Positions 1 to 64,000 of a DNA stretch of 64,000 nt are shown in pieces (positions within the stretch are counted from its first letter, which is position 1; each line of letters begins with the position of its first letter). This DNA is from Psychroserpens luteolus (lineage in GTDB: Bacteria; Bacteroidota; Bacteroidia; Flavobacteriales; Flavobacteriaceae). The position numbers and the translations under genes are program-made. The notes under the pieces were generated by a model that was not told the origin of the DNA, did no database searches, and saw only the letters and a list, made by a program, of their open reading frames with translations. The DNA lies in the NCBI RefSeq assembly GCF_021032705.1, contig NZ_JAHVXI010000003.1:300042-364041 (forward strand), written 5' to 3'.

Positions 1-38
1 CTGCAACCCACCTTTATTTGTACAATTCTGGATAATCT

Positions 39-596
39 TTACACAATTTGGTCTATGGGTTTTCTGTTCCATTTTTGCAGGTTCTTAAATACTGTCATTG
101 ACATTCCTGTTACATTTTTGAATTGTCTCGCCAAATGACTACTGTTATTATAGTTCAAGCTGTATGCTATTTCTGAAAAATTCAACTGTCCCAATTGTAT
201 CAGTTCTTTTACCTTTTCAATCTTTAAGTTGATTTCATATTTTTCTATGGTTAAACCTTCAGTTTTACTGAACAACTTGCTTAAAGCCGAATAGGATTTA
301 TTAAACCTTTTGGTCAAAAAAGAGGAAAGATTTGCATTGTCTTGATTTTCGATTTTTTGTATGAGTACAATCTTTATTTCCTCTATCAAAATTTCTGTTT
401 CATCCTTTATGATTTCAAAACCGTGTTTGTTCAGCACTTTTTCCAATTCTAATGCTTGGATGCCTGTCTTTTCGTTTAGAACAATTTGCCCAAGCTCAAC
501 CGATTTTATGTCACAACCCAATTCCTCCAACTCACGCAATACAGTTGATTTGCATCTGTCGCACACCATATTCTTTATGTTAAGGGTTGGTTTCAT
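39..596 (-). CDS. HMA-domain/AraC-type transcriptional regulator of metal efflux
   Basis: A 185-residue protein. The first 70 residues resemble a heavy-metal-associated (HMA) domain with the metal-binding pair Cys12/Cys15 in the motif MVCDRC. Residues about 75-175 form an AraC-type DNA-binding domain, with the second helix-turn-helix visible around FSEIAYSLNYNNSSHLARQF. Its ATG overlaps the stop of the preceding lipoprotein gene by four bases (593-596), so it is the last gene of the efflux operon. The inferred role is a cytoplasmic sensor of copper or a similar soft metal that controls the operon. Direct fusion of the metal-binding domain to the AraC DNA-binding domain, without the usual cupin-like sensor domain, is the notable point. 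Confidence 0.82.
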   Translation of the reverse strand: MKPTLNIKNMVCDRCKSTVLRELEELGCDIKSVELGQIVLNEKTGIQALELEKVLNKHGFEIIKDETEILIEEIKIVLIQKIENQDNANLSSFLTKRFNKSYSALSKLFSKTEGLTIEKYEINLKIEKVKELIQLGQLNFSEIAYSLNYNNSSHLARQFKNVTGMSMTVFKNLQKWNRKPIDQIV

Positions 597-1318
597 TGCT
601 TTGGTAGTTTTAATGTTACTGTTTGATGTAATAACAAATCATCTATATGGCCAGCAATCTCATTACCATCTGTTTTAAAATGCATATGCATATTGGTTGT
701 ATGATGTGTAAAGACTGCTTTGTGCTTTGTAGAATAAAACCCTATAATTTGAACTTTACTATCTTTCAAAGTTCCATTTAAACCAGATTCTTTGTGTTTT
801 TTATGACTATGTATTTTATCACCATCTTTCCAATTAATGACGTGCCAATCTAAAGAAGCGATAGTACCATCTAATAGAAAAGGAAATGGTTTTTCTATGT
901 CAATCCCAATATCTGTGGCTATTTCAAAAATTTGCTTTTCTAAATCACTTTTTGTTTTACTATTCTCAATTTGAAAAGAATCCCACGCTTTAATTTCTGC
1001 ATATACTAATAGAGATGCCTTTATATTGTAAGAATCTTTAATCTGTAAACTACTATCAACCACAAAACTGTTGCTTGGTTGACTATCAAATATTTGAATT
1101 TCGCCCTTGAGGTTATCCACAGCACCAAGAGCGTAAAGGTTTTTCATTTTTGAAAGTGTGTCTAAACTGATTACGGGTTGAATATTCCCAGACATTATTG
1201 TTCTTAAAGCACCTGAATGTTTTACTTCTGTTGAAAGAGTTTTACTTTCTTTATCTCGACAAGACGAAAAGGCAATTGTAAAAAACACTAATACGATTAT
1301 ATATGTTAATCTTTTCAT
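593..1318 (-). CDS. Acetolactate decarboxylase (BudA)-like lipoprotein
   Basis: A 241-residue lipoprotein (signal peptide with lipobox ending at Cys20). The mature part matches the alpha-acetolactate decarboxylase fold: GALRTIMSG near the start, then YALGAVDNLKGEIQIFD (compare the family's GTF..LDGE.I.FD), and near the end His211, His213 and His224. The spacing HxH-x10-H is that of the three zinc ligands of BudA. Classic BudA is cytoplasmic and makes acetoin; this copy is exported and sits between a TolC-like gene (3-base gap) and the HMA-AraC gene (4-base overlap) in a metal-efflux operon. Its substrate is therefore unknown, and metal binding rather than acetoin synthesis is a real alternative. 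Confidence 0.75.
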   Translation of the reverse strand: MKRLTYIIVLVFFTIAFSSCRDKESKTLSTEVKHSGALRTIMSGNIQPVISLDTLSKMKNLYALGAVDNLKGEIQIFDSQPSNSFVVDSSLQIKDSYNIKASLLVYAEIKAWDSFQIENSKTKSDLEKQIFEIATDIGIDIEKPFPFLLDGTIASLDWHVINWKDGDKIHSHKKHKESGLNGTLKDSKVQIIGFYSTKHKAVFTHHTTNMHMHFKTDGNEIAGHIDDLLLHQTVTLKLPKQ

Positions 1319-1321
1319 TGC

Positions 1322-2557
1322 TTAATTGGTTAAGTAATTAATAATTGTGCTTTGCACATAGTAGCCCTTAATAGACTCTATTTGGTTCATTTGAAACTTT
1401 AGTTGCAATTCCTGAATATCCAAAACATCATTAAAATCTATCGTTCCTGTTTCGTAACTTTTGATTAAGATATCTTCTGCATCTTTAGCTTGTTTTAAGT
1501 TCTTGGTTTGAGTCTCATAACTTATTCTTGCCGAAATACGTTCATTAATCGCCTTACTTAAAAGTGTTTCCAAAGTGTTTAATCGTTCTTGTTTTTGAGC
1601 TGTTATTTCTTCCTGTTGCAACTCATTTTGCTTGGTTTGAGATTTATATTTTTTATTAAAAATTGGGATTGACAATGAAACCATAGGCATCACAATATCT
1701 TTACCGTTATCCGAGAAATTCATATCTGGTCTTTCGGAAACATTGATATAGTCCAAGCCAAACCCAATCATAGGACTGCTTTCTTTTTGGTTTAGTAATT
1801 CTGATTGTTCTATGGATTGAAATAGTTTATCATACTTTAACAATTCAGGATGCAATGCTAAATTTTTAGTAGTGACTTCAAAGTCTTCTGAAGGCATCAT
1901 TAAACTCTCTACCACAGTAACAGCAACATCATTTTCTCTGTTCAAAAGGTTATTCAGATTCGTTTGTTCCGCTAAAAACTGTTGACTTAAAACATCTTTT
2001 AGTTGTTGCATTTCATTTTGACGCATTTGTAATCTCAATACATCTACAGCAGATGCTTTACCAACCTCAACAGAGGTTAGTGCTAATGTCTCATAGGTTT
2101 CCAGTAGTTTAATATTCTCGCTTAAAACCTCTTGTTTTGCTTTATTAGCGTAAAGATTATAATAGGATTGTGATACAGAAGCCATCAATTTTCGCTTTGC
2201 AATAACAATGTCTTCATATTTTGCATCAGCTAATGAACTGACATAATTTTCTCTTGATGTAATTGTACCAAACCACGGTAACATTTGTTTAGCTGATACC
2301 TTAAAGCGTTGTGCTCCTGTTCTCGTTTCTGGTTCGCTCACAAAGTAACCTACACCAAATTCGGTATTAGGAATGGTATTGACTTCATTTACTTTTTCGG
2401 AAGCTCTTTTGTATTGCAATTCAAATTTTTGAATTTCTGGACTGTTATTTAATGCTGTATCAATAAGCTTTTCTAACTCTTGACTTTGCGCAGAAAGCAC
2501 GAAGCATAAAGCACAAAGAACAAAGACCGTTTTTATATTGATTTTTATGTATTTCAT
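1322..2557 (-). CDS. TolC/CusC-like outer-membrane efflux channel
   Basis: A 411-residue protein with a signal peptide (VFVLCALCFVLSAQSQ) and two long alpha-helical/coiled-coil halves of the outer membrane efflux protein (OEP) family, including the usual ELQYKRASEKVNEVN and ELQLKFQMNQIESIKGYY heptad regions. It would form the outer-membrane duct of the RND pump encoded directly upstream; its ATG overlaps that gene's stop by four bases (2554-2557), which indicates translational coupling. It is clearly of the heavy-metal (CusC/CzcC) type by context. No periplasmic adaptor gene accompanies the pair in this window. Confidence 0.88.
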   Translation of the reverse strand: MKYIKINIKTVFVLCALCFVLSAQSQELEKLIDTALNNSPEIQKFELQYKRASEKVNEVNTIPNTEFGVGYFVSEPETRTGAQRFKVSAKQMLPWFGTITSRENYVSSLADAKYEDIVIAKRKLMASVSQSYYNLYANKAKQEVLSENIKLLETYETLALTSVEVGKASAVDVLRLQMRQNEMQQLKDVLSQQFLAEQTNLNNLLNRENDVAVTVVESLMMPSEDFEVTTKNLALHPELLKYDKLFQSIEQSELLNQKESSPMIGFGLDYINVSERPDMNFSDNGKDIVMPMVSLSIPIFNKKYKSQTKQNELQQEEITAQKQERLNTLETLLSKAINERISARISYETQTKNLKQAKDAEDILIKSYETGTIDFNDVLDIQELQLKFQMNQIESIKGYYVQSTIINYLTN

Positions 2558-5500
2558 TTTGTTGCTCTTTTAAGTTTAACTTCGGATTTCCAGCTATATA
2601 ATACTGGAACTACGAATAGGGTTATTAAGGCTATGAGCATTCCACCAAAACTTGGGATTGCCATTGGAATCATAATATCGCTTCCTCTCCCTGTAGATGT
2701 GAGTATTGGTAATAATGCTAATATGGTCGTTGCTGTTGTCATTAAACAGGGTCTGATTCGTTTTTCTCCTGCTTCAACAACTGACGCCCTAACTTCTTTT
2801 TTGTTTTCTGGTGTATTTCTATTAAAAGTTTGTGTTAAATAGGTTGCCATAACCACACCATCATCGGTTGCAATACCGAAGAGTGCAATAAAACCTACCC
2901 AAACAGCCACACTTAAATTAATTGGGTGCATCTGGAATAAATCACGCAGATTCTGCCCAGCGACATTGAAGTTTAAAAACCAATCTTGACCATAGAGCCA
3001 TATCATTACAAATCCACCAGCAAACGCTACTGCAATACCTGTAAACACCATTAATGATGTACCAACAGAACGGAATTGGAAATACAGTATTAAAAAGATG
3101 ATTGCCAATGCTAATGGCACAACAACAGATAAGGTTTTTTCTGCTCGTAATTGATTTTCGTAAGTTCCTGTGAATGCATAGTTGATTCCTTTTGGAACTA
3201 TCAATTCACCAGAGTCTATCTTTTCTTGAATCAATGCTTGTGCGTTTTCAACCACGCTTACTTCTGCAAAACCATCTAATTTATCGAACAGTACATAACC
3301 TACTAAAAAGGTATCTTCACTTTTAATGACTTGTGGACCTTGTTCGTAACGAATGGATGCCAATTCGCTTAATGGAACAGGACTGCCTTTTTCAACTGGC
3401 ATATAAATCTGTTGTAAGTCTGTTGGATTTGCTCGTAATTCTCTTGGGTATCGCACACGAACACCATATCGCTCACGACCTTCAACCGTTTGTGTTAATA
3501 CCATACCACCAACTGCGACTTTTAATACCTCTTGAACATCTTGTACAGAAATACCATAACGTGCAATTTTCTCTCTATCAATATCAATTAACAAATAGGG
3601 TTTGCCTACAATACGGTCTGCAAAAACAGCTTCTTTTTTAACACCTTCAGCTTGTTTGAGTATATCTTCCAATTGAACACCAAAGGCTTCAATTTGCTTT
3701 AAGTCTTGACCTTTTACCTTAATTCCCATAGGTGCTCGCATTCCTGTTTGAAGCATTACCAATCTTGTTTCAATGGGTTGTAGTTTTGGTGCTGACGTAA
3801 CACCTGGCAATTTGGTAACTCTTACAATTTCATTCCAAATATCGTCTGGTGATTCAATTTCTGGTCGCCAATTACGATAGTATTCACCATCCTCATCTTC
3901 GATTAGTTGAGACCTTTTAACTGTGCTATAAGCAACATTTTCGGAATTATTAGGATTAGAAATAAAGCGACCATCTTTCAATTCAAACAAACCATCCTCA
4001 TTTACTTTATAGCGTTGTCGTTCTCCATCTGCATTCAGCATATATTCTGATTTATACTGAATGATGTTCTCATACATTGATAGAGGTGCTGGGTCTAACG
4101 CTGATTCTGTTCTACCTGCTTTACCTACAACTGTTTCAATTTCTGGAATACTGGCGACAGCCATATCTAATTGTTGTAAAACCCGTTTGTTTTCTTCCAC
4201 ACCAGAATGAGGCATTGAAGTTGGCATTAGTAGAAATGAGCCTTCATTTAAGGATGGCATAAACTCTTTGCCTGTGTTCTTCATGATGAAAAACCCTGCA
4301 ATTACAATAGCTGTTGGAACAGATAGAAACAATAATTTATGATCTAAACACCACCTTAAAATATGTGTGTAATATTTGATGAATAATGTAAAAAGACCTA
4401 ATAAACCAAAGCAAATTACACTTACAAAAATGAGATTCCAAAAGATGCTTTTATCAACGCCTAATGGTCGCCAATATTCGGCTAACAGAAATATGATTGC
4501 TGATGCTGAAATAATGATATTGACAAGATTAGCTTGTTTGTCTGATATTTTATTTTGAAGATTTAGAAGTGCTGTAATTCCAAAAGCTATCAAAATCAAT
4601 CCTAACCAATACCCAAAGACTATTGCTACGATTCCTAAAGCTATTAAAACACCATTTAAAATAGTTTTAAAAGTGTTTTTAATGCTTTTCTTTCTGAATA
4701 AATAAGCAGCAAACGGTGGAATTAAAAATAAAGCGACAATAACTGATGCAGTTAACGCAAAGGTTTTTGTAAATGCCAATGGTCTAAATAATTTTCCTTC
4801 TGCACCAATCATAGTAAATACAGGAATGAAACTAATTATTGTTGTCATTACTGCGGTTACGATTGCGCCAGATACTTCTGCTGTGGCATTATAAACTACT
4901 GTATTAATGGATTGTGTTCCATCATCTTCATCTAAATGCCTTATAATGTTTTCTGAAAGAATGACACCAACATCGACCATTGTACCAATAGCAATTGCAA
5001 TACCAGATAATGCGACAATGTTTGCATCTACTCCAAAGAACTTCATAGCTATAAAAACCATTAAAACAGCAACTGGTAGTAGTCCAGATATAAGTACCGA
5101 TGCCCGAAGATTAAACACCATAATGATAATAACCAAAATGGTAATTAGAATTTCTAAAGTTAAGGCTTCATTGAGTGTGCCTAGTGTTTCTTGAATTAAT
5201 TCTGTTCTATCATAAAATGGTACTATTGTGACTTGTGATGTTCTTCCATCTGCCAATACTTTTGAAGGTAACCCTGCACTTAATTCGTTAATTTTCTCTT
5301 TTACATTATTAATGACTTCCATTGGGTTTGCACCATAACGCGCTACTACAACACCACCGACAACTTCTGCACCTTCTTTATCTAATAAGCCACGTCTTGT
5401 TGCAGGGCCTAAAGAGACTTTTCCAATATCTTTAATTCGTATTGCTGTATAATCTTCGGAAGTAACGACAGCGTTTTCAATATCTGCGATAGATTTTACA

Positions 5501-6261
5501 TAACCCAAGCCGCGAACTAAATATTCTGCATTATTGATTTCAATAGTTTGTGCACCAATGTCTTTATTACTTTCCTTAACTGCTTTTACAATATGATGCA
5601 TACCTATATTATATTGACGCATCAATTCTGGATTAACATCTACTTGGTATTCTTGAACATAACCACCAATAGATGCTACTTCTGATACGCCATTTGCAGA
5701 GGATAGCGCATATTTTACATAGTAATCTTGAATACTACGTAATTCTTGTAAATCCCAACCACCAGTTACATTTCCGTTTTCATCACGTCCTTCAAGCGTG
5801 TACCAAAATATTTGTCCTAATCCTGTTGCATCTGGTCCCAACGCAGGATTAACACCTTCAGGTAATAAACCACTTGGTAATGAGTTTAGTTTTTCGAGAA
5901 TTCGACTTCTACTCCAGTAAAATTCTATATCTTCTTCAAAAATTATATAGATACTTGAAAAGCCGAACATAGACGAACTACGAATGGTTTTTACTCCAGG
6001 AATACCTAACAAAGACGTGGTTAATGGATAGGTAATTTGGTCTTCTATATCTTGAGGTGAACGACCATCCCACTTTGTAAATACAATTTGTTGGTTTTCT
6101 CCAATATCTGGTATGGCATCTACAGCTACAGGATTACTTGGTAAAAATCCTGTATCCCAATTGAAAGGTGCATTTACTGTTCCCCATCCTACGAAAAGAA
6201 CGAGAAGTAGAACTGCAACGAGTTTATTTTCTATTAAAAATTTGATGCTTTTATTTAGCAT
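2554..6261 (-). CDS. cusA: CusA/CzcA-type heavy-metal RND efflux pump
   Basis: A 1235-residue inner-membrane RND permease. Visible hallmarks are the N-terminal segment with NPVAVDAIPDIGENQQ and the central membrane motif GIAIAIGTMVDVGVILSENI, whose aspartate takes part in proton relay in heavy-metal RND pumps. It is about 190 residues longer than E. coli CusA because of extra hydrophobic segments inserted around residues 525-640, a form I associate with flavobacterial copies. The methionine-rich LNEGSFLLMPTSM region is compatible with Cu(I) or Ag(I) transport, but the metal cannot be fixed from sequence. It exports metal ions in complex with the TolC-like product of the next gene; a CusB-type adaptor gene is missing here. 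Confidence 0.9.
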   Translation of the reverse strand: MLNKSIKFLIENKLVAVLLLVLFVGWGTVNAPFNWDTGFLPSNPVAVDAIPDIGENQQIVFTKWDGRSPQDIEDQITYPLTTSLLGIPGVKTIRSSSMFGFSSIYIIFEEDIEFYWSRSRILEKLNSLPSGLLPEGVNPALGPDATGLGQIFWYTLEGRDENGNVTGGWDLQELRSIQDYYVKYALSSANGVSEVASIGGYVQEYQVDVNPELMRQYNIGMHHIVKAVKESNKDIGAQTIEINNAEYLVRGLGYVKSIADIENAVVTSEDYTAIRIKDIGKVSLGPATRRGLLDKEGAEVVGGVVVARYGANPMEVINNVKEKINELSAGLPSKVLADGRTSQVTIVPFYDRTELIQETLGTLNEALTLEILITILVIIIMVFNLRASVLISGLLPVAVLMVFIAMKFFGVDANIVALSGIAIAIGTMVDVGVILSENIIRHLDEDDGTQSINTVVYNATAEVSGAIVTAVMTTIISFIPVFTMIGAEGKLFRPLAFTKTFALTASVIVALFLIPPFAAYLFRKKSIKNTFKTILNGVLIALGIVAIVFGYWLGLILIAFGITALLNLQNKISDKQANLVNIIISASAIIFLLAEYWRPLGVDKSIFWNLIFVSVICFGLLGLFTLFIKYYTHILRWCLDHKLLFLSVPTAIVIAGFFIMKNTGKEFMPSLNEGSFLLMPTSMPHSGVEENKRVLQQLDMAVASIPEIETVVGKAGRTESALDPAPLSMYENIIQYKSEYMLNADGERQRYKVNEDGLFELKDGRFISNPNNSENVAYSTVKRSQLIEDEDGEYYRNWRPEIESPDDIWNEIVRVTKLPGVTSAPKLQPIETRLVMLQTGMRAPMGIKVKGQDLKQIEAFGVQLEDILKQAEGVKKEAVFADRIVGKPYLLIDIDREKIARYGISVQDVQEVLKVAVGGMVLTQTVEGRERYGVRVRYPRELRANPTDLQQIYMPVEKGSPVPLSELASIRYEQGPQVIKSEDTFLVGYVLFDKLDGFAEVSVVENAQALIQEKIDSGELIVPKGINYAFTGTYENQLRAEKTLSVVVPLALAIIFLILYFQFRSVGTSLMVFTGIAVAFAGGFVMIWLYGQDWFLNFNVAGQNLRDLFQMHPINLSVAVWVGFIALFGIATDDGVVMATYLTQTFNRNTPENKKEVRASVVEAGEKRIRPCLMTTATTILALLPILTSTGRGSDIMIPMAIPSFGGMLIALITLFVVPVLYSWKSEVKLKRATK

Positions 6262-6369
6262 AGTATTTGATAATTAAACAATTAGACATTGGTGTTGAGA
6301 AAACACCGAATACAACAAATTGTCCACATAGCATAAAGCCATTGGATAACGCAGTCTATTGTTTAAAAA

Positions 6370-6783
6370 TCAAATTAAATAAGTCTCGTCAATCTTGAAG
6401 ATTTGCCTGACGACGAGTGGTGGTTTGTATTCTTCGTAAGAAGAAACATTATTATCTAAACCTTCAAAAAGGTTAATATAGGTATGAACAAATGAAGCTA
6501 TGAATACTTGTTGCTCAAACGTAATTTTGTCAAATTGCAATTGTAGTTCGTCTTGACCTTCAAATGCTAATTGTTCATCATCACAACAGTTTTTCTTTGT
6601 AATAGCACAACCTTCTGTTGATGGTTTGTCCATTTCCATACCGCAACCTTTAGCTTTTTGGAAAATAGCCGTTTCCACTAAAGTATCTCCACAATAATGC
6701 ATATTCACAGCAAATGACATAGTAGAGAATAACACTACAAAAGCCATTATAAACGACATTATTTTATGAGATATATGCTTCAT
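6370..6783 (-). CDS. HYC_CC_PP family protein
   Basis: A 137-residue exported protein with signal peptide (IMAFVVLFSTMSFAV) followed by the family signature MHYCGDTLVE, a cysteine pair region (KGCGME...GCAITKKNCCDD) and the short C-terminal YKPPLVV segment. Proteins of this family are found in Bacteroidota beside CusA/TolC metal-efflux genes and their Cys/His pattern suggests periplasmic metal binding, but the function is not established. It is the promoter-proximal gene of the operon, separated from cusA by 108 bases. Confidence 0.82.
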   Translation of the reverse strand: MKHISHKIMSFIMAFVVLFSTMSFAVNMHYCGDTLVETAIFQKAKGCGMEMDKPSTEGCAITKKNCCDDEQLAFEGQDELQLQFDKITFEQQVFIASFVHTYINLFEGLDNNVSSYEEYKPPLVVRQIFKIDETYLI

Positions 6784-6848
6784 AACGACTACAAAGGTAT
6801 TAAATTTTTAATTAATGTCATTTTTGCTTAACAGAAGTTTAAATTACA

Positions 6849-7898
6849 TTATTTCATACTTAAATCTATATTTTCACTTAAAATAGCTTCTAAATGTGAA
6901 GGCATTTTATAATTAGTTAGGACTTCACCAGTTTTTATATTAATCCAATCTGCTGAACTTATGTCGTATTCCCATTCATTATATTCGGTGAGTAGTTTAG
7001 CAGGCATTTGTTTTTTATCATTTTGCTTCGGTAAATTGAAACCAAATCGATCAAATATGCGCTTACCCTTCATAGCTGTGAGAATTGTATTTAAGGCTTT
7101 AATGTATATCTGAGTAGTATCTTTTTGATTCTTTCGTTTTTTTAAATCTGGTTCTGTAAATATTTTGCTTCCATATTTAATTATTTCAATGAGTCCTGAT
7201 TCTAAATTATTTACTTTTTGAATATTTTGAGCAGGTCTTCTAGCAAATTTTGGTGTCCATAATTTTAGCCATTCTGAAAGTAAAACCTCAGCGATTTCTT
7301 TGTCTTTTGTGATAATATGAAAATGAGGATTGTATGTTCTTTTAATAGGATTGAAATTACATTCTAAAGACCTTATGCCTATTAGTTTTTTACCCTTTCC
7401 TCTTTGATAACGTTTACGATGTTTTTCAGTTATTCTTTGAAAACCCTGAATAAATTTCTTTATGTATAATGATAAGTTACCAGCTTTACAAGATTTTACC
7501 GTTAAGGTTAAGAAATAAGGTGTTTTCCACTCTTTCAAAACCACATGATACTTATTAATCATTTCAGCCTTTCTAATACTACAGCATAATGTACAAAATC
7601 TATTCTTACAGTATTTTCCATAAAGTCTATCATCCGCTGTAAACAAGTTTTGCTGGCAGTAATAAGTATTCCAATACGATTTTTCTAATTCTGGTTCACC
7701 TTCTTTCTGTGCAATATCAATTAGCTTTAACATCATTATTTGCGTAATGGTTTTGCGTTTTGCTCTTCCTTTTAAGGCATCTCTTTTGTTGAGGTCAGAA
7801 CCTTCTCCATTGACTATGACATTGTTTTGTCCTGTTTTGTTTGTCCTACTTTCTGCTAATGTATAGATTTCTCTATCCCCAAACTTTTCTAATCCCAT
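6849..7898 (-). CDS. HUH-type replication (Rep) protein
   Basis: A 349-residue protein resembling the Rep_1 rolling-circle family. It has a zinc-knuckle-like cysteine cluster (C97, C102, C105, C106 in YCKNRFCTLCC), a beta-strand YFLTLTVK, the metal-binding HUH motif NPHFHII (His192, His194) and a later IIKYGSK segment at the position of the nicking tyrosine motif. Such proteins nick one DNA strand to start rolling-circle replication. With the integrase and the HTH gene next to it, the parsimonious role is replication of the excised element. Start chosen at ATG 7898, 11 bases after the HTH gene's stop. Confidence 0.75.
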   Translation of the reverse strand: MGLEKFGDREIYTLAESRTNKTGQNNVIVNGEGSDLNKRDALKGRAKRKTITQIMMLKLIDIAQKEGEPELEKSYWNTYYCQQNLFTADDRLYGKYCKNRFCTLCCSIRKAEMINKYHVVLKEWKTPYFLTLTVKSCKAGNLSLYIKKFIQGFQRITEKHRKRYQRGKGKKLIGIRSLECNFNPIKRTYNPHFHIITKDKEIAEVLLSEWLKLWTPKFARRPAQNIQKVNNLESGLIEIIKYGSKIFTEPDLKKRKNQKDTTQIYIKALNTILTAMKGKRIFDRFGFNLPKQNDKKQMPAKLLTEYNEWEYDISSADWINIKTGEVLTNYKMPSHLEAILSENIDLSMK

Positions 7899-7909
7899 AT
7901 TGTAATTGA

Positions 7910-8212
7910 TTATGATCGTTTGTATTTAAGAGATTTTACTTCTTGCAAAGACTCATCAATATCACTTCGTTTTATAAGTAAAATTCTACCTACTTTTTTA
8001 GCAGTGATATAACCACGTTTTATGTAATTGTGAATAGACTGTTCTGAAACCTTAAGAAGTTCGGCGGTTTCTTTTACTGTTAGGTTTTCGGTTTTTTCTT
8101 CTTCTATTGGTTTATGTTTTATTTCCAATAAAAGAGTTTCGATGTTTGACAATCTTTCACTGATTGTCTCAAATGGGTTGCTCATAACAAATCGTTTTAT
8201 AATTTGATACAA
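7910..8212 (-). CDS. Helix-turn-helix (excisionase-like) protein
   Basis: A 100-residue protein whose residues about 42-95 match the HTH_17/excisionase family (NLTVKETAELLKVSEQSIHNYI followed by the wing GYITAKKVGRILLIKRSDIDE). The N-terminal part is a short coiled-coil-like helix. In Bacteroidota integrative elements such proteins act as recombination directionality factors or as repressors of the rep gene; the sequence does not decide which. It is followed after 11 bases by the Rep gene. The upstream gap holds nested inverted repeats. Confidence 0.8.
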   Translation of the reverse strand: MYQIIKRFVMSNPFETISERLSNIETLLLEIKHKPIEEEKTENLTVKETAELLKVSEQSIHNYIKRGYITAKKVGRILLIKRSDIDESLQEVKSLKYKRS

Positions 8213-8234
8213 ACATAATTTGGGATTGATGAGG

Positions 8235-8267
8235 TAACTATAATGTAACGGTTACCACTTATAGTTA
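8235..8267. repeat. Nested inverted repeats upstream of the HTH gene
   Basis: TAACTATA at 8235-8242 is mirrored by TATAGTTA at 8260-8267, and inside it GTAAC/GTTAC form an 11-base palindrome at 8245-8255. The block lies between the stop of the 346-residue gene and the start of the HTH gene. It could be the binding site of the HTH protein (autoregulation) or a weak terminator; no T-run follows, which favours an operator. Confidence 0.4.
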
Positions 8268-9305
8268 TCTATTCTTTGTTTTAGCTTCTTTTAATTCTAA
8301 AAGTGCAATGCTTTTAGCTTTTGAAAAATCTTTAAGCATAGTATTAGCGACAAAATCTATATGAGAAACTTTATTTTTAGCAACTCGATTTGTTCTATGA
8401 TGGGCTATAAAATTGTATTCTTTTTGAAAATACTTAGTCGTAGTATTAATACTTTCTTTTCTGATTAATTCAGCTATAGCCTTCACTTTCCCTTCTGGAT
8501 GATTTTCAAAATAACCAAAATCACCACTTTGTTGCAAATAATAATAGTAAAGAGCATATTGAGGAATAGAAACTTTATTTTCTGTATTAGATATCTTTAT
8601 AGATTTCAGTTTGTTTTTTCTATCCTCTATAAATATCTTCTCCTTATAATATCGCAATTTACTTTCAAAAAATTCTGTCTGCAATTCTAAATAATTTTCA
8701 TCTACTTTCTCTAGAACTTTGTTTTGTAGCCCTTGCTCCGTTAAACTATCCAAACTTTCATTAATAATTTTATAAGCGGTTAACGTTTCAGAACGAGAAA
8801 ACATTTGGGAAAGAGACAAAAATCCAGCATTCAAAGCATACCTACTAATAAGATCCAAATCAAAATACATTTTACCTTCATTCTCTATAAACTTAAGGCA
8901 GTTGAAAAAATTTACAGTTAACTTTTGAAGATTCTCTTTATCATTATAAATAAATCTGTTTTGAAAAACTATACTTATGAATTCGTTTGAAGCAATAACA
9001 TATGTTAATTGCATCTGCATAATATATTTTTGACACAATTTAAATCCTTTGTCGGTAGTCTCTCCTAAACAATATTTACATTTTGATTTCCTATCATTAG
9101 GCAACGATTTGTCCATTGCTTGTTCAAATGCTCTGTATGCTATTTTATAATTCTTTTCAGAACCTAAAAACTCAGTTAAGTAATATCTATGATTCTTCTC
9201 GTTCAGCTTTCTCTGATATTCCTTTTGTTCTGGTGAAAATTCAATAAAAGTGATTTTTTCATCCTCTTTCATATTAATCTCAAACCCAATCTCTTTTCTT
9301 GTCAT
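8265..9305 (-). CDS. Unknown protein of the integrated element
   Basis: A 346-residue, lysine-rich soluble protein without signal peptide or membrane segment. I do not recognise a family. A CKYCLGETTDKGFKLCQ stretch near residue 77 could hold a metal, and the C-terminal third is basic and helical. Its start codon overlaps the integrase stop (TAATG at 9303-9307 on the plus-strand numbering), so it is co-translated with the integrase. The same position in related elements is often held by such unknown proteins; a DNA-binding accessory role is a guess. Confidence 0.65.
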   Translation of the reverse strand: MTRKEIGFEINMKEDEKITFIEFSPEQKEYQRKLNEKNHRYYLTEFLGSEKNYKIAYRAFEQAMDKSLPNDRKSKCKYCLGETTDKGFKLCQKYIMQMQLTYVIASNEFISIVFQNRFIYNDKENLQKLTVNFFNCLKFIENEGKMYFDLDLISRYALNAGFLSLSQMFSRSETLTAYKIINESLDSLTEQGLQNKVLEKVDENYLELQTEFFESKLRYYKEKIFIEDRKNKLKSIKISNTENKVSIPQYALYYYYLQQSGDFGYFENHPEGKVKAIAELIRKESINTTTKYFQKEYNFIAHHRTNRVAKNKVSHIDFVANTMLKDFSKAKSIALLELKEAKTKNR

Positions 9306-10579
9306 TAATTTAATTGTTTTAAAGGTACATCATCCATTTTCCACACGGTTTGCATGAAATCTTTTTTCTCTTCATTATTCGGCTTATAATACTTATTAAA
9401 AACCTCCAGACTTCTATGCCCTGTATAACTCATTATTACTTTATCTGGAATCTTCTTATTCTTCATAACGGTTATAAAACTTCTTCTTGCTGTGTGCGAT
9501 GATATTCTTTCATACAAAGGGTGAAATTGCTCAATAATATCTTTTCCTATCTTAATCGTCTTTTTAATCTCTTCTACGTAGCCCAAGTGCTGAAAAACTT
9601 CTTTGATATAATCATTAAATTTTTGATTAGAGATTTTTGGTAATTTGTAATCGTACTTTTTAAGCACGTATCTAGAAAAATCATTAAGAGGGACTTCTAA
9701 AGTCTTATCATTATTTTTTTCATCTCTCACTTTAATAATTCCGTTTTGAATATCCCTCTTTTGCACCTTAGAATAGTTGCTATACCTCATCCCTGTAGCA
9801 CAACCAAATACGAATAAATCTCTTACCTTCTCTAATCTTTCATTTTTGCTTAAATCATATTCAAAAAGTTCCTGTACCTGTTCTAAGGTCAATGCTATCT
9901 CATCGGTTTGCTGAGGTTTTGGTGCTTTGAACTTCTGAAAGTCCGTTTTGTAAGTATGGTTATTTTCTAAAGCCCAATAAAGGAAAGTCTTAAATAAGCC
10001 TACATTTCTACGAAGTGTATTTGCTGAATGCTTTTTATTACTAACACAAAAATTTATGAATGAGTTATAAAATACTTTGTTAATTTGATTGAAGTGAATT
10101 TTATTATTTCTGTTTTGCTGAAAATCAAAAAGCAACTTCTTATTATACTCATAACGCTTAATAGTTGTTTGCGAGTTGGCATCTTCAGTATAATCATTCT
10201 TTTTATCAGTTAGAAACAACTCATAAACTTCAAAGAATTTGTTTGATATTGATTTTGTACGCTTAAATTCAACATTAAAATCATCTTTAATATCAGATAT
10301 TATAATCTCTCTGTTTGCCAATTTGTAATTCTGTATCGTATCTGAAAAAAAATTAGAATAACGGTCTAATTGTCGCTTAATGACACGATGCTTATTAGCT
10401 CCATTAGTTCTTCCGTTGAGGTCGTTCGGTTGTTTATTTACAAAATCCCATTCATCTGGATGGATAGTTTCTCCTGTAGAGTAGACAAATTTACGCCCTT
10501 CGTCTTTAAAATAGGCTGAAAACAAAATAAGTGTTTCTTTATCAGCATTGGGTTCTTTAAGATTGAATGTACTTCTCAT
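9305..10579 (-). CDS. Tyrosine-type site-specific integrase
   Basis: A 424-residue tyrosine recombinase. It has an N-terminal arm-binding domain (residues 1-90), a SAM-like core-binding domain (about 110-215) and a catalytic domain with all key residues visible: Arg265 in GMRYS, His362 and Arg365 in SHTARRS, His388 in TGHRS and the nucleophile Tyr397 or Tyr398 in NKYYKP. It would integrate and excise the surrounding element at the tRNA-like site 140 bases upstream of its start. Repeats between the gene and this site may be its arm sites. Confidence 0.92.
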   Translation of the reverse strand: MRSTFNLKEPNADKETLILFSAYFKDEGRKFVYSTGETIHPDEWDFVNKQPNDLNGRTNGANKHRVIKRQLDRYSNFFSDTIQNYKLANREIIISDIKDDFNVEFKRTKSISNKFFEVYELFLTDKKNDYTEDANSQTTIKRYEYNKKLLFDFQQNRNNKIHFNQINKVFYNSFINFCVSNKKHSANTLRRNVGLFKTFLYWALENNHTYKTDFQKFKAPKPQQTDEIALTLEQVQELFEYDLSKNERLEKVRDLFVFGCATGMRYSNYSKVQKRDIQNGIIKVRDEKNNDKTLEVPLNDFSRYVLKKYDYKLPKISNQKFNDYIKEVFQHLGYVEEIKKTIKIGKDIIEQFHPLYERISSHTARRSFITVMKNKKIPDKVIMSYTGHRSLEVFNKYYKPNNEEKKDFMQTVWKMDDVPLKQLN

Positions 10580-10622
10580 AACTTTTTATCAGTTGACAGA
10601 ATCGTTGACAATAAAGTTATGA
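10576..10622. repeat. Inverted and direct repeats in front of the integrase gene
   Basis: TCATAACTTT (10576-10585) and AAAGTTATGA (10613-10622) are a perfect 10-bp inverted repeat. Between them GTTGACA occurs twice as direct repeats, 12 bases apart (10592-10598 and 10604-10610). The block overlaps the integrase start codon. Such an arrangement is typical of integrase or excisionase arm-type binding sites and of autoregulated integrase promoters. Confidence 0.5.
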
Positions 10623-10719
10623 TTTAATAATGTTTTAACTACAATTAGTTATAAACACTTTTCAACAATATATTGATTTTTAGCATTTTAAATTAAATAT
10701 GATATATTAACAAATAAAA

Positions 10720-10742
10720 GGTTCAAATACCTCTTTCTCCGC
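10720..10742 (+). other. Attachment-site candidate: 3' end of a tRNA-Ser-like gene
   Basis: The string GGTTCAAAT-A-CCTCTTTCTCCGC looks like the T-loop, 3' T-stem and acceptor strand of a bacterial tRNA-Ser. The 5' bases cannot form a T-stem and the conserved C61 is replaced by A, so this is a remnant and not a working tRNA. A terminator follows directly. The pattern is the one left when an element integrates into the 3' end of a tRNA gene. Confidence 0.6.
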
Positions 10743-10747
10743 AAAAG

Positions 10748-10775
10748 AAACCCACAATGAAAATTGTGGGTTTTG
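10748..10775 (+). terminator. Rho-independent terminator behind the tRNA fragment
   Basis: AAACCCACAAT (10748-10758), loop GAAA, then ATTGTGGGTTT and further T-rich sequence: an 11-bp perfect stem. It begins six bases after the tRNA-like 3' end and is most simply the original terminator of the interrupted tRNA gene. Confidence 0.85.
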
Positions 10776-10814
10776 TGTTTTCTGTAGCCTATGAAGTTTA
10801 CTTCAAGGAAACTC

Positions 10815-10848
10815 AAAACCTAACAAGCGAAGCTTAGTAAGGGTTTTT
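10815..10848. terminator. Second hairpin, probably bidirectional terminator
   Basis: AAAACC-T paired with A-GGGTTTT, with the inner stem AAGC/GCTT, followed by a T-run on the plus strand and TTTTG on the minus strand. It lies 34 bases after the stop of the minus-strand cytochrome gene, so it may end that operon. Confidence 0.55.
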
Positions 10849-10881
10849 TGTTTTTAAGAAGGGTCATAGTAATTGGGAGTT

Positions 10882-11298
10882 CTAATCATTCAAAGCTCCT
10901 TGAATAATCCATTCTTCAATTTTTTGTATTTCAAAATTAGATAAACCATCACCAATTGGTGGCATTTGTTGACCAAAGACACCATCATCAATTATTTTAT
11001 GCCAAAGTACAGAATTTTCAATACTGAAAGGTTCAATTCTTAGGTTGGGCGCATAATTAGTAGAGCTAACGTTTATCAATAAATCATAGCTCATTCCGTC
11101 TCTTAAATCCAATCCAGTAGGATGATTTTGATTATGACATTGAATACAATGATTGGTAAATATTGGTTGAATATCTGCTGAAAAACTAACTTCAAATGGC
11201 TCATCAGTTTCAATAAATATTGGCCCTTCTTCTGCGCTACATGATACTAAAATAATAATGCAGGTGACTATTGTAAAAAAATTTCTAATTGCTTCCAT
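10882..11298 (-). CDS. c-type cytochrome domain lipoprotein
   Basis: A 138-residue lipoprotein (lipobox at Cys20, LVSC). The mature chain has one heme-binding motif CIQCH (51-55) and a likely axial methionine in QMPP (Met112), the layout of a small class I cytochrome c as found fused to DUF1549/DUF1553-type or stand-alone in Bacteroidota. It would carry electrons in the periplasm, anchored to a membrane. Last gene of the cytochrome/DUF5777 operon; its start overlaps the DUF5777 gene by 14 bases. Confidence 0.82.
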   Translation of the reverse strand: MEAIRNFFTIVTCIIILVSCSAEEGPIFIETDEPFEVSFSADIQPIFTNHCIQCHNQNHPTGLDLRDGMSYDLLINVSSTNYAPNLRIEPFSIENSVLWHKIIDDGVFGQQMPPIGDGLSNFEIQKIEEWIIQGALND

Positions 11299-12220
11299 TT
11301 CTAAACGTTCTTTTAATATTAAACCCGATTACCAGCTTTCCTTTTGTATAGTCTAAAGGAGACGAATAGAAAAGATTTTGAGGTATAATTTGATTACTCG
11401 AGACAATAAATATTTGAAACGCATGACCTGCAGTTCCAATTTCATAACCTAGTGCAATGGGGTCTTTAAAATCATTAACTCTATTATTAAATTTTGTAGT
11501 ATATTCAAAAATAATTGAGGAGGTAACACCTGTTTTGTACCGACCGCCAATAGTTGCTCCAAACAATAGATTATCATTATCTAAAGGCACTAAATTCTTA
11601 TAAATAATCGTCGGACTAAAGATTGCGGAGAACTTCTCATTAATTTTTTTTGAAACTATAATTTGAGTATTGTAGGCAATCCGATGCGCAAATGTGTATT
11701 CGAAAGGGGTTACTCCATCAACAAAAAATTCATTCGGACTAACCTCTGGAAAATCTCTTGATGATATACCTGCATTAAAGTATAATGCTATTGACACTGG
11801 GACTTTCTTGATTTTTTGTCTTAGCAATTTATATTTGGCTTCAAAATCGTAAACTTTATCAATTTTAGTTCGCCCTATCCCAAATTGAAGTCGGTCAGAT
11901 AAGGCAAAAGTAAAACCAAATCGAATATTAGCCGAACCATCAAATCCAAGGAACTCTTGAACAACCGAATTACCAAAATCTTTAAAATCTAATTCACCAA
12001 ATCTATGCTGAATACGGAATTCAAATGCACCTTTTGGTGTAGTTTCTGTAGTCTGGTTATTTATTAAAAGTCCATAATTAAAGGCGTTAGTGATATAATC
12101 TTCACCTTCCAACATTGAATTCAGTATATCGTCGTCTTGGCCAAAACCCAAATTAAAAAACACCAGCACAAACAAAGGCACGATCATTTTATGAACTATA
12201 TCACCCGTAATGAAAATCAT
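11285..12220 (-). CDS. DUF5777 family outer-membrane beta-barrel protein
   Basis: A 311-residue protein made of alternating amphipathic beta-strands (for example FEFRIQHRFG, IRFGFTFALSDRLQFGIG, LVIGFNIKRTFR), as in DUF5777 barrels of Bacteroidota. A signal peptide (MIVPLFVLVFFNLGFGQ) begins at an internal ATG at 12187, which may be the true start; the ATG at 12220 overlaps the preceding stop by four bases. Lying between two cytochrome c genes, it may belong to an electron-transfer or small-solute route across the outer membrane, but the family's function is not known. Confidence 0.78.
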   Translation of the reverse strand: MIFITGDIVHKMIVPLFVLVFFNLGFGQDDDILNSMLEGEDYITNAFNYGLLINNQTTETTPKGAFEFRIQHRFGELDFKDFGNSVVQEFLGFDGSANIRFGFTFALSDRLQFGIGRTKIDKVYDFEAKYKLLRQKIKKVPVSIALYFNAGISSRDFPEVSPNEFFVDGVTPFEYTFAHRIAYNTQIIVSKKINEKFSAIFSPTIIYKNLVPLDNDNLLFGATIGGRYKTGVTSSIIFEYTTKFNNRVNDFKDPIALGYEIGTAGHAFQIFIVSSNQIIPQNLFYSSPLDYTKGKLVIGFNIKRTFRNGSN

Positions 12221-12633
12221 TTTTCTTCAGTTTTTAGGGTTCTCAAATACCTAATAACTTGCCAACGCTGGGTCTTAGACAAAGCTGTATTGTAAGATGG
12301 CATTGCGTCTCTTCCTTTGGATATTTTATAAAATAATGCTCCATCGGTTTGACTCTGCACCAAATTACTTGTGTGATCTGCCGGTTTTTTTTCCAACGTT
12401 GATGCTGTAGGACCATCTCCTGTTCCCGATCTTCCATGACACGTTGCACAGATTTGGTAATAAATACGTTTACCTTTCTCTATTGATTTATTGTCATTAG
12501 CTATTGGGTTTTTTATATCATCAGCTGCCTTAGGCACAACCCATTTATCATCTTGTAGTTTATTAAAGAAGGATAATCCCAACAACAGAACCAACAACGC
12601 AATACCTATTTGTTTTAGATTTATAACTATCAT
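12217..12633 (-). CDS. Membrane-anchored cytochrome c
   Basis: A 138-residue protein with one N-terminal membrane anchor (IGIALLVLLLGLSF), a single heme motif CATCH (62-66) followed by GRSGTGDGP, and a probable axial Met111 in DAMPSY. This is a typical cytochrome c class I (cytochrome_CBB3 type) domain. It would shuttle electrons in the periplasm. Part of the operon that starts at 13727, whose promoter carries the FNR-like operator; this fits a role in respiration under low oxygen or with another acceptor. Confidence 0.86.
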   Translation of the reverse strand: MIVINLKQIGIALLVLLLGLSFFNKLQDDKWVVPKAADDIKNPIANDNKSIEKGKRIYYQICATCHGRSGTGDGPTASTLEKKPADHTSNLVQSQTDGALFYKISKGRDAMPSYNTALSKTQRWQVIRYLRTLKTEEK

Positions 12634-12639
12634 GACTAA

Positions 12640-13491
12640 TTAGATTTTTATAAATTTCTTTACTTGTTGTGAATTATCTGATATAATTCTAACGAAATAG
12701 ATCCCATTATTCCAATCAATTACTGAAATCTCATTTTGCAGACTAGAAATCTTTTTATTTAACACCTGTCTCCCGGAACTATCAAAAATGTCAAGTATCG
12801 TACTATTATTTATAGAGAAGTCAGGTATTGTAAGGTTTAACTTATCTTCACTTACATTTGGAATAATCTCAAATAACTGAGTCGCACTAAAATCCTCAAC
12901 GCTAAGCGTTGCTGAAGCTTCAATATTATCGATCTCAAGAATTGCTGAGATAGATTCACCTTGCCACGACGGATTTGTATTACTCAATATTCGCATAGTA
13001 GATACATCTGAAAGGGTTTGAGCAACATTTGAACCACCTGCAACTGTAGTAAAATCACTTGCTAAAATAGGAATAGTATATTGTTGCCAACTTCCTCCAG
13101 CAGGAATTGTTACCGCATTTATTGTGCATATCCGACCACCTGCACCATCAAACGCTATTCTTAAATTCAATGTATTTGTTATTGCTCTTGCATCAAATTT
13201 TATAGAAATAATTCCTGTTGAAGTATAGTTACCTGCCCATTGCTGTTCATTGAACATAACCATTTTACTGCCTTCACCTCCACCTCCTAACGATGGATCA
13301 CTTAAGTAATTATCATTTGCCCCAGTTGGTCCGCCAGAGCTAATATTTACTGGTGGAACAGATGAACCTCCATCAGTCCAGTTTTCTGTGGTTCCATTTT
13401 CAAAGTCATCTATTTGTCCTAAATTGACTTGTGCCAAAGCACTGCATGTGCCTATTAAAAATAATAATGAGAGAATTGTATTTGTTTTCAT
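12640..13491 (-). CDS. T9SS-sorted secreted protein with jelly-roll-like domain
   Basis: About 283 residues, secreted. A signal peptide (NTILSLLFLIGTCSALAQ) is followed by a beta-rich domain (residues 25-195; FENGTTENWTDGG, ISIKFDARA, LEIDNIEA) similar to carbohydrate-binding or laminin-B-like jelly rolls. The C-terminal 75 residues are a type A T9SS sorting domain (LFEIIPN...SGRQVLNKKIS...GIYFVRI...KKFIKI). The frame opens six bases earlier with TTG; the ATG at 13491 is preferred. Its presence inside a cytochrome operon is odd and its ligand unknown. Confidence 0.8.
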   Translation of the reverse strand: MKTNTILSLLFLIGTCSALAQVNLGQIDDFENGTTENWTDGGSSVPPVNISSGGPTGANDNYLSDPSLGGGGEGSKMVMFNEQQWAGNYTSTGIISIKFDARAITNTLNLRIAFDGAGGRICTINAVTIPAGGSWQQYTIPILASDFTTVAGGSNVAQTLSDVSTMRILSNTNPSWQGESISAILEIDNIEASATLSVEDFSATQLFEIIPNVSEDKLNLTIPDFSINNSTILDIFDSSGRQVLNKKISSLQNEISVIDWNNGIYFVRIISDNSQQVKKFIKI

Positions 13492-13511
13492 GATCAATGG
13501 ATATTAATTGA

Positions 13512-13727
13512 TTATTTTGTTTTTAACGAACAGCTATTAATACCTAATAGCTTATAAATAGGGCAAAAGCTCATAACACTTGTAAGTATCAGTATAAATG
13601 CAAAACCTAGCAAGACATAGGACCAAGTACCTGAAATAATATCGGCAAAATACAGTACGCCTATCACTATTGCTAAAGCAATTCTAATCACCTTATCGGA
13701 TGTTCCAACATTTGACTTCATAATCAT
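13512..13727 (-). CDS. YgaP-like small inner-membrane protein (DUF2892)
   Basis: A 71-residue protein with two hydrophobic segments (IALAIVIGVLYFADIISG and YVLLGFAFILILTSVM) and the FCPIYKLLGI signature of the DUF2892/YgaP membrane domain, found alone or fused to rhodanese domains. The role is unknown; a link to sulfur or electron-transfer processes has been suggested for the family. First gene of the cytochrome operon, 17 bases downstream of the predicted transcription start. Confidence 0.83.
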   Translation of the reverse strand: MIMKSNVGTSDKVIRIALAIVIGVLYFADIISGTWSYVLLGFAFILILTSVMSFCPIYKLLGINSCSLKTK

Positions 13728-13750
13728 TTGATTTTATAATTAATACTGTA

Positions 13751-13793
13751 TAAACTTACAGTCTTAATTAATTAAAATCAGTGACTTTAGTCA
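13751..13793 (-). promoter_or_regulatory. Operator-promoter of the cytochrome operon
   Basis: Operator TGACTTTAGTCA at 13782-13793, inside a longer perfect palindrome GTGACTTTAGTCAC (13781-13794) within the 3' end of the Crp gene. Spacer of 23 bp to the -7 box TAAGTTTA (13751-13758). A second palindrome ACTGTA-N6-TACAGT (13745-13762) covers the -7 box and could be a repressor site. Confidence 0.65.
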
Positions 13794-14409
13794 CAGCCTT
13801 CATTACGATAATGCCTGATTTAGATTGTTTTACTTTTTTTTCAAATTCTAATTTTTTAAGTACTCTACTAATAACTTCTCTCGATGTTCCTAGTTCATAT
13901 GAAATGTCTTTATGTGACATTTTAATAATGATTGAATTTGAGACTGCTGCTTTTTTACATAAGTATCGATGTAGACGTAAATCTAAACGATCAAAAAGCA
14001 CATGATTAAGTGTATCTATAAGATCATAATACCTATCTGAAAAAAGCTTTAAATACATGGTATTAAAATCAGGATACTTTTTAATCCATAGATCTACTTT
14101 ATGAATTGGTAAGAATAAAATTTTGGACTTTTCCTCAGTTTTTGCAAAAAATGAACTGGGTTTATTTTTATTACTGGTTATAAAAGATAATACACAGCTT
14201 TCAGATGGCTTAATATGATATAATAAAAACTCTTTTTCACCATAAGACGTAAATACTTTAACTAATCCATCCAAAACAAAAGGTAAAGATTGTATGTATT
14301 GTCCTGCTGCAATTAACTCTGTATTTTCTGGAATGATTTTTTCAACAGAATACTTATCAATCTCATCAGCCAAAGACTCATTTAAAAAAGGAAGTGATGT
14401 GATCTTCAT
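13768..14409 (-). CDS. Crp/Fnr family transcriptional regulator
   Basis: A 213-residue protein: cyclic-nucleotide-binding-like sensor domain (about 20-125), dimer helix (RYYDLIDTLNHVLFDRLDLRLHRYL) and a Crp-type HTH with recognition helix TSREVISRVLKKLE. The Glu-x-x-Ser-Arg spacing in that helix is the one E. coli FNR uses to read TTGAT half-sites. No cysteine cluster for an iron-sulfur centre is present, so it is not an oxygen sensor of the FNR type; heme or small-molecule sensing is possible. The gene lies just upstream of the cytochrome operon and contains that operon's operator in its 3' end. Confidence 0.88.
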   Translation of the reverse strand: MKITSLPFLNESLADEIDKYSVEKIIPENTELIAAGQYIQSLPFVLDGLVKVFTSYGEKEFLLYHIKPSESCVLSFITSNKNKPSSFFAKTEEKSKILFLPIHKVDLWIKKYPDFNTMYLKLFSDRYYDLIDTLNHVLFDRLDLRLHRYLCKKAAVSNSIIIKMSHKDISYELGTSREVISRVLKKLEFEKKVKQSKSGIIVMKAVTKVTDFN

Positions 14410-14499
14410 AATCTGTTTTTTTATAGAATCAAGCTTGAATGTTTCTTTTTAGTGACATTTGTTTCTTAAATGTTTACTTTATGTTTCATTCTTAAAATT

Positions 14500-14985
14500 C
14501 TAGTTTTTCTCAAAAGTCAGCATATCTGTACCACCATTTCCTCCACTAATATCAATTAATTCGATTCTAGTTGACGATGTGGATACAATATCCCAATCGT
14601 CATTGAGGTCTTCAAAATTATTGGTTTCTGGCACTGGAAAGAAGATATTGAAATCAATATCATCATCATTACTACTATCATCATTACTATTACTATCATC
14701 TGTTACAGACCAGGTTCCTGTCATTGTAGTGGAGCCATTTGTAGCTATAAGCGATCCATCTGAATTAAAAGCAAAATCATATCCAGTAAAATCTGAAGTT
14801 TCATTCTGTCCGGAGTCATTGAAGTTGGTTATTCGCCAAGTTCCAGACTCCACAGTAGTTTCAATTTGAGCGATTTGCTGACTATTATCGTTTGGGTTTC
14901 CAACGTCATCGTCGTCTGAACAGCTAAACGACATTAATGAAAAGCTTAGTAGTATCAGCATACCGAAATACAGTCCTTTTTTCAT
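14500..14985 (-). CDS. Acidic lipoprotein with one lipocalin-like repeat
   Basis: A 161-residue lipoprotein (MSFSCSDDDD; lipid-anchored Cys). The mature part is one copy of a beta-rich domain beginning SGTWRITNFNDSG and ending in a conserved DDWDIVSTSSTRIELIDISGG segment plus TLTFEK-like tail. The same domain occurs three more times in the next gene upstream. A run rich in Asp, Asn and Ser (near residues 95-110) interrupts it. It is likely surface-exposed because the lipobox is followed by acidic residues, as in the surface lipoprotein export signal of Flavobacteria. The ligand is unknown; calcium or another cation is possible. Confidence 0.7.
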   Translation of the reverse strand: MKKGLYFGMLILLSFSLMSFSCSDDDDVGNPNDNSQQIAQIETTVESGTWRITNFNDSGQNETSDFTGYDFAFNSDGSLIATNGSTTMTGTWSVTDDSNSNDDSSNDDDIDFNIFFPVPETNNFEDLNDDWDIVSTSSTRIELIDISGGNGGTDMLTFEKN

Positions 14986-15018
14986 GATTTCTATAAGTTT
15001 AAGTTGTTAATATTGTTT

Positions 15019-16803
15019 TTAAAGTTTTTGAAGCGTTAGCGTATCGGTTCCACCGCCACCGCCACTTACATCTTGGATGACCACTTCAGTACTTGACACT
15101 GAAATTACGTCCCAATCGTCATCATTAAACTCTTCAAATGGTAAGTCTGTACCAAAATTCAAAGTCATTTGATTGCCTCCACTAAACACAGTCCAAGTAC
15201 CATTATTAGTTGTAGTACCGTTTGAAGCCGAAACTGATCCATCCATATTAAAGTCTAGCTCATAGCCTGTATAATTCGCCGTTTGGTCATCGGCATCTTC
15301 CATATAAGAAGCAACAAACCAGAGGCCATCGATTAAAATTGATGACAAATCATCATTACCATTTCCACCATCAAAAGGTGTTCTTTCAAAGGTTAAGAAG
15401 TCTTCAGAACCATCACCACCACTAACATCTTTTAATCGTATAATATCGTTGGTAACTTCCAAAACATCCCAATCATCTGCCAGTTCATCTAATGGCATAC
15501 TTGTTCCGAAGTTTAAATTAAGTCCGAGAGGTGTATCATCGCCAGAAGTTGTGGACCAAGAACCATTAGTCGTTCCACTCATATCTGTTGCAGTTGCCGT
15601 ATTGTCTGATGCAAAATTGAATACATAGTCTACAAAATCTGTAGTTTCATCTGTATCGTCGAAGAAGTAAGTGACATACCAATCACCATTGGTTAATGCA
15701 GTAACTAAAGCCGAGTCATCAACGCCTCCATCAGTAGAGCAATCACTCTCAAAGCGCAAGCGATCGTCTCCTAATCTTAGATCGACCTCAACTTCTCCAG
15801 GTTCTTGTTCTATTTCATGTAAGTTCCATGTATCGTTAAAATCTGGTAGCCCTGTAACATTAATGATTACTGAAATATTATTACCAGAACCAGAAGCTTC
15901 CCATGTACCGTTAAATGTGTTTACTCCTTGAGTGACTAGAATTGTTCCATCATTATTAAACTCAAATACGTAGCCTACATAGTTATCTTCAAGGTCATCA
16001 TCATTGCGTTCTAATTTATCAACCGTCCATCCAGAACAGTCGGCAAACACAGTATCAAGATCACTAGTCGTACAATTATCACAATCATCATCATCAAAAT
16101 CGTTATCATCATCTTCATCGCAACTATTATCTGCAGTTTCGATTGCTAAAGTCAGTTCTTGAATAGTGTTTATGATTTGTGTCGTTCCGTCGAAATAAAT
16201 AACAGTAAGTGGGAAACTTATGGTAACTGCTGCATACTCATCTAAGTCATCAATAAAGTCATACATATCGTTATCATTATTGATGGTGATTGAATTAATC
16301 AAATCGTTGTTTTCATCAAAAATTGAAGCTGTTATAGGATATTGAAAATCGATGCACTCAATATCATCATCATTCTCATTTTCACCAGGACAATTAGCTG
16401 TGAGCGCTGCTAATTCGGTATCTGAGTTGACTACAACAGTTGAAAAATCAGATAGTATTACTGTAATTGGATAAGAAATGACAACGGAATCTACATCGTC
16501 ATCAAAAAGATCGATAATGTCTTCTATATCTTCATAACCATCATCGTCATTAATTACTAGTTCAATCCCATTAACTGTCACTGTCACTGGCAATTCAACA
16601 CTTAAACAACTTGCGTTGTCAATGATATTATCATTAGAGCCGTCATTAATAGCAACATTACTCATTAAGACTGCTATTGGCGAATTAGCTTCGATAGTTT
16701 CTTCAACGGGTGGGTCAATACTTAGATCATCTTCTGTTCTACACGAAGTGATACTTAAAAAAATTCCTAAAAGTATGAATAGGATTGGTTTCAATGTTTT
16801 CAT
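15019..16803 (-). CDS. Large acidic repeat lipoprotein
   Basis: A 594-residue lipoprotein (lipobox SITSC; CRTEDD). Residues about 35-220 hold related segments built around LPVTVTVNG / YPITVILSD / YPITASIFD / FPLTVIYFD with acidic linkers. Residues about 245-594 contain three copies of the lipocalin-like domain (starts CSGWTVDKLER, NGDWYVTYFFDD, DGLWFVASYMED), each closing with a DDWDVL/I segment and, in the last two, D-V-SGG. The protein is extremely rich in Asp. It is divergent from the sigma/FecR/TonB-receptor unit and together with the 161-residue gene (33-base gap) may be the surface ligand-binding partner of that system. Confidence 0.72.
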   Translation of the reverse strand: MKTLKPILFILLGIFLSITSCRTEDDLSIDPPVEETIEANSPIAVLMSNVAINDGSNDNIIDNASCLSVELPVTVTVNGIELVINDDDGYEDIEDIIDLFDDDVDSVVISYPITVILSDFSTVVVNSDTELAALTANCPGENENDDDIECIDFQYPITASIFDENNDLINSITINNDNDMYDFIDDLDEYAAVTISFPLTVIYFDGTTQIINTIQELTLAIETADNSCDEDDDNDFDDDDCDNCTTSDLDTVFADCSGWTVDKLERNDDDLEDNYVGYVFEFNNDGTILVTQGVNTFNGTWEASGSGNNISVIINVTGLPDFNDTWNLHEIEQEPGEVEVDLRLGDDRLRFESDCSTDGGVDDSALVTALTNGDWYVTYFFDDTDETTDFVDYVFNFASDNTATATDMSGTTNGSWSTTSGDDTPLGLNLNFGTSMPLDELADDWDVLEVTNDIIRLKDVSGGDGSEDFLTFERTPFDGGNGNDDLSSILIDGLWFVASYMEDADDQTANYTGYELDFNMDGSVSASNGTTTNNGTWTVFSGGNQMTLNFGTDLPFEEFNDDDWDVISVSSTEVVIQDVSGGGGGTDTLTLQKL

Positions 16804-16954
16804 GATTATCTGTTTTTTTATTTTATACTGTCAAATGATATTAAAGGAATCTTTTTAAAATGAATTAAACTAACTGCCTTTATTCTTAAAACAACTCATT
16901 TATACAATGTCCCAAAAAAAAATTATTTATCTTTTACTGTGGAAATTTAAAGCA

Positions 16955-16997
16955 TGATAAAAATCATAGCTTTATGAAGCTGATCTATTTAGTTTTG
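16955..16997 (+). promoter_or_regulatory. Operator-promoter of the sigma/FecR/TonB-receptor unit
   Basis: Operator TGATAAAAATCA (16955-16966), 23-bp spacer, -7 box TAGTTTTG (16990-16997), then 34 bases to the TTG start of the sigma factor. Same layout as the other promoters of the proposed regulon. Confidence 0.65.
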
Positions 16998-17031
16998 CTT
17001 ACATCTGTATTAATACCTAAAAAAGATACCA

Positions 17032-17556
17032 TTGTCGAAATCCCTACATCAAAATATCTGTGATAAATTCCGCTTCTCCAAGTTGTATGAGAAGTATGCT
17101 CAAAGCTTGAGTAATATCCTATATTACAAGTATGGTGATTTGCTAAACCCTGCCGACAAGGTTCAGGATGCATTTATTAAACTATGGGAGAATTGTGCAA
17201 AAGTGACTCCAGAAACTGCTAAATCCTATTTATACAAGACAGCAAACAATATGATGCTCAATGAAGTGAAGCATCAAAAAGTAGTTTTAAAATATCAGCA
17301 GATCAAACCAAAGGATTATACTAACGAATCTCCTGAATTTGTTCTGAGAAAAAAAGAATTCTTAAAACGTTATGAGGCCGTATTATCTAACTTAAAGCAC
17401 GAAGAAAGAACAGCATTTTTACTCAGTAAAATAGATGGAAAAACTCATAAGGAAATAGCTGAAATTATGGGAGTAACGAAGAAAGTCACCGAGCATCGCA
17501 TATATGCGGCCTTTAATAAACTAAAGGATCAATTAATTGAGCTTAGAAAAAAATAA
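17032..17556 (+). CDS. ECF RNA polymerase sigma factor (FecI-like)
   Basis: A 174-residue ECF sigma factor: region 2 (FSKLYEKYAQSLSNILYYKYGD...KVQDAFIKLWEN) and region 4 (LSNLKHEERTAFLLSKIDGKTHKEIAEIMGVTKKVTEHRIYAAFNKLKDQL). It starts with TTG: a stop codon lies 21 bases upstream in frame and no ATG intervenes. It is followed by an anti-sigma factor and a TonB-dependent receptor with an STN domain, the classical cell-surface signalling trio. Unlike most such trios it has the regulon operator in front, so its level may be set by the island regulator. Confidence 0.88.
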   Translation: MSKSLHQNICDKFRFSKLYEKYAQSLSNILYYKYGDLLNPADKVQDAFIKLWENCAKVTPETAKSYLYKTANNMMLNEVKHQKVVLKYQQIKPKDYTNESPEFVLRKKEFLKRYEAVLSNLKHEERTAFLLSKIDGKTHKEIAEIMGVTKKVTEHRIYAAFNKLKDQLIELRKK

Positions 17557-17605
17557 TCTTGGGACTTCTTAATATTTAGTTGTTTTAATATTAGAACATG
17601 ACGTG

Positions 17606-18508
17606 ATGGATAAAGAATACATAATTAAAAAATGGTTACAAAATGACTTATCTCCAAGTGAGAAAGTAACTTTCGATTCATTTGATGATGCTGAGCTTTA
17701 TGAAGAAATCATTCAAGAAGCACAGCGATTTAAAGGTGATACTCATGCTAAAGTTGATTCATTTGAAGTATTGGACAAAAAATTAGACTCCAAGAAGAGT
17801 ACTTCGATACATTGGATAAAGATTGTTTCAAGTATAGCTGCTATTCTTGTTGTTGGTTTTGCGTTATTTACATTAATTAATAAAGATCAAATAATTTCAT
17901 TTAAGACTGATTTAGCTCAAAATGAAAATATAACCTTACCAGATAACTCAATTGTTAGTCTAAATGAATTATCAGAGTTAGAATACATTAGTACTGATTG
18001 GAATGAGAATAGATCATTAGATCTGCGTGGTGAAGCTTTCTTCGATGTAGAAAAAGGAAAACAGTTTGAAGTGCATACCGATTTTGGAAAAGTAACTGTA
18101 TTAGGTACAGAATTTAATGTCTTATCACGTGATAGCATTTTTAAGGTGTCTTGTTATGAAGGACTTGTGCAAGTCACTTACAACAATACTGATGTTAAAT
18201 TACCTGCTGGTACAGAATTTACATTAACATCAGGTAAAGGTTCTAAATCAAGTATTGTTATTGCTGAACCATATTGGTTAAAAAACATGAGTGTCTTTGA
18301 AAATGCAACATTGGAGAATGTCCTTTTAGAGTTTGAAAAGCGATACAGTATTAAAGTGAATTACCAAATAGATAAGACTTTGAATTTTACTGGTGCTTTT
18401 GAACACAACAATCTTGAAAATGCTTTAAAATCTATTACCCAACCCCTTAATTTGACCTACAGCATCCAGAACAACAACGAGGTCATTATAAGGCATGTGC
18501 AGGACTAA
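17606..18508 (+). CDS. FecR-family anti-sigma factor
   Basis: A 300-residue single-pass inner-membrane protein. The first 75 residues are the cytoplasmic sigma-binding part, one transmembrane helix follows (IVSSIAAILVVGFALFTLI), then a periplasmic FecR domain (LPDNSIVSLNELSEL...RGEAFFDVEKGKQFEVHTDFGKVTVLGTEFNV) and a C-terminal DUF4974 domain (LENVLLEFEKRYSIKVNY). It would hold the sigma factor until the receptor signals. The frame opens with GTG at 17603; the ATG at 17606 is preferred. It overlaps the receptor gene by 14 bases. Confidence 0.9.
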   Translation: MDKEYIIKKWLQNDLSPSEKVTFDSFDDAELYEEIIQEAQRFKGDTHAKVDSFEVLDKKLDSKKSTSIHWIKIVSSIAAILVVGFALFTLINKDQIISFKTDLAQNENITLPDNSIVSLNELSELEYISTDWNENRSLDLRGEAFFDVEKGKQFEVHTDFGKVTVLGTEFNVLSRDSIFKVSCYEGLVQVTYNNTDVKLPAGTEFTLTSGKGSKSSIVIAEPYWLKNMSVFENATLENVLLEFEKRYSIKVNYQIDKTLNFTGAFEHNNLENALKSITQPLNLTYSIQNNNEVIIRHVQD

Positions 18509-21002
18509 CTCATACATACTACAGCTCATCTTTTGCTTGTCGTTATTTGCAGCGCAAGGTCAAAGTACAGCATCTAAAATTCCAATTTCTGATGTGCTAG
18601 AACAAATCACGAAAACACACGCTATTAAATTTAATTATGAGAGTAGTCTATTAAAAGATATAACTGTGGTTCCTGTATCAAATGAGTTAAGCTTATCTGC
18701 AACAATTAAGAATCTTGAAAAGCAAACACATTTAGTTTTTGAAAAGGTTAGTGATTTTGTATACACCATTACCAAAGCCATACGCTTTTGTGGTTATATA
18801 AAAGATTTCGAATTACAAGAACCACTTTCTGGAGCCACCATTAATGGTAAGTTTGCTTATGCTATAACCGATGAGAATGGGTATTTTGACATAGAGCTTA
18901 AAGCCCTGAACGAAGTATTGACCATTAGACATATTGGATTTAAGACTATTGAACGTCAAGCGAGGTTTTTTAATTTAGAGGATTGCGGAACGATTTCCAT
19001 GTTAATACAACAAGAAGTTATAGCACCTGTACTCATAGAAACTTACCTTGTTAGAGGTATCGACAAAAGGCAAGATTGGACAACCTCAATTGACTATGAA
19101 CGCTTTAGTCTTTTACCTGGTTTAATTGAATCTGATGTACTTCAAACCGTTCAAGCGTTGCCTAGCATTTTAAGTGTTGATGAAACGGTTTCAAACATCA
19201 ATATTAGAGGCGGTTCTCATGACCAGAACCTCATTCTTTGGGATGATATTAAAATGTATCAGACTGGACATTTCTTCGGACTTATATCTAGTTTTAATCC
19301 GTTAATGACCCAAACGGCTACTGTTATCAATAACGGTACAGATGTAGCACTTACTGATGGTGTTTCGGGAACTATTCATATGCAAACCGATACACAAATT
19401 GATTCAAAATTTAATGGTGTTTTCGGACTTAATTTTTTAAATACAGAATTATTTACCAACATTCCTATAAGCCAAAAATCATCTCTTCAAATTGCGTCAA
19501 GAACATCTTTAGATGACATCATTAGAACACCAACATATGATGTCTATTTTGATAGGGTAACCCAAGATACAGAGGCCGAGAACAATGACTCCAATACTAC
19601 GTCTGCTTCTAATCAAGAATTTAACTTCTATGATGCGTCATTAAGGTGGCTATACCATCCAACAAACAACGATTTTATTAGATTGAATTTTAATATTGTA
19701 AACAATGATTTGAGTTTTAATGAAACAGCAAATGTCAATGGTGCATTAAGAACGCGAAGTAGTAATGTGTCTCAAAACAGTTTTGCTATTGGTCTCAACT
19801 ACAGAAGACAATGGAACGATCAACTCCAAAGCATAATAAACATCTATGAAACTGATTACAAGCTACAATCATTGAATGCCGATATATTATCTGAGCAATT
19901 GTTTTTACAAGAGAATGTTGTTTCCGAAACAAGTATTAAAGTTGATAATAGTTATGAGAAAAATGGATGGCGTTTTAATCTTGGGTATCAGTTTACAGAA
20001 ACAGAAGTAATCAATTTAAACGACATTGACTTACCTAGATTTGTTAGACGTGATGAAGAAATCCTTAGAGAACATGGCGCTTTTGCTCAAGCTTGGTATC
20101 GAAATCCTACCAACAATTTTTCAGTAAGAGGAGGCATTAGAGCAAATTACCTCACTAGGTTTGAAACACTAATTGTTGAACCTAGATTAAGCATAAGGCA
20201 ATCTATTGGAGAGCATATAGAAATTGAAGCTCAGGGCGAATTTAAGCATCAAAGTACCTCACAGATAGTCAATTTCCAAAATGACTTTTTAGGTATCGAA
20301 AAAAGACGTTGGCAATTAACAGATAATGATAGTATTCCAATCATTCGCAGTAAACAAGCTTCTATTGGAGTCATATATAAAAATAGTGGCTGGCTATTAG
20401 ATGCTAAAGGGTATTATAAACGTGTAAATGGTATAACGACACAAAGCCAAAGTTTTACAACCAAATACGAGTTTGCGAAAGAAAAAGGGAGCTATGATGC
20501 CTATGGTTTTGAGTTTCTATTTAGGAAGACGTTCAGTAATTTTAATAGTTGGTTAAGTTATTCTTACATAAACAACACCTATACTTTCGAAGCACTTGAA
20601 GAGATTGAATTTCCTAGTAATTTTGATATTACACACTCGATAACTCTTGGGACTACGTATAGCAGCACATCTTGGAACATTTCAGCAGGAATCAATTATA
20701 GAACAGGAAACCCTACATCAATTCCTCTAAATGGGAATGAAATTATAGATGATGATGTGAACTTTGATTTAGCCAATACTGAAAGATTACAAGATTACTT
20801 AAGACTTGATGCTTCAGCGATTTATAAATTTAAAATCAGTGATAAATTCCATTCCGAAATAGGCGCTTCAATATGGAATATTTCAAATAGAGAAAATACA
20901 ATTAACAATTATTATAGAGTCAATGACAATAATACTGTAGATGGATTTTCAAGATTTTCATTGGGCTTGACTACAAATGCTGTGGTACGTGTTTATTTTT
21001 AA
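18495..21002 (+). CDS. TonB-dependent receptor with STN signalling domain
   Basis: An 835-residue outer-membrane receptor. Order of parts: signal peptide (LIFCLSLFAAQGQ), STN domain (about 26-95) that contacts FecR, carboxypeptidase-regulatory-like domain (about 97-160), plug domain (NINIRGGSHDQNLILWDD) and a 22-strand barrel ending in the aromatic VVRVYF. No SusD-like partner follows, so this is more like a siderophore, cofactor or peptide receptor than a glycan one. The acidic lipoproteins divergently encoded upstream may present the ligand. Confidence 0.9.
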   Translation: MCRTNSYILQLIFCLSLFAAQGQSTASKIPISDVLEQITKTHAIKFNYESSLLKDITVVPVSNELSLSATIKNLEKQTHLVFEKVSDFVYTITKAIRFCGYIKDFELQEPLSGATINGKFAYAITDENGYFDIELKALNEVLTIRHIGFKTIERQARFFNLEDCGTISMLIQQEVIAPVLIETYLVRGIDKRQDWTTSIDYERFSLLPGLIESDVLQTVQALPSILSVDETVSNINIRGGSHDQNLILWDDIKMYQTGHFFGLISSFNPLMTQTATVINNGTDVALTDGVSGTIHMQTDTQIDSKFNGVFGLNFLNTELFTNIPISQKSSLQIASRTSLDDIIRTPTYDVYFDRVTQDTEAENNDSNTTSASNQEFNFYDASLRWLYHPTNNDFIRLNFNIVNNDLSFNETANVNGALRTRSSNVSQNSFAIGLNYRRQWNDQLQSIINIYETDYKLQSLNADILSEQLFLQENVVSETSIKVDNSYEKNGWRFNLGYQFTETEVINLNDIDLPRFVRRDEEILREHGAFAQAWYRNPTNNFSVRGGIRANYLTRFETLIVEPRLSIRQSIGEHIEIEAQGEFKHQSTSQIVNFQNDFLGIEKRRWQLTDNDSIPIIRSKQASIGVIYKNSGWLLDAKGYYKRVNGITTQSQSFTTKYEFAKEKGSYDAYGFEFLFRKTFSNFNSWLSYSYINNTYTFEALEEIEFPSNFDITHSITLGTTYSSTSWNISAGINYRTGNPTSIPLNGNEIIDDDVNFDLANTERLQDYLRLDASAIYKFKISDKFHSEIGASIWNISNRENTINNYYRVNDNNTVDGFSRFSLGLTTNAVVRVYF

Positions 21003-21092
21003 AACATAGTTATAGAAAATTAATAGACCAAACCACTTTGATCGTTCTGGTAAGAAGCAAATTACAACCCTCTTCATTAATAATCCATGGCA

Positions 21093-21135
21093 TGAGCAAT
21101 ATCATTTCCCAGATGTCACATTATAAATAGATTTG
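21093..21135 (+). promoter_or_regulatory. Operator-promoter of lactate dehydrogenase gene
   Basis: Operator TGAGCAATATCA (21093-21104), 23-bp spacer, perfect -7 box TAGATTTG (21128-21135), 26 bases before the ATG. Confidence 0.6.
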
Positions 21136-21161
21136 CTCTATGTAACGTTTAGTCATAGAAC

Positions 21162-22154
21162 ATGAAAGTATTAATCTATAGTGCCAAAGATTTTGAGATT
21201 CCATATTTAAAACAAGCCAATAATAAGAAGCATACATTGAGCTTTACAGAAGAGGCCTTATCATCTGAAACAGCCATGAAAGCTGTAGGCTACGATGCTA
21301 TTTCAATTTTTTCGGCAGATGAAGCTTGTTTTATCACTATCGAAAAACTTAAGGATTTCGGTATAAAATATATAACACTTAGATCGGTTGGCTACGATAA
21401 TGTCAACTTAAGAACTGCCAAGCGATTACATATAAAAGTCGCAAACGTACCTGCCTATTCGCCGTATGCTATTGCCGAACACGCTGTCGCGCTATTGCAA
21501 ACATTAAACAGAAAGTTAATTGAATCCAATTTTAGAGTCAATCACTATAATTTTAACCTCAATGGTCTTGTTGGTTTTGATCTCAACCAAAAGACCGTCG
21601 GTATTATTGGCACAGGAAAAATTGGGGCTGTCATGAGTCGGATAATGCATGGTTTTGGTTGCATCTTATTAGGCTATGACATCGAAGAAAATGAAACATT
21701 GAAAGAACGCTATAATATGCGCTACACGACGTTAAAGGAATTATGTAATCAAGCAGATATTATCTCTTTACACCTTCCTTTAAATACCGAAACCCATCAA
21801 CTCATCAATGACGATTTAATTTCTGAAATGAAAGATGGAGTTATTCTTATTAATACTGCTAGAGGTGCTATTATCAATACAGAAGATGTCATAGAAGGTC
21901 TTAAAAACAAAAAGATTGGTGCTCTAGGCATAGATGTTTATGAAAATGAAAAAAACATATTTTTTAAAAATCGCTCTCAAGAATTACCTAATGACGATCT
22001 CCTTCTGAAATTAAATGCTATGCCAAATGTGTTAATAACGGGACACCATGCCTTTTTAACCGAAGAAGCACTCACAAATATTGCAGAAACCACTATCTAT
22101 AATTTAAATTGCTGGGCTTCTGGTAAAGACACCGAAAACGAATTAACTAATTAG
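21162..22154 (+). CDS. ldhA: NAD-dependent D-lactate dehydrogenase (LdhA type)
   Basis: A 330-residue member of the D-2-hydroxyacid dehydrogenases. NAD-binding GTGKIG motif (150-155), catalytic Arg234 (NTARG), Glu in DVYENE (about 262) and His in TGHHAF (about 295): the same positions and spacing as E. coli LdhA, including the DVYENE...FF segment that is typical of lactate-specific enzymes. It reduces pyruvate to D-lactate and regenerates NAD+ when respiration is limited, which fits control by an FNR-like operator. Confidence 0.88.
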   Translation: MKVLIYSAKDFEIPYLKQANNKKHTLSFTEEALSSETAMKAVGYDAISIFSADEACFITIEKLKDFGIKYITLRSVGYDNVNLRTAKRLHIKVANVPAYSPYAIAEHAVALLQTLNRKLIESNFRVNHYNFNLNGLVGFDLNQKTVGIIGTGKIGAVMSRIMHGFGCILLGYDIEENETLKERYNMRYTTLKELCNQADIISLHLPLNTETHQLINDDLISEMKDGVILINTARGAIINTEDVIEGLKNKKIGALGIDVYENEKNIFFKNRSQELPNDDLLLKLNAMPNVLITGHHAFLTEEALTNIAETTIYNLNCWASGKDTENELTN

Positions 22155-22367
22155 TTTATTTTCAGTACCGACAATTGGGTAACCTATTCTGGATAGTACA
22201 CGTTTTGCATTGTCGAAATCGTAATGAGTTTGAAAATCAAAAGAGGTTGTATTAGCTTCAATATTCACATCAACATCACTAATATGTTTTACCTGAGATA
22301 ATGCATTAACTATGGTTCTTTTACAACCACAACTCTTCAGGTTTTCTATATGAACTGTTGCTCTCAT
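22143..22367 (-). CDS. Small HMA-like metal-binding protein
   Basis: A 74-residue protein with the beta-alpha-beta-beta-alpha-beta pattern of heavy-metal-associated domains. The metal loop reads LKSCGCKRTI, so the two cysteines are separated by one residue rather than two. It may be a cytosolic copper chaperone-like or a degenerate domain. It overlaps the 3' end of the lactate dehydrogenase gene by 12 bases on the opposite strand and has its own operator-promoter. Confidence 0.72.
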   Translation of the reverse strand: MRATVHIENLKSCGCKRTIVNALSQVKHISDVDVNIEANTTSFDFQTHYDFDNAKRVLSRIGYPIVGTENKLIS

Positions 22368-22385
22368 GATACAATTTTTCGGTCC

Positions 22386-22428
22386 TTAAACTAGTTGAAA
22401 TACTCCACTAATGAAATGATATTCATCA
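22386..22428 (-). promoter_or_regulatory. Operator-promoter between HMA gene and mlaE
   Basis: Operator TGATATTCATCA (22417-22428). On the minus strand a 23-bp spacer leads to TAGTTTAA (22386-22393), a slightly degenerate -7 box for the HMA gene. The mlaE gene on the plus strand has its own perfect -7 box TACATTTG at 22475-22482, 46 bp from the operator, so control of mlaE by the same site is uncertain. Confidence 0.5.
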
Positions 22429-22497
22429 GTATCAATAGCTGATACAAATCATTTGACACACCGCAGCTTAACCATACATTTGAATTGAATATTACCG

Positions 22498-23286
22498 ATG
22501 TATATGTTGGGATTCAAATCTATAAACGCACAACTGAAAGCCTTTCTAATTGAAATGGGAGAGCTTTCATACTTCACTTCAAGATTTTTAAAGGAAGCAT
22601 TTAAACGTCCTTTTGAATTCAAAGAATTACTAAAACAATGCTATAATATGGGCAACCGTTCTCTCCTATTGGTTGGCATTACTGGTTTTATTATTGGATT
22701 GGTATTGACCTTGCAAACAAGACCAACTTTGACTGAGTTTGGTGCTGTATCATGGATGCCTTCAATGGTTGGCATTTCGATAGTGAGAGAAATAGGTCCG
22801 ATTATAACTGCTTTAGTTTGTGCTGGTAGAATTGGATCTGGAATTGGCGCCGAATTAGGTTCAATGCGTGTAACAGAACAAATCGACGCCATGGAAGTTT
22901 CTGGTACAAATCCGTTTAAATACTTAGTCGTTACTAGAGTTTTGGCTGTTACCTTAATGCTACCTTTATTAGTGATTTTAGGAGATGCTATTGCCTTATT
23001 TGGTTCTTATTTAGTTGAACATGTAAAAGGCAATGTCTCATTTATGCTCTTTTTTAACCAAGTATTTGATTCGCTTGAATTTGGAGATATTGTACCTGCA
23101 ACGGTGAAATCTTTCTTTTTTGGTTTAGCCATAGGAATCGTTGGCTGTTTTAAAGGGTATTACTGTAAAAAAGGAACGGCTGGTGTTGGAAAAGCAGCAA
23201 ACTCTGCTGTGGTATTTACCTCATTGTTACTATTTGTAATTGACTTCATTGCTGTTTTTGTAACCGATATATTTTACGATCTATGA
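22498..23286 (+). CDS. mlaE: MlaE-type ABC transporter permease
   Basis: A 262-residue permease of the MlaE/YrbE family: five to six membrane segments and the conserved EIGPIITALVCAGRIGSGIGAELGSM motif that contacts the ATPase. With the next two genes it forms a phospholipid transport system between inner and outer membranes. MlaA, MlaB and MlaC homologues are not next to it. Start ATG 22498, 16 bases after a perfect TACATTTG -7 box. Confidence 0.88.
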   Translation: MYMLGFKSINAQLKAFLIEMGELSYFTSRFLKEAFKRPFEFKELLKQCYNMGNRSLLLVGITGFIIGLVLTLQTRPTLTEFGAVSWMPSMVGISIVREIGPIITALVCAGRIGSGIGAELGSMRVTEQIDAMEVSGTNPFKYLVVTRVLAVTLMLPLLVILGDAIALFGSYLVEHVKGNVSFMLFFNQVFDSLEFGDIVPATVKSFFFGLAIGIVGCFKGYYCKKGTAGVGKAANSAVVFTSLLLFVIDFIAVFVTDIFYDL

Positions 23287-24044
23287 TTGAGAAAAAAAAC
23301 ATATCGACCCAAGATACAGTACTTCACATCAAAGATTTACACAAAAGCTTTGGCGATAATCATGTACTTAACGGCTTTAACATGCAATTATACCAAGGCG
23401 AGAACTTAGTTATTATGGGAAAATCGGGATCGGGAAAATCGGTTATGATAAAATGCTTGGTTGGATTAATGGAAGCCGATAGTGGTTCTATTTCTGTTAT
23501 GGGTAACGACATTACCAAATTAGATCAAGAAGCGCTGGATATTTTAAGAGCAGATATTGGCTTCCTGTTTCAAGGTAGTGCTTTGTACGATTCTATGACT
23601 GTAAGAGAAAATTTAGAGTTTCCGTTACGTCGACACACAAAGAAATTTGGAGAAGCCATAGATACTCATGCTCTAGTTATTGAGGCCTTGGAGAATGTTG
23701 GATTGGCAGATGCCATAGACTTAATGCCATCGGAATTATCTGGAGGTATGAAACGACGAATTGCCTTAGCAAGAACACTAATCTTACAGCCGAAAATTAT
23801 TCTATATGATGAACCCACTAGTGGATTAGATCCTATTACTGCTAAAGAAATCATCATTTTAATGCAAGACATTCAGAAAAAATACAACACATCTTCACTC
23901 ATCATTACGCATGATGTGGATTGTGCCAGAGTAATTGCAGATAGAATGATACTACTTATAGATGGAACAAATTATGCCGTTGGCACTTTTAATGAATTAT
24001 CAAACCAAGAAGATCCAAAAATAAAAGCCTTCTTTAAACACTGA
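23283..24044 (+). CDS. mlaF: MlaF-type ABC transporter ATP-binding protein
   Basis: A 253-residue ABC ATPase with Walker A (GKSGSGKS), Q-loop (GFLFQGSALYDSMTV), signature (ELSGGMKRRIALAR) and Walker B (IILYDEPTSGLD). The GSALYDS segment after the Q-loop and the GGMKRR signature are typical of MlaF. Its ATG overlaps the permease stop (23283-23286), so the two are translationally coupled. It powers lipid transport by MlaE. Confidence 0.92.
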   Translation: MIEKKNISTQDTVLHIKDLHKSFGDNHVLNGFNMQLYQGENLVIMGKSGSGKSVMIKCLVGLMEADSGSISVMGNDITKLDQEALDILRADIGFLFQGSALYDSMTVRENLEFPLRRHTKKFGEAIDTHALVIEALENVGLADAIDLMPSELSGGMKRRIALARTLILQPKIILYDEPTSGLDPITAKEIIILMQDIQKKYNTSSLIITHDVDCARVIADRMILLIDGTNYAVGTFNELSNQEDPKIKAFFKH

Positions 24045-24050
24045 ACGATC

Positions 24051-25043
24051 ATGAAACATTCAAACGCACAGAAACTACGATTAGGCACATTTGTTATTAT
24101 TAGCACGATTATTTTTATTATCGCAGTATATCTCATAGGGCAACGTCAGAACATGTTTAATAAAACATTTACAATAAGTGCCTATTTTCAAAATGTAAAT
24201 GGGTTACAAAAAGGAAATAATGTAAGGTACTCAGGTATTGACATAGGGACGGTTAAAGACATCACCATGATTAATGATTCTACTATAAAAGTAGATATGA
24301 ACATCCAAGAAAAAATCATCGCTCATATTAAAAAAAATGGTATTGCAACAATTGGATCCGATGGTTTGGTTGGTAATATGATCGTAAACATTGTTCCTGG
24401 TAAAGGCCATTCAGAAATGATAAGCAATGGAGATGTTATTGAATCCTACAGTAAAATTGGAGCAGATGATATTTTAAGCACATTAAGCGTGAGTTCTGAA
24501 AATGCAGCCATACTCACAGCAGACCTACTAAAGATTACCAATGCCATGACCGAAGGAAAAGGGACATTAGGTGTATTACTTAATGACACTATTATGGCCA
24601 AAGAGTTGCGACAATCTGTTACTAATCTCAAAACAGCAAGTTATGGTGCAACAAAGTCAATCACAGATCTCAATGACATCATATACTCACTTAAGACAAA
24701 TGACAATACTGTTTTAGGTATGTTAATTAATGATTCTATTTCAGGAAAAAAACTAAAATCTATTGTAAACAACCTTGAATCTTCAAGTGTAGAGATAGAA
24801 AAAGCTGTTGGTAATATTAATACAATAGTTGATGATTTTAATTCGAGTGAAGGTGCTTTCAACTACATTGTAAAGGACTCTTCATTGGTAAATAATTTGA
24901 AGTCTACCTTAAAAAATATTAACGAAGGCACAGACAAATTCAACCAAAATATGGAAGCCTTAAAGCATAACTTCCTAACGCGAGGTTACTTTAGGAAACT
25001 CGAACGACAAGAAAAGAAGGAGGCAAACAATAAAAAAGATTAG
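24051..25043 (+). CDS. mlaD: MlaD family (MCE domain) lipid-binding protein
   Basis: A 330-residue protein with one N-terminal membrane anchor (FVIISTIIFIIAVYLIG), an MCE domain (about 40-125; FQNVNGLQKGNNVRYSGIDIGTV...IGSDGLVGNMIVNI) and a long helical C-terminal part with repeats of the type LL-ND-I/S. It would form the periplasmic hexameric ring of the Mla-like system. Six bases separate it from mlaF. Confidence 0.9.
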   Translation: MKHSNAQKLRLGTFVIISTIIFIIAVYLIGQRQNMFNKTFTISAYFQNVNGLQKGNNVRYSGIDIGTVKDITMINDSTIKVDMNIQEKIIAHIKKNGIATIGSDGLVGNMIVNIVPGKGHSEMISNGDVIESYSKIGADDILSTLSVSSENAAILTADLLKITNAMTEGKGTLGVLLNDTIMAKELRQSVTNLKTASYGATKSITDLNDIIYSLKTNDNTVLGMLINDSISGKKLKSIVNNLESSSVEIEKAVGNINTIVDDFNSSEGAFNYIVKDSSLVNNLKSTLKNINEGTDKFNQNMEALKHNFLTRGYFRKLERQEKKEANNKKD

Positions 25044-25046
25044 ATT

Positions 25047-25535
25047 ATGAAAATTGAACATCTAGAAGAACGTGTTATAGATTACAAAAACTCTATTAAA
25101 ACCGTTGTTGATAAAAAGATACTTTGGGAAACCAAAACTAAAGCATTAATAAGTAATACACTTAAGGCCATTTGCAAACAATATGATATTGGATGGAAAG
25201 TACAAGAACTCAAATGGATTGGAACAAACGAAGCGGTAAATATCACTTTTGATTCATTTCCTAAAGAACTTATTGACTGTACTAATCAAATTCCTGCTTA
25301 TCAATTCATTATTGGTGGCGCTCTCGTGTTTTCTCAGTCCTATACTGGAGATGTCCATACCTTTATTTTATTTCCATATCTCGAACAAATACCGTTAGAA
25401 AGTAGTAGTGTAGAATTAGAAACCTATAATCCTACAGATATTTCAGAAAAATTAATTGTGGAAAAGGTAGATGAGTTCTTGAAAGAAATGATTAAGTGGG
25501 AAGTACCAACTACTAAAAATAAGCTAGGATATTAA
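25047..25535 (+). CDS. Unknown protein co-transcribed with mlaEFD
   Basis: A 162-residue soluble protein without signal peptide. It starts three bases after the mlaD stop, so it is the fourth gene of the lipid-transport operon. No family recognised. The central part (YQFIIGGALVFSQSYTGDVHTFILFPYLE) is beta-rich and the ends are helical. A cytoplasmic partner of the transporter is possible by position only. Confidence 0.7.
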   Translation: MKIEHLEERVIDYKNSIKTVVDKKILWETKTKALISNTLKAICKQYDIGWKVQELKWIGTNEAVNITFDSFPKELIDCTNQIPAYQFIIGGALVFSQSYTGDVHTFILFPYLEQIPLESSSVELETYNPTDISEKLIVEKVDEFLKEMIKWEVPTTKNKLGY

Positions 25536-25541
25536 AATCAA

Positions 25542-25988
25542 TTAGAATTTAAACATGTCATTATAATTATGTCTAATCGTTGGGTGTATAGCTACGAAAA
25601 GAATAAGCATTGCCCAAAGCATGTAAAGCGTATGTAACCAATATACACTGTTTATAAGTACCTCTTGAACTTGAATCCAAATCATCAACGCAAAGGCCAA
25701 ATAGATAGTAAAAGACCATGACCAATGCATATCTTTAAAACAATTACACCATTGAGCAAATCGCGATGACGGTTTTTTTACTAGAGCAATGACGAGCAAT
25801 AAAGGCGCTATACCAAGTAAGAGTAGCAGAATAATTCCTGGAATTAAAAAATTACTAAAAGGAGAGGTTTCTAATAATGATAATGGCAATCCCAATGCTT
25901 CTCCGCTTGGCGAAACAACTAACAGACTTCCTCCATAAATGGCTCCGATTCCGAGAAATATTAACAAAAAATATAAAAATCTCTTCAC
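25542..25988 (-). CDS. Unknown four-helix membrane protein
   Basis: A 148-residue protein with four hydrophobic segments (FLLIFLGIGAIYGGSLLVV, FLIPGIILLLLLGIAPLLLVIALV, WSFTIYLAFALMIWIQVQ, LYMLWAMLILFVAI). The family is not recognised. It lies 32 bases downstream of the 22-residue peptide gene and is probably transcribed with it from the operator-promoter at 26111-26153. It converges with the mlaEFD operon with only six bases between the stops. Confidence 0.72.
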   Translation of the reverse strand: MKRFLYFLLIFLGIGAIYGGSLLVVSPSGEALGLPLSLLETSPFSNFLIPGIILLLLLGIAPLLLVIALVKKPSSRFAQWCNCFKDMHWSWSFTIYLAFALMIWIQVQEVLINSVYWLHTLYMLWAMLILFVAIHPTIRHNYNDMFKF

Positions 25989-26020
25989 TTTATTATTGGT
26001 TTATATGACAATGCCTAACT

Positions 26021-26089
26021 TTAGATACATAGAAAAGTAGAGAGTATTAAAAGCAATACAGCGCACAGCAGTTTAAAGTAAATTTTCAT
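26021..26089 (-). CDS. 22-residue hydrophobic peptide
   Basis: A short frame of 22 codons encoding a basic start (MKIYFK) followed by one hydrophobic helix (LLCAVLLLILSTFLCI). Its ATG lies 22 bases downstream of the -7 box of a regulon promoter (26111-26153), the same leader length as for annotated regulon genes, whereas the next larger gene would have a leader of more than 120 bases. It could be a single-pass membrane peptide that modulates a larger complex, or a leader peptide. Small size makes coding status uncertain. Confidence 0.45.
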   Translation of the reverse strand: MKIYFKLLCAVLLLILSTFLCI

Positions 26090-26110
26090 AATAGCACATA
26101 TATAATCTCT

Positions 26111-26153
26111 CTAATTTACCATCATACAAGCCAAACTAAAATGATATTAATCA
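26111..26153 (-). promoter_or_regulatory. Operator-promoter of peptide gene and 148-residue membrane protein
   Basis: Operator TGATATTAATCA (26142-26153), 23-bp spacer, TAAATTAG (26111-26118) at the -7 position (one mismatch to TAnnTTTG). Confidence 0.6.
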
Positions 26154-26227
26154 GTTTCAAGATCTGGATAAAGAAAAGCTGAACATCTCAGAAGAAATGC
26201 TCAGCTTATCACTTAGCTATTTATCCA

Positions 26228-26599
26228 CTATTCTTGTGGTTCTGCAGCTCTTTTATTTGCTGAAATTTTCTCAATCATATCTGGTACTTTTTCAAAAGCA
26301 GCGGCCAAACCATGTGCTTTACCAGCTTCTATAAATGAGATTTCGTCTTCTTTACTCACTAAGAAACCAATAGGCTCAATACCTACTCCTGCTCCTGCTC
26401 CCATACCTTCACCTCGCTTATTGCCTTTTCCTTCAACGCCTTCGCCTCCTCCTGAGCCAAATCCCATACCAACTTTAATGACTGGGACACATTTAAACTG
26501 TCCTAATTCAAATTGGTCACCAACTACTGTTTCAGTTTTGGCTTCAGACTTTATAAAGTCAGTAATTTTTCCTAATAATTCTTCAAAATGTAATTCCAT
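26228..26599 (-). CDS. GerW/YtfJ family protein
   Basis: A 123-residue protein of the GerW (YtfJ) family: N-terminal helix (FEELLGKITDFIKSEAKTETVVG), a strand with VIPVIKVGMGFG-like sequence (CVPVIKVGMGFGSGGGEG), a Gly-rich central segment and IEPIGFLV. In sporulating Firmicutes YtfJ is needed for germination; here the organism is not a spore former, so the role must differ. It follows a DUF2953-like gene by 12 bases, the same pairing as ytfI-ytfJ of Bacillus. Confidence 0.85.
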   Translation of the reverse strand: MELHFEELLGKITDFIKSEAKTETVVGDQFELGQFKCVPVIKVGMGFGSGGGEGVEGKGNKRGEGMGAGAGVGIEPIGFLVSKEDEISFIEAGKAHGLAAAFEKVPDMIEKISANKRAAEPQE

Positions 26600-26610
26600 G
26601 ATGTTAAGTT

Positions 26611-27117
26611 TTAAATGTTAATAAATGATCTTATCATACGAATTGGTCTATTCTCAACATAGAGTAACATTTTATTTCTTCCTTCAAAATTAACACCTAA
26701 ATGATGACCTCTATAAAAATTTAGAAATGCAAAAATTGGATATAATTTCGAATTCGAAATACAATCTCCAGTATCAATATCTAACTGAAACTGTTTGATC
26801 TTAAACGATTTTAATACTCTAATTACTTTTTTGAATGGGATACGTTTATCTCCTCTTTTTTTACTAATGTTCTTTTTAACCGCTTTAGTCTTTGACCGCT
26901 TTTTTTTCTGGAGTGGGTAAACAAAAAAATTAAAGAAGAACACCTTGAGATGAATTTTAAAAATTTCAGCTTCATCGGGCTCAATACTTGCCTTTAGTAA
27001 ACCTTTTATTTTTATAAAATATTGGTTGGTCGAAGTATCAATATAAAAGACAATCGGAACCAATAACAAATAAATGATTGTTAGTAAAAGTATGATCAAA
27101 AGTATGTAGAATACCAT
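26611..27117 (-). CDS. DUF2953 (YtfI)-like membrane-anchored protein
   Basis: A 168-residue protein with an N-terminal membrane anchor (ILLIILLLTIIYLLLVPIVFYI), a beta-rich soluble part (YFIKIKGLLKASIEPDEAEIFKIHLKVFFF), a Lys/Arg-rich linker and a second strand-rich segment (IKQFQLDIDTGD...GVNFEGRNKMLLYVENRP). This is the layout of DUF2953 proteins, which sit next to GerW-family genes in Bacillus; the assignment rests on that layout and the neighbour. Function unknown. First gene of the pair, with an operator-promoter 46 bases upstream. Confidence 0.65.
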   Translation of the reverse strand: MVFYILLIILLLTIIYLLLVPIVFYIDTSTNQYFIKIKGLLKASIEPDEAEIFKIHLKVFFFNFFVYPLQKKKRSKTKAVKKNISKKRGDKRIPFKKVIRVLKSFKIKQFQLDIDTGDCISNSKLYPIFAFLNFYRGHHLGVNFEGRNKMLLYVENRPIRMIRSFINI

Positions 27118-27131
27118 ATCTTGATTTTACT

Positions 27132-27175
27132 GTAAAGTACGATCAATTAAAGGTCTAACACAATGATATTAATCA
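27132..27175 (-). promoter_or_regulatory. Operator-promoter of the DUF2953/GerW pair
   Basis: Operator TGATATTAATCA (27164-27175), spacer 24 bp, TACTTTAC (27132-27139) at the -7 position; 14 bases later the ATG of the DUF2953-like gene. Confidence 0.6.
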
Positions 27176-27189
27176 GTTTAGAATAGCTA

Positions 27190-27588
27190 TTATCTATATT
27201 TTTTTCGTGGACTCCTAAGATACCAGCTTATAACAAAAAGCGATCCCAAGAGCGGTATTAGTGACGTTAATCCCAAAATAATCCACCAAAAATTAGGACC
27301 TCTGAAATTAAAAAAATAGACCAGCCATAAACCAGAAATGATAATTAATATACCGCCAAAAAGTTCTCTTTTACTGGCTACAAAAACCAATATAATGAGT
27401 ACAATCCAAGGCAATCCATTTGGGCTATTTCTTAAAACACCTTCAATTCCTCCTCCATAATCTGTAGAACCAGACAATATGGAAAAAGCCAGCAACAAAC
27501 TAGCAATTAGCAACAGGCAATAACGCGCTGTATACCTCAAAATTGTTGCTGTTTTATTTATGTTATTAGTACTCATGTTGGGTTTCAA
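27190..27588 (-). CDS. Unknown four-helix membrane protein
   Basis: A 132-residue protein with about four membrane segments (YCLLLIASLLLAFSILSG, LPWIVLIILVFVASKRELFGGILIIISGLWLVYFF, FWWIILGLTSLIPLLGSLFVISWYL). The pattern resembles small DUF-type membrane proteins of Flavobacteria; no family is assigned. It follows the pyridoxamine-oxidase-like gene by two bases and is the last gene of that operon. Confidence 0.7.
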   Translation of the reverse strand: MKPNMSTNNINKTATILRYTARYCLLLIASLLLAFSILSGSTDYGGGIEGVLRNSPNGLPWIVLIILVFVASKRELFGGILIIISGLWLVYFFNFRGPNFWWIILGLTSLIPLLGSLFVISWYLRSPRKKYR

Positions 27589-27590
27589 TT

Positions 27591-28052
27591 TTAATCTTTA
27601 TGTCTTCTCATTTTCCCCGTGATTTCATCAATCTTTATTAAAAAAATAATAGGAAAATCATCTTTATATATCTGACTAGAAAACTGACTTATAAAATCAA
27701 GTTTTCTGTGCTCTTTTCTAACAATTAAGTCTTTCACACCAAGTGAAAAATCATGTAAATGTGCTTTGGCTTCACTTCCAGATAATTCTTGGTAATGCCC
27801 ATGAACCAGGATAGAATCCCAAGTATTCACAGAATCTATTTCAGAAACTCCCATAGAAACAGCAGTATGCTTTCGCATAGCTTTTACTTTATGTCCTTCA
27901 GCAGAGTATCCTATTATAGCATTGCTATTTTTATCATAGAAATAGGTTATTGGTGCGATAAAAGGTTTACCATTATAGATATATGCCAAATGACCTATGT
28001 AGTTATTGGCCAAAATACGAATACACTCATTGTCGTTTAGATGTCTTATCAT
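27591..28052 (-). CDS. Pyridoxamine 5'-phosphate oxidase-like flavin/heme-binding protein
   Basis: A 153-residue split-barrel protein of the PPOX superfamily: LANNYIGHLAYIYNGKPFIAPITYFYD, then GYSAEGHKVKAMRKHTAVSMGV and WDSILVHGHYQELSG. Such stand-alone proteins bind FMN, F420 or heme and act as reductases or sensors; similar ones occur in hypoxia and stress regulons. Lies in an operon of three genes under an FNR-like operator. Confidence 0.85.
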   Translation of the reverse strand: MIRHLNDNECIRILANNYIGHLAYIYNGKPFIAPITYFYDKNSNAIIGYSAEGHKVKAMRKHTAVSMGVSEIDSVNTWDSILVHGHYQELSGSEAKAHLHDFSLGVKDLIVRKEHRKLDFISQFSSQIYKDDFPIIFLIKIDEITGKMRRHKD

Positions 28053-28064
28053 GATTTAAAGTTT

Positions 28065-28577
28065 TTAATGACTCTTAAGTATTATTTCTAATTTACTAAG
28101 CGCTTGTTTAACCATAACCAGACTATTTTCTGGCTTTGATTCGCCAGTAATAGCATCGACATCATCCATTTTACGAGATCCTTCTCCAGATGTTGTAATA
28201 ACTACTATTCTTTCACTGTATGGTTTAGTTCGCTCTACAAAAGTTTCGATTGACTTAGGTGGTTTCCAGTTTTCCCATGTATGTATAAGTACTAAGGCAC
28301 TATAGCTTGTTGGCTCAATAGCTTTCAACTCGGAAATATCTACTACTTTGATATATATAGAATCCTCTTTAAAGTGATCAATTATAGTCGTAGTGAGTTT
28401 GCCTTTAAATTCACTTCCTTGGGTGGCAATAAGTAGTTTCTGACTGTATTCAGGAGAATTTACTTCGAAACTCTCTGCTACATCCATAGCATACGTTTGT
28501 TGATACCAAATTGAAATTAAAAATAACAACCCAATTATAGTTCCTACTAGAACCAGTATCTTTTTAGTTCGAGACAT
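28065..28577 (-). CDS. Membrane-anchored flavodoxin-like protein
   Basis: A 170-residue protein with one N-terminal membrane anchor (ILVLVGTIIGLLFLISIWY) and a periplasmic domain with alternating strands and helices (LLIATQGSEFKGKLTTTIIDHF, YSALVLIHTWENWKPPKSIETFV, RIVVITTSGEG) like a flavodoxin fold. The TQGSEFKGKL segment stands where flavodoxins bind phosphate of FMN, but cofactor binding is not certain. First gene of an operon with the PPOX protein and a membrane protein. Confidence 0.68.
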   Translation of the reverse strand: MSRTKKILVLVGTIIGLLFLISIWYQQTYAMDVAESFEVNSPEYSQKLLIATQGSEFKGKLTTTIIDHFKEDSIYIKVVDISELKAIEPTSYSALVLIHTWENWKPPKSIETFVERTKPYSERIVVITTSGEGSRKMDDVDAITGESKPENSLVMVKQALSKLEIILKSH

Positions 28578-28599
28578 AGATATAAGTATTTACTGAGGA

Positions 28600-28642
28600 T
28601 TAAATTACTCCATTCAGCATTGTTTTACTATGATAAAAATCA
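28600..28642 (-). promoter_or_regulatory. Operator-promoter of the flavodoxin-like/PPOX operon
   Basis: Operator TGATAAAAATCA (28631-28642), 23-bp spacer, TAATTTAA (28600-28607) at the -7 position; leader of about 22 bases after the -7 box. Confidence 0.6.
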
Positions 28643-28682
28643 GTTGATGAGAATTAGAAAACACCTCAAATGCCAAATGGGT

Positions 28683-29306
28683 TTACAAGTTGGTTTTCTT
28701 TAAGCGTCGCTTATCTCTGTAAGCCCAATAAATTCCTTTAACATCAGATGCCCAATGCGGATACATAAAAATAAGTGTAATCTCTTCAAAGGTTTCTAGC
28801 AACCCTATACCTATCATGATATAAAAAAGGATATAATTTGAATCAAAGAACAGTGCATATAAAATAAATGCACTTTGCATGACCGCTGAAAGCTTTGCCA
28901 AATAGGTATGAAAAGCTGTGGCTTTACCATATTTAAAATACGCAATCAACATTTGTATGATATATGGGACGAAGGCAATAGCGATTATTAAAACATTCTT
29001 TATAATGAATTCTTTCTCAAAATAAAATAAGGCAATCAACCCAACGATTAGCGTAATTTGATCGCCAAATGAATCTAATTGTGATCCTCTAGGGCTCGTA
29101 ATCTTAAGCTTCCTGGCTAGGAATCCGTCAATAGCATCTGTTACATAACTAACGGCTAATAAAATCGCACATATTAACTGTTGATCAAACCAAATAAAGC
29201 CTAATATGAAAGGTGCTGCTGCGATTCTATAAAATGAAAACCAATCGGCAATATTATAATTTTTAAATGTTAGCATAGTAACGTATTGAGGATAATCTAA
29301 CTTCAA
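28683..29306 (-). CDS. CDP-alcohol phosphatidyltransferase family protein
   Basis: A 207-residue integral membrane enzyme. The signature D-x2-D-G-x2-A-R-x8-G-x3-D-x3-D is complete in TDAIDGFLARKLKITSPRGSQLDSFGD. It joins a CDP-alcohol (CDP-diacylglycerol) to an alcohol such as glycerol-phosphate, serine or inositol to make a phospholipid head group; the acceptor cannot be told. About six membrane segments. The shared operator at 29372-29383 lies 65 bases upstream in reverse orientation, but no good -7 box was found for this direction. Confidence 0.85.
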   Translation of the reverse strand: MKLDYPQYVTMLTFKNYNIADWFSFYRIAAAPFILGFIWFDQQLICAILLAVSYVTDAIDGFLARKLKITSPRGSQLDSFGDQITLIVGLIALFYFEKEFIIKNVLIIAIAFVPYIIQMLIAYFKYGKATAFHTYLAKLSAVMQSAFILYALFFDSNYILFYIMIGIGLLETFEEITLIFMYPHWASDVKGIYWAYRDKRRLKKTNL

Positions 29307-29371
29307 AAAGTAGTATCATTGTTAATGACACTTTAGAGTTGAAAAGTAATTGAAAATTAAAAATTTAGAAA

Positions 29372-29414
29372 TGACATTGATCATTTTACATACGACTCTT
29401 ATCATTTAATTTTA
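29372..29414 (+). promoter_or_regulatory. Operator-promoter of the 50-residue membrane protein gene
   Basis: Operator TGACATTGATCA (29372-29383), 23-bp spacer, -7 box TAATTTTA (29407-29414), 23 bases before the ATG at 29438. Confidence 0.65.
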
Positions 29415-29437
29415 AAGCAATCATAAAATCTACACCA

Positions 29438-29590
29438 ATGAAAAAACAAAATATTTGGGTTATTTTTCTCACCTTAGGATTAATTTGGATTATTGTTGGA
29501 CTTGGTATATATCCAAATACCGGAGTTTGGCCACTAGGTGTCATTTTTTTAATTGTTGGCATGTTACTAAAAATTGGCACTGTAAAATAA
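29438..29590 (+). CDS. Small two-helix membrane protein (50 residues)
   Basis: A 50-residue protein with two hydrophobic segments (VIFLTLGLIWIIVGLGIY and PLGVIFLIVGMLLKIG) joined by PNTGVW. The frame starts at ATG 29438 with a clear upstream regulon promoter and ends five bases before the convergent ABC ATPase gene. This short gene is easily missed by length cut-offs; promoter and clean membrane topology support it. The family is not recognised; similar short proteins of two helices are common membrane-stress genes in Bacteroidota. Confidence 0.72.
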   Translation: MKKQNIWVIFLTLGLIWIIVGLGIYPNTGVWPLGVIFLIVGMLLKIGTVK

Positions 29591-29594
29591 TACT

Positions 29595-30269
29595 CTAGCT
29601 AATAATTTTGCCGTCACCCATTTGAATGATTCTATCTGTTTTATTGGCAAAATCTTCGTCATGGGTCACCACGAGAAGCGATAAACCTTGCTCCTCACTC
29701 AACTGTTTAAAAATATTAAATACATTTTCAGAATTATAGCTGTCTAGGTTTCCTGTAGGTTCATCTCCCATGATAATCGATGGGTTGTTTATAAGCGCTC
29801 TCGCAATAGCAACGCGCTGTTTTTCTCCACCAGAAACACGAGATGCTCGTTTTTTTGCCAAATGATCTATATTTAGAATCTTTAGTTTATTCATGGCATC
29901 ATGCTCTATTTCCTGTAGCGTTTTTTCTCCCAATTTTTTAGCAGGCAGCATCACATTTTCCAATACTGAAAATTCAGATAGTAAATAATGAAACTGAAAT
30001 ACAAAACCTATATGCTTGTTGCGTAAATATGATAGGTACTCTCTTGTTTCATTGGTTACCAATTTCTGATTTAAAAACAGTTCGCCCTCATAATCAGTAT
30101 CCATGGTAGAAAGAATATAGAGCAATGTAGATTTTCCGCAACCAGACTTACCCATAATTGAAGTAAACTCACCTTGCCTTATTTGAAAATTGATATCCTT
30201 TAGCACATGAAATAATACCGGCTTCTTGAAGTATTTGTTGATATGTTTTGCTTCTAATACGACACTCAT
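29595..30269 (-). CDS. ABC transporter ATP-binding protein (LolD/MacB-type)
   Basis: A 224-residue ABC ATPase with Walker A (GKSGCGKS), Q-loop (FVFQFHYLLSEFSVLENV), signature (RVSGGEKQRVAIARAL) and Walker B (IIMGDEPTGNLD). The FQFHYLL and NPSIIMGDEPTGNLDS motifs are typical of the LolD/MacB class, which drives export or mechanotransmission rather than import. The frame opens further upstream at 30377, but that part would overlap the permease gene by 107 bases; the ATG at 30269, one base after the permease stop, is preferred. Confidence 0.9.
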   Translation of the reverse strand: MSVVLEAKHINKYFKKPVLFHVLKDINFQIRQGEFTSIMGKSGCGKSTLLYILSTMDTDYEGELFLNQKLVTNETREYLSYLRNKHIGFVFQFHYLLSEFSVLENVMLPAKKLGEKTLQEIEHDAMNKLKILNIDHLAKKRASRVSGGEKQRVAIARALINNPSIIMGDEPTGNLDSYNSENVFNIFKQLSEEQGLSLLVVTHDEDFANKTDRIIQMGDGKIIS

Positions 30270-30270
30270 C

Positions 30271-31533
30271 TTATTGGCCTCTAATAATTCTAACTGGATC
30301 AATCTTCTTTGCTTTTTTTGAAGGCAAATAACCTGCAAGAAATGTTGAAAGCATGGCAAATGAAAAACCGATAACAAAAAATAATGGATTCATATTTATA
30401 GGATAGGTCGCCACTGTTGGTAATGCTTCTGTTTGAAATGGAATTGTACCAATCAAACTCGCCAATCCAAAACCTATAAGCAAACCTAATACACCTCCAA
30501 CAAAACCAATAATCATTGCTTGACTCATAAAAATAAGTTGAACATCTTTACCCGAAAATCCTGTGGCTTTTAATATGGCAATATCATTCATCTTTTCATA
30601 AATAAGCATATTTAATATGTTATAAATACCAAATCCTGCAACTATCAACAGTGTTACAGACACTGCATATGTGATAAGGTTTCGTATAGTCGTTCCTGTT
30701 TCAAATTGAGCGTTGGCAGTCTTGATATCTATGGCTTTGAGTTTAAACTGTTGCTCTATTTTTTTTGAGAGTGGAATCGCTTGATCAATATCATACAATT
30801 TGACATTGATATCTGTAATGTAGTTTTTAGCTTCACCTAAAACACGCTGTACTGTTTTTATATTTGTAAAGCTTTGAATAGCATCAAGATCTGCAATACC
30901 ACTTTGGTAGAAGCCGACAATTTTTAAAGAAAAAATACCGCCATTAATCGGACTAATCTGAATACGATCTCCAACGTTTAATGACATCTTTTTGGCAATA
31001 CCTATGCCAAGTAAAATGCCATTATCTGAATTGTGCAAAGCTTCAGCCGAACCTTCAACTATATAATCTTCCATATTAAAAAGCCTCGCTTCATCAATAG
31101 GATTTATACCTGTGAGGTTTCCGCCTATCTCAATGGATCCTGCGATATAAAAAATTTGTGTTTTTATCTGTGGAAGAGCGCCTCGAACATTTACATCCTT
31201 TTCCAAATAACTAATAATTGGTAACGCATTATGTATTTTTTTCTGACTTAATTTTGGCTTGATTGAATGCACTACATTAAAACTACTCTTAACATCGTCA
31301 TAAAGTGAAATCGGCTGCTTTTTAGAAGGTTCTATTTCATTATAGATGTGAACATGTGGCGTTTGATTTAAGATCAAATCATCCAACATCATATTTAGTC
31401 CTGTCATAAAACAAACCAATGTGATATAAGAACCAATACCAAAGGTCACGCCTAGAGCTGCCGTTGATGTTTGCTTAATTTTGGTAAGCAAATGTGTTTT
31501 AGCAATGTTTAGTATGACCTTCCAGTTAATCAT
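30271..31533 (-). CDS. ABC transporter permease (FtsX/MacB_PCD type)
   Basis: A 420-residue permease: first membrane helix (residues 20-45), a large periplasmic domain (MacB_PCD like, 50-280) and three C-terminal helices with the FtsX-family pattern (AVSVTLLIVAGFGIYNILNMLIYEKMNDIAILKATGFSGKDV). It pairs with the ATPase that follows and with a HlyD-like adaptor that precedes it (stop and start share one base). Together they look like a tripartite exporter or lipoprotein-releasing device; an outer-membrane channel gene is not adjacent. Confidence 0.88.
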   Translation of the reverse strand: MINWKVILNIAKTHLLTKIKQTSTAALGVTFGIGSYITLVCFMTGLNMMLDDLILNQTPHVHIYNEIEPSKKQPISLYDDVKSSFNVVHSIKPKLSQKKIHNALPIISYLEKDVNVRGALPQIKTQIFYIAGSIEIGGNLTGINPIDEARLFNMEDYIVEGSAEALHNSDNGILLGIGIAKKMSLNVGDRIQISPINGGIFSLKIVGFYQSGIADLDAIQSFTNIKTVQRVLGEAKNYITDINVKLYDIDQAIPLSKKIEQQFKLKAIDIKTANAQFETGTTIRNLITYAVSVTLLIVAGFGIYNILNMLIYEKMNDIAILKATGFSGKDVQLIFMSQAMIIGFVGGVLGLLIGFGLASLIGTIPFQTEALPTVATYPINMNPLFFVIGFSFAMLSTFLAGYLPSKKAKKIDPVRIIRGQ

Positions 31534-32612
31534 TAGTCTGGTTTATAAATGAATGTATCTTTACTCAGTCCAGAAAGTACTTCTACATACTCCATGTTTT
31601 CTAAGCCTATTGTAATGGTCACCAAACCATTTTCTGTTTTTACTTTATTGTTATCAATCAAATAGGCCTTTGGTATAGTAAGTACCTGATCTTTTCGCCC
31701 TATTACAATATTAGCTTCTCCAGACAATCCTGGATACAAAACTTTAGGAGCCTCAATAAATTGAGCTTCAACGATAAAGGTTTGATTGCGTTCATCTTTC
31801 TTAGGGTAAATCTTTGTGATTTCTCCATTAAATATGTTGCCATTATAGGCATCTAGACTAATTAAAACGTCCTGACCTTTGTGTATGGATACAATATCAA
31901 CTTCATCTACCAATAATTCAATTATGAATCTTTTGGCACTTCCTATGCTTGCGATTGGTTCCATGCTTGTAACAATTTCACCAGGTTCTTTATAAATAGC
32001 ATAGATTTTACCATTTATTTTACTTTCAACAGTAAAATCCTTTGAAGCTATAGATGCTGTTTGATAGTTGTTTTCTGCTTGATTTACAGCAGTTTTAAGT
32101 TCGTTTTTAGTCCTATTATATTTGCTTTGTAGAAGTCGTAATTGATTAGACGCTAATTCATAGTTAAGTTTTTTAGAATCGTATTGGTTTTTAGATCCTA
32201 TGTTTTGACTCCACAGGTTTTTTTGTCTAAAATAATTAATAGAATCATTTACACGTTTGAGTTTGGCGGCCTCAATTTCATCCTGAATACCGCTTAAAAT
32301 AGCTGCTCTACCGTTGTAATTCTCTCTAGCTAGATCTAAGGCCAACTTGGCATTTTGGGTATTTAATTTAGGTGTGCTATTTATGATTTGAAATAAAGGG
32401 TCATTTTTGAAAACTAAATCACCTTCTTCGACTAGATTAGCATCTAACAGTCCTGATACAATTGCATATACTTGATAAAGACTATCTGGCTGAATGGTTA
32501 CTGAAGAATACACAGACTCCGTTAGTGATTTTTCTTCAGGTAGAATTTTTTCTTGTGTATTAGAACAAGAAAAAAAGATAAATAAAACACATATGTAACT
32601 CCATTTTTTCAT
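31533..32612 (-). CDS. HlyD/MacA-type periplasmic adaptor lipoprotein
   Basis: A 359-residue lipoprotein (lipobox FFSCS). The chain has the usual biotinyl-lipoyl-like halves (SGLLDANLVEEGDLVFKNDPLF and SKINGKIYAIYKEPGEIVTSMEPIASIG) separated by a long coiled coil (about 75-190), and a beta-barrel domain near the end (VLTIPKAYLI). It bridges the ABC permease to an outer-membrane partner. Overlaps the permease start by one base; follows the site-2 protease gene by two bases. Confidence 0.88.
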   Translation of the reverse strand: MKKWSYICVLFIFFSCSNTQEKILPEEKSLTESVYSSVTIQPDSLYQVYAIVSGLLDANLVEEGDLVFKNDPLFQIINSTPKLNTQNAKLALDLARENYNGRAAILSGIQDEIEAAKLKRVNDSINYFRQKNLWSQNIGSKNQYDSKKLNYELASNQLRLLQSKYNRTKNELKTAVNQAENNYQTASIASKDFTVESKINGKIYAIYKEPGEIVTSMEPIASIGSAKRFIIELLVDEVDIVSIHKGQDVLISLDAYNGNIFNGEITKIYPKKDERNQTFIVEAQFIEAPKVLYPGLSGEANIVIGRKDQVLTIPKAYLIDNNKVKTENGLVTITIGLENMEYVEVLSGLSKDTFIYKPD

Positions 32613-32614
32613 AA

Positions 32615-33700
32615 CTAATACACTAATTTAGATTGTAATAATATATATTCATTAAGGTTAACGGCATCGATAGCACCAACTAAGCGACCATTTTTAACCA
32701 CTGGAAGGAAACGTTGTTTCTCTGTGTAAATAAGATGATATATTTGTTTAAGGCTATCAGTATTTTCAACAGTTTTAAAGGATGTATCCATAACCGATTC
32801 TACCAAAATGGTCTTATTGGAGTTTTCTACGATGTCCTTATGATACAATATGCCTTTCACAGTGTCTCCATCAACTACAACAAAGTTATTTTCAGTTCCA
32901 GAAATTATTTTATTAACCACAAGATCTATTGAATCTTTAGGATTGAATAGTGTTATATTGATCATCATTGCTTCCTCAACAGTATGACCTTTAATTAAAT
33001 CTAAGTGTTGTACCATTCGGTTTTCACCATAGGCTCCCAAAAAAATAAACAAGGCAATAAAAACAAGAAATGGATTATATAATAGTCCGACCAATAAAAA
33101 AACACCTGCAATAAATTGTCCTATGGTAGCAGCTATTTGAGTGGCTTTAACACGATCCATTTTTAGAGCCAATATTGCTCTTAAAATACGACCTCCATCC
33201 ATAGGAAATGCTGGAATACTATTAAACAAAATCAAACCTACGTTTACGATAAATAAATAGAAAAGAAAATTTTGTAACGTGAAGCTCATTAAGGCCTCAA
33301 AGGTTTCTGTAAAGTTGAAATGTATATAGTCTTTAACTGGAATTATAAAATACAGTATCAATGCTATTACCACATTTACTGAAGGGCCAGCAATCACAAC
33401 TAGAAATTCTTGCTTTGGAGATTCTGGAATCTTGTCTAAACTTGCCATTCCTCCAATTGGAAGTAATGTTATCTTTTTAGTACTAATTCCAAAACGTTTC
33501 GCGGTTAACGCGTGACCTAACTCGTGTAACACAACACATATAAAAACTGCTATTATAAAAGCAATATTGAACAAAACACTTTGGGTGTTCCCTCCTCTTT
33601 TTAATTCATCAAAAACTATCCAAGCAATTAAAAAGAAAAATGTCCAATGAATTTTAATTTTAATTCCAAAAATGCTTCCCAAATTTAAGTTCGCATTCAT
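32615..33700 (-). CDS. Site-2 protease (M50) with CBS domains
   Basis: A 361-residue membrane zinc protease. Catalytic HELGH motif at 59-63 (VVLHELGHALTAKRFG) and the second motif SIPAFPMDGGRIL with Asp168. Six or so membrane helices in residues 15-225, then two CBS-type regions (about 238-290 and 300-355), which usually bind adenine nucleotides. The same fusion occurs in Mycobacterium Rv2625c of the DosR regulon. It probably cleaves a membrane-bound regulator or protein in response to energy state. Part of the operon 34333-29595. Confidence 0.88.
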   Translation of the reverse strand: MNANLNLGSIFGIKIKIHWTFFFLIAWIVFDELKRGGNTQSVLFNIAFIIAVFICVVLHELGHALTAKRFGISTKKITLLPIGGMASLDKIPESPKQEFLVVIAGPSVNVVIALILYFIIPVKDYIHFNFTETFEALMSFTLQNFLFYLFIVNVGLILFNSIPAFPMDGGRILRAILALKMDRVKATQIAATIGQFIAGVFLLVGLLYNPFLVFIALFIFLGAYGENRMVQHLDLIKGHTVEEAMMINITLFNPKDSIDLVVNKIISGTENNFVVVDGDTVKGILYHKDIVENSNKTILVESVMDTSFKTVENTDSLKQIYHLIYTEKQRFLPVVKNGRLVGAIDAVNLNEYILLQSKLVY

Positions 33701-33724
33701 TTTTCACCAATAGTTTTAGTATTA

Positions 33725-34333
33725 CTAATTGCTTGTGATAATGGTCCATTTGTTCTTTTTCTTTACGGCATAAAGCTCATCAGCTATTCGTTTGGTAGTG
33801 ATTGGAGGCGGTTTTTTTAAGAATTTTTTGTCCAAAACAACATTAACTGGTTTTTTAGTAAGGTATGTTTTAACCACTCCGTCTACATCTATGATAACTT
33901 CATAATATTTATAATACACCACATTTTTACCCAACGCCACATTTCGCCCAACTGTTTCAGTAATGAGTTTTAAAACAATGGCCTGACCATTATAAAAATT
34001 AATAGCATTTAAATATTGTGGCTCGACTATGGTGTTTCCCGAAGTATCGATATAACCAAAATAAGAAATACCATCTTTTACAGTCTTAATCAAACATCTT
34101 TTTTCTGTAAATATGGGATAGCTCCCTTTTTTATTGGTTGTTGCAACCAAATCAGTTCTAAAATCGACAACAATAGTCCCTTTTTCATTAATAAATGCCC
34201 ACTTACCATCTTTCTCTATAGCTGCAAAGCCTTCATGAAATGGTGAAATATAATTAAGGTTGTCTATTGCTTGTGTGAATCCAGAAAATGGTATCGCTAT
34301 TACGATTAAAAAGAAGAGTGTGAACGTTTTCAT
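33725..34333 (-). CDS. WG-repeat secreted protein
   Basis: A 202-residue exported protein (signal peptide LFFLIVIAIPFSGFTQA). It carries WG (KWG) repeats: FHEGFAAIEKDGKWAFINEKGTIVV, then YFGYIDTSGNTIVEPQYLNAINFYNGQAIV, then NKWTIITSN. Such repeats form small beta-meander units of unknown function. It is the first gene of the protease/HlyD/ABC operon, with an operator-promoter 58 bases upstream. Confidence 0.78.
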   Translation of the reverse strand: MKTFTLFFLIVIAIPFSGFTQAIDNLNYISPFHEGFAAIEKDGKWAFINEKGTIVVDFRTDLVATTNKKGSYPIFTEKRCLIKTVKDGISYFGYIDTSGNTIVEPQYLNAINFYNGQAIVLKLITETVGRNVALGKNVVYYKYYEVIIDVDGVVKTYLTKKPVNVVLDKKFLKKPPPITTKRIADELYAVKKKNKWTIITSN

Positions 34334-34362
34334 GATGTCAACATTTTTAAATTAGTACTGCA

Positions 34363-34403
34363 AAATTAGCATGGAACACATTGCTATAAAATGATATTGG
34401 TCA
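34363..34403 (-). promoter_or_regulatory. Operator-promoter of the WG/protease/ABC operon
   Basis: Operator TGATATTGGTCA (34392-34403), 21-bp spacer, perfect -7 box TAATTTTG (34363-34370). The spacer is two bases shorter than in the other members and the operator has one imperfect half. Confidence 0.55.
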
Positions 34404-34432
34404 GACTCATACAATTGTGTAGTAGATGTCAA

Positions 34433-34822
34433 CTACTTTTTAAATTCAATACTAAGCTTGGCTAGCATCATAAGCTCTGACTTATTCTGACCAGAAAAAC
34501 TTGTCGCTATCTTACTAGCCGTTTGTAAAATAAGAGATTTCATTTTTGAACTAAATAAGGCTTCGTTGTTTCGTTTAAACAACATAAAGTTGTTGTAACA
34601 AACTTCAGCGTTATATTCGTTATCTAAATGCAACCACTCAAATGTATCTATGATAGTTGCCTTTGAGCAAATGGAAGCATCATCTAAAAAGGTCCATTCA
34701 TTATCCAAAACTTCTTTAAGTTTATTGAATTCTTCAGGTCTTACATTTTTGTCTACAGCTGCAATAGCATAAAACAATTTACCCAAATGTTGACAAAATT
34801 TAGCATCTACTTTTTCGCTCAT
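34433..34822 (-). CDS. Small helical protein, TerB-like
   Basis: A 129-residue all-helical soluble protein. The beginning (HLGKLFYAIAAVDKNVRPEEFNKLKEVL) resembles the first EF-hand-like helix pair of TerB/DjlA domains, proteins linked to metal or envelope stress. The similarity is partial and the call tentative. Single gene with an operator-promoter upstream at 34846-34888, divergent from the LOV kinase. Confidence 0.6.
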   Translation of the reverse strand: MSEKVDAKFCQHLGKLFYAIAAVDKNVRPEEFNKLKEVLDNEWTFLDDASICSKATIIDTFEWLHLDNEYNAEVCYNNFMLFKRNNEALFSSKMKSLILQTASKIATSFSGQNKSELMMLAKLSIEFKK

Positions 34823-34845
34823 GATTTAATTAAATTGATGATTCT

Positions 34846-34888
34846 TAAATATAAATGCTTTAATGGGTAACACATATGATATAAATCA
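34846..34888 (-). promoter_or_regulatory. Operator-promoter of the TerB-like gene, divergent from the LOV kinase
   Basis: Operator TGATATAAATCA (34877-34888), 23-bp spacer, -7 box TATATTTA (34846-34853). In the kinase direction the nearest -7-like boxes (TACCTTTT at 34907, TACTTTTA at 34920) have other spacings (18 and 31), so feedback on the kinase is unproven. Confidence 0.6.
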
Positions 34889-34955
34889 GTTATTAATCGA
34901 TTTAAATACCTTTTTTTCGTACTTTTAAAATGGTAGTATTCTTTTCTTAAAAACT

Positions 34956-36836
34956 ATGTTCCAGCAAGATCAAGAGATATTTAATATACTGTTCCAGGCA
35001 ATTTCTGAAGGTGTTATTATTATTGACAATAATCAGCACATTATGGAAATTAATTCAACTGCTGAATCTATATTTGGCTATGAAAAAGGGGAACTCATTC
35101 AACGAGAGTTGAACACTTTATTGCCTTCAAATTATCATCAGAGCCATGCCAAGCATATTGAAAAATTTGTCAAGAAAGGAAAGCGGAGACGTATGGGAGA
35201 AGCCTCAGATATTTTCGGTGTAAAAAAGAGCGGAGATATTATTGCGCTTGAGGTAGAACTTAACCCCTTTACAATTTATAACAAAACCTATGTCATGGCA
35301 TTGATCAAGGATGTTTCAGAAATAAAAGAAACTCAAAAAGATCTTATGTTAAAGAGTAAGGCTCTACAATCTGCAAGTAATGGTATTATTATTACTGATG
35401 CCTTAAAACCTGACAACCCAATTATTTATTTTAATTCGGCATTTCAAAACCTAACTGGATATTCAAGCAAAGAAATATTACATCACAACTGTAGGTTTTT
35501 ACAAGGTAAGGACACAGACCAATTACCACTTAAAACATTGAGAACTGCAATAAAAAAAGGTGAAAGTTGTCAAGTCACATTGCGCAATTACAAAAAGGAT
35601 GGGACATTATTTTGGAATGACCTGTACACTATGCCAATAACAAATGCAAAAGGAACGATAACACATTTTATTGGGATTCAGAATGATGTAACACAGCGCA
35701 GAAAAGCGGAAGCCGAACGTAATCATCTGTCAACTATTTTCGATGAATCTCTCAATGAAATATATGTTTTTGATGCCCACACCTTAAAATTTGTAAATGT
35801 CAATTATGGCGGACAAAAAAATAGCGGCTATACTATTGAAGAACTAAAGCAAATGACACCTTTAGATCTAAAAACTCAAGAAGATGAAATTACATTTAGA
35901 AAAAACACTGATATTTTATTAAAAAAGAATGTTGAAAAAATAGAATTTGAAGCCATACACCAAAGAAAAGATGGCACAACCTATCCCGTTGAAGTACATT
36001 TGCAACTTTCAAGTTTAGGTGACAACGAAGTTTTCGTTGCTATCATTCTAGACATCACCGAGCGTAAAAATTACACTGAAAAACTTGAGAATACAGTAGA
36101 GGAACGAACAGAACAACTTAAAGCAGCTTTATCAAAAGAAAAAGAACTCAATGAACTAAAAACCAGATTCTTATCTTTAGTTTCACATGAATTCAAAACA
36201 CCTCTAAGCGGTATTTTAACTTCAACTGTTCTGTTGAGTAAATATCAATTAACCGAAGAACAAAATCGAAGAGATAAACATATTAAAACGATCTCAGACA
36301 AAGTACATTACTTAAATAATATTTTAAATGATTTTCTATCTCTAGAAAAATTAGAAACAGGAAAACTAACATACAGTTTTAGCAATTTTAAATTAAGCAA
36401 GGTTGTAGATGAAGTGATTTATAATGCCAATATGCTTTTAAAAGAAGGTCAGTCTATTAAGTATCCAGATAATGTGAATGACTTATCCCTTTATCAAGAT
36501 GAGAAAATTGTCGAACTTATACTATCAAATTTAGTCAATAATGCCATTAAATATTCTCCAGAGCATTCGGTTATAACCATAGCCATCAAGCAAGATCAAG
36601 ACGTAACTACCATTCAAGTCCAAGACAACGGAATAGGAATTCCGAAGGCAGATCAGAAAAGTATTTTTGAGCGCTATTTTAGAGCAGAAAATGTAATTAA
36701 TACGCAAGGCACTGGTATAGGCTTAAACATTGCGAAACATCATTTAGAAAATTTAGGTGGCACTATTTATTTTGAAAGTGAAGAACAAAAAGGTACTACA
36801 TTTACAATAACATTACCTAATACTGTAAAACAATGA
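34956..36836 (+). CDS. PAS-LOV-PAS sensor histidine kinase
   Basis: A 626-residue cytoplasmic kinase without membrane segments. Domains: PAS (about 10-125) resembling FixL, with His64 aligned to its heme ligand; LOV (about 130-250) with flavin-adduct Cys179 in NCRFLQGKDTD and the flavin-contacting Asn211 (NYKKDG), Asn221 (FWN) and Gln242 (GIQNDVT), close to Bacillus YtvA; a third PAS (about 257-372); HisKA with phospho-His411 (SHEFKTP); HATPase with N box (NLVNNAIKYS), G1 (DNGIGIP) and GTGIGLNIAKH. It should sense blue light through FMN and perhaps a gas through heme. The FixL arginine that senses oxygen seems replaced, so heme binding is uncertain. Overlaps its response regulator gene by four bases. 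Confidence 0.92.
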   Translation: MFQQDQEIFNILFQAISEGVIIIDNNQHIMEINSTAESIFGYEKGELIQRELNTLLPSNYHQSHAKHIEKFVKKGKRRRMGEASDIFGVKKSGDIIALEVELNPFTIYNKTYVMALIKDVSEIKETQKDLMLKSKALQSASNGIIITDALKPDNPIIYFNSAFQNLTGYSSKEILHHNCRFLQGKDTDQLPLKTLRTAIKKGESCQVTLRNYKKDGTLFWNDLYTMPITNAKGTITHFIGIQNDVTQRRKAEAERNHLSTIFDESLNEIYVFDAHTLKFVNVNYGGQKNSGYTIEELKQMTPLDLKTQEDEITFRKNTDILLKKNVEKIEFEAIHQRKDGTTYPVEVHLQLSSLGDNEVFVAIILDITERKNYTEKLENTVEERTEQLKAALSKEKELNELKTRFLSLVSHEFKTPLSGILTSTVLLSKYQLTEEQNRRDKHIKTISDKVHYLNNILNDFLSLEKLETGKLTYSFSNFKLSKVVDEVIYNANMLLKEGQSIKYPDNVNDLSLYQDEKIVELILSNLVNNAIKYSPEHSVITIAIKQDQDVTTIQVQDNGIGIPKADQKSIFERYFRAENVINTQGTGIGLNIAKHHLENLGGTIYFESEEQKGTTFTITLPNTVKQ

Positions 36837-37888
36837 AAACCATTTTACTTATTGAAGATGACGTTGTTCTAAGGGAAAATACTGCAGAACTTTTAGAGCT
36901 TTCGCATTATAAAGTAATCACTACTTCAAATGGCAAGACTGGTATTGATATGGCAAGAGAACACTCACCAGACATTATCATTTGTGATATTATGATGCCT
37001 GAGCTTGATGGATATGAAACGCTTAAAATCCTATCTCAAGATGACGCGACGAAATATATTCCGTTTATTTTTTTATCTGCCAAAACTGAACATAAAGATG
37101 TAAGAAAAGGCATGAATATGGGAGCAGATGACTACATCACAAAGCCTTTCACAGAGGACGAACTTATTAGTGCTATTGAAAGTCGCTTAGCAAAAGCATC
37201 TATATTAAAAGATGCAAGAGCTAACACTAACACTTTAATAAAAGACACCAATAGAAATGAATTAAGGTCACTCAACGATCTAAAAAACTATTTTGATGAT
37301 CATGGTACTGCATTTACATTCGAAAAAGATGCGATCATTTACCGCGAAGGTGATCATTCTAATTATATCTTCCTTATCACCAAAGGGTCTGTAAAATGTC
37401 ATCAAATAGATGATCAAGGCAAAGAACTTGTCACAACATTATATAAAGAAGATGATCTATTTGGCTATACCTCATTTACGAATAATTTGCCTCACAGAGA
37501 AACAGCCATGGCGATTGGAAATGTACAGCTCGTAGGTATTTCGATTATTGAGTTTAACCAAATCTTAAATACCAATCATAAATTGGCTTTAGAGTTAATG
37601 CAGTTATTATCTGATGATTTATTGCTAATGAAAAATCAATTATTAGAAATGGCTTATGGTTCGGTGAATAAAAAAACTGCAGCCACTATTATAAAGTTTT
37701 CAGAAAAAATAAATCGCAAACCTGAAGATCCTATTAAGATATCGCGAAGCGATTTAGCAAGTGTTGCTGGTGTTGCTACTGAAACTTTAATTAGAGCGCT
37801 AACGAACTTTAAAAAACAGGGTATCATAAACATCGAAGGACGAAATATTAAAGTTGTTGATTTAGAAAAGCTAAAATCCATCAGTTAA
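36833..37888 (+). CDS. Response regulator fused to a Crp-type cNMP/HTH module
   Basis: A 351-residue regulator. Receiver domain (1-125) with acidic pair EDD (8-10), phospho-acceptor Asp52 (CDIMMPE) and conserved Lys in TKPF; short linker; cyclic-nucleotide-binding-like domain (about 150-255; IIYREGDHSNYIFLITKGSVKC, DLFGYTSF); Crp-type HTH (about 270-345) with recognition helix TETLIRALTNF. Glu and Arg of that helix are placed as in CRP/FNR, which read TGA half-sites. Start ATG overlaps the kinase stop (36833-36836). It is the leading candidate to bind the TGA-N6-TCA operators of the island. Confidence 0.92.
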   Translation: MKTILLIEDDVVLRENTAELLELSHYKVITTSNGKTGIDMAREHSPDIIICDIMMPELDGYETLKILSQDDATKYIPFIFLSAKTEHKDVRKGMNMGADDYITKPFTEDELISAIESRLAKASILKDARANTNTLIKDTNRNELRSLNDLKNYFDDHGTAFTFEKDAIIYREGDHSNYIFLITKGSVKCHQIDDQGKELVTTLYKEDDLFGYTSFTNNLPHRETAMAIGNVQLVGISIIEFNQILNTNHKLALELMQLLSDDLLLMKNQLLEMAYGSVNKKTAATIIKFSEKINRKPEDPIKISRSDLASVAGVATETLIRALTNFKKQGIINIEGRNIKVVDLEKLKSIS

Positions 37889-37895
37889 CTAAACA

Positions 37896-37938
37896 TGACT
37901 AATATCATTTATGAAGTGACATCTTACTAATACATTTG
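37896..37938 (+). promoter_or_regulatory. Operator-promoter of the first USP gene
   Basis: Operator TGACTAATATCA (37896-37907), 23-bp spacer, perfect -7 box TACATTTG (37931-37938), 20 bases before the ATG. The operator begins eight bases after the response regulator stop. Confidence 0.7.
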
Positions 37939-37958
37939 TTTAGTAAAGATGTAGTCAG

Positions 37959-38819
37959 ATGAAAAATATATTACTACCCACTGATTTCTCGGAAAACTCT
38001 TGGAATGCCATTAAATATGCTGTCCGTTTTTTTGAAAATTTAGAATGCAACTTTTACGTGTTGCACGTAAATAAACTCAGCAACCTTGCAGTTAATGATT
38101 CGCCATTAATATTAAATCAGGATGCTATTGATACCATTTATGTAAAACCTACAAAACAAAAATTACGCAACATATTAAAGCGTATTTCAACATTAACAAC
38201 AAATCATAGAAAGCATAAGTTTTATACACTTTCAGAGTATAATTTTTTTATCGAATCTATTCGTAAAACTGTAGATGAAAAGCATATAGATTGTATTGTA
38301 ATGGGAACCAAGGGTGCATCAGGTCTGGAGAAAATCATTCTAGGAACCAATACAGCAGATGTGATTACAAAAGTAAAATGCAATACACTAGCCATTCCAG
38401 AGAATGCAGAGTTCACAATACCAAAAGAAATTGCATTTCCAACAGATTTCTCGCTGTCCAGTAATTTACATGTTCTTCAACCAATTTCAGACATTTTAGA
38501 ACGATTTAAGTCCGCTTTAAGAATACTACATATCAACAAAAACAAAGTTGTTCTAAATAACGATCAAGAAAAAAACAAAGAACTACTCGAAGATTATTTT
38601 AATCATCAAGATTTTAGCTTTCATTATTTAACAGACAAAAAAATTGAACGCGCAATTCAATGTTTTGTAGAAAGCAGAGATATCAATATGATTTGTATGG
38701 TTGCTAAAAACCTAAATTACTTTCAACAAATTCTATTTCATTCAAAGGTTGAACAAATAAGCTATCATACAGATGTGCCATTTTTAGTACTTCATGAAAA
38801 AAACAAGCATTATGGATAA
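37959..38819 (+). CDS. Universal stress protein (tandem Usp domains)
   Basis: A 286-residue two-domain UspA-family protein. The first domain has LLPTDFSENSWNAIKYAV and the ATP-binding motif G-x2-G-x9-G-T in VMGTKGASGLEKIILGTNT. The second domain (from FPTDFSLSSNLHVL) lacks this loop and is probably structural. Such proteins bind ATP and support survival during growth arrest and low oxygen. First of six paralogues in the island; closest gene downstream of the Crp-fused response regulator. Confidence 0.92.
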   Translation: MKNILLPTDFSENSWNAIKYAVRFFENLECNFYVLHVNKLSNLAVNDSPLILNQDAIDTIYVKPTKQKLRNILKRISTLTTNHRKHKFYTLSEYNFFIESIRKTVDEKHIDCIVMGTKGASGLEKIILGTNTADVITKVKCNTLAIPENAEFTIPKEIAFPTDFSLSSNLHVLQPISDILERFKSALRILHINKNKVVLNNDQEKNKELLEDYFNHQDFSFHYLTDKKIERAIQCFVESRDINMICMVAKNLNYFQQILFHSKVEQISYHTDVPFLVLHEKNKHYG

Positions 38820-39198
38820 TTCAATTTTCTTAGCTAAATTTTGGGGATGGTATCTCCTCATATTCTTTTTTATCTTAAGTCTTAATCCAAAACGAATTAA
38901 GCAAATATTTAATGATTTAAATGATGAAAAATTTCTTATCATCTCATCATTTTTAGCAATTATAGTAGGTTTGGTAAACATTCAGTTTCATAATATTTGG
39001 GACTTAAGTTATAAGCTAATCATTACAAGTATAGGTTGGATTTCGCTTATTATAGGATTAGCGTTATTTATATTTCCTAAACCAACGGTTTCCTTTTTGG
39101 AACTAGCTAATATTAAATTTGTTCAGGTCATTTATATGCTTCTATTTTTTACAGGGCTCTTTTTACTTAATACGGCTTACAGTATCGTACAAATATGA
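38812..39198 (+). CDS. Unknown four-helix membrane protein
   Basis: A 128-residue protein with four hydrophobic segments (FWGWYLLIFFFILSL, FLIISSFLAIIVGLVNI, LIITSIGWISLIIGLALFIF, VIYMLLFFTGLFLLNTAYSIV). The ATG at 38812 overlaps the USP stop by eight bases (ATGGATAA), which suggests translational coupling; an earlier in-frame ATG at 38794 is possible. Function unknown. An operator starts nine bases after its stop. Confidence 0.72.
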   Translation: MDNSIFLAKFWGWYLLIFFFILSLNPKRIKQIFNDLNDEKFLIISSFLAIIVGLVNIQFHNIWDLSYKLIITSIGWISLIIGLALFIFPKPTVSFLELANIKFVQVIYMLLFFTGLFLLNTAYSIVQI

Positions 39199-39206
39199 GT
39201 CAAAAC

Positions 39207-39249
39207 TGATAGATATCATTGTATGAGAATTAAGTTAAAATTATATTTA
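39207..39249 (+). promoter_or_regulatory. Operator-promoter of a candidate small RNA
   Basis: Operator TGATAGATATCA (39207-39218), 23-bp spacer, -7 box TATATTTA (39242-39249). No reading frame follows before a strong hairpin at 39301, so the transcript appears to be non-coding. Confidence 0.6.
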
Positions 39250-39254
39250 TAGTG

Positions 39255-39338
39255 TCATTTTAGGGTGACTATCATATTGAGAGTGGGGATTCTCAACTTT
39301 AAGAAAGCCAAACGCCTACGTTTGGCTTTCTTGGTTTA
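39255..39338 (+). ncRNA. Candidate regulon-controlled small RNA (about 80 nt)
   Basis: Predicted start about six bases after the -7 box at 39242-39249. The transcript would hold a small hairpin TTGAGA-GTGGGGAT-TCTCAA (39277-39296) that displays a G-rich loop, and end at a 14-bp perfect hairpin with loop CCTA (39301-39332). No start codon with a meaningful frame lies between. Position, size and control resemble FNR-dependent small RNAs such as FnrS of enterobacteria, but no sequence relation is claimed. It could instead be the 3' untranslated end of the preceding operon. Confidence 0.45.
39301..39334 (+). terminator. Strong hairpin terminator
   Basis: AAGAAAGCCAAACG, loop CCTA, CGTTTGGCTTTCTT: 14 bp without mismatch, followed by GGTTTAC. 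The T-rich 3' arm supports termination on the plus strand. Confidence 0.75.
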
Positions 39339-39381
39339 CTTAATACAAGATAATTACACATCTCACCAGTAAGTATCCATC

Positions 39382-39424
39382 TGATATATATCATTGTTTT
39401 TGCATCATCTACAACCTAATTTTA
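39382..39424 (+). promoter_or_regulatory. Operator-promoter of the second USP operon
   Basis: Operator TGATATATATCA (39382-39393, perfect palindrome), 23-bp spacer, -7 box TAATTTTA (39417-39424), 25 bases before the ATG. Confidence 0.7.
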
Positions 39425-39449
39425 CAATTAACACTTAAACTTTGTACAG

Positions 39450-40298
39450 ATGTTTTCAATACTTCTCCCTACCGATTTCTCTGAAAATTCAATGAATGCC
39501 ATTAAATATGCCTTGGAGTTTTTTAAATACCAAAAAACACAATTCTATTTTATGCATGCGTATCAAAATGAATTTTATGATCATGAAGACCTAACCTCTC
39601 GAGAGGTCTTTGAAGATGTTTTAAATACAATTAGAACTACATCACAAGCCAACTTAGAAAAATTATTAGAAGAGGTTAAAAGCATTGCTCCAAATCCGAG
39701 ATTTACCTATCATACTATTTCATCGTATAGCACACTCGTTGAGGAAGCAAACTTAATAGCAGAAGCAAGAAACATCGATCTGATTGTAATGGGAACAAAG
39801 GGCAAATCTGATGAACGCCATATTGTATTTGGAAGTCATACATTCCAAGTATTAAAATATGTGCAATGTCCTGTATTGGCCATACCATCAAATTATACCA
39901 ATACTCAGCCCAAACACATATTATTTCCAACTAACTATCTAATTCCGTATAAGCGTCGAGAATTGAAACTCTTGTCTGAGCTAGCAAAGTCATACAGGAG
40001 CGTCATAGATGTTTTATACATCTCTAAAAGTGATAAACTATCAATACGGCAAGAAGATAATCAAGCATTCATAAAAAACACATTAAAGGATAATCAGGTT
40101 AATTTTTATCATGAAGACAGTAAAAAAATAGCCGAGATCATTAAAAACTATATAAAAGATAACAATATAGACATCTTAACAATGGTCAATACGCAACATT
40201 CATTTTTAGAAGACATGCTATTTCCTTCAACAATAGATAAGGTGAGTTTAGGATTGGAAATACCTCTTTTAGCAATGCAGAATTCAGCACGATCATAA
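39450..40298 (+). CDS. Universal stress protein (tandem Usp domains)
   Basis: A 282-residue two-domain UspA-family protein: LLPTDFSENSMNAIKYALEFF at the start and VMGTKGKSDERHIVFGSHT as nucleotide-binding loop, then CPVLAIPSNY. The second domain (from FPTNYLIPYKRREL) is degenerate. It is followed after 14 bases by another USP gene, with which it shares the promoter at 39382-39424. Confidence 0.92.
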   Translation: MFSILLPTDFSENSMNAIKYALEFFKYQKTQFYFMHAYQNEFYDHEDLTSREVFEDVLNTIRTTSQANLEKLLEEVKSIAPNPRFTYHTISSYSTLVEEANLIAEARNIDLIVMGTKGKSDERHIVFGSHTFQVLKYVQCPVLAIPSNYTNTQPKHILFPTNYLIPYKRRELKLLSELAKSYRSVIDVLYISKSDKLSIRQEDNQAFIKNTLKDNQVNFYHEDSKKIAEIIKNYIKDNNIDILTMVNTQHSFLEDMLFPSTIDKVSLGLEIPLLAMQNSARS

Positions 40299-40312
40299 TA
40301 AAACAAAGTATC

Positions 40313-41167
40313 ATGAAACATATTCTATTACCTACCGATTTTTCTGAAAACGCATGGAATGCCATTACATATGCCATTACATTATTTAAAAATGAGGATT
40401 CCACCTTTTACTTATTGAATGCGTATACTCCTGTTATTTATCATGTCGAATATGTATTGGGTTATCCGGCTCAATTTGGCTTAGGAGATGTGATAAGAAC
40501 TAATGCTCAAGAGAACTTAAATGAGACGGTTTCGAAAATCAAAGAAGAATTTGGAATTAATCCAAAGCATACATTTGAAACCGAAGCTAGGTTTGACACC
40601 CTAACATCTGGCATTAAAGCATTTATGGAGAAACACCCTATTGATCTGATTGTGATGGGAACCAAAGGTGCAACTGGTGCCAAAGAAATATTGTTTGGAT
40701 CAAATACTGTACATGTGTTTAAAGAAATCAAATGTCCTATTCTAGCCATCCCATTTGGTTTTGAATATGAATCACCTCATGAAGTTCTATTTCCTACAGA
40801 TTTAGAAGTAGATTATAATAAAACACACTTAGATATTCTTCATGATATAGCAAAATCCCATCATTCTAGAGTTAACGCCATGCACATTTCAACAGGTTAT
40901 GACTTAACCGATTTACAAGAAAAGAATAAATCAAGACTAGAGTTAATGTTTGAGGACACAGCCTTTTTATTTCATGATATCAAGAGCATGAATATTTTAG
41001 AAGGAATTAATGCATTTCAGGTGAAGTATAAAATTAATTTATTGGTCATGATTAATAATAAACATTCCTTTTTTGAAAACTTATTTTTCAAGAATACCAT
41101 TAATCAAATTGGATTTCATTTAAATATTCCATTCTTAGTGATTCCTCCAAAAAAGATAGAACATTAG
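40313..41167 (+). CDS. Universal stress protein (tandem Usp domains)
   Basis: A 284-residue paralogue: LLPTDFSENAWNAITYAITLF, then VMGTKGATGAKEILFGSNT with intact G-x2-G-x9-G-S loop. Degenerate second domain from FPTDLEVDYNKTHL. Second gene of the operon that starts at 39450. The loop is nearly identical to that of the USP at 41236, so these two are probably the most recent duplicates. Confidence 0.92.
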   Translation: MKHILLPTDFSENAWNAITYAITLFKNEDSTFYLLNAYTPVIYHVEYVLGYPAQFGLGDVIRTNAQENLNETVSKIKEEFGINPKHTFETEARFDTLTSGIKAFMEKHPIDLIVMGTKGATGAKEILFGSNTVHVFKEIKCPILAIPFGFEYESPHEVLFPTDLEVDYNKTHLDILHDIAKSHHSRVNAMHISTGYDLTDLQEKNKSRLELMFEDTAFLFHDIKSMNILEGINAFQVKYKINLLVMINNKHSFFENLFFKNTINQIGFHLNIPFLVIPPKKIEH

Positions 41168-41210
41168 TGATTTATATCATTTCATAGCCTAATTGTAAAT
41201 CTTAATTTTC
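41168..41210 (+). promoter_or_regulatory. Operator-promoter of the fourth USP gene
   Basis: Operator TGATTTATATCA (41168-41179) begins at the base after the preceding stop codon. Spacer 23 bp, -7 box TAATTTTC (41203-41210), 25 bases before the ATG. Confidence 0.68.
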
Positions 41211-41235
41211 AAATTATAATTTAAAACATATAGCC

Positions 41236-42066
41236 ATGAAAAAAAACATCTTATTCCCAACAGATTTTTCAGATAATGCGTGGAGCGCTATTGTGTATGC
41301 GTTAAAACTATATGCTGAAGTTGAATGTAAATTCTATTTTTTACACTCTACAAAAATGAGCGTTTCAACAATGTCAAATTTTTCAAATAAATTATTGAAG
41401 GTTATGTCTGAAAATGCCATGAAAGAACTTGTAGAATTGAAAACTATGGCTGAAGTTTCAAACGCCAATGCAAATCATGAGTTTGAAATCATTTTAAGTT
41501 CTAGTGACATTGAGACTGCTGTAAAATCATCAATAAAAAAATATCAAATCGACTTGATGGTTATGGGAACAAAAGGTGCAACAGGTGCCAAAGAATTTTT
41601 CTTCGGAAGCAATACCGTACGAATTATAAAAAAAGTGAAAGGCTGCCCTATTCTAGTGGTTCCAGACGAGTTTAACTTTGTACCGCCTAAGCAAATAGCA
41701 TTTCCCACAGATTACACTAGGTTTTATGACGATAAGGAATTAAGACCACTAAAGGATCTAGCAGATCTATTTGATTCTAAGATTTTACCAGTTTGTATTC
41801 TATCCAAAGACAAGTTGACAGATATCCAAGACTATAATATGACCATGCTTAAAAACTATCTAGAACACTATAATACGAGTTTTCATTTCATGCCAAATTA
41901 TGCTAAAAAAACAGATGAAATTAATGATTTCATTGCGTTATTAGAAGTAGATATGTTAGCCATGATAAATTATAAACACAGTTTTATTGAGAGCATTATA
42001 AAAGAACCTATTATCAAAAAAATTGGGTTTCATCCCATAATTCCATTTTTAGTTATTTCAGAATAA
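41236..42066 (+). CDS. Universal stress protein (tandem Usp domains)
   Basis: A 276-residue paralogue: LFPTDFSDNAWSAIVYALKLY and VMGTKGATGAKEFFFGSNT, then CPILVVPDEF. Degenerate second domain from FPTDYTRFYDDKEL. Single gene with its own operator-promoter; the following operator for the next USP starts six bases after its stop. Confidence 0.92.
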   Translation: MKKNILFPTDFSDNAWSAIVYALKLYAEVECKFYFLHSTKMSVSTMSNFSNKLLKVMSENAMKELVELKTMAEVSNANANHEFEIILSSSDIETAVKSSIKKYQIDLMVMGTKGATGAKEFFFGSNTVRIIKKVKGCPILVVPDEFNFVPPKQIAFPTDYTRFYDDKELRPLKDLADLFDSKILPVCILSKDKLTDIQDYNMTMLKNYLEHYNTSFHFMPNYAKKTDEINDFIALLEVDMLAMINYKHSFIESIIKEPIIKKIGFHPIIPFLVISE

Positions 42067-42071
42067 CAATC

Positions 42072-42114
42072 TGATATATATCATTTTGCATCTTATATCT
42101 GTGAAGTACTTTTA
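42072..42114 (+). promoter_or_regulatory. Operator-promoter of the fifth USP operon
   Basis: Operator TGATATATATCA (42072-42083, perfect palindrome), 23-bp spacer, -7 box TACTTTTA (42107-42114). This fixes the gene start at ATG 42137 rather than the earlier in-frame ATG at 42086, which lies upstream of the -7 box. Confidence 0.72.
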
Positions 42115-42136
42115 CAATATAAACATTAAAAACATC

Positions 42137-42991
42137 ATGAAGCATAAAGTGTTAATACCTACAGACTTTTCTAAAAACGCAATGCAAGCCTTACATTATG
42201 CTATAAAGCTATACGAAAATGACCATTGTGATTTTTATCTACTCAATGTGTTTTCTGCGACCAGCAATATTATGGAAAGCTTATTAAACATGGAACCTGG
42301 AAGCGAATTGTATCAAACTGCAAAACTACATTCTGAAAATGGACTAGCTAAGGTATATGATATGATTGCAATGGGAGAATATGACAATCCTAAGCATCAA
42401 TTCAAAACAATTTCAGTGTTTAATAATCCCGTTACTGCTATTAAAGATGTCGTAGAGAAAAAAGATATAGAGATGATTGTTATGGGTAGCAAAGGAGAAA
42501 CGTACTCTAGAGCCACTGCCTTTGGCAGTACCGCAATTAATGTCATGGAAAAAGTGCGTAATTGTCCAGTAATTGTCGTTCCGCAAAATGCTAAGAAAAT
42601 ATTACCCAAAGAAATCGTATTTCCTACAGATTATAAAATCAATTTTAAACGACGTGAGCTTAAGTATTTGACCGACATCGCCAAAAAATGTGACGCCACT
42701 ATTATTGTTCTACATGTTTTAGAACAAAATGAATTGGATAAAAATCAAAAAGAGAAAAAGCAATTACTTGAAGACATTTTAGAAGGCACTAATTACAAAC
42801 ATCATACACTACCACATTGCTCAATTGAAACCGCAATAACCATTTTTGTTGAAAGTAGAGAGAGTGACATGGTTGCGTTTATAAATAAAAAACATGCCTT
42901 TTTTGGAAGTATGCTAACAAACCCATTAGTTAAAGATATCACCTTTCACTCAAGAGTACCCATTATGGTAATGCATGATTTAAAAAACTAA
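42137..42991 (+). CDS. Universal stress protein (tandem Usp domains)
   Basis: A 284-residue paralogue: LIPTDFSKNAMQALHYAIKLY and VMGSKGETYSRATAFGSTA, a slightly altered nucleotide loop, then CPVIVVPQNA. Degenerate second domain from FPTDYKINFKRREL. The frame extends upstream to 42086, but promoter position and homology to paralogues set the start at 42137. Followed after 12 bases by the baeRF-like gene. Confidence 0.92.
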   Translation: MKHKVLIPTDFSKNAMQALHYAIKLYENDHCDFYLLNVFSATSNIMESLLNMEPGSELYQTAKLHSENGLAKVYDMIAMGEYDNPKHQFKTISVFNNPVTAIKDVVEKKDIEMIVMGSKGETYSRATAFGSTAINVMEKVRNCPVIVVPQNAKKILPKEIVFPTDYKINFKRRELKYLTDIAKKCDATIIVLHVLEQNELDKNQKEKKQLLEDILEGTNYKHHTLPHCSIETAITIFVESRESDMVAFINKKHAFFGSMLTNPLVKDITFHSRVPIMVMHDLKN

Positions 42992-43003
42992 AAAACATTA
43001 AAA

Positions 43004-43411
43004 ATGAAACGTACAGGCATCTGGTTAGATAAAGACAAAGCGCTCATTGTTACCATTGAAAAGGAGCAAGAAACATTACAAACCATTCCATCTAATATAG
43101 AACATTACCGTATTCATGGTGGATCTGGAACACGGTTTAAAGGTGGTCCACAGGATGTAGTGCAAGACAGCAAATATTTAGAACGGGAAAAGCATCAACT
43201 TAAACAATACTTTAAAACTATTGTTGATGAAATTAAAGACACAGATGCATTAGTGATTTTTGGACCTGCAGGAACCAATGAAAAATTTAGTGAAGAATTA
43301 CAAAAGAATTATAAGCCTTTGGGTACAAAAATAAAAGGTGTGCAAAAGGCAGATAGCATGACAGACAATCAAGTCAAGGCATGGGTAAGAGACTTTTTTA
43401 AGTCGAATTAG
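43004..43411 (+). CDS. Small protein, possibly of the bacterial eRF1-like (baeRF) group
   Basis: A 135-residue soluble protein. It starts like an RNase-H-fold strand (GIWLDKDKALIVTI), continues with HGGSGTRFKGGPQD and has DALVIFGPAGTNEKFSEELQ plus ADSMTDNQVKAWVRDFF. The FGPAGTNEKF segment resembles the third domain of release-factor-1-like proteins (baeRF), which occur next to USP and Hsp20 genes. That assignment is from memory and not secure. Last gene of the fifth USP operon, followed by a terminator. Confidence 0.6.
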   Translation: MKRTGIWLDKDKALIVTIEKEQETLQTIPSNIEHYRIHGGSGTRFKGGPQDVVQDSKYLEREKHQLKQYFKTIVDEIKDTDALVIFGPAGTNEKFSEELQKNYKPLGTKIKGVQKADSMTDNQVKAWVRDFFKSN

Positions 43412-43440
43412 TTTTCGATATTTTATTAGTTAGTGAAGTG

Positions 43441-43478
43441 AAACTGCCATGATCTATTTGATTATGGCAGTTTTTTTT
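43441..43478 (+). terminator. Rho-independent terminator of the USP/baeRF operon
   Basis: AAACTGCCAT (43441-43450), 13-base loop, ATGGCAGTTT with a run of eight T. It overlaps the first in-frame ATG of the next gene, so that gene must start at 43488. Confidence 0.85.
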
Positions 43479-43487
43479 AAGTCAATT

Positions 43488-44339
43488 ATGGAAATCAAAA
43501 ATTTAGAGATAACCAAATCATCAGGTGAAAAAGTAAAATTTTCATTAGAAAAACTACGTTCATCTTTAAAGAGAACTGGAGCTAGTGCAACTATTATTGA
43601 TCAAATTCTTGATACAGTTCGTGACGAACTCTATCAAGGCATATCCACAAGAGAAATTTACAATCGAGCATTCGCTCTACTTAAAAAGAGTAAAAGTCAC
43701 CTCGCTTCAAAATACAAGCTAAAAAAAGCCATATATGAACTTGGTCCCACCGGATTTCCTTTTGAGCGTTTTGTAAGTGCAGTTTTAAATTACTCTGGCT
43801 ATAAAACCGAAGTAAGTAAGACATTACAAGGAAAATGTGTTTCTCACGAAATAGATGTTTTAGCCTTTAAAAATTCTGAAGCGACCATAATCGAGTGCAA
43901 ATTTCATGGCGAGCAAGGTCTCAAATGCAATGTCAAAATTCCGTTATATATCAACTCTCGCTATCAGGATGTAAAAGCTAATTGGGCCAAAATATCAAAG
44001 AATCAAACGCTATTAACTCAAGGTTGGGTGGTAACAAATACGAGATTTACACAAGATGCCTTAACCTATGGTAATTGTGTGGGCTTGTATTTATTGAGTT
44101 GGGATTATCCAAAAAACAATGGCTTAAAAGATAGAATTGATAGATTAGGATTATACCCTATAACAGTCTCAACACTATTAACCAACAGAGAAAAACAATT
44201 TTTATTAAGCAGAGATGTTGTACTCTGCCGCGAACTATTGTATGACAATTTCTACCTAGATCATTTAGGTATATCAGAAATAAGGAAAGAAAAAATTCTC
44301 GATGAAGTCTCATGCCTCTGTGATCAAAAGAACTTCTAA
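43488..44339 (+). CDS. ATP-cone domain / Mrr-type nuclease fusion
   Basis: A 283-residue protein. Residues 1-90 form an ATP-cone (ITKSSGEKVKFSLEKLRSSLKRTGAS...ISTREIYNRAFALLKK), the nucleotide-sensing domain known from ribonucleotide reductases and NrdR. Residues about 100-200 are a PD-(D/E)xK nuclease of the Mrr_cat type with GFPFERFVSAVLNYSGY, acidic D in HEIDVLAF and the ExK motif IIECKFH. A nuclease or DNA-binding protein gated by ATP/dATP is the inference. Such fusions are found in stress islands with USPs. ATG 43488 is chosen because an earlier one lies in the terminator. Confidence 0.83.
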   Translation: MEIKNLEITKSSGEKVKFSLEKLRSSLKRTGASATIIDQILDTVRDELYQGISTREIYNRAFALLKKSKSHLASKYKLKKAIYELGPTGFPFERFVSAVLNYSGYKTEVSKTLQGKCVSHEIDVLAFKNSEATIIECKFHGEQGLKCNVKIPLYINSRYQDVKANWAKISKNQTLLTQGWVVTNTRFTQDALTYGNCVGLYLLSWDYPKNNGLKDRIDRLGLYPITVSTLLTNREKQFLLSRDVVLCRELLYDNFYLDHLGISEIRKEKILDEVSCLCDQKNF

Positions 44340-44340
44340 T

Positions 44341-45714
44341 ATGGAAAAATTTGTACGTATAAACTTTTTAGGCGCAGCTGGTGTTGTCACTGGATCAAAA
44401 ATCCTAATTCAAACATCAGAAAAGAATATCTTAATAGACTGCGGAATGTTTCAAGGACTTAAAGAGCTAAGAGCTTTAAATTGGAACAATCTGCCAATTG
44501 ATGTGAGTACCATTGATGTCGTTTTACTTACGCATGGTCATTTAGATCATGTAGGCTATTTACCTCGTTTAGTGCAACAAGGGTTTAAAGGAAAAATTAT
44601 GGGTACTGCTCCTACATTAGCTATAGCAGAGATTATACTCAAGGATAGTGCTAAAATTCATGAGGAAGAAGCTAAAAAAGCTAATATTGAGAAGTATTCA
44701 AGTCATGATCCCGCTTTACCCTTTTATACGATAAGGGAAGCTGAGCATACGCTTAGATTATTTCAGATAGAAATTGAAGATAAATGGATGGTGCTATCTG
44801 AACACATATCCTATAGGTTTCAATACAATGGTCATATAATTGGAGCAACTTTCATAGAGTTAGATATCAATGGTAAACGCTTTGTATTTTCAGGAGATAT
44901 TGGTAGATGCAATGATTACTTGTTAGACGACCCAAAAACTCCAGAATGGGCAGATGTCTTATTTATGGAGAGTACATATGGAAATAAGCTGCATCCTTCA
45001 GAAGACGTAGAGTCTATTCTAACTGCTCTTATTAGTGATACAATTCATAAAAAAGAACATCTAATAATCCCAAGTTTTGCTGTAGAGCGTTTGCAAACAC
45101 TCATGTATATTTTATGGACGCTTTACAAGAAAAACAAAATTCCTAACATTCCTATTTTCATAGATAGTCCTATGGGAAATAATGTTCTGGAGGTTTTTAA
45201 ACGTTTCCCAAAATGGCATAAGTTATCCATGTCAGATTATAACGCTATGTGCAATCATGTTACTATTATTCAATCGTATAAGGAAACTTGGGAAACTATA
45301 GACGATAAACGGTCTAAAATTATAGTAGCAGGAAGTGGTATGGTCACTGGTGGACGTGTGCTCACTTATTTGCAACAGCTTATAGATGAGTCATCAACTA
45401 CGGTTCTATTAGTAGGTTTTCAAGCTGAAGGTACACGGGGTAGACAACTACAAGAAGGCGCTCATGAAATAAAAATTTTCGGCAAATATTATCCTGTAAA
45501 AGCAACCATAAAACATATTGAAAGCCTATCAGCTCATGCAGATCAACAAGATTTAATAAAGTGGATGAGCGGTATTAAAAACATTCCCGAAGAGGTCTAT
45601 TTAATTCATGGAGAAGCTACAGCTTTAGATGTTTTTAGACTAAAAATACAAGACATCTATCATTGGAATGTGAGTATTCCTAAACTAACAGACGTTAAAA
45701 AGGTTATGATCTAA
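44341..45714 (+). CDS. MBL-fold beta-CASP RNase (CPSF73/YSH1-like)
   Basis: A 457-residue metallo-beta-lactamase/beta-CASP protein. Motif 2 THGHLDH, motif 3 region (QYNGHIIGATFIELD), motif 4 (FVFSGDIGR), beta-CASP start MESTYGNKLHP, GSGMVTGGR, and the C-terminal RNA-specificity motif SLSAHADQQDL. These are endo- or exoribonucleases of the CPSF family. One base separates it from the nuclease gene; the frame extends to 44302 but the ATG at 44341 gives the family-typical N-terminus. It may degrade RNA during growth arrest. Confidence 0.9.
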   Translation: MEKFVRINFLGAAGVVTGSKILIQTSEKNILIDCGMFQGLKELRALNWNNLPIDVSTIDVVLLTHGHLDHVGYLPRLVQQGFKGKIMGTAPTLAIAEIILKDSAKIHEEEAKKANIEKYSSHDPALPFYTIREAEHTLRLFQIEIEDKWMVLSEHISYRFQYNGHIIGATFIELDINGKRFVFSGDIGRCNDYLLDDPKTPEWADVLFMESTYGNKLHPSEDVESILTALISDTIHKKEHLIIPSFAVERLQTLMYILWTLYKKNKIPNIPIFIDSPMGNNVLEVFKRFPKWHKLSMSDYNAMCNHVTIIQSYKETWETIDDKRSKIIVAGSGMVTGGRVLTYLQQLIDESSTTVLLVGFQAEGTRGRQLQEGAHEIKIFGKYYPVKATIKHIESLSAHADQQDLIKWMSGIKNIPEEVYLIHGEATALDVFRLKIQDIYHWNVSIPKLTDVKKVMI

Positions 45715-45738
45715 AACAGTTAAAATAGAACCTCTAAC

Positions 45739-45781
45739 TGATAATTATCATTTCAAAAAACACATTTCAATAGTACATTTC
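45739..45781 (+). promoter_or_regulatory. Operator-promoter of the Hsp20 gene
   Basis: Operator TGATAATTATCA (45739-45750, perfect palindrome), 23-bp spacer, -7 box TACATTTC (45774-45781), 35 bases before the ATG. Confidence 0.7.
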
Positions 45782-45816
45782 AAACAGGAAATTAAGTATA
45801 ACAAAAAATTAAAATT

Positions 45817-46269
45817 ATGTCACTTATCAAATTTAACAACAGAAATAGATTATTTCCTTCATGGAGTAATGATAAACTTAAAGATTTTCTAAGCTCAGAT
45901 GATTTCTTTCATACAGACTTCTTTGAAGAAGATAGTCTTATGCCAGCAATGAATGTAAAAGAACACGATAACGATTACGAAATTGAATTTGCCGCACCAG
46001 GCTTTTCAAAAACAGATTTTGAAGTTACGATCGATGAAAATATTCTTAATGTTTGCGGAGAGAAAAAGAAAGAAGAGGAGAAAAAAGAAGAAGATTATAC
46101 ACGACGTGAATTTAGCTATAATTCTTTCAAAAGATCACTTACACTGCCAAAATCAGTTAATCTTGATCAAGATGTAAAAGCCACTTATAAGAATGGTATT
46201 TTAAAATTAAATCTTAAAAAGAAAGACGAAGCAAAAGAAGCGTTTAAGAAAAAGATAGAAGTGCTTTAA
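45817..46269 (+). CDS. Hsp20/alpha-crystallin small heat-shock protein
   Basis: A 150-residue chaperone: MPAMNVKEHDNDYEIEFAAPGFSKTDFEVTID begins the alpha-crystallin domain, which ends with the YKNGILKLNLKKK motif (the conserved GxLxLxxPK region without the proline), and the tail carries KKIEVL. A Lys/Glu-rich loop (KKKEEEKKEED) sits in the middle. It holds unfolding proteins. Under the same operator as the USP genes, as hspX is in the mycobacterial DosR regulon. Confidence 0.93.
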   Translation: MSLIKFNNRNRLFPSWSNDKLKDFLSSDDFFHTDFFEEDSLMPAMNVKEHDNDYEIEFAAPGFSKTDFEVTIDENILNVCGEKKKEEEKKEEDYTRREFSYNSFKRSLTLPKSVNLDQDVKATYKNGILKLNLKKKDEAKEAFKKKIEVL

Positions 46270-46276
46270 TTAGCAA

Positions 46277-46315
46277 GAAAGCAGATCGCGGTTTGAGGGA
46301 CTGCGTTCTGCTTTC
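46277..46315 (+). terminator. Terminator-like hairpin behind Hsp20
   Basis: GAAAGCAGA-TCGC ... GCG-TT-CTGCTTTC forms a 9-bp outer stem and a short inner stem. The T-run is weak, so read-through into the next two genes is possible. Confidence 0.6.
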
Positions 46316-46333
46316 AAATATAAAGATGATATC

Positions 46334-46783
46334 ATGAAAACGATACAAACACACGCACATTACATTGAATGGCTAAGTGCAGATCAAATGCACGAGGCTT
46401 CTAAAGAATGGCTTTCAGAATTAAATTTCATAAAAGATGAACACCGCTTCTTTGAAGACCTAATTACAACATATACGTCACAATTAATAGCTTCCAAACG
46501 GTTTTCAGATACGAAAGAGATTATTGATGAACTCTATAAATCTCAAAAGCAAAACGACCTCCTAATTGAGGTTGTCAAAACCCATGAAAATGAACTACAG
46601 ATCATGGTTGATGGTGTAGATCAAATCAAAGAAGAAAGCGCCTATACAAAAGCACATAAAGGTCTGGTAGATATTATTAATGAGTTTTTAAAAGAGTATA
46701 AAACCTTAAAAACTCAACTTTTTGATCTCATAAAAAATATGAAGAGAGACGAAAAGCAAGACCATCTAATTGATAAAAAATAA
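46334..46783 (+). CDS. Unknown helical protein
   Basis: A 149-residue all-helical, charged protein with heptad-like repeats throughout (HEASKEWLSELNFIKDEHRFFEDLIT, FLKEYKTLKTQLFDLIKNMKRDE). No family recognised. It follows Hsp20 by 64 bases with a hairpin in between and precedes a lipoprotein gene by 10 bases. A short palindrome TGATATCA overlaps its start region but lacks the operator spacing. Confidence 0.65.
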   Translation: MKTIQTHAHYIEWLSADQMHEASKEWLSELNFIKDEHRFFEDLITTYTSQLIASKRFSDTKEIIDELYKSQKQNDLLIEVVKTHENELQIMVDGVDQIKEESAYTKAHKGLVDIINEFLKEYKTLKTQLFDLIKNMKRDEKQDHLIDKK

Positions 46784-46793
46784 TGTTAGTATC

Positions 46794-47465
46794 ATGAAAA
46801 AACTACTTTACATATGTATTCTATTGCTATTAGCAAACTGTTCTTCAACACAGTTAGTCGATCATTGGAGAAATCCAGACATTGGTATTTATGAGCCTTA
46901 TAAGGTTCTTGTTGTTGGCTTAACTTCTGATTATGGAGCAAGAGATAAATTTGAAACGAAACTTAAGAATGAACTAGAACTTAGAGGTTCTGAAGCAGTT
47001 ATGGGATTAAATGTATTAGATCTAACACCTAAAACGGATAAGATGACCGAAGATGAATTAATCGCCTTAGAAAGTCAGTTAATTGCAGATGGGTTTGACA
47101 CCATTTTATTTACAAAGATTATTGGTGTAGAAGACAAGATCAAGTATCGAAAAAATTATAAAGGTCGAGATGAAACGTATCGAAAATTCAAAGATGAATA
47201 TTTAATGTATCAGGATGTGTTTTTTAATCCAGATTATTACGAAGATTATAAGATCTATAAGGCCGAAACGTCTATGTATTGTATTTGCCCTACAAAAGAT
47301 AGAGAGCTTATATGGAAAGGTTACATCGATATCACAGATCCTGAATCGATAGAAAAGGCTGTAAATGATTATGTGAGATTAGTCATTGTTGTTTTAGAAG
47401 AAGAACAATTAATAAACCGCATAAACACACAAAAAGAAGACATTAAAGACGCTGTTGTCAATTAG
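46794..47465 (+). CDS. Lipoprotein, DUF4136-like
   Basis: A 223-residue lipoprotein (KKLLYICILLLLANCSS; lipid Cys in LANCSS). The mature chain starts VDHWRNPDIGIYEPYKVLVVGLTSDYGARDKFE, similar to DUF4136-type proteins that begin with a 'W.dp.......kvlVvgl' strand, and continues with GFDTILFTKIIGV. Function unknown. The frame opens 24 bases earlier, but the signal peptide begins at ATG 46794. Confidence 0.72.
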   Translation: MKKLLYICILLLLANCSSTQLVDHWRNPDIGIYEPYKVLVVGLTSDYGARDKFETKLKNELELRGSEAVMGLNVLDLTPKTDKMTEDELIALESQLIADGFDTILFTKIIGVEDKIKYRKNYKGRDETYRKFKDEYLMYQDVFFNPDYYEDYKIYKAETSMYCICPTKDRELIWKGYIDITDPESIEKAVNDYVRLVIVVLEEEQLINRINTQKEDIKDAVVN

Positions 47466-47470
47466 CAAAA

Positions 47471-48412
47471 TCAGTTGACCTGTGCAAAATAATACAATCC
47501 AGAAGATGTCAAGTCTATTTCTTTTAAGTCGCGATACCGTTCAGCAAGTTCGCTCCTTAGCAACTTGTTTTTCATTGTTGTAATCTTCTTAAATCTAATT
47601 TCAAAGTTATACTTTTTCAGCAAATTTAAATGTGTAGAAATAGGCTCTCTATTAATTAAATTAATGCCTCCAGTAACAATCTTCCATTCTTTGACACTAT
47701 AAGTCCAATGACCATTCCAAAGTTTAGAGGTGTTCAATGACCTTAAATCTATGGTATGAGAAATACAACCGTCCTTTTTTAACCAACGATTCATTTTTTC
47801 ATACATAAAATCTAAGTCGTTGATATGTTGTAAAACTGTATGAGAACATATGAGATCTACTGTATGATCCTCAATATGTTTTTTATCTGACCAAGGAATT
47901 ATAGACCTCACAAAGGTATTATTTGGATCATGAGGATGCTCTAGTTCATTTCTAATTTTTTCTATTCTGTCTTTCTCCAAACATGTCTCTAAATGTTCAA
48001 TGGTTAAGAGATGACCAATAGAATTTTCTTCCCTGTTGTTAGAATTAATCTGCTTTTGAAAACGTTCTACCAATTCGTCAAAAATTCTCAAATTGGTGGA
48101 ATCATTCCAAAATTGAGTTTTCTCCAAAGCATAAAATTTTGAAGCTCCTGACAACAATGCTGAAAGACCTACTCCCAAAGAATTACCAGAGCCAATTTCG
48201 ATAACTACATCTGGAACACTGTCATTTAATTTACGCCAGTTTCCAAAATGTTGCATCCAAATATTATAGCAATATTCACTCTTACTAGCGGCATACTCTT
48301 TATTAATAAGAATACTTCTAGCTAAAGCAGAATTATTTATAAAGAACTTAGCCGTAGCTCTTATCCTTCCTTTGAGATACCCTTTAGTGAGGCTTTTATA
48401 TTTGTCTAACAC
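47471..48412 (-). CDS. SAM-dependent methyltransferase
   Basis: A 313-residue class I methyltransferase. Motif I is DVVIEIGSGNSLGVGL, followed by ALEKTQFW (acidic end of strand 2) and DLICSHTVLQHIND with the HVLQH-type motif of methyltransferase_11/23 enzymes; a helical N-terminal extension of about 65 residues precedes it. Substrate unknown; similar proteins occur in polysaccharide or lipid loci. Single gene, convergent with the preceding lipoprotein. Confidence 0.82.
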   Translation of the reverse strand: MLDKYKSLTKGYLKGRIRATAKFFINNSALARSILINKEYAASKSEYCYNIWMQHFGNWRKLNDSVPDVVIEIGSGNSLGVGLSALLSGASKFYALEKTQFWNDSTNLRIFDELVERFQKQINSNNREENSIGHLLTIEHLETCLEKDRIEKIRNELEHPHDPNNTFVRSIIPWSDKKHIEDHTVDLICSHTVLQHINDLDFMYEKMNRWLKKDGCISHTIDLRSLNTSKLWNGHWTYSVKEWKIVTGGINLINREPISTHLNLLKKYNFEIRFKKITTMKNKLLRSELAERYRDLKEIDLTSSGLYYFAQVN

Positions 48413-48573
48413 AATGATATAGATTAATCGATTTACTTATTATTTGCAAAACCCTTATCAGATAATGCCGCCTTTGAAGTAGTTTGATTTTATGAAGAAT
48501 GTGGAGCTAATTTCATCTAAATTACTAAAAATAAAGCGGTTAGACAAATCACATGTTCTGCATGAGCATAATA

Positions 48574-49431
48574 TCACTTTATATAGAATGATCCAGTATT
48601 CTCCATGACAAGTAATGGCACTTTCAAATTGAATGCAAAACTCTCGGCAGGATGCGTCACAAATAATCGCTCTAAAAATGAATGTTTTCTACTCATCATA
48701 GTCAATAAACCTATATCATTGTCATTAATATAATTGGTAATCACTTTGAACAATTTATCCTCTTCTAGCTCTACAAATGAGTGATTAACTTTTGAAAAAC
48801 AAGAGTCCAAATACGCTCTGTTATTTTCTTGATATTCAGTAAGATGTTCCGAATCCTTAACATGAATGATGTGTACATTATAGTTATTGAGCTCAACCAA
48901 ATTAATTAATGGTACGAGATCTTCTGAGTTATATGCTGTATAATAATTTGATGGAAATGCTATATCACTTATTTTTGAATATGTATAGTTATTAGGAACC
49001 GCTAATACTGGACAAGAACAGCGTTGAATAACTCTTACAGTATGTGATCCAAATAGTTTCTTGCTCATGGTTGAAGCCCCTCGTGTTCCCATAACGATCA
49101 TATCAATTTGCTCGAGATCAATAAGTTGGTTGATTCCATCGATAAAATTGTCATAATCTACTTTTGCTTCAAATTCATGTAACGTATTTTGATAGTCCTT
49201 TTTCAAAGTTCTAATGAGTGTCTTTACTTTTGTCTTGGCAGAATCAATCAAAGAGTGAAATATAGTCTCCGAAGGTTGCATGGCCATCAAATCATCGGAC
49301 ACAAATGATGACACCTTCTGAATATTTAGCACATAGAATTTACAAGGCTCATTTTGATAAAAAGCCATTGCATAACGAATTGCATTAAGGGAGTTATCCG
49401 AGAAATCTGTTGGTAACAATATCTTTTTCAT
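48574..49431 (-). CDS. Universal stress protein (tandem Usp domains)
   Basis: A 285-residue sixth paralogue: LLPTDFSDNSLNAIRYAMAFY and VMGTRGASTMSKKLFGSHT with an intact nucleotide loop, CPVLAVPNNY, and a degenerate second domain from FPSNYYTAYNSEDL. It stands alone on the opposite strand, 5.6 kb from the other USP genes, with the same operator-promoter type. Confidence 0.92.
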   Translation of the reverse strand: MKKILLPTDFSDNSLNAIRYAMAFYQNEPCKFYVLNIQKVSSFVSDDLMAMQPSETIFHSLIDSAKTKVKTLIRTLKKDYQNTLHEFEAKVDYDNFIDGINQLIDLEQIDMIVMGTRGASTMSKKLFGSHTVRVIQRCSCPVLAVPNNYTYSKISDIAFPSNYYTAYNSEDLVPLINLVELNNYNVHIIHVKDSEHLTEYQENNRAYLDSCFSKVNHSFVELEEDKLFKVITNYINDNDIGLLTMMSRKHSFLERLFVTHPAESFAFNLKVPLLVMENTGSFYIK

Positions 49432-49453
49432 AATTAGTGATTTTGATGTTACT

Positions 49454-49496
49454 CTAAATTACTAAGCTTTGTTCAAAAAAATTATGACATTTATCA
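49454..49496 (-). promoter_or_regulatory. Operator-promoter of the sixth USP gene
   Basis: Operator TGACATTTATCA (49485-49496), 23-bp spacer, TAATTTAG (49454-49461) at the -7 position, 22 bases before the ATG. This is the rightmost site found. Confidence 0.62.
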
Positions 49497-49617
49497 TCTC
49501 ATGCCTGACGCAGAGAAAAGAAAAACTTCAAAAAAATATTAGCAAGAAATGATAAAGCATTGTATTTTCGGCACAATATATGTTAATACAAACGTTATTA
49601 ACACTAAACGTATCACA

Positions 49618-50397
49618 ATGAAATTATTGTTATCTACATTAGTCATCTTGAGCTCATTTTTCTCATTAGCTCAAAATAAAACTATTGCCGCTGGTGAAAA
49701 ACTCACCTACAGTGCTTCTTATAACATGAAAGGTCTCCTTAACGAGTTAGCTGAAGTGACCATGCAAACCAGTGAAGTAAAAACATCAAAATCAACATTG
49801 TTGAAATTGAAATGTACTGCAGTAACCTATAGTAAGTGGGATAGTTTTTTCAAAATACGTGATTTGTACGAAAGCTATGTGAATCCAAAAACATTAACGC
49901 CTTATTTGTACAATAGAGATATCTATGAAGGTGGTTATAAAAAGTTTATGAAATATAAATTCAACCATAAAACCAAAACAGTTGCAAGTTTAAAGCGTAA
50001 AACTAGACGTGATGGTACTGAATGGGAAGAGAAAAAAACAGTAAAAATAGGAAGTTCAACTCGTGATTTAGTGACCACACTATATCACATTAGAAACCTA
50101 GATATTCATAAAGCAAGTATTGGTGATAGTCAAAACTTTAAAGTCTTATTTGATAATAAAGAATCAATAGTGACTATAAAATATTTAGCCAAGGAAACTG
50201 TAAACACTGCTATTGGTAAAAAAGAATGCTACAAATTATCTATTTCAATAAACAACAGCGATGTTCTAAAAGGGAGTAATAATAACGTATTATGGCTAAC
50301 AGCAGACGCCAATAAAGTCCCAGTATATGCCAAATTTAAAATTGCTGTTGGTAGTGGAGAATTAAAGATAAAATCGGCTGTCGGACTAAAACATTAA
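49618..50397 (+). CDS. DUF3108 domain-containing exported protein
   Basis: A 259-residue exported protein (signal peptide LLLSTLVILSSFFSLAQ). The mature part is beta-rich with the DUF3108 pattern GEKLTYSASYNMKGLLNELAEVTMQ ... RDLVTTLYHIRNL ... KECYKLSISINNSDVLKGSNNNVLWLTADANKVPVYAKFKIAVGS. The family resembles outer-membrane lipoprotein-handling (LolB/VioE-like) folds; its role is unknown. The frame extends to 49549, but the signal peptide starts at ATG 49618. Confidence 0.83.
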   Translation: MKLLLSTLVILSSFFSLAQNKTIAAGEKLTYSASYNMKGLLNELAEVTMQTSEVKTSKSTLLKLKCTAVTYSKWDSFFKIRDLYESYVNPKTLTPYLYNRDIYEGGYKKFMKYKFNHKTKTVASLKRKTRRDGTEWEEKKTVKIGSSTRDLVTTLYHIRNLDIHKASIGDSQNFKVLFDNKESIVTIKYLAKETVNTAIGKKECYKLSISINNSDVLKGSNNNVLWLTADANKVPVYAKFKIAVGSGELKIKSAVGLKH

Positions 50398-50401
50398 TAC
50401 C

Positions 50402-50743
50402 ATGAAAAAGTTATTTTTAATTTTAGGATTTATAGCAGCAATCTTAGCTGTAATCTTAGCCGTAACGCCTTTATCAAAACTTGCTTATATCCCTTCTGTT
50501 GCTGCATTAATTTTTGGAGTGCTAACTTTAATAACCTCTAAAGACAACAAACAGTACAAGCGTTCTATTCAGCTCATTTTTTTAATGACAATTATTGCAC
50601 TAACACTCACAACTTATAAGGCATTATTTACCGAGGCTGAAGTCGGAAATACCGAACAATTAGAAGAAAAAGAAGATCAACTCGAACAAGAATCTTTAGA
50701 TGAACTTGACGATATAGAATTTGAGGAGCTCGACAGTGAATAA
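50402..50743 (+). CDS. Small membrane protein with acidic tail
   Basis: A 113-residue protein with three hydrophobic segments (LILGFIAAILAVILAV, IPSVAALIFGVLTLI, IQLIFLMTIIALTLTTY) and a very acidic C-terminal tail (EEKEDQLEQESLDELDDIEFEE). Family unknown. It follows the DUF3108 gene by four bases and ends at a clear terminator. Confidence 0.72.
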   Translation: MKKLFLILGFIAAILAVILAVTPLSKLAYIPSVAALIFGVLTLITSKDNKQYKRSIQLIFLMTIIALTLTTYKALFTEAEVGNTEQLEEKEDQLEQESLDELDDIEFEELDSE

Positions 50744-50753
50744 ATTAAAATGA

Positions 50754-50782
50754 GGTAATACTTCGGTATTACCTTTTTTTTT
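50754..50782 (+). terminator. Rho-independent terminator with UUCG loop
   Basis: GGTAATAC (50754-50761), TTCG tetraloop, GTATTACC and a run of nine T. Very strong terminator of the DUF3108 operon. Confidence 0.92.
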
Positions 50783-50823
50783 ATTTTATTTGAATCATAA
50801 TCAGCCACTTATTTAATCCGAAA

Positions 50824-51861
50824 ATGAAAGTTAAACTTGTTGCTTTATCCCTCACCCTTGTTGGGTCTTGCGCAACACTTAGACATACCGAAAAAATAGA
50901 ACAACTCAAAGAGAGTATCTATTTTGAAGATACCGAAACGGTCCAATCTTACCTCAATACAATTACCGAAGACGAATTAAAGACCCACGTTTATGCGTTT
51001 TCTTCAGATGATTTTAAAGGCAGAAGAGCCGGAGAACCAGGACATCATAAAGCTTCAAAATTTATTAAAGATTATTATATCAACGAAAACATAAAATCGC
51101 CTTTAGGCTCAAAATATTACCAGCAAATTCCTGAATCTTACTTTTCTGAAGGCATCAAAGACTCTCAAAATGTTATCGCCTATATTGAAGGTAGCGAGTT
51201 TCCAGATGAAGTAATCATTATATCTGCACATTCAGATCATGAAGGGTATAACGATACCGAAATCTTTAATGGCGCCGACGATAATGGCTCAGGAACAGCA
51301 GCTGTCATGGAAATGGCTCAAGCGTTCAAAACAGCTGTTAACGAAGGTAATAGACCTAAACGTAGCGTTGTGTTTTTGCACCTTACTGGCGAAGAGGTAG
51401 GACTTACCGGATCGAGATATTATACGCAATACCCTGTATTTTCAATGGCAAATACTGTGGCCAATCTCAATATAGACATGATTGGTCGTGTCGACGATTC
51501 TCATATTGATAACGAAAATTACTTATACCTTATTGGCGCAGATCGATTAAGTACAGAACTACACTATATTTCAGAAGAAGCTAATAACGAATTTACCAAT
51601 CTCGAATTGGATTATAGACTCAATAGCGATAATGATCCTAATCGCTATTACTATAGGTCAGATCATTATAATTTTGCACAAAAAGGCGTTCCTGTGATTT
51701 TTTATTTTAATGGTGAACATGAAGACTATCATGAACCTACAGATACACCTGAGAAAATAAATTATGCCCTTCTTGCAAAACGTACAAAACTGATATTTGC
51801 AACAGCTTGGTATTTAGCAAATTCAGAAAATAGAATCATCGTAGACAAAGAGGTTTATTAA
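50824..51861 (+). CDS. M28 family zinc aminopeptidase, short form
   Basis: A 345-residue lipoprotein (lipobox LVGSC). Zinc ligands of family M28 are all present: His and Asp in SAHSDHEG, Asp in GADDNGSG, catalytic Glu in TGEEVGL, Asp in NIDMIGR and His in RSDHYNF. It lacks the roughly 180-residue segment with the protease-associated (PA) domain that the next gene has between the N-terminal part and the catalytic domain. It cleaves N-terminal residues from peptides in the periplasm or on the surface. Paralogue of the downstream gene. Confidence 0.9.
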   Translation: MKVKLVALSLTLVGSCATLRHTEKIEQLKESIYFEDTETVQSYLNTITEDELKTHVYAFSSDDFKGRRAGEPGHHKASKFIKDYYINENIKSPLGSKYYQQIPESYFSEGIKDSQNVIAYIEGSEFPDEVIIISAHSDHEGYNDTEIFNGADDNGSGTAAVMEMAQAFKTAVNEGNRPKRSVVFLHLTGEEVGLTGSRYYTQYPVFSMANTVANLNIDMIGRVDDSHIDNENYLYLIGADRLSTELHYISEEANNEFTNLELDYRLNSDNDPNRYYYRSDHYNFAQKGVPVIFYFNGEHEDYHEPTDTPEKINYALLAKRTKLIFATAWYLANSENRIIVDKEVY

Positions 51862-51956
51862 GCTGTTAAATTTTGCTTAAAGACTAACTGCTCATATCAA
51901 AAGTCACCAAGAATTTTCGTAATATTAGCCTTGCAAAACTAAGTAACACTTAAATA

Positions 51957-53537
51957 ATGAAGACTACATTCAAAATTTTAGCTGCTACCTTACTCTTGGT
52001 AAGTTGTGGTAGTTCAAATCAAAACACAAAAAAACAAGCCGAAAACAAACCTCCTGCAGACCCAACAGAATATGGAAACACCATCACTTCAGATGAGTTA
52101 AAAGAAATGCTCTACACTTATGCTTCAGATGAATTTGAAGGTCGTGAAACTGGAGAGCCAGGGCAAAAAAAAGCTGTAAATTATCTTAAAGAACAATATA
52201 TGAAAATGGGTATTCCTTCTCCTCTATCTGGAGATGACTATTTTCAAGAAGTACCACTTCAAAAGCAAAAATCTCCAGAAGCCATGCTAAAGGTTAAAGG
52301 AACCAGTTTTGAGCAATTTACAGATTTTCTTATTCTAGGATCTTCTGAAACAGAAACCATAGATATGTCTAATATCGTGTATGTTGGCTATGGTATTGAT
52401 GCCGAAAACTACTCAAATTATTCAGGATTGGATGTAAAAGGTAAGATTGTATTAGCGAAATCTGGTGAGCCTAAAAATGCAGATGGGACCTATGTTACCA
52501 CAGGAACCTCTGAAGAAACTAAATGGAGTTCTGGTAGAGGATCGTTGTCTTCAAAAAGAGATGCTGCCAAAGACAATGGCGCCAAAGCTTTATTCTACCT
52601 AGAACCAGCGCTTTTCGAAAGATATGCCAATTATTTTCGTGCCGTTGCCGAGTCTGGCCAAGCTGGTAGAATTTCATTAAAATCTAATGACCCTTCTACG
52701 CTATTTATGATGATTAACGAAGATCTTGCTAAGGCATTATTCGCAAATATCAACGATGATGATCAACCAAAAAACATAGCATCATCTGTCACTCTTGATA
52801 TTAAAAGTCAATCAGAGCAAGTCGAATCTGAAAATGTTGTTGCCTTTATCAGAGGAACAGAAAAACCAGATGAGATCCTAGTAATTTCAGCGCATTTAGA
52901 TCATGAAGGTGTTAAAGACGGTAAAGTCTATAATGGAGCCGATGATGACGGTTCTGGAACAGTAGCTATTTTAGAAATCGCCGAAGCCTTTAAAACTGCA
53001 GCAGATAATGGCGATGGTCCAAAACGTTCTATCCTTTTTCTGCATGTTACTGGAGAGGAAAAAGGTCTGTTAGGTTCTAGACATTACTCAGATAACGATC
53101 CAATATTTCCTTTAAAAAATACAGTGGCCGATTTAAACATTGACATGATTGGTCGTACAGATCCTAAGCGTACTGGAGATAGAAACTATATTTATCTAAT
53201 TGGTAGTGACAAATTAAGTACCGAATTGCATAACCTTTCAGAAGAGGTTAATACCAAGTATACAAATATTGAATTGGATTATACATATAACGATGAGAAT
53301 GATCCAAACCGCTTTTACTACAGAAGTGACCACTATAACTTTGCAAAGAATAATATTCCTGTAATTTTCTATTTCAATGGGACACATGATGATTATCACC
53401 AACCAACTGATACACCAGATAAAATCGAATACGATTTGTTAGAGAATAGAACACGTTTAGTGTTTTATACGGCTTGGGAAGTTGCCAATCGTGATGCAAG
53501 ACTTATAGTAGACAAAGCAGAAACAGAAAGCGAGTAA
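51957..53537 (+). CDS. M28 family zinc aminopeptidase with PA domain
   Basis: A 526-residue lipoprotein (LLLVSCGSS). It has an N-terminal region (TSDELKEMLYTYASDEFEGRETGEPGQKKAVNYL), a PA domain (about 125-270; NIVYVGYGIDAENYSNYSGLDVKGKIVLAKSGEP) and the M28 catalytic domain with SAHLDHEG, GADDDGSG, TGEEKGL, NIDMIGR and RSDHYNF. Peptidase for dipeptides or oligopeptides outside the cytoplasm. It follows its short paralogue by 95 bases; the two share long identical stretches in the catalytic domain. Confidence 0.92.
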   Translation: MKTTFKILAATLLLVSCGSSNQNTKKQAENKPPADPTEYGNTITSDELKEMLYTYASDEFEGRETGEPGQKKAVNYLKEQYMKMGIPSPLSGDDYFQEVPLQKQKSPEAMLKVKGTSFEQFTDFLILGSSETETIDMSNIVYVGYGIDAENYSNYSGLDVKGKIVLAKSGEPKNADGTYVTTGTSEETKWSSGRGSLSSKRDAAKDNGAKALFYLEPALFERYANYFRAVAESGQAGRISLKSNDPSTLFMMINEDLAKALFANINDDDQPKNIASSVTLDIKSQSEQVESENVVAFIRGTEKPDEILVISAHLDHEGVKDGKVYNGADDDGSGTVAILEIAEAFKTAADNGDGPKRSILFLHVTGEEKGLLGSRHYSDNDPIFPLKNTVADLNIDMIGRTDPKRTGDRNYIYLIGSDKLSTELHNLSEEVNTKYTNIELDYTYNDENDPNRFYYRSDHYNFAKNNIPVIFYFNGTHDDYHQPTDTPDKIEYDLLENRTRLVFYTAWEVANRDARLIVDKAETESE

Positions 53538-53545
53538 TTTACTTT

Positions 53546-53623
53546 GGGCGTTACCCTAAAGGGTCGCGCTATCCACTATATCTTTTTGTATACAAAAAGG
53601 ATGTCGTTACTATCGCTAACGCA
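53546..53623. repeat. Intergenic palindromic repeat element (REP-like)
   Basis: Starts GGGCGTTACCCTAAAGGG and ends TATCGCTAACGCA; the ends GCGTTA/TAACGC pair, and the centre CTTTTTGTATACAAAAAG (53582-53599) is an 18-bp perfect palindrome. I recall very similar extragenic units dispersed in flavobacterial genomes. Only this copy is seen in the window. Confidence 0.6.
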
Positions 53624-53627
53624 TAAT

Positions 53628-53668
53628 AAAGGCTCAAGAGAAATTTTTAATTATCTTGAGCCTTTCTT
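53628..53668 (+). terminator. Terminator upstream of the sterol-desaturase-like gene
   Basis: AAAGGCTCAAGA, 14-base loop, TCTTGAGCCTTTCTTT: 12-bp stem plus T-rich tail. It ends transcription of the M28 peptidase gene and excludes the in-frame ATG at 53656 as a start for the next gene. Confidence 0.85.
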
Positions 53669-53685
53669 TATATAACCAATATAGT

Positions 53686-54822
53686 ATGAGTGAAACTAAA
53701 CGATTAAAAATTGGCGAAGGAAAAATTAGTGGTTACCTCTCTATTTTTCTAGCTATTGTATCCCTAGGATTTGTCATCTGTGCCTATTTCCCAGATGTAT
53801 TTACAACTAAAGATTTTAGAGATATCTACAATCCGCAAATCGTAAAATGGTCCATTCTTGCAGTATTGATTTTGTCTTTTATTTTCGCCTTTACTAGCCT
53901 TATTTTGAGTAAAAAAAAGCGTTATGGCTTTATATCAACTATTATCATTGCAGCTACCATTCTATTAGGCTCGGCCTTGCCAGAAGGTACTAGCATTCAA
54001 GATAAAGCGTTTACTATTGGCTTAGACTGGTTACTAATTGATGTTTTGGTATCTGCTATCGTGTTTATTCCAATTGAACTCTTTTTACCTAAACGTTCTA
54101 ATCAGTCAAAATTTCATAGTGAATGGCGCACAGATTTGGTTTACTTCATCGTGAGTCATTTATTTATACAAATGATAGGTGTAATCGTTCAATTTCCGGC
54201 TGTGACCATGTTTAAAAATATTGGTTTAGAAGGGTTTCAGAACACGATTCAATCCATTCCATTTTTACCACAATTATTTGTAGCATTATTAGTATCAGAC
54301 CTATTTCAATATACAGCGCATTATGTCTTTCATAAAGTTCCATATCTATGGCGTTTTCATGCCGTACATCACTCTACAAAAAACCTTGATTGGCTCGCTG
54401 GTTCACGAACACACTTTTTCGATTTGGTAGTCGTTAGAGCAATGTCGTTCATACCAATATATGTTTGTGGTTTTGATAGCTCAGTTTTTTTCACCTATAT
54501 CGTAATTGTATCCTTCCAAGCCGTGCTAGCACATGCCAATACGCGAATTAATTTTGGGTTCTTAAAATACATATTTGTCACACCACAATACCATCATTGG
54601 CATCATTCCGATGATCCAAAAGCATATGATAAAAACTTTGCGATTCATTTCCCGTTTATCGATATGATTTTTGGCACTTACTATCCTATAGGCAATGATT
54701 GGCCTGAAGGTACAGGATTAGGAGATGTAAAATACCCTAAAGGTTTTGCAAGGCAATTTGTCTATCCTTTTGTAAAAAATCCGCAAGAACATCACAACTT
54801 AAAAGATCCAAGTGAACGCTAA
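53686..54822 (+). CDS. Sterol desaturase/fatty acid hydroxylase family membrane protein
   Basis: A 378-residue membrane protein. The histidine clusters of the di-iron family are visible: HYVFHKVPYLWRFHAVHHSTKNLDW, then HANTRINFG, then TPQYHHWHHSDDP with NFAIHFPFIDMIFGTYY. Two extra membrane helices precede the enzymatic part. It would oxidise a lipid or sterol-like substrate with oxygen. The start is set at ATG 53686 because an earlier one lies in a terminator. Confidence 0.88.
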   Translation: MSETKRLKIGEGKISGYLSIFLAIVSLGFVICAYFPDVFTTKDFRDIYNPQIVKWSILAVLILSFIFAFTSLILSKKKRYGFISTIIIAATILLGSALPEGTSIQDKAFTIGLDWLLIDVLVSAIVFIPIELFLPKRSNQSKFHSEWRTDLVYFIVSHLFIQMIGVIVQFPAVTMFKNIGLEGFQNTIQSIPFLPQLFVALLVSDLFQYTAHYVFHKVPYLWRFHAVHHSTKNLDWLAGSRTHFFDLVVVRAMSFIPIYVCGFDSSVFFTYIVIVSFQAVLAHANTRINFGFLKYIFVTPQYHHWHHSDDPKAYDKNFAIHFPFIDMIFGTYYPIGNDWPEGTGLGDVKYPKGFARQFVYPFVKNPQEHHNLKDPSER

Positions 54823-54937
54823 TACACATTCAACTCATCTAAAACTACAATAGATTGATAATTATTTTAAAAAAAATCTTTGTAGTAAAACTGAAATAAA
54901 GTACATTTGCAAACGCATTACAAAATGCACAACACAT

Positions 54938-55012
54938 GGTGGTTGTAGCTCAGTTGGTTAGAGCATTGGTTTGTGGTACCAAGGGTCGTGGGTTCGAATC
55001 CCATCATCCACC
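54938..55012 (+). tRNA. tRNA-His (anticodon GTG)
   Basis: A full cloverleaf: G-1 at 54938, acceptor GTGGTTG paired with CATCCAC (one T-T mismatch), D-arm AGCTCAGTTGGTTAGAGC, anticodon arm TTGGT-TTGTGGT-ACCAA with anticodon GTG, T-arm GTGGG-TTCGAAT-CCCAT and discriminator C73 opposite G-1. The extra 5' G is the identity mark of tRNA-His. CCA is not encoded. Confidence 0.97.
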
Positions 55013-55020
55013 CAAAAATA

Positions 55021-55052
55021 AAAGTCTTTAGAATATTCTAAAGACTTTTTTT
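55021..55052 (+). terminator. Terminator of tRNA-His
   Basis: A perfect palindrome AAAGTCTTTAGAAT/ATTCTAAAGACTTT (55021-55048) followed by TTTTT. It also lies just behind the convergent bshB1 gene and can serve both strands. Confidence 0.9.
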
Positions 55053-55070
55053 GTACACCTATTTTAAGTT

Positions 55071-55787
55071 TTATTTTAAATCAAACAAGCTATCTACAGC
55101 CACATAACGCTCTACATTAAAGCCTTCGGCATATTCTGTTCCAATGAGTCGTCCTAAGTCTCTAGCTCTATATTTAATACTATCTGTAAAGTTTTTACTC
55201 GAAATTGGCGTTTGTGGTTCGTCACTATTAGGATCATAAAATTGTGTCTTATAGGCTAAAACAGATTCCATTTTTGTATCGATATGGCTTGAAATATCTA
55301 CGGCAAAATCTGGTTCTAAATTCTTCCATTGTATATAATGATACACTTGTTTTGGTCGCCACTTTTCCTGAGGTGCTCCATCTAAAATTGTTTCAATCTT
55401 AACTAAACCACTTAAAAAACAAGCATCGCTAACAAGCTTACTGCCTTTACCATGATCGATATGTCTATCATCAAACGCATTACATAAAACAATATCTGGT
55501 TGATATTTGCGTACCATTTTAATAATTTCTAATTGGTGTTTTTTATCATTAATAAAAAAGCCATCAGCAAAACTTAAATTCTCTCTAACGGTAACACCTA
55601 ATATTTTTGCTGCATCACGCGCTTCTACATCTCTAGTTTCTGCTGTGCCACGTGTACCTAATTCGCCACGTGTTAGATCAATAATACCAACTTTTTTTCC
55701 GTTAGCGACTTCTTTAGCGACTGTTCCACCACAGCCTAATTCTACATCATCTGGATGTGCACCAAATGCCAATATATCTAGTTTCAT
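55071..55787 (-). CDS. bshB1: Bacillithiol biosynthesis deacetylase BshB1
   Basis: A 238-residue member of the PIG-L/LmbE deacetylases. Zinc-binding AHPDDVELGCGG near the N-terminus, TRGELGTRGT, and the second motif DDRHIDHGKGS. The ELGTRGTAETR segment is characteristic of BshB1, which removes acetate from N-acetylglucosaminyl-malate in the synthesis of bacillithiol, the low-molecular-weight thiol of Firmicutes and many Bacteroidota. Single gene, converging on the tRNA-His terminator. Confidence 0.92.
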   Translation of the reverse strand: MKLDILAFGAHPDDVELGCGGTVAKEVANGKKVGIIDLTRGELGTRGTAETRDVEARDAAKILGVTVRENLSFADGFFINDKKHQLEIIKMVRKYQPDIVLCNAFDDRHIDHGKGSKLVSDACFLSGLVKIETILDGAPQEKWRPKQVYHYIQWKNLEPDFAVDISSHIDTKMESVLAYKTQFYDPNSDEPQTPISSKNFTDSIKYRARDLGRLIGTEYAEGFNVERYVAVDSLFDLK

Positions 55788-55830
55788 ATATTAAATTTAA
55801 TTATCTGCAAATTACAAATTCCAACAGAAT

Positions 55831-56721
55831 TTATAAGTTCCACGCCTGTTGTTCTTTATCTGATAAAAAAGTCCAAGCTACTACTCTACTTATTTTATTA
55901 CCCAAAGACAAGTCCAATACCTCAATTTTTGTAGCACCCAATTTATGCAATGACGCTTTCATAGATTTGATGTGCTCCTTTTTTGAGACTAAACTTGTGT
56001 ACCAAAAACAATTGGTTTTTAGCTGAGAACTTTGATATAGGAAATTATGTAAAAATGCTTTCTCTCCTCCTGGATACCATAACTCTTGGGCTGTTCCGCT
56101 AAAATTTCTAATACTTTTATCGCCTTTTTTTCCAAGCCCTTTTAGCTTACGTTGTGTGCTTTCTGTGGCTTCTGCTTCGTTCTTATAAAATGGAGGATTA
56201 CATAAGGTCGCTGTTATCTTTTCCGAAGTATCAATAACACCATCCAATATAGATTGTTTATGCTCCTGAAATCGTAAGGCAATAGAATTATTCAGCTTAT
56301 TTTTATCAATAATCCTTTGAGCGTTCTTTAATGCAGGCTTATCAATTTCCGAAGCTATAAAGTGCCATCCATATTCTGCATGTCCTAACAACGGATAAAT
56401 GCAAGTAGCACCAGTTCCTATGTCTAATACAGTGCTATTCTTTTCTAAGCCTGATGCTAATAATAGATCGTTCAGTAAATGAATGTATTCCACACGTCCT
56501 GGGATTGGCGGACATAAATGTTCATCGGGAAATTCCCAATAGTCAATACCATAATACAACTTCAACAAAGCAGTATTCAGCGCTTTAACAGCTTTGGGAT
56601 TAGCAAAATCAACCGTTTCATTTCCAAAGTTGTTTTTAAAAACAAACGCCTCTAATTCAGGTGAATTCGCCTTTAAAACTTCAAAATTATAACCCTTAGA
56701 ATGTTTGTTATGTTTATGCAA
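55831..56721 (-). CDS. rlmF: 23S rRNA (adenine1618-N6)-methyltransferase RlmF
   Basis: A 296-residue methyltransferase. It starts with the family's HKHNKHSKGYNFE segment, has the SAM-binding motif LDIGTGATCIYPLLG and the N6-adenine catalytic motif NPPFYKN, and closes with SLVSKKEHIKSMKASLHKLGA. It methylates A1618 of 23S rRNA. Its start overlaps the trans-sulfuration gene by eight bases. Confidence 0.92.
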   Translation of the reverse strand: MHKHNKHSKGYNFEVLKANSPELEAFVFKNNFGNETVDFANPKAVKALNTALLKLYYGIDYWEFPDEHLCPPIPGRVEYIHLLNDLLLASGLEKNSTVLDIGTGATCIYPLLGHAEYGWHFIASEIDKPALKNAQRIIDKNKLNNSIALRFQEHKQSILDGVIDTSEKITATLCNPPFYKNEAEATESTQRKLKGLGKKGDKSIRNFSGTAQELWYPGGEKAFLHNFLYQSSQLKTNCFWYTSLVSKKEHIKSMKASLHKLGATKIEVLDLSLGNKISRVVAWTFLSDKEQQAWNL

Positions 56722-57880
56722 ACGATGCGATTTTAGTTTTAGCTATAGCTTGCTTGATATCATTCTTTAGATCTTTAAAGTTTTCAATACCTACCGAGAA
56801 ACGTATGAGTTGGTTACTGATACCAACAGCATCACGCTGTTCTTGTGTAAGTAATGCGTGTGAAGTTTCCGAAGGCAACAGCATTGTACTTTCAACTCCT
56901 GCCAAACTCATAGAAGATTTGATCAAATGCAACTGCTTCTGAAATGCCATAGCGTCTATTCCTTCAACCAATTCAAAGGATAGCATCGCACCAAAATCAT
57001 GCATTTGTGCTTTAGCCAATTGGTGTTGTGGATGACTTTTTAAACCTGGATAATACACTGTGGCTATATCTTCATGTTTATCTAAAAAACGAGCCAACTT
57101 CTTGGCATTTTTTGTTTGCGCTTTTACACGGAGTGCCAAAGTTTTCATACTGCGTTCTAACATCCAAACCGTCATATCACTTAAACTTCCTCCTAAATTT
57201 TTAGAGACATTCCAAATCCGATCCATATGTTCTTGAGTACTAGCAACTGCTCCTGCAAGAATATCACTATGACCTCCCAAGTATTTTGTTGCCGAATGCA
57301 TCACCACATCAATACCAAAGTCTAATGGATTTTGGTTCACAGGACTAGCAAATGTGTTATCAATGGTAGAAATAATACCTCTAGATCTCGCTAAATTAGC
57401 AATGGCTTTTATATCGGTAATCGTTAACAACGGATTAGACGGTGTTTCGATATGAATCACTTTGGTATTTGACTGAATCGCTGCTTCAAAATCAGAAACT
57501 GCGTAACCATCTGTAAAGGTGTATTCGATTCCGTATTTGTGAAACTCCTCGCGAATAAAATTACTTGTTCCGCCATACAATGTGTTTTGTACTACAATAT
57601 GATCTCCTTTTTGTAAAAAGGCTAAAAACATATGGCTAATAGCTGCCATTCCGCTTCCAAAAATCATGGCAGCTTCAGCACGCTCTAATGCCGCTATTTT
57701 TTTTGATAAGTATTCTTGATTTGGTGTATTGAAATATCGTGGATACCGCTTTACATCTACATTATCAAACTCATAAGACGTCGATAAGTACATTGGTGAT
57801 ATGGCACCTTTAAATTGCTCATCTTTAATTTCACCAACATGTGTACAAATGGTATGTATACCTAGTTTCTTCTTTGACAT
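56714..57880 (-). CDS. PLP-dependent trans-sulfuration enzyme (cystathionine synthase/lyase family)
   Basis: A 388-residue enzyme of the Cys/Met metabolism PLP family: AAMIFGSGMAAIS near residue 70, HIETPSNPLLTITD, the PLP-binding lysine in HSATKYLGGHSDILAGA, and SLAGVESTMLLPSETSHALL near the end. The family includes cystathionine gamma-synthase, beta- and gamma-lyase and methionine gamma-lyase, and the sequence does not decide among them. First gene of a pair with rlmF. Confidence 0.9.
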   Translation of the reverse strand: MSKKKLGIHTICTHVGEIKDEQFKGAISPMYLSTSYEFDNVDVKRYPRYFNTPNQEYLSKKIAALERAEAAMIFGSGMAAISHMFLAFLQKGDHIVVQNTLYGGTSNFIREEFHKYGIEYTFTDGYAVSDFEAAIQSNTKVIHIETPSNPLLTITDIKAIANLARSRGIISTIDNTFASPVNQNPLDFGIDVVMHSATKYLGGHSDILAGAVASTQEHMDRIWNVSKNLGGSLSDMTVWMLERSMKTLALRVKAQTKNAKKLARFLDKHEDIATVYYPGLKSHPQHQLAKAQMHDFGAMLSFELVEGIDAMAFQKQLHLIKSSMSLAGVESTMLLPSETSHALLTQEQRDAVGISNQLIRFSVGIENFKDLKNDIKQAIAKTKIASFA

Positions 57881-57951
57881 AAACTTCTAATTTGTAAACT
57901 CTAAATTTACGAAAAGAACGTCAAAAAATTATTGATATACTATAGTTTTAA

Positions 57952-58767
57952 TCAATTGGAAATAATAAGCCGCTTATTGGATATTCCAGCTTTTGTTGTA
58001 ACTCTAACAATATAGGTTCCTTTTGAAATAGTAGACACTGGTATTTTTAGGATTCCTGACGTATTCGGTTTTAAGTTTTTCCAATGTTTCACTTTTTTAC
58101 CTAAAATACTGTACAAACGAATATCTTGTACCTCAATAGAATTTGCAGTTTTAATCTTTAATTCCTTGGTTGATGAAATATAATTGATCTCTGTTTTTTC
58201 CTTATCAAAATCGTTAACAGACAACTGGTCATTTGCAAAGGCCATTGCATTAACATCATTAGTAAATGTAATATAGAAACGGTTTAAATGCTCACCATAA
58301 GACATGACTTCTACTAAACTGTTATTTGAAATCGAAGTGACACTGCCATCCAGTGCGTCATAAATATAAACATCTATCGAATGCTCAAAGTTTTCTAATC
58401 CTAATAATGAAAACTCCACATCTCCAGCATTTGACAAAAATAAACCTAAAGGATAGGTTTTGCTTTCATGAAATGCACCAACACCTTGAATAACATAGCG
58501 ATTGTGATCAATAATCCAATTACAGTCGTTACTATAATTGTCAATGTTTTGCGCATCATAACCATAATCGAACCCATCAGTGGCTGCATTATCTGGTGTA
58601 AATCCTAGCAATAAATGTCGCGTATATCCCAAAGGAGTGGTTATATCAATTCGAACACGTTGGACTTGAGAATTCACCGTTGGTGAATCATTAGTGGAAG
58701 TAGCATGCATAGACTTTGATGATAAACAAAGCAGCATAGCCAAACAGAAGTAGGTAAACGTTTTCAT
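57952..58767 (-). CDS. T9SS-sorted protein, stand-alone copy of the giant protein's C-terminal module
   Basis: A 271-residue secreted protein (signal peptide FTYFCLAMLLCLSSKSMHA). From about residue 35 it aligns along its whole length with the last 250 residues of the giant protein encoded upstream: QVQRVRIDITTPLGYTRHLLLGF against DVQRVRLDFTTVEGAVRHLLLGF, and QGVGAFHESKTYPLGLFL against QGVGDFDDSKQYPLVVYV. The end is a type A T9SS sorting domain (LYSILGKKVKHWKNL...GTYIVRV...KRLIISN). It arose by duplication; its role may be to modulate or anchor the giant surface protein. Confidence 0.82.
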   Translation of the reverse strand: MKTFTYFCLAMLLCLSSKSMHATSTNDSPTVNSQVQRVRIDITTPLGYTRHLLLGFTPDNAATDGFDYGYDAQNIDNYSNDCNWIIDHNRYVIQGVGAFHESKTYPLGLFLSNAGDVEFSLLGLENFEHSIDVYIYDALDGSVTSISNNSLVEVMSYGEHLNRFYITFTNDVNAMAFANDQLSVNDFDKEKTEINYISSTKELKIKTANSIEVQDIRLYSILGKKVKHWKNLKPNTSGILKIPVSTISKGTYIVRVTTKAGISNKRLIISN

Positions 58768-58833
58768 TACATTAGGGCTTTAATGAAAATATTAGTTTTA
58801 GTTAAGCGCCAATGTAATAATTAAACATCAAAA

Positions 58834-58879
58834 AATCCATTAAATGCATAAATATTCGATGAAATGCATTTAATGGATT
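58834..58879 (-). terminator. Terminator of the giant T9SS protein gene
   Basis: AATCCATTAAATGCAT and its perfect complement ATGCATTTAATGGATT (16 bp) with a 14-base loop; TTTTTG follows on the minus strand. It lies 22 bases past the stop of the giant gene and separates it from its small paralogue. Confidence 0.82.
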
Positions 58880-58901
58880 AAAAATTGTAAGATTTCTTTT
58901 A

Positions 58902-61900
58902 CTATTTCTTTACAATAACTTTGTTATTATAGGTATTATCGGTCGTGTAAACTTTGATAATATAAGTACCTTCAGATATCCTTTTTGCCGGAATTCTTAT
59001 AGCATCATCAAGTACAAAATCAGAGACATTATCCCAACTCTGTACCTCTTGACCTAGTAGATTAATGAGTTTAACTTTTTTAACCTCAGAAAGAGACGTC
59101 GTTTTTACGAAAATTTCTTGCGTTGAATTGAAATAGGTAATCAATTGCTGATTCAAATCTTCTTCAGGTATGGATAAGGCTTCAGCAGAAAAAGCAACAT
59201 AGAAGCGATCGACATAGGTTCCTGCATCTAAAGCAATTTGGAATGTATTATTATTAATTTCAGTATACGTATCTAATAGTGCATCATAAATATAAACACT
59301 AATAGCCTCTTCAAAATTCTCTAGATCATTAAGCGAAACCTCATATGATCCTGGCATATTAACATAGACCACTAAAGGATATTGTTTAGAGTCATCAAAA
59401 TCACCTACGCCTTGCGTTGTGTAATCGCCTCCTTCAATTCTCCAGAACATATCATTAGGAAATACTGTATCAGAATTTTCAGCATCATAAGCATAATCAA
59501 CACCATCTGTAGCACCACCATTAGGAATAAACCCTAATAATAAATGCCTCACAGCGCCTTCCACAGTTGTAAAATCTAATCGTACACGTTGAACATCTGG
59601 ATTAGGATCTTGCTGTTGCGTTCTATACAGGTTAGGATTACTTGTTCTTAAGAACTCAGAATCTACAGTAGTCTCCTTTTCAAACACACGCTGACTATTC
59701 TTAAACTGGATATTACCTCCTACATTACTAGCGGTCACAAAGAATCCCTGTGATATTGGGACATAACGTCCTGGTAATTTTGTTGGTGTTCCATTACCAC
59801 TTACCAAAGGTGGTGAAACAGCTGGGTTTCCTCCTGTTAAATTATAAGTGGCGTAACCGCCTTCATAATCTTCAAGAATATGAGTGAAGTTGGATGTATA
59901 ATGTTCCCAGAAATAAAGTGTTCCATCTGTACTTTGAGATGTTCCAGGGTTCCCTCCAGGAATATTATCCAATATAAATGCGTTTGCATCTATAGCTGAT
60001 GGATACGGATTTCCTATTAAAGCTTGATTTCCAATGGTTATAGGTGTCGTAATCGTTCCGTTATTTGGTTTTCCAATAAACACATAGTTCTGTACGTCAG
60101 ACACCGGATTTCCTGCACCACTTCCTTTCATGGTAAAACTTAATCCTGTAGCGATATTGTCTGTCTGACTTAAACTTCTCCATGATGCATAACTATCAAA
60201 AGGATAGTTTTCATAGGCAAATAACCAATAGCTACTCATCGTAATAGGTGATGTAGTTCCATTAGCATCGTGTGTTCCAATCCATTGCAATGATTGAGGA
60301 TTATTAGAGTTCGTACCGTCACGTAAAACAGCATTAACGTTAAACGGAGTATTATTAGAGCTTGTATTCACTATACTCACAGGAGATCCCCAATAATTGT
60401 AGTTATACAGGTTTGCCGTTCCTTGTTGGTCACGTTCTAATCGACCTGCACTGGTAACATCTAAAACACTGCCTTCATCTTGCAATAATTGTGATTCTCC
60501 AAATAAGTCAATATCACCATCTAACTTTAAATAATGCGTAATTCGTAATGATTGTCCGTCGTTAGTCTCATCTTGAGCTGAACCCGGATCTTTAATATCT
60601 AAAACCTTATTTGGTGTGTCAGAAATAAGTCCTAAAACGATAATGTCTTTATTTCCAGAGTTGATATCATGAGACGTTTGTACAATATTCCAATCGATAG
60701 GTGTTGCTCCATCAACTCCAATACTATTTGGTGCATCCCAAACATTAAAGTTTGTCCATGTATTATCTGTTGCCCAATCTTGACCATCTACACGAGACGT
60801 ATACGGTAAAGGTGCTGTCTCTTGTTGAGCAGAAGTCATATTTCTTAACAGACCTCTAATTCCTTTATTTGCTACTAGAGTACCACAGTTCACATCCATA
60901 CGATAGTAACCATCAAGATCAGCCCAAGACAATCCTGCAATATCCAATGGTACTGCAACACCTCTAACGGCTGTATTATCCTGAATTTCTTGGTTCATCA
61001 TCTGACGAATTTGAGCAGTTGTTAACGCTGTATTCCAAATACGTAATTCATCCATCCATCCATTAAAATAATTAACAGGTCTGTTTGGTGCATTATTTGC
61101 CTGATCCATGGCTCCTGCAAAACTATTCATGTTGTTACTTGAAGGTGCAGATCCAGCGACAGGTGCACTAACTTCAATACCATCAATATATAATCTATAA
61201 CTACCATTATTATTAGTCACTGCAATATGATACCATCTATTTGTTGATATTGGATGTGCAGACTGAATTGTTCCTGCGGCATTCCAATTAAACTGAACCG
61301 TCGTACCTACAAGTCTTAAATCATAACCAGTTGCTAAATTATTAGCATCTCGTTTTGAAAATAGTGTTTGAGTACCTACTACTGATTCTGGTTTCACCCA
61401 TGTTTCAATACTGAATTGATTAGACAAATTATAATTATCCTTAAACGTAACATAATCGTCAGCTCCATCAAAATCTATTGTCGGACAACTTTGAATAACA
61501 ACTTCAACAGTATCCGAACAGCCAATTGTAGGTACTGTCCATGTTAACTGATATGTTCCTGGATCTGCTGAAAATTTAGACGTCGGACTACCAATATCTG
61601 AGAACGAATAGTTTCCGCCACATGCAGATATTTGAGTAGCTGACCATACGCCAGCTTCACCTGTTCCTGGATAAGTACCCGTTGTAAATACAGCTGGGTT
61701 AGACACACCATTAACAATGTTTTGAGCGGCAGTTAAATTATTATCATAGGCATTTAGAGTCACATCTTCTCCACATTCTCCTACCAGTTGTGTAAGATCC
61801 TCTCCTGCATAAGCTAGCGTTGCATTAACATCTATAAATTCTGTTCCTTCATTACCTACAGCTCTACAGCCATTAATTAAAGACGTCACACCATAGGTTT

Positions 61901-64000
61901 GAATACCTGGGGTTACAGGTGTTATGGTTGTCATTGCGCCTACGGTTACTACAGTTCCTGTACCATCTTCCCATTCGATTACTTCATCTACTGGTGCTTG
62001 TGGAATCGTAATTCCATCTATTGCCCATGAACTACCAACTGTAGATGTAAATGTGAACCTTACTCTTAAGTTGGTTAATCCAATATAATTAGTTAAATCG
62101 AGAGACACAGAATTCCCTGCATCTTGAAGGTCTATGGTTGGTACATTATTAGCTCCTCCTCCTAAATTTACAAAGCCTCCAGAATCACCTGGTCCACTAA
62201 AACTCATTAAGGTAACTGGATAAGTTGTACCGCCATCCACAGATAGTTCAACAATTCCCATAGCGCCTGCTTGCAAATAATATGCCGATTGAAAATCAAT
62301 ACTAGCTGATGATAAACCTAATGTGTTAAATACTGCCGTTTCAAGCGTTGTAATATTTGGTGCTCCAAAATCACCATAAGTTATAGCAAACTTACCGCCT
62401 CCTTGGTTTTTATATCGCACACCTTCAGTAATATTACTTGAATTATTGGCATTACCATTACTAATTCCTCGCCATGGTGTTGGCGATGTATTACTACCTG
62501 AAGCACTCCATCCTGAAACACCATCATTTCCATCAACTAACCAACCCGGCAAATTAGCCTGATTAAATTCTCCACCATCATTTAGCTCTGGATTAGTTGC
62601 GAACGAACTTTGAGCTTCAACAGTAATACTGGCTCCTAAACAGGTATCAAATGTATCTGGGCCTATAATCGTAGGTGGAATATCTGGTGGAATCACCACC
62701 ACTCTAACAATAGAAGAGGTTGCCTGACAAGAGCCTATTTGAACAACAGCTCTTATCAAAGTTGTTTCTAAAATATCAGCAAAATAATAGGATGTTGTCG
62801 TATTTGCGATATTTGTCCAAATCAATCCTCCATTAGTAGAAGCTTGCCAATACACGACATTACCTGTATGTCCCGATAAATTAAAGGTTGCATTTTGTGG
62901 CTCATCCGGACAAGCAGTTACTTCTACTAAATTATCTGCATCGGCAACTGTTTCTGTATTATTTAAATATCCTAATACTGTTCCTCCACTTATTGTTGGA
63001 CTCACTACTGTTACTGTTGATGTACAGATCGCAGAATTTCCATTGCCATCATCCACAGTTAGAACAATAACATTTGTTCCAATATCAGTACAATCGAACG
63101 AACTTTGTGATAAACTAAAATTGACTGTACCGCAATTATCTGTTGATCCATTATCTATTTGAGCTCCTGTAATTGAGGCCGTTCCATTGGTATTATCTAA
63201 TTGAATTGTCAAATCCTGACAAACAGGTACAGGGTCTGTTGTATCATTGATGACAACATTTTGAACGACATTAATAGCATTTCCATTTCCATCATCGAAA
63301 TTCCAAGTGATAGCAAATGAACCCTGTGTATTATAAGTCAAAGGATCGGATGTTGTTCCCGTAATCGTTCCTGAACAACCATCAGTAGTTGTTGGTACCG
63401 AAACTGTAGCACTACATTGTTCAGTAATTGTAGGTAAATTAGGAACTGCAGGTCCAGAAACATCATCAACAATCACATTTTGTGGTACGACAATCACATT
63501 ACCATTTCCATCATCAAAGGTCCAGTTGATCACAAAGGTTCCTTGGGTGTTATAAGTCAGTGCATCACTAGTGGTTCCTGTTAGCGTTCCTGAACAATTA
63601 TCACTTGTTGTTGGTGCTGTTGCTGTTGCTGAACATTCACCTGTCACATCAGCTAGTGTTGGTATGGTTGGATCTGTGACATCATCAACAATCACATTCT
63701 GTGGTACGACAATCACATTACCATTTCCATCATCAAAGGTCCAGTTAATCACAAAGGTTCCTTGGGTGTTATAAGTCAGTGCATCACTAGTGGTTCCTGT
63801 TAGCGTTCCTGAACAGTTATCACTTGTTGTTGGCGCTGTTGCTGTGGCTGAACATTCACCTGTCACATCAGCCAGTGTTGGTATGGTTGGATCTGTGACA
63901 TCATCAACAATCACATTCTGTGGTACGACAATCACATTACCATTTCCATCATCAAAGGTCCAGTTAATCACAAAGGTTCCTTGGGTGTTATAAGTCAGTG
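58902..64000 (-). CDS. Giant multidomain T9SS surface protein (5' end outside the window)
   Basis: At least 1698 residues; the frame is open at the right edge, so the N-terminus is missing. Visible parts in protein order: Ig/HYR-like repeats of 73 residues (four in the window, each with DDGNGN and a Cys pair), a divergent beta-domain, a region beginning PPTIIGPDTFDTC, a LamG/concanavalin-like domain (DFDGADDYVTFKDNYNLSNQFSIETWVKPE...WMDELRIWN), a long linker with further beta-structure, the module shared with the next gene, and a type A T9SS sorting domain (LINLLGQEVQSWD...GTYIIKVYTTDNTYNNKVIVKK). It is likely an adhesin or surface-layer-like protein used in gliding or attachment. Confidence 0.9.
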   Translation of the reverse strand, partial: LTYNTQGTFVINWTFDDGNGNVIVVPQNVIVDDVTDPTIPTLADVTGECSATATAPTTSDNCSGTLTGTTSDALTYNTQGTFVINWTFDDGNGNVIVVPQNVIVDDVTDPTIPTLADVTGECSATATAPTTSDNCSGTLTGTTSDALTYNTQGTFVINWTFDDGNGNVIVVPQNVIVDDVSGPAVPNLPTITEQCSATVSVPTTTDGCSGTITGTTSDPLTYNTQGSFAITWNFDDGNGNAINVVQNVVINDTTDPVPVCQDLTIQLDNTNGTASITGAQIDNGSTDNCGTVNFSLSQSSFDCTDIGTNVIVLTVDDGNGNSAICTSTVTVVSPTISGGTVLGYLNNTETVADADNLVEVTACPDEPQNATFNLSGHTGNVVYWQASTNGGLIWTNIANTTTSYYFADILETTLIRAVVQIGSCQATSSIVRVVVIPPDIPPTIIGPDTFDTCLGASITVEAQSSFATNPELNDGGEFNQANLPGWLVDGNDGVSGWSASGSNTSPTPWRGISNGNANNSSNITEGVRYKNQGGGKFAITYGDFGAPNITTLETAVFNTLGLSSASIDFQSAYYLQAGAMGIVELSVDGGTTYPVTLMSFSGPGDSGGFVNLGGGANNVPTIDLQDAGNSVSLDLTNYIGLTNLRVRFTFTSTVGSSWAIDGITIPQAPVDEVIEWEDGTGTVVTVGAMTTITPVTPGIQTYGVTSLINGCRAVGNEGTEFIDVNATLAYAGEDLTQLVGECGEDVTLNAYDNNLTAAQNIVNGVSNPAVFTTGTYPGTGEAGVWSATQISACGGNYSFSDIGSPTSKFSADPGTYQLTWTVPTIGCSDTVEVVIQSCPTIDFDGADDYVTFKDNYNLSNQFSIETWVKPESVVGTQTLFSKRDANNLATGYDLRLVGTTVQFNWNAAGTIQSAHPISTNRWYHIAVTNNNGSYRLYIDGIEVSAPVAGSAPSSNNMNSFAGAMDQANNAPNRPVNYFNGWMDELRIWNTALTTAQIRQMMNQEIQDNTAVRGVAVPLDIAGLSWADLDGYYRMDVNCGTLVANKGIRGLLRNMTSAQQETAPLPYTSRVDGQDWATDNTWTNFNVWDAPNSIGVDGATPIDWNIVQTSHDINSGNKDIIVLGLISDTPNKVLDIKDPGSAQDETNDGQSLRITHYLKLDGDIDLFGESQLLQDEGSVLDVTSAGRLERDQQGTANLYNYNYWGSPVSIVNTSSNNTPFNVNAVLRDGTNSNNPQSLQWIGTHDANGTTSPITMSSYWLFAYENYPFDSYASWRSLSQTDNIATGLSFTMKGSGAGNPVSDVQNYVFIGKPNNGTITTPITIGNQALIGNPYPSAIDANAFILDNIPGGNPGTSQSTDGTLYFWEHYTSNFTHILEDYEGGYATYNLTGGNPAVSPPLVSGNGTPTKLPGRYVPISQGFFVTASNVGGNIQFKNSQRVFEKETTVDSEFLRTSNPNLYRTQQQDPNPDVQRVRLDFTTVEGAVRHLLLGFIPNGGATDGVDYAYDAENSDTVFPNDMFWRIEGGDYTTQGVGDFDDSKQYPLVVYVNMPGSYEVSLNDLENFEEAISVYIYDALLDTYTEINNNTFQIALDAGTYVDRFYVAFSAEALSIPEEDLNQQLITYFNSTQEIFVKTTSLSEVKKVKLINLLGQEVQSWDNVSDFVLDDAIRIPAKRISEGTYIIKVYTTDNTYNNKVIVKK
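63322..64000 (-). repeat. 219-bp tandem repeats inside the giant gene
   Basis: Repeat unit of 219 bp (73 codons). The copies covering about 63540-63759 and 63760-63978 differ by only a few synonymous changes (for example CAA/CAG, GGT/GGC), while the copy at about 63322-63540 is clearly diverged in protein. The array continues beyond the right edge. Confidence 0.88.

Follow-up and report, generated by a model that had tools for sequence, protein, structure and literature searches.

What reads the palindrome TGA-N6-TCA that recurs at a fixed distance from predicted promoters in this part of the Psychroserpens luteolus genome, and to which signal does its reader answer? The window, by which we mean the whole stretch of 64,000 nt analysed, holds 18 such palindromes, and from these we predict 19 promoters, 18 with a gap of 23 bp between palindrome and -7 box and one with 24 bp. 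The sites have the palindromic TGA-core half-sites of CRP/FNR operators. Many of the palindromes precede stress genes; the host is a marine bacterium.

13782..13793, minus strand: predicted operator, box 13751-13758, gap 23; small YgaP-like ORF 13512-13721 behind it
16955..16966, plus strand: predicted operator, box 16990-16997, gap 23; ECF sigma/FecR/TonB-type unit from 17032 (TTG); FNR-like by LLR (-1.7)
21093..21104, plus strand: predicted operator, box 21128-21135, gap 23; D-2-hydroxyacid dehydrogenase 21162-22154
22417..22428, minus strand: predicted operator, box 22386-22393, gap 23; HMA-domain ORF 22143-22367, 74 aa
22440..22451, plus strand: predicted operator, box 22475-22482, gap 23; MlaE/ABC/MlaD operon 22498-25043
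26142..26153, minus strand: predicted operator, box 26111-26118, gap 23; ORF 25542-25988, GTG start 122 bp past the box
27164..27175, minus strand: predicted operator, gap 24; ORF 26611-27117, then YtfJ-like 26228-26599
28631..28642, minus strand: predicted operator, box 28600-28607, gap 23; 28065-28577, PPOX-type 27591-28052, DUF7670 27190-27588
29372..29383, both strands: predicted operator, two divergent promoters from one palindrome, gap 23 each; on the minus side CDP-alcohol phosphatidyltransferase 28683-29306 (TTG start; ATG at 29276), on the plus side a 50-aa ORF 29438-29590
34392..34403, minus strand: predicted operator, box 34361-34368, gap 23; WG-repeat protein 33725-34333, then M50-CBS protease 32615-33700
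34877..34888, minus strand: predicted operator, box 34846-34853, gap 23; 129-aa protein without family, 34433-34822
37896..37907, plus strand: predicted operator directly past the REC-CRP stop, box 37931-37938, gap 23; Usp 37959-38819; FNR-like by LLR (-1.6)
39207..39218, plus strand: predicted operator, box 39242-39249, gap 23, no ATG found within 160 bp; long leader of Usp 39450, or an unannotated RNA
39382..39393, plus strand: predicted operator, box 39417-39424, gap 23; Usp 39450-40298 and Usp 40313-41167
41168..41179, plus strand: predicted operator, box 41203-41210, gap 23; Usp 41236-42066
42072..42083, plus strand: predicted operator, box 42107-42114, gap 23; Usp with ATG at 42137
45739..45750, plus strand: predicted operator, box 45774-45781, gap 23; Hsp20 45817-46269
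49485..49496, minus strand: predicted operator, box 49454-49461, gap 23; Usp-like protein 48574-49431; FNR-like by LLR (-3.3)

All 17 palindromes listed in the sequence-only reading were present where it had placed them. Its tally of 17 promoters, 15 at 23 bp and two at 21 and 24 bp, gives way to the totals above, with the gap of 24 at 27164 (minus strand); the list had overlooked the palindrome at 22440 (plus strand, gap 23) ahead of the MlaE operon. The operator positions led to three small ORFs under the 80-aa cut: 13512-13721 (YgaP-like, TM), 22143-22367 (HMA) and 29438-29590. Homologues of the 129-aa protein (34433-34822) are targets in 32 of 77 REC-CRP loci.

The significant feature of this set is the fixed spacing; the bare palindrome is only mildly enriched (37 matches in the window versus 27.9 expected, 37 being reached in 3 of 100 shuffles). 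When the palindrome was combined with a TAnnTT box, gap 23 occurred 18 times in the window and no other gap from 5 to 60 more than four times; with the stricter box TAnnTTT gap 23 occurred 14 times versus at most twice for any other gap. The Bacteroidota -7 box spans -12 to -5 (PMC9723704), so a gap of 23 bp places the palindrome centre at -41.5. The equivalent fixed operator-to-(-7) distance, reckoned from predicted, unmapped starts, is present here and in relatives.

We scanned the 3.84-Mb genome with the pattern TGAYN4RTCA-N23-TANNTT, where Y and R were taken from the logo of sites in other species, and obtained 32 matches versus 5 for the reversed control. The 64-kb window holds 17 of the 32 (binomial p 3e-22); the motif is not equally frequent genome-wide, and equal frequency was what the earlier reading had named as telling against a regulon. 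A looser scan (TGATN5TCA, TANNTTT, all gaps 10-36) gave 153 versus 84. In 80 loci of relatives gap 23 had 334 matches versus a mean of 10.5 at other gaps (sd 4.4, maximum 21; the mean excludes gaps 22-24), and 78 of the 80 loci had at least one gap-23 site. Across 73 genomes of the family there were 861 matches versus 35 in reversed controls; because loci and genomes are phylogenetically related, such counts are not independent. The gap-23 enrichment in window and relatives confirms a regulon-like operator with fixed spacing, and its exactness supports the class II placement of a CRP/FNR-type operator, both of which had been proposed beforehand.

Two adjacent genes in the window encode the candidate regulator and its putative partner.

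34956..36836, plus strand: sensor histidine kinase of 626 aa, PAS1 - LOV (NCRFLQ) - PAS3 - HisKA - HATPase (Pfam)
36833..37888, plus strand: REC-CRP, a receiver domain fused to a cNMP fold and HTH_Crp_2 (Pfam)

Probably, the 18 palindromes are class II operators bound by REC-CRP and switched by phosphorylation from the adjacent kinase. The earlier reading had named no regulator: neither the REC-CRP inside the region nor another regulator, which has the same geometry but its own operator dialect. REC-CRP has the residues of a two-component response regulator, namely an acidic pair and phospho-Asp (E8, D9 and D52, conserved in 79 of 80 relatives, with one gap) and Ser/Thr and Lys (S82 and K104, in 80 of 80). 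The Glu and Arg of its recognition helix, ATETLIR, are kept in 79-80 of 80 relatives. A histidine kinase adjoins REC-CRP in 75 of 80 loci, and in three of the five misses REC-CRP lies near a contig end.

Sites gather around this gene. Their density within 2.5 kb of REC-CRP is 0.41 per kb versus 0.012 per kb for the average off-gap; 59 of 78 loci have a site directly past the REC-CRP stop, and in 41 of 74 one lies divergently ahead of the kinase. The kinase operon itself has no TA box at gap 23 on the kinase side of the 34877 palindrome, and among 288 target ORFs in relatives the kinase accounts for only 3. Within family f1 the median is 16 sites in the 23 genomes whose REC-CRP is close (49% identity or more) and 6 in the 39 that lack one, with reversed controls of about 0.5 in both groups; per genus, the count is 17.5 with REC-CRP present versus 8.0 with it absent (p 1e-5). 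One genome of the same genus retains the FNR-type Crp (91% identity) and yields no match to REC-CRP at 1e-30; it has 4 sites versus 21. Several observations count against the REC-CRP reading, the lack of a kinase-side box included. Two of the 80 loci scanned (L032 and L034) have REC-CRP and no gap-23 site; genus g3 shows no excess (9 and 9 sites with REC-CRP versus 4, 9 and 13 without); and genomes without REC-CRP also carry the gap-23 operator (mean 7.2 versus 0.49 in the control).

The last observation leads to the FNR-type Crp, which in this genome lies beside cbb3 oxidase genes on another contig (C43). It has an N-terminal CxxC, whereas REC-CRP lacks the N-terminal Cys cluster of Fe-S FNR proteins and begins with its receiver domain. 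FNR-type Crp regulons share with the window the TGA-N6-TCA palindrome, the class II position and low-oxygen genes: an identical arrangement, whose operator differs slightly, is found ahead of ccoN (cbb3 oxidase), hemN-like and CBS-like genes at FNR-type Crp. The largest differences between REC-linked and FNR-linked sites are at -2, +4 and +13. A dialect classifier held out locus by locus reached an AUC of 0.935, which is optimistic because training still included orthologous sites from related species. It called 17 of 20 window site-orientations REC-CRP-like and 3 FNR-like (16955, 37896 and 49485), with a score near zero for 34877 (plus strand), where there is no box at 23; on the genome's own cbb3/FNR contig it called 3 of 4 FNR-like.

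With a recognition helix (ATESAIR) nearly the same as that of REC-CRP, and a gap-23 operator in genomes lacking REC-CRP, the FNR-type Crp may bind some or all of the window sites. It might even be their main activator, REC-CRP being minor or co-acting on the same sites. In genomes without REC-CRP, and on C43 as well, the operator at gap 23 stands at FNR, cco, hemN-like, CBS-like and Usp-like genes, and Usp homologues account for 16 of the 46 targets assigned in FNR loci; the clustering of sites at REC-CRP, their rise in number with its presence and the dialect of most window sites make such a leading role unlikely. CRP/FNR proteins are able to repress, and the FNR gene's own promoter often has a palindrome at gap 9, a position suggesting repression there. 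Repressor sites, however, usually vary in position, and a single invariant spacing at -41.5, with 334 cases in relatives, is class II activator geometry; that the window palindromes are repressor operators is very improbable. The window encodes one more protein of this kind.

13768..14409, minus strand: second Crp/Fnr-like protein, 213 aa, helix SREVISR

This short protein overlaps the 13782 site, but its recognition helix differs and, among the matches listed, only 6 of 295 other genomes have it at 45% identity or more. One of the six (G236) has zero sites, and the three f1 genomes in which 40 sites or more were counted (G061, G220, G278) are without it among those matches. We rejected it as reader of the operator, a role we rate as exceedingly improbable given this mismatch in genome distribution and the different helix. 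The weak enrichment of the bare palindrome would fit a chance product of AT-rich intergenic DNA, yet the gap-23 excess over controls in the window, the relatives' loci and whole genomes rules chance out, leaving it a practically negligible probability.

If REC-CRP is the reader, its signal would come through the kinase. PAS1 of the window kinase matches DosP (E 5.8e-14) and FixL (E 1.3e-7) in PDB, and for the ortholog in L159 FixL is the best match (3.3e-14), in an alignment where the His and Arg columns coincide. His64 of PAS1 aligns with the FixL His and with His77 of the DosP chain, which we take to be the heme ligand; this His is present in the window kinase and in 68 of 75 aligned rows. 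At the column of the distal Arg, which matters for O2 binding (Arg97 of DosP), the window kinase has Ser84; Arg stands there in 50 of 76 aligned rows, and the DosP chains used in the PDB alignment have Ala. From these similarities we infer that PAS1 may be a heme/O2 sensor of the FixL/DosP kind (for DosP of E. coli, PMC4263535), with heme binding here putative. The LOV domain has a predicted flavin-binding core with its reactive Cys in NCRFLQ and matches PDB entries down to 1.4e-33. The kinase shares this domain with LOV photoreceptors and LOV histidine kinases and has stretches of the NCBIfam families YtvA_fam and BluLightHisKinLov (NF052652, NF052306), whereas its whole-protein scores are under their cut-offs and its LOV domain, which most orthologous kinases lack, comes as a second input after another PAS.

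The LOV domain and the Ser at the column of DosP Arg97 could mean that REC-CRP activates but that the kinase here mainly senses blue light or redox/energy state, the PAS1 pocket having perhaps lost O2 sensing. We regard this as rather doubtful: the LOV motif occurs in just 11 of 75 adjacent kinases, whereas PAS1 with its His is the common part, and in three loci (L028, L159, L160) the kinase/REC-CRP pair sits between ccoN/ccoI genes and FNR. That gene context, together with the shared geometry ahead of ccoN, hemN-like and CBS-like genes, lends indirect support to the low-oxygen or low-energy response proposed from the target genes.

Our best reading is a FixL-like kinase feeding a fused FixJ and FixK that turns on stress genes, those for Usp and Hsp20 among them. 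We would expect the kinase to phosphorylate REC-CRP and so turn on the genes behind the operators; the CRP part of phosphorylated REC-CRP would bind the half-sites and contact RNA polymerase at -41.5. Like FixL and DosP, PAS1 may use heme to report O2, and LOV may add a blue-light input in this lineage. The output would be a low-oxygen/energy-stress set (Usp proteins, Hsp20, M50 protease, PPOX-type protein, 2-hydroxyacid dehydrogenase and a lipid-transport-like ABC operon), parallel to that of the cell's FNR-type Crp, which would use the same geometry for cbb3 oxidase genes.

The rhizobial FixL-FixJ-FixK and hFixL-FxkR-FixK oxygen cascades (PMC7888657) share with this system a FixL-type PAS kinase that is joined by a response regulator and an activator of the CRP/FNR family, with an FNR-type regulator in parallel, as well as cbb3 oxidase genes, which here are nearby in some relatives. 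They differ in that here receiver and CRP are one protein with no separate fixK transcription step, the phylum is another, the main targets are stress genes and a LOV is inserted in this lineage's kinase. Our searches of open-licence PMC papers turned up no such operator in Flavobacteriaceae, judged by titles and abstract starts; the nearest work among them, PMC8510549, is a scan of a Flavobacteriales genome with a Bacteroides MalR matrix.

Among the best 8000 candidates scored, at least 7905 database proteins reach E 1e-40 or better against REC-CRP, and the names given among the 120 matches listed are generic ('response regulator', 'CRP-like cAMP-binding protein'). If our reading holds, these proteins acquire a DNA motif together with a promoter geometry, a set of targets and a probable signal, and a 43-bp rule would predict promoters and small genes in Flavobacteriaceae. 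REC-CRP would also show how phosphorylation can control a CRP/FNR activator in place of a ligand or an Fe-S cluster. More tentatively, Flavobacteriaceae may possess a family-wide stress regulon under a one-protein FixJ-FixK, controlled by phosphorylation rather than by ligand or Fe-S and insulated from FNR by its operator dialect; with a kinase that here merges heme-PAS oxygen and LOV blue-light inputs, bacteria living at the surface would adjust their hypoxia/energy-stress genes to cues related to depth.

All 17 palindromes of the type TGA-N6-TCA listed in the sequence-only reading are present at the places it gave in the window (C32:300042-364041 of the 3.84-Mb genome). The bare palindrome is weakly enriched (37 in the window vs 27.9 expected). 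Palindromes followed by a TAnnTT box at a gap of 23 bp number 18 in the same count, while any other gap from 5 to 60 bp has at most four. The fixed spacing of 23 bp proposed earlier was upheld by these 18 matches; the palindrome at 22440 had been overlooked, and the one at 27164 has a gap of 24 bp. With both included, the window holds 18 palindromes and 19 predicted promoters, the extra promoter arising because the palindrome at 29372 serves two divergent promoters. Position −41.5 is the class II position of CRP and FNR activators. The TAnnTTTG box occupies −12 to −5 in a Flavobacterium start-site study (available part of PMC9723704); the palindrome centre is therefore computed at −41.5, in agreement with the class II placement suggested from the sequence.

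The window genes that recur in the account below are as follows:
13768-14409, a 213-aa Crp
34433-34822 (−), a 129-aa orphan protein
34956-36836 (+), PAS-LOV-PAS histidine kinase
36833-37888 (+), REC-CRP, a receiver domain fused to a CRP/FNR protein

An ORF start lies within ∼45 bp of the box in 17 of the 19 promoters, although two of these (16955 and the minus-strand promoter of 29372) have one only if TTG is counted; the gene behind 26142 begins with a GTG 122 bp past the box. Three targets are small ORFs missing from the first ORF list (a YgaP-like transmembrane protein, an HMA domain protein and a 50-aa ORF without family). No ATG was found within 160 bp of the promoter at 39207, which may give rise to an extended leader or to some unannotated RNA starting at ∼39254. 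A tandem pair of operators (39207-39449) was observed upstream of a single Usp gene. The idea that the kinase operon is autoregulated via 34877 was rejected, given that this palindrome has no TA box at 23 bp and that the kinase makes up three of 288 targets in relatives.

The Rfam search of the window detected two elements and nothing else:
53558-53628 (−), Flavo-1 RNA (RF01705)
54939-55012, tRNA
Flavo-1 RNA is described as widespread in Flavobacteriaceae and without clear function (available part of PMC9723704). A beta-CASP metallo-hydrolase (44302-45714, +) has below-cut-off similarity to the NCBIfam type VII Cas14 model; it is most likely an ordinary beta-CASP RNase.

The arrangement is conserved in relatives. 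REC-CRP shares 98% identity with a protein from an uncultured Psychroserpens species. A search with REC-CRP yielded 576 relatives; the loci of the best 80, in named records that by title are mostly from Flavobacteriaceae genera, were fetched. The palindrome with a TAnnTTT box (TAnnTT in the window count) at a gap of 23 bp had 334 matches in these loci, compared with a mean of 10.5 at other gaps (SD 4.4, maximum 21), and 78 of the 80 loci had at least one such site. The spacing controls, in the window and in the relatives' loci, rule out a chance origin of the pattern. The 329 distinct sites share the consensus [C/A]TGA[T/C]-N4-[A/G]TCAT, followed by T-rich bases and TAnnTTT[A/G]. Sites cluster around REC-CRP, with 0.41 per kb up to 2.5 kb away from it and 0.14 per kb at 7.5-10 kb (per-gap control 0.003-0.012). 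A scan of related genomes, suggested earlier as a check, also came out in favour of the motif, with 861 matches to TGAYN4RTCAT-N22-TANNTTT vs 35 to the reversed pattern in 73 genomes of one family (f1). A plasmid search with the kinase/REC-CRP DNA returned a single match, of 147 bp, to an EAL-domain gene.

In the 77 loci having REC-CRP and no FNR match (REC-only loci), 288 of 328 sites are followed by an ORF start no more than 200 bp away; targets in relatives begin a median of 23 bp after the box. The 288 targets include 122 Usp genes (67 loci), 32 members of the orphan 34433 family, 10 WG, 10 MlaE, seven Hsp20 and four PPOX genes, 16 genes of seven other window families (three of them kinases) and 87 without a window homologue. 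Many of the latter resemble ribosome hibernation factors as judged by eye, and one such protein, from a locus (L136) of the FNR set described below, is S30AE by Pfam; many gene labels in relatives were likewise assigned by eye from sequence starts, the Pfam check covering ten proteins. The orphan family is the second commonest assigned target (32 of the 77 loci); its 129-aa window member had no match in Pfam, NCBIfam or PHROG, and a PHROGs search with two orphan ORFs gave nothing useful.

Which protein reads the operator? Six HTH_Crp_2 matches were found in the own genome, five of them above the family cut-off. The candidate encoded centrally in the region is REC-CRP, which adjoins the kinase. 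The 213-aa Crp is an unlikely reader, as it is rare among genomes and G236 carries it yet has zero sites. Site counts were compared in the 73 f1 genomes out of 296 searched. Genomes with a close REC-CRP had a median of 16 sites (range 8-43, n = 23) and those without had six (range 0-19, n = 39; G086, whose match spans the receiver only, was placed here); a separate class of 11 genomes, whose REC-CRP is distant (37-42% identity), was intermediate with a median of 11. Since a single genus, g2, supplies 25 of the 39 REC-CRP-free genomes, the test was repeated without g2 (median 16 vs 8 sites, p = 4e-5) and per genus (17.5 vs 8.0, p = 1e-5). Within the own genus one further genome was examined (G252); it combines an FNR-type Crp with no REC-CRP match and has four sites vs 21 in the own genome. 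The scan of the own genome for the motif relies on a degenerate pattern, with Y/R taken from sites of other species, and not on model R1, which was trained on window sites and makes such a scan circular (26 matches below E 0.01, 19 in the window). Genus g3, with no difference in site count with or without REC-CRP, counts against the link.

REC-CRP-free genomes still have 7.2 sites on average (control 0.49), because the same operator serves genes around a separate FNR-type Crp (FNR) encoded beside the cbb3 oxidase (cco) genes. In eight stretches of four genomes the gap-23 operator lies upstream of ccoN, hemN-like, CBS-like and Usp-like genes around FNR, and the own genome has such an island on another contig (C43). 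REC-CRP and FNR have in common the recognition-helix motif ATE[S/T]xIR. The sites near each differ strongly (323 distinct sites in the 77 REC-only loci vs 83 in 45 FNR-only loci), most at −2 (A in REC vs C in FNR), +4 and +13 (T vs others), with p down to 5e-17 for related and hence non-independent sites. The REC-CRP dialect is written TCATTT and that of FNR TCAT[A/G]TTT. Loci that matched both proteins were dropped from the comparison, three from the REC-CRP set (L027, L028, L081) and three from the FNR set (L159, L160, L175); classifier training also excluded L134 and L135. With whole loci held out, the log-odds classifier was correct for 285 of 328 and 67 of 79 sites (AUC 0.935). It placed three of four C43 sites on the FNR side and 17 of 20 window site-orientations on the REC-CRP side; the window exceptions are 16955, 37896 and 49485. 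Among the 20 scored are 34877 (+), with no box at 23 bp, and 27164, with a gap of 24 bp. The two proteins likely overlap on sites in vivo.

The promoter of the FNR gene itself often has the palindrome with a TA box at a gap of 9 bp (25 gap-9 matches in 45 FNR loci). Among the matches listed, 11 of 12 stand before the FNR start (e.g. L135:12693-12704 and FNR loci L143-L153), a position that suggests self-repression; nine other Crp-family targets in FNR loci show the 23-bp gap in its place.

The LOV domain of the window kinase contains NCRFLQ and matches solved LOV domains. This motif is confined to 11 of the 75 adjacent kinases of relatives, a scarcity for which light was rejected as the ancestral signal. 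Two adjacent kinases of LOV length, with NCRFLQ altered to NLRFLQ (L041) or not found (L015), seem to have lost the light-reactive Cys. The part common to adjacent kinases is the first PAS domain, whose best solved relatives for the window kinase are heme O2 sensors (DosP, 5.8e-14; FixL, 1.3e-7); the first PAS of the L159 ortholog matches FixL at 3.3e-14. Heme-pocket residues of FixL are His200 and Arg220. For DosP, His77, Met95 and Arg97 are named in PMC4263535, mostly in titles of its reference list. Of 75 aligned rows, 68 retain the His that lines up with DosP chain residue 77; Arg fills the distal position in 50 of 76 rows, and the window kinase has Ser there. In three loci (L028, L159, L160) the kinase/REC-CRP pair has the ccoN/ccoI genes on one side and FNR on the other (the Pfam check of L159 gave COX1-FixO, P-type ATPase, PAS kinase and Crp); of all the evidence, this placement speaks most strongly for the pair belonging to the oxygen response.

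Among the papers that searches of the open-licence PMC literature listed, none has a title or opening lines of an abstract on this regulon or on a function of REC-CRP. FixL-FixJ-FixK is a known oxygen cascade and serves as the basis of comparison; a related one is hFixL-FxkR-FixK (available part of PMC7888657). We do not class the present system as FixLJ because the heme chemistry of the kinase is predicted only and one defining residue is absent in the window kinase. The sequences show the palindromes, their spacing and clustering, the site dialects and the domain layout, from which binding, each signalling step and the sign of regulation are inferred. In the proposed mechanism, low O2, and in this lineage also light, would alter kinase activity, and phosphate would pass from the kinase to REC-CRP (Asp52), whose CRP part would dimerise on TGA-N6-TCA. 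With the operator at −41.5, RNA polymerase would be recruited and the stress genes turned on. Such a system would work similarly to FixL-FixJ-FixK, with FixJ and FixK being here one protein.
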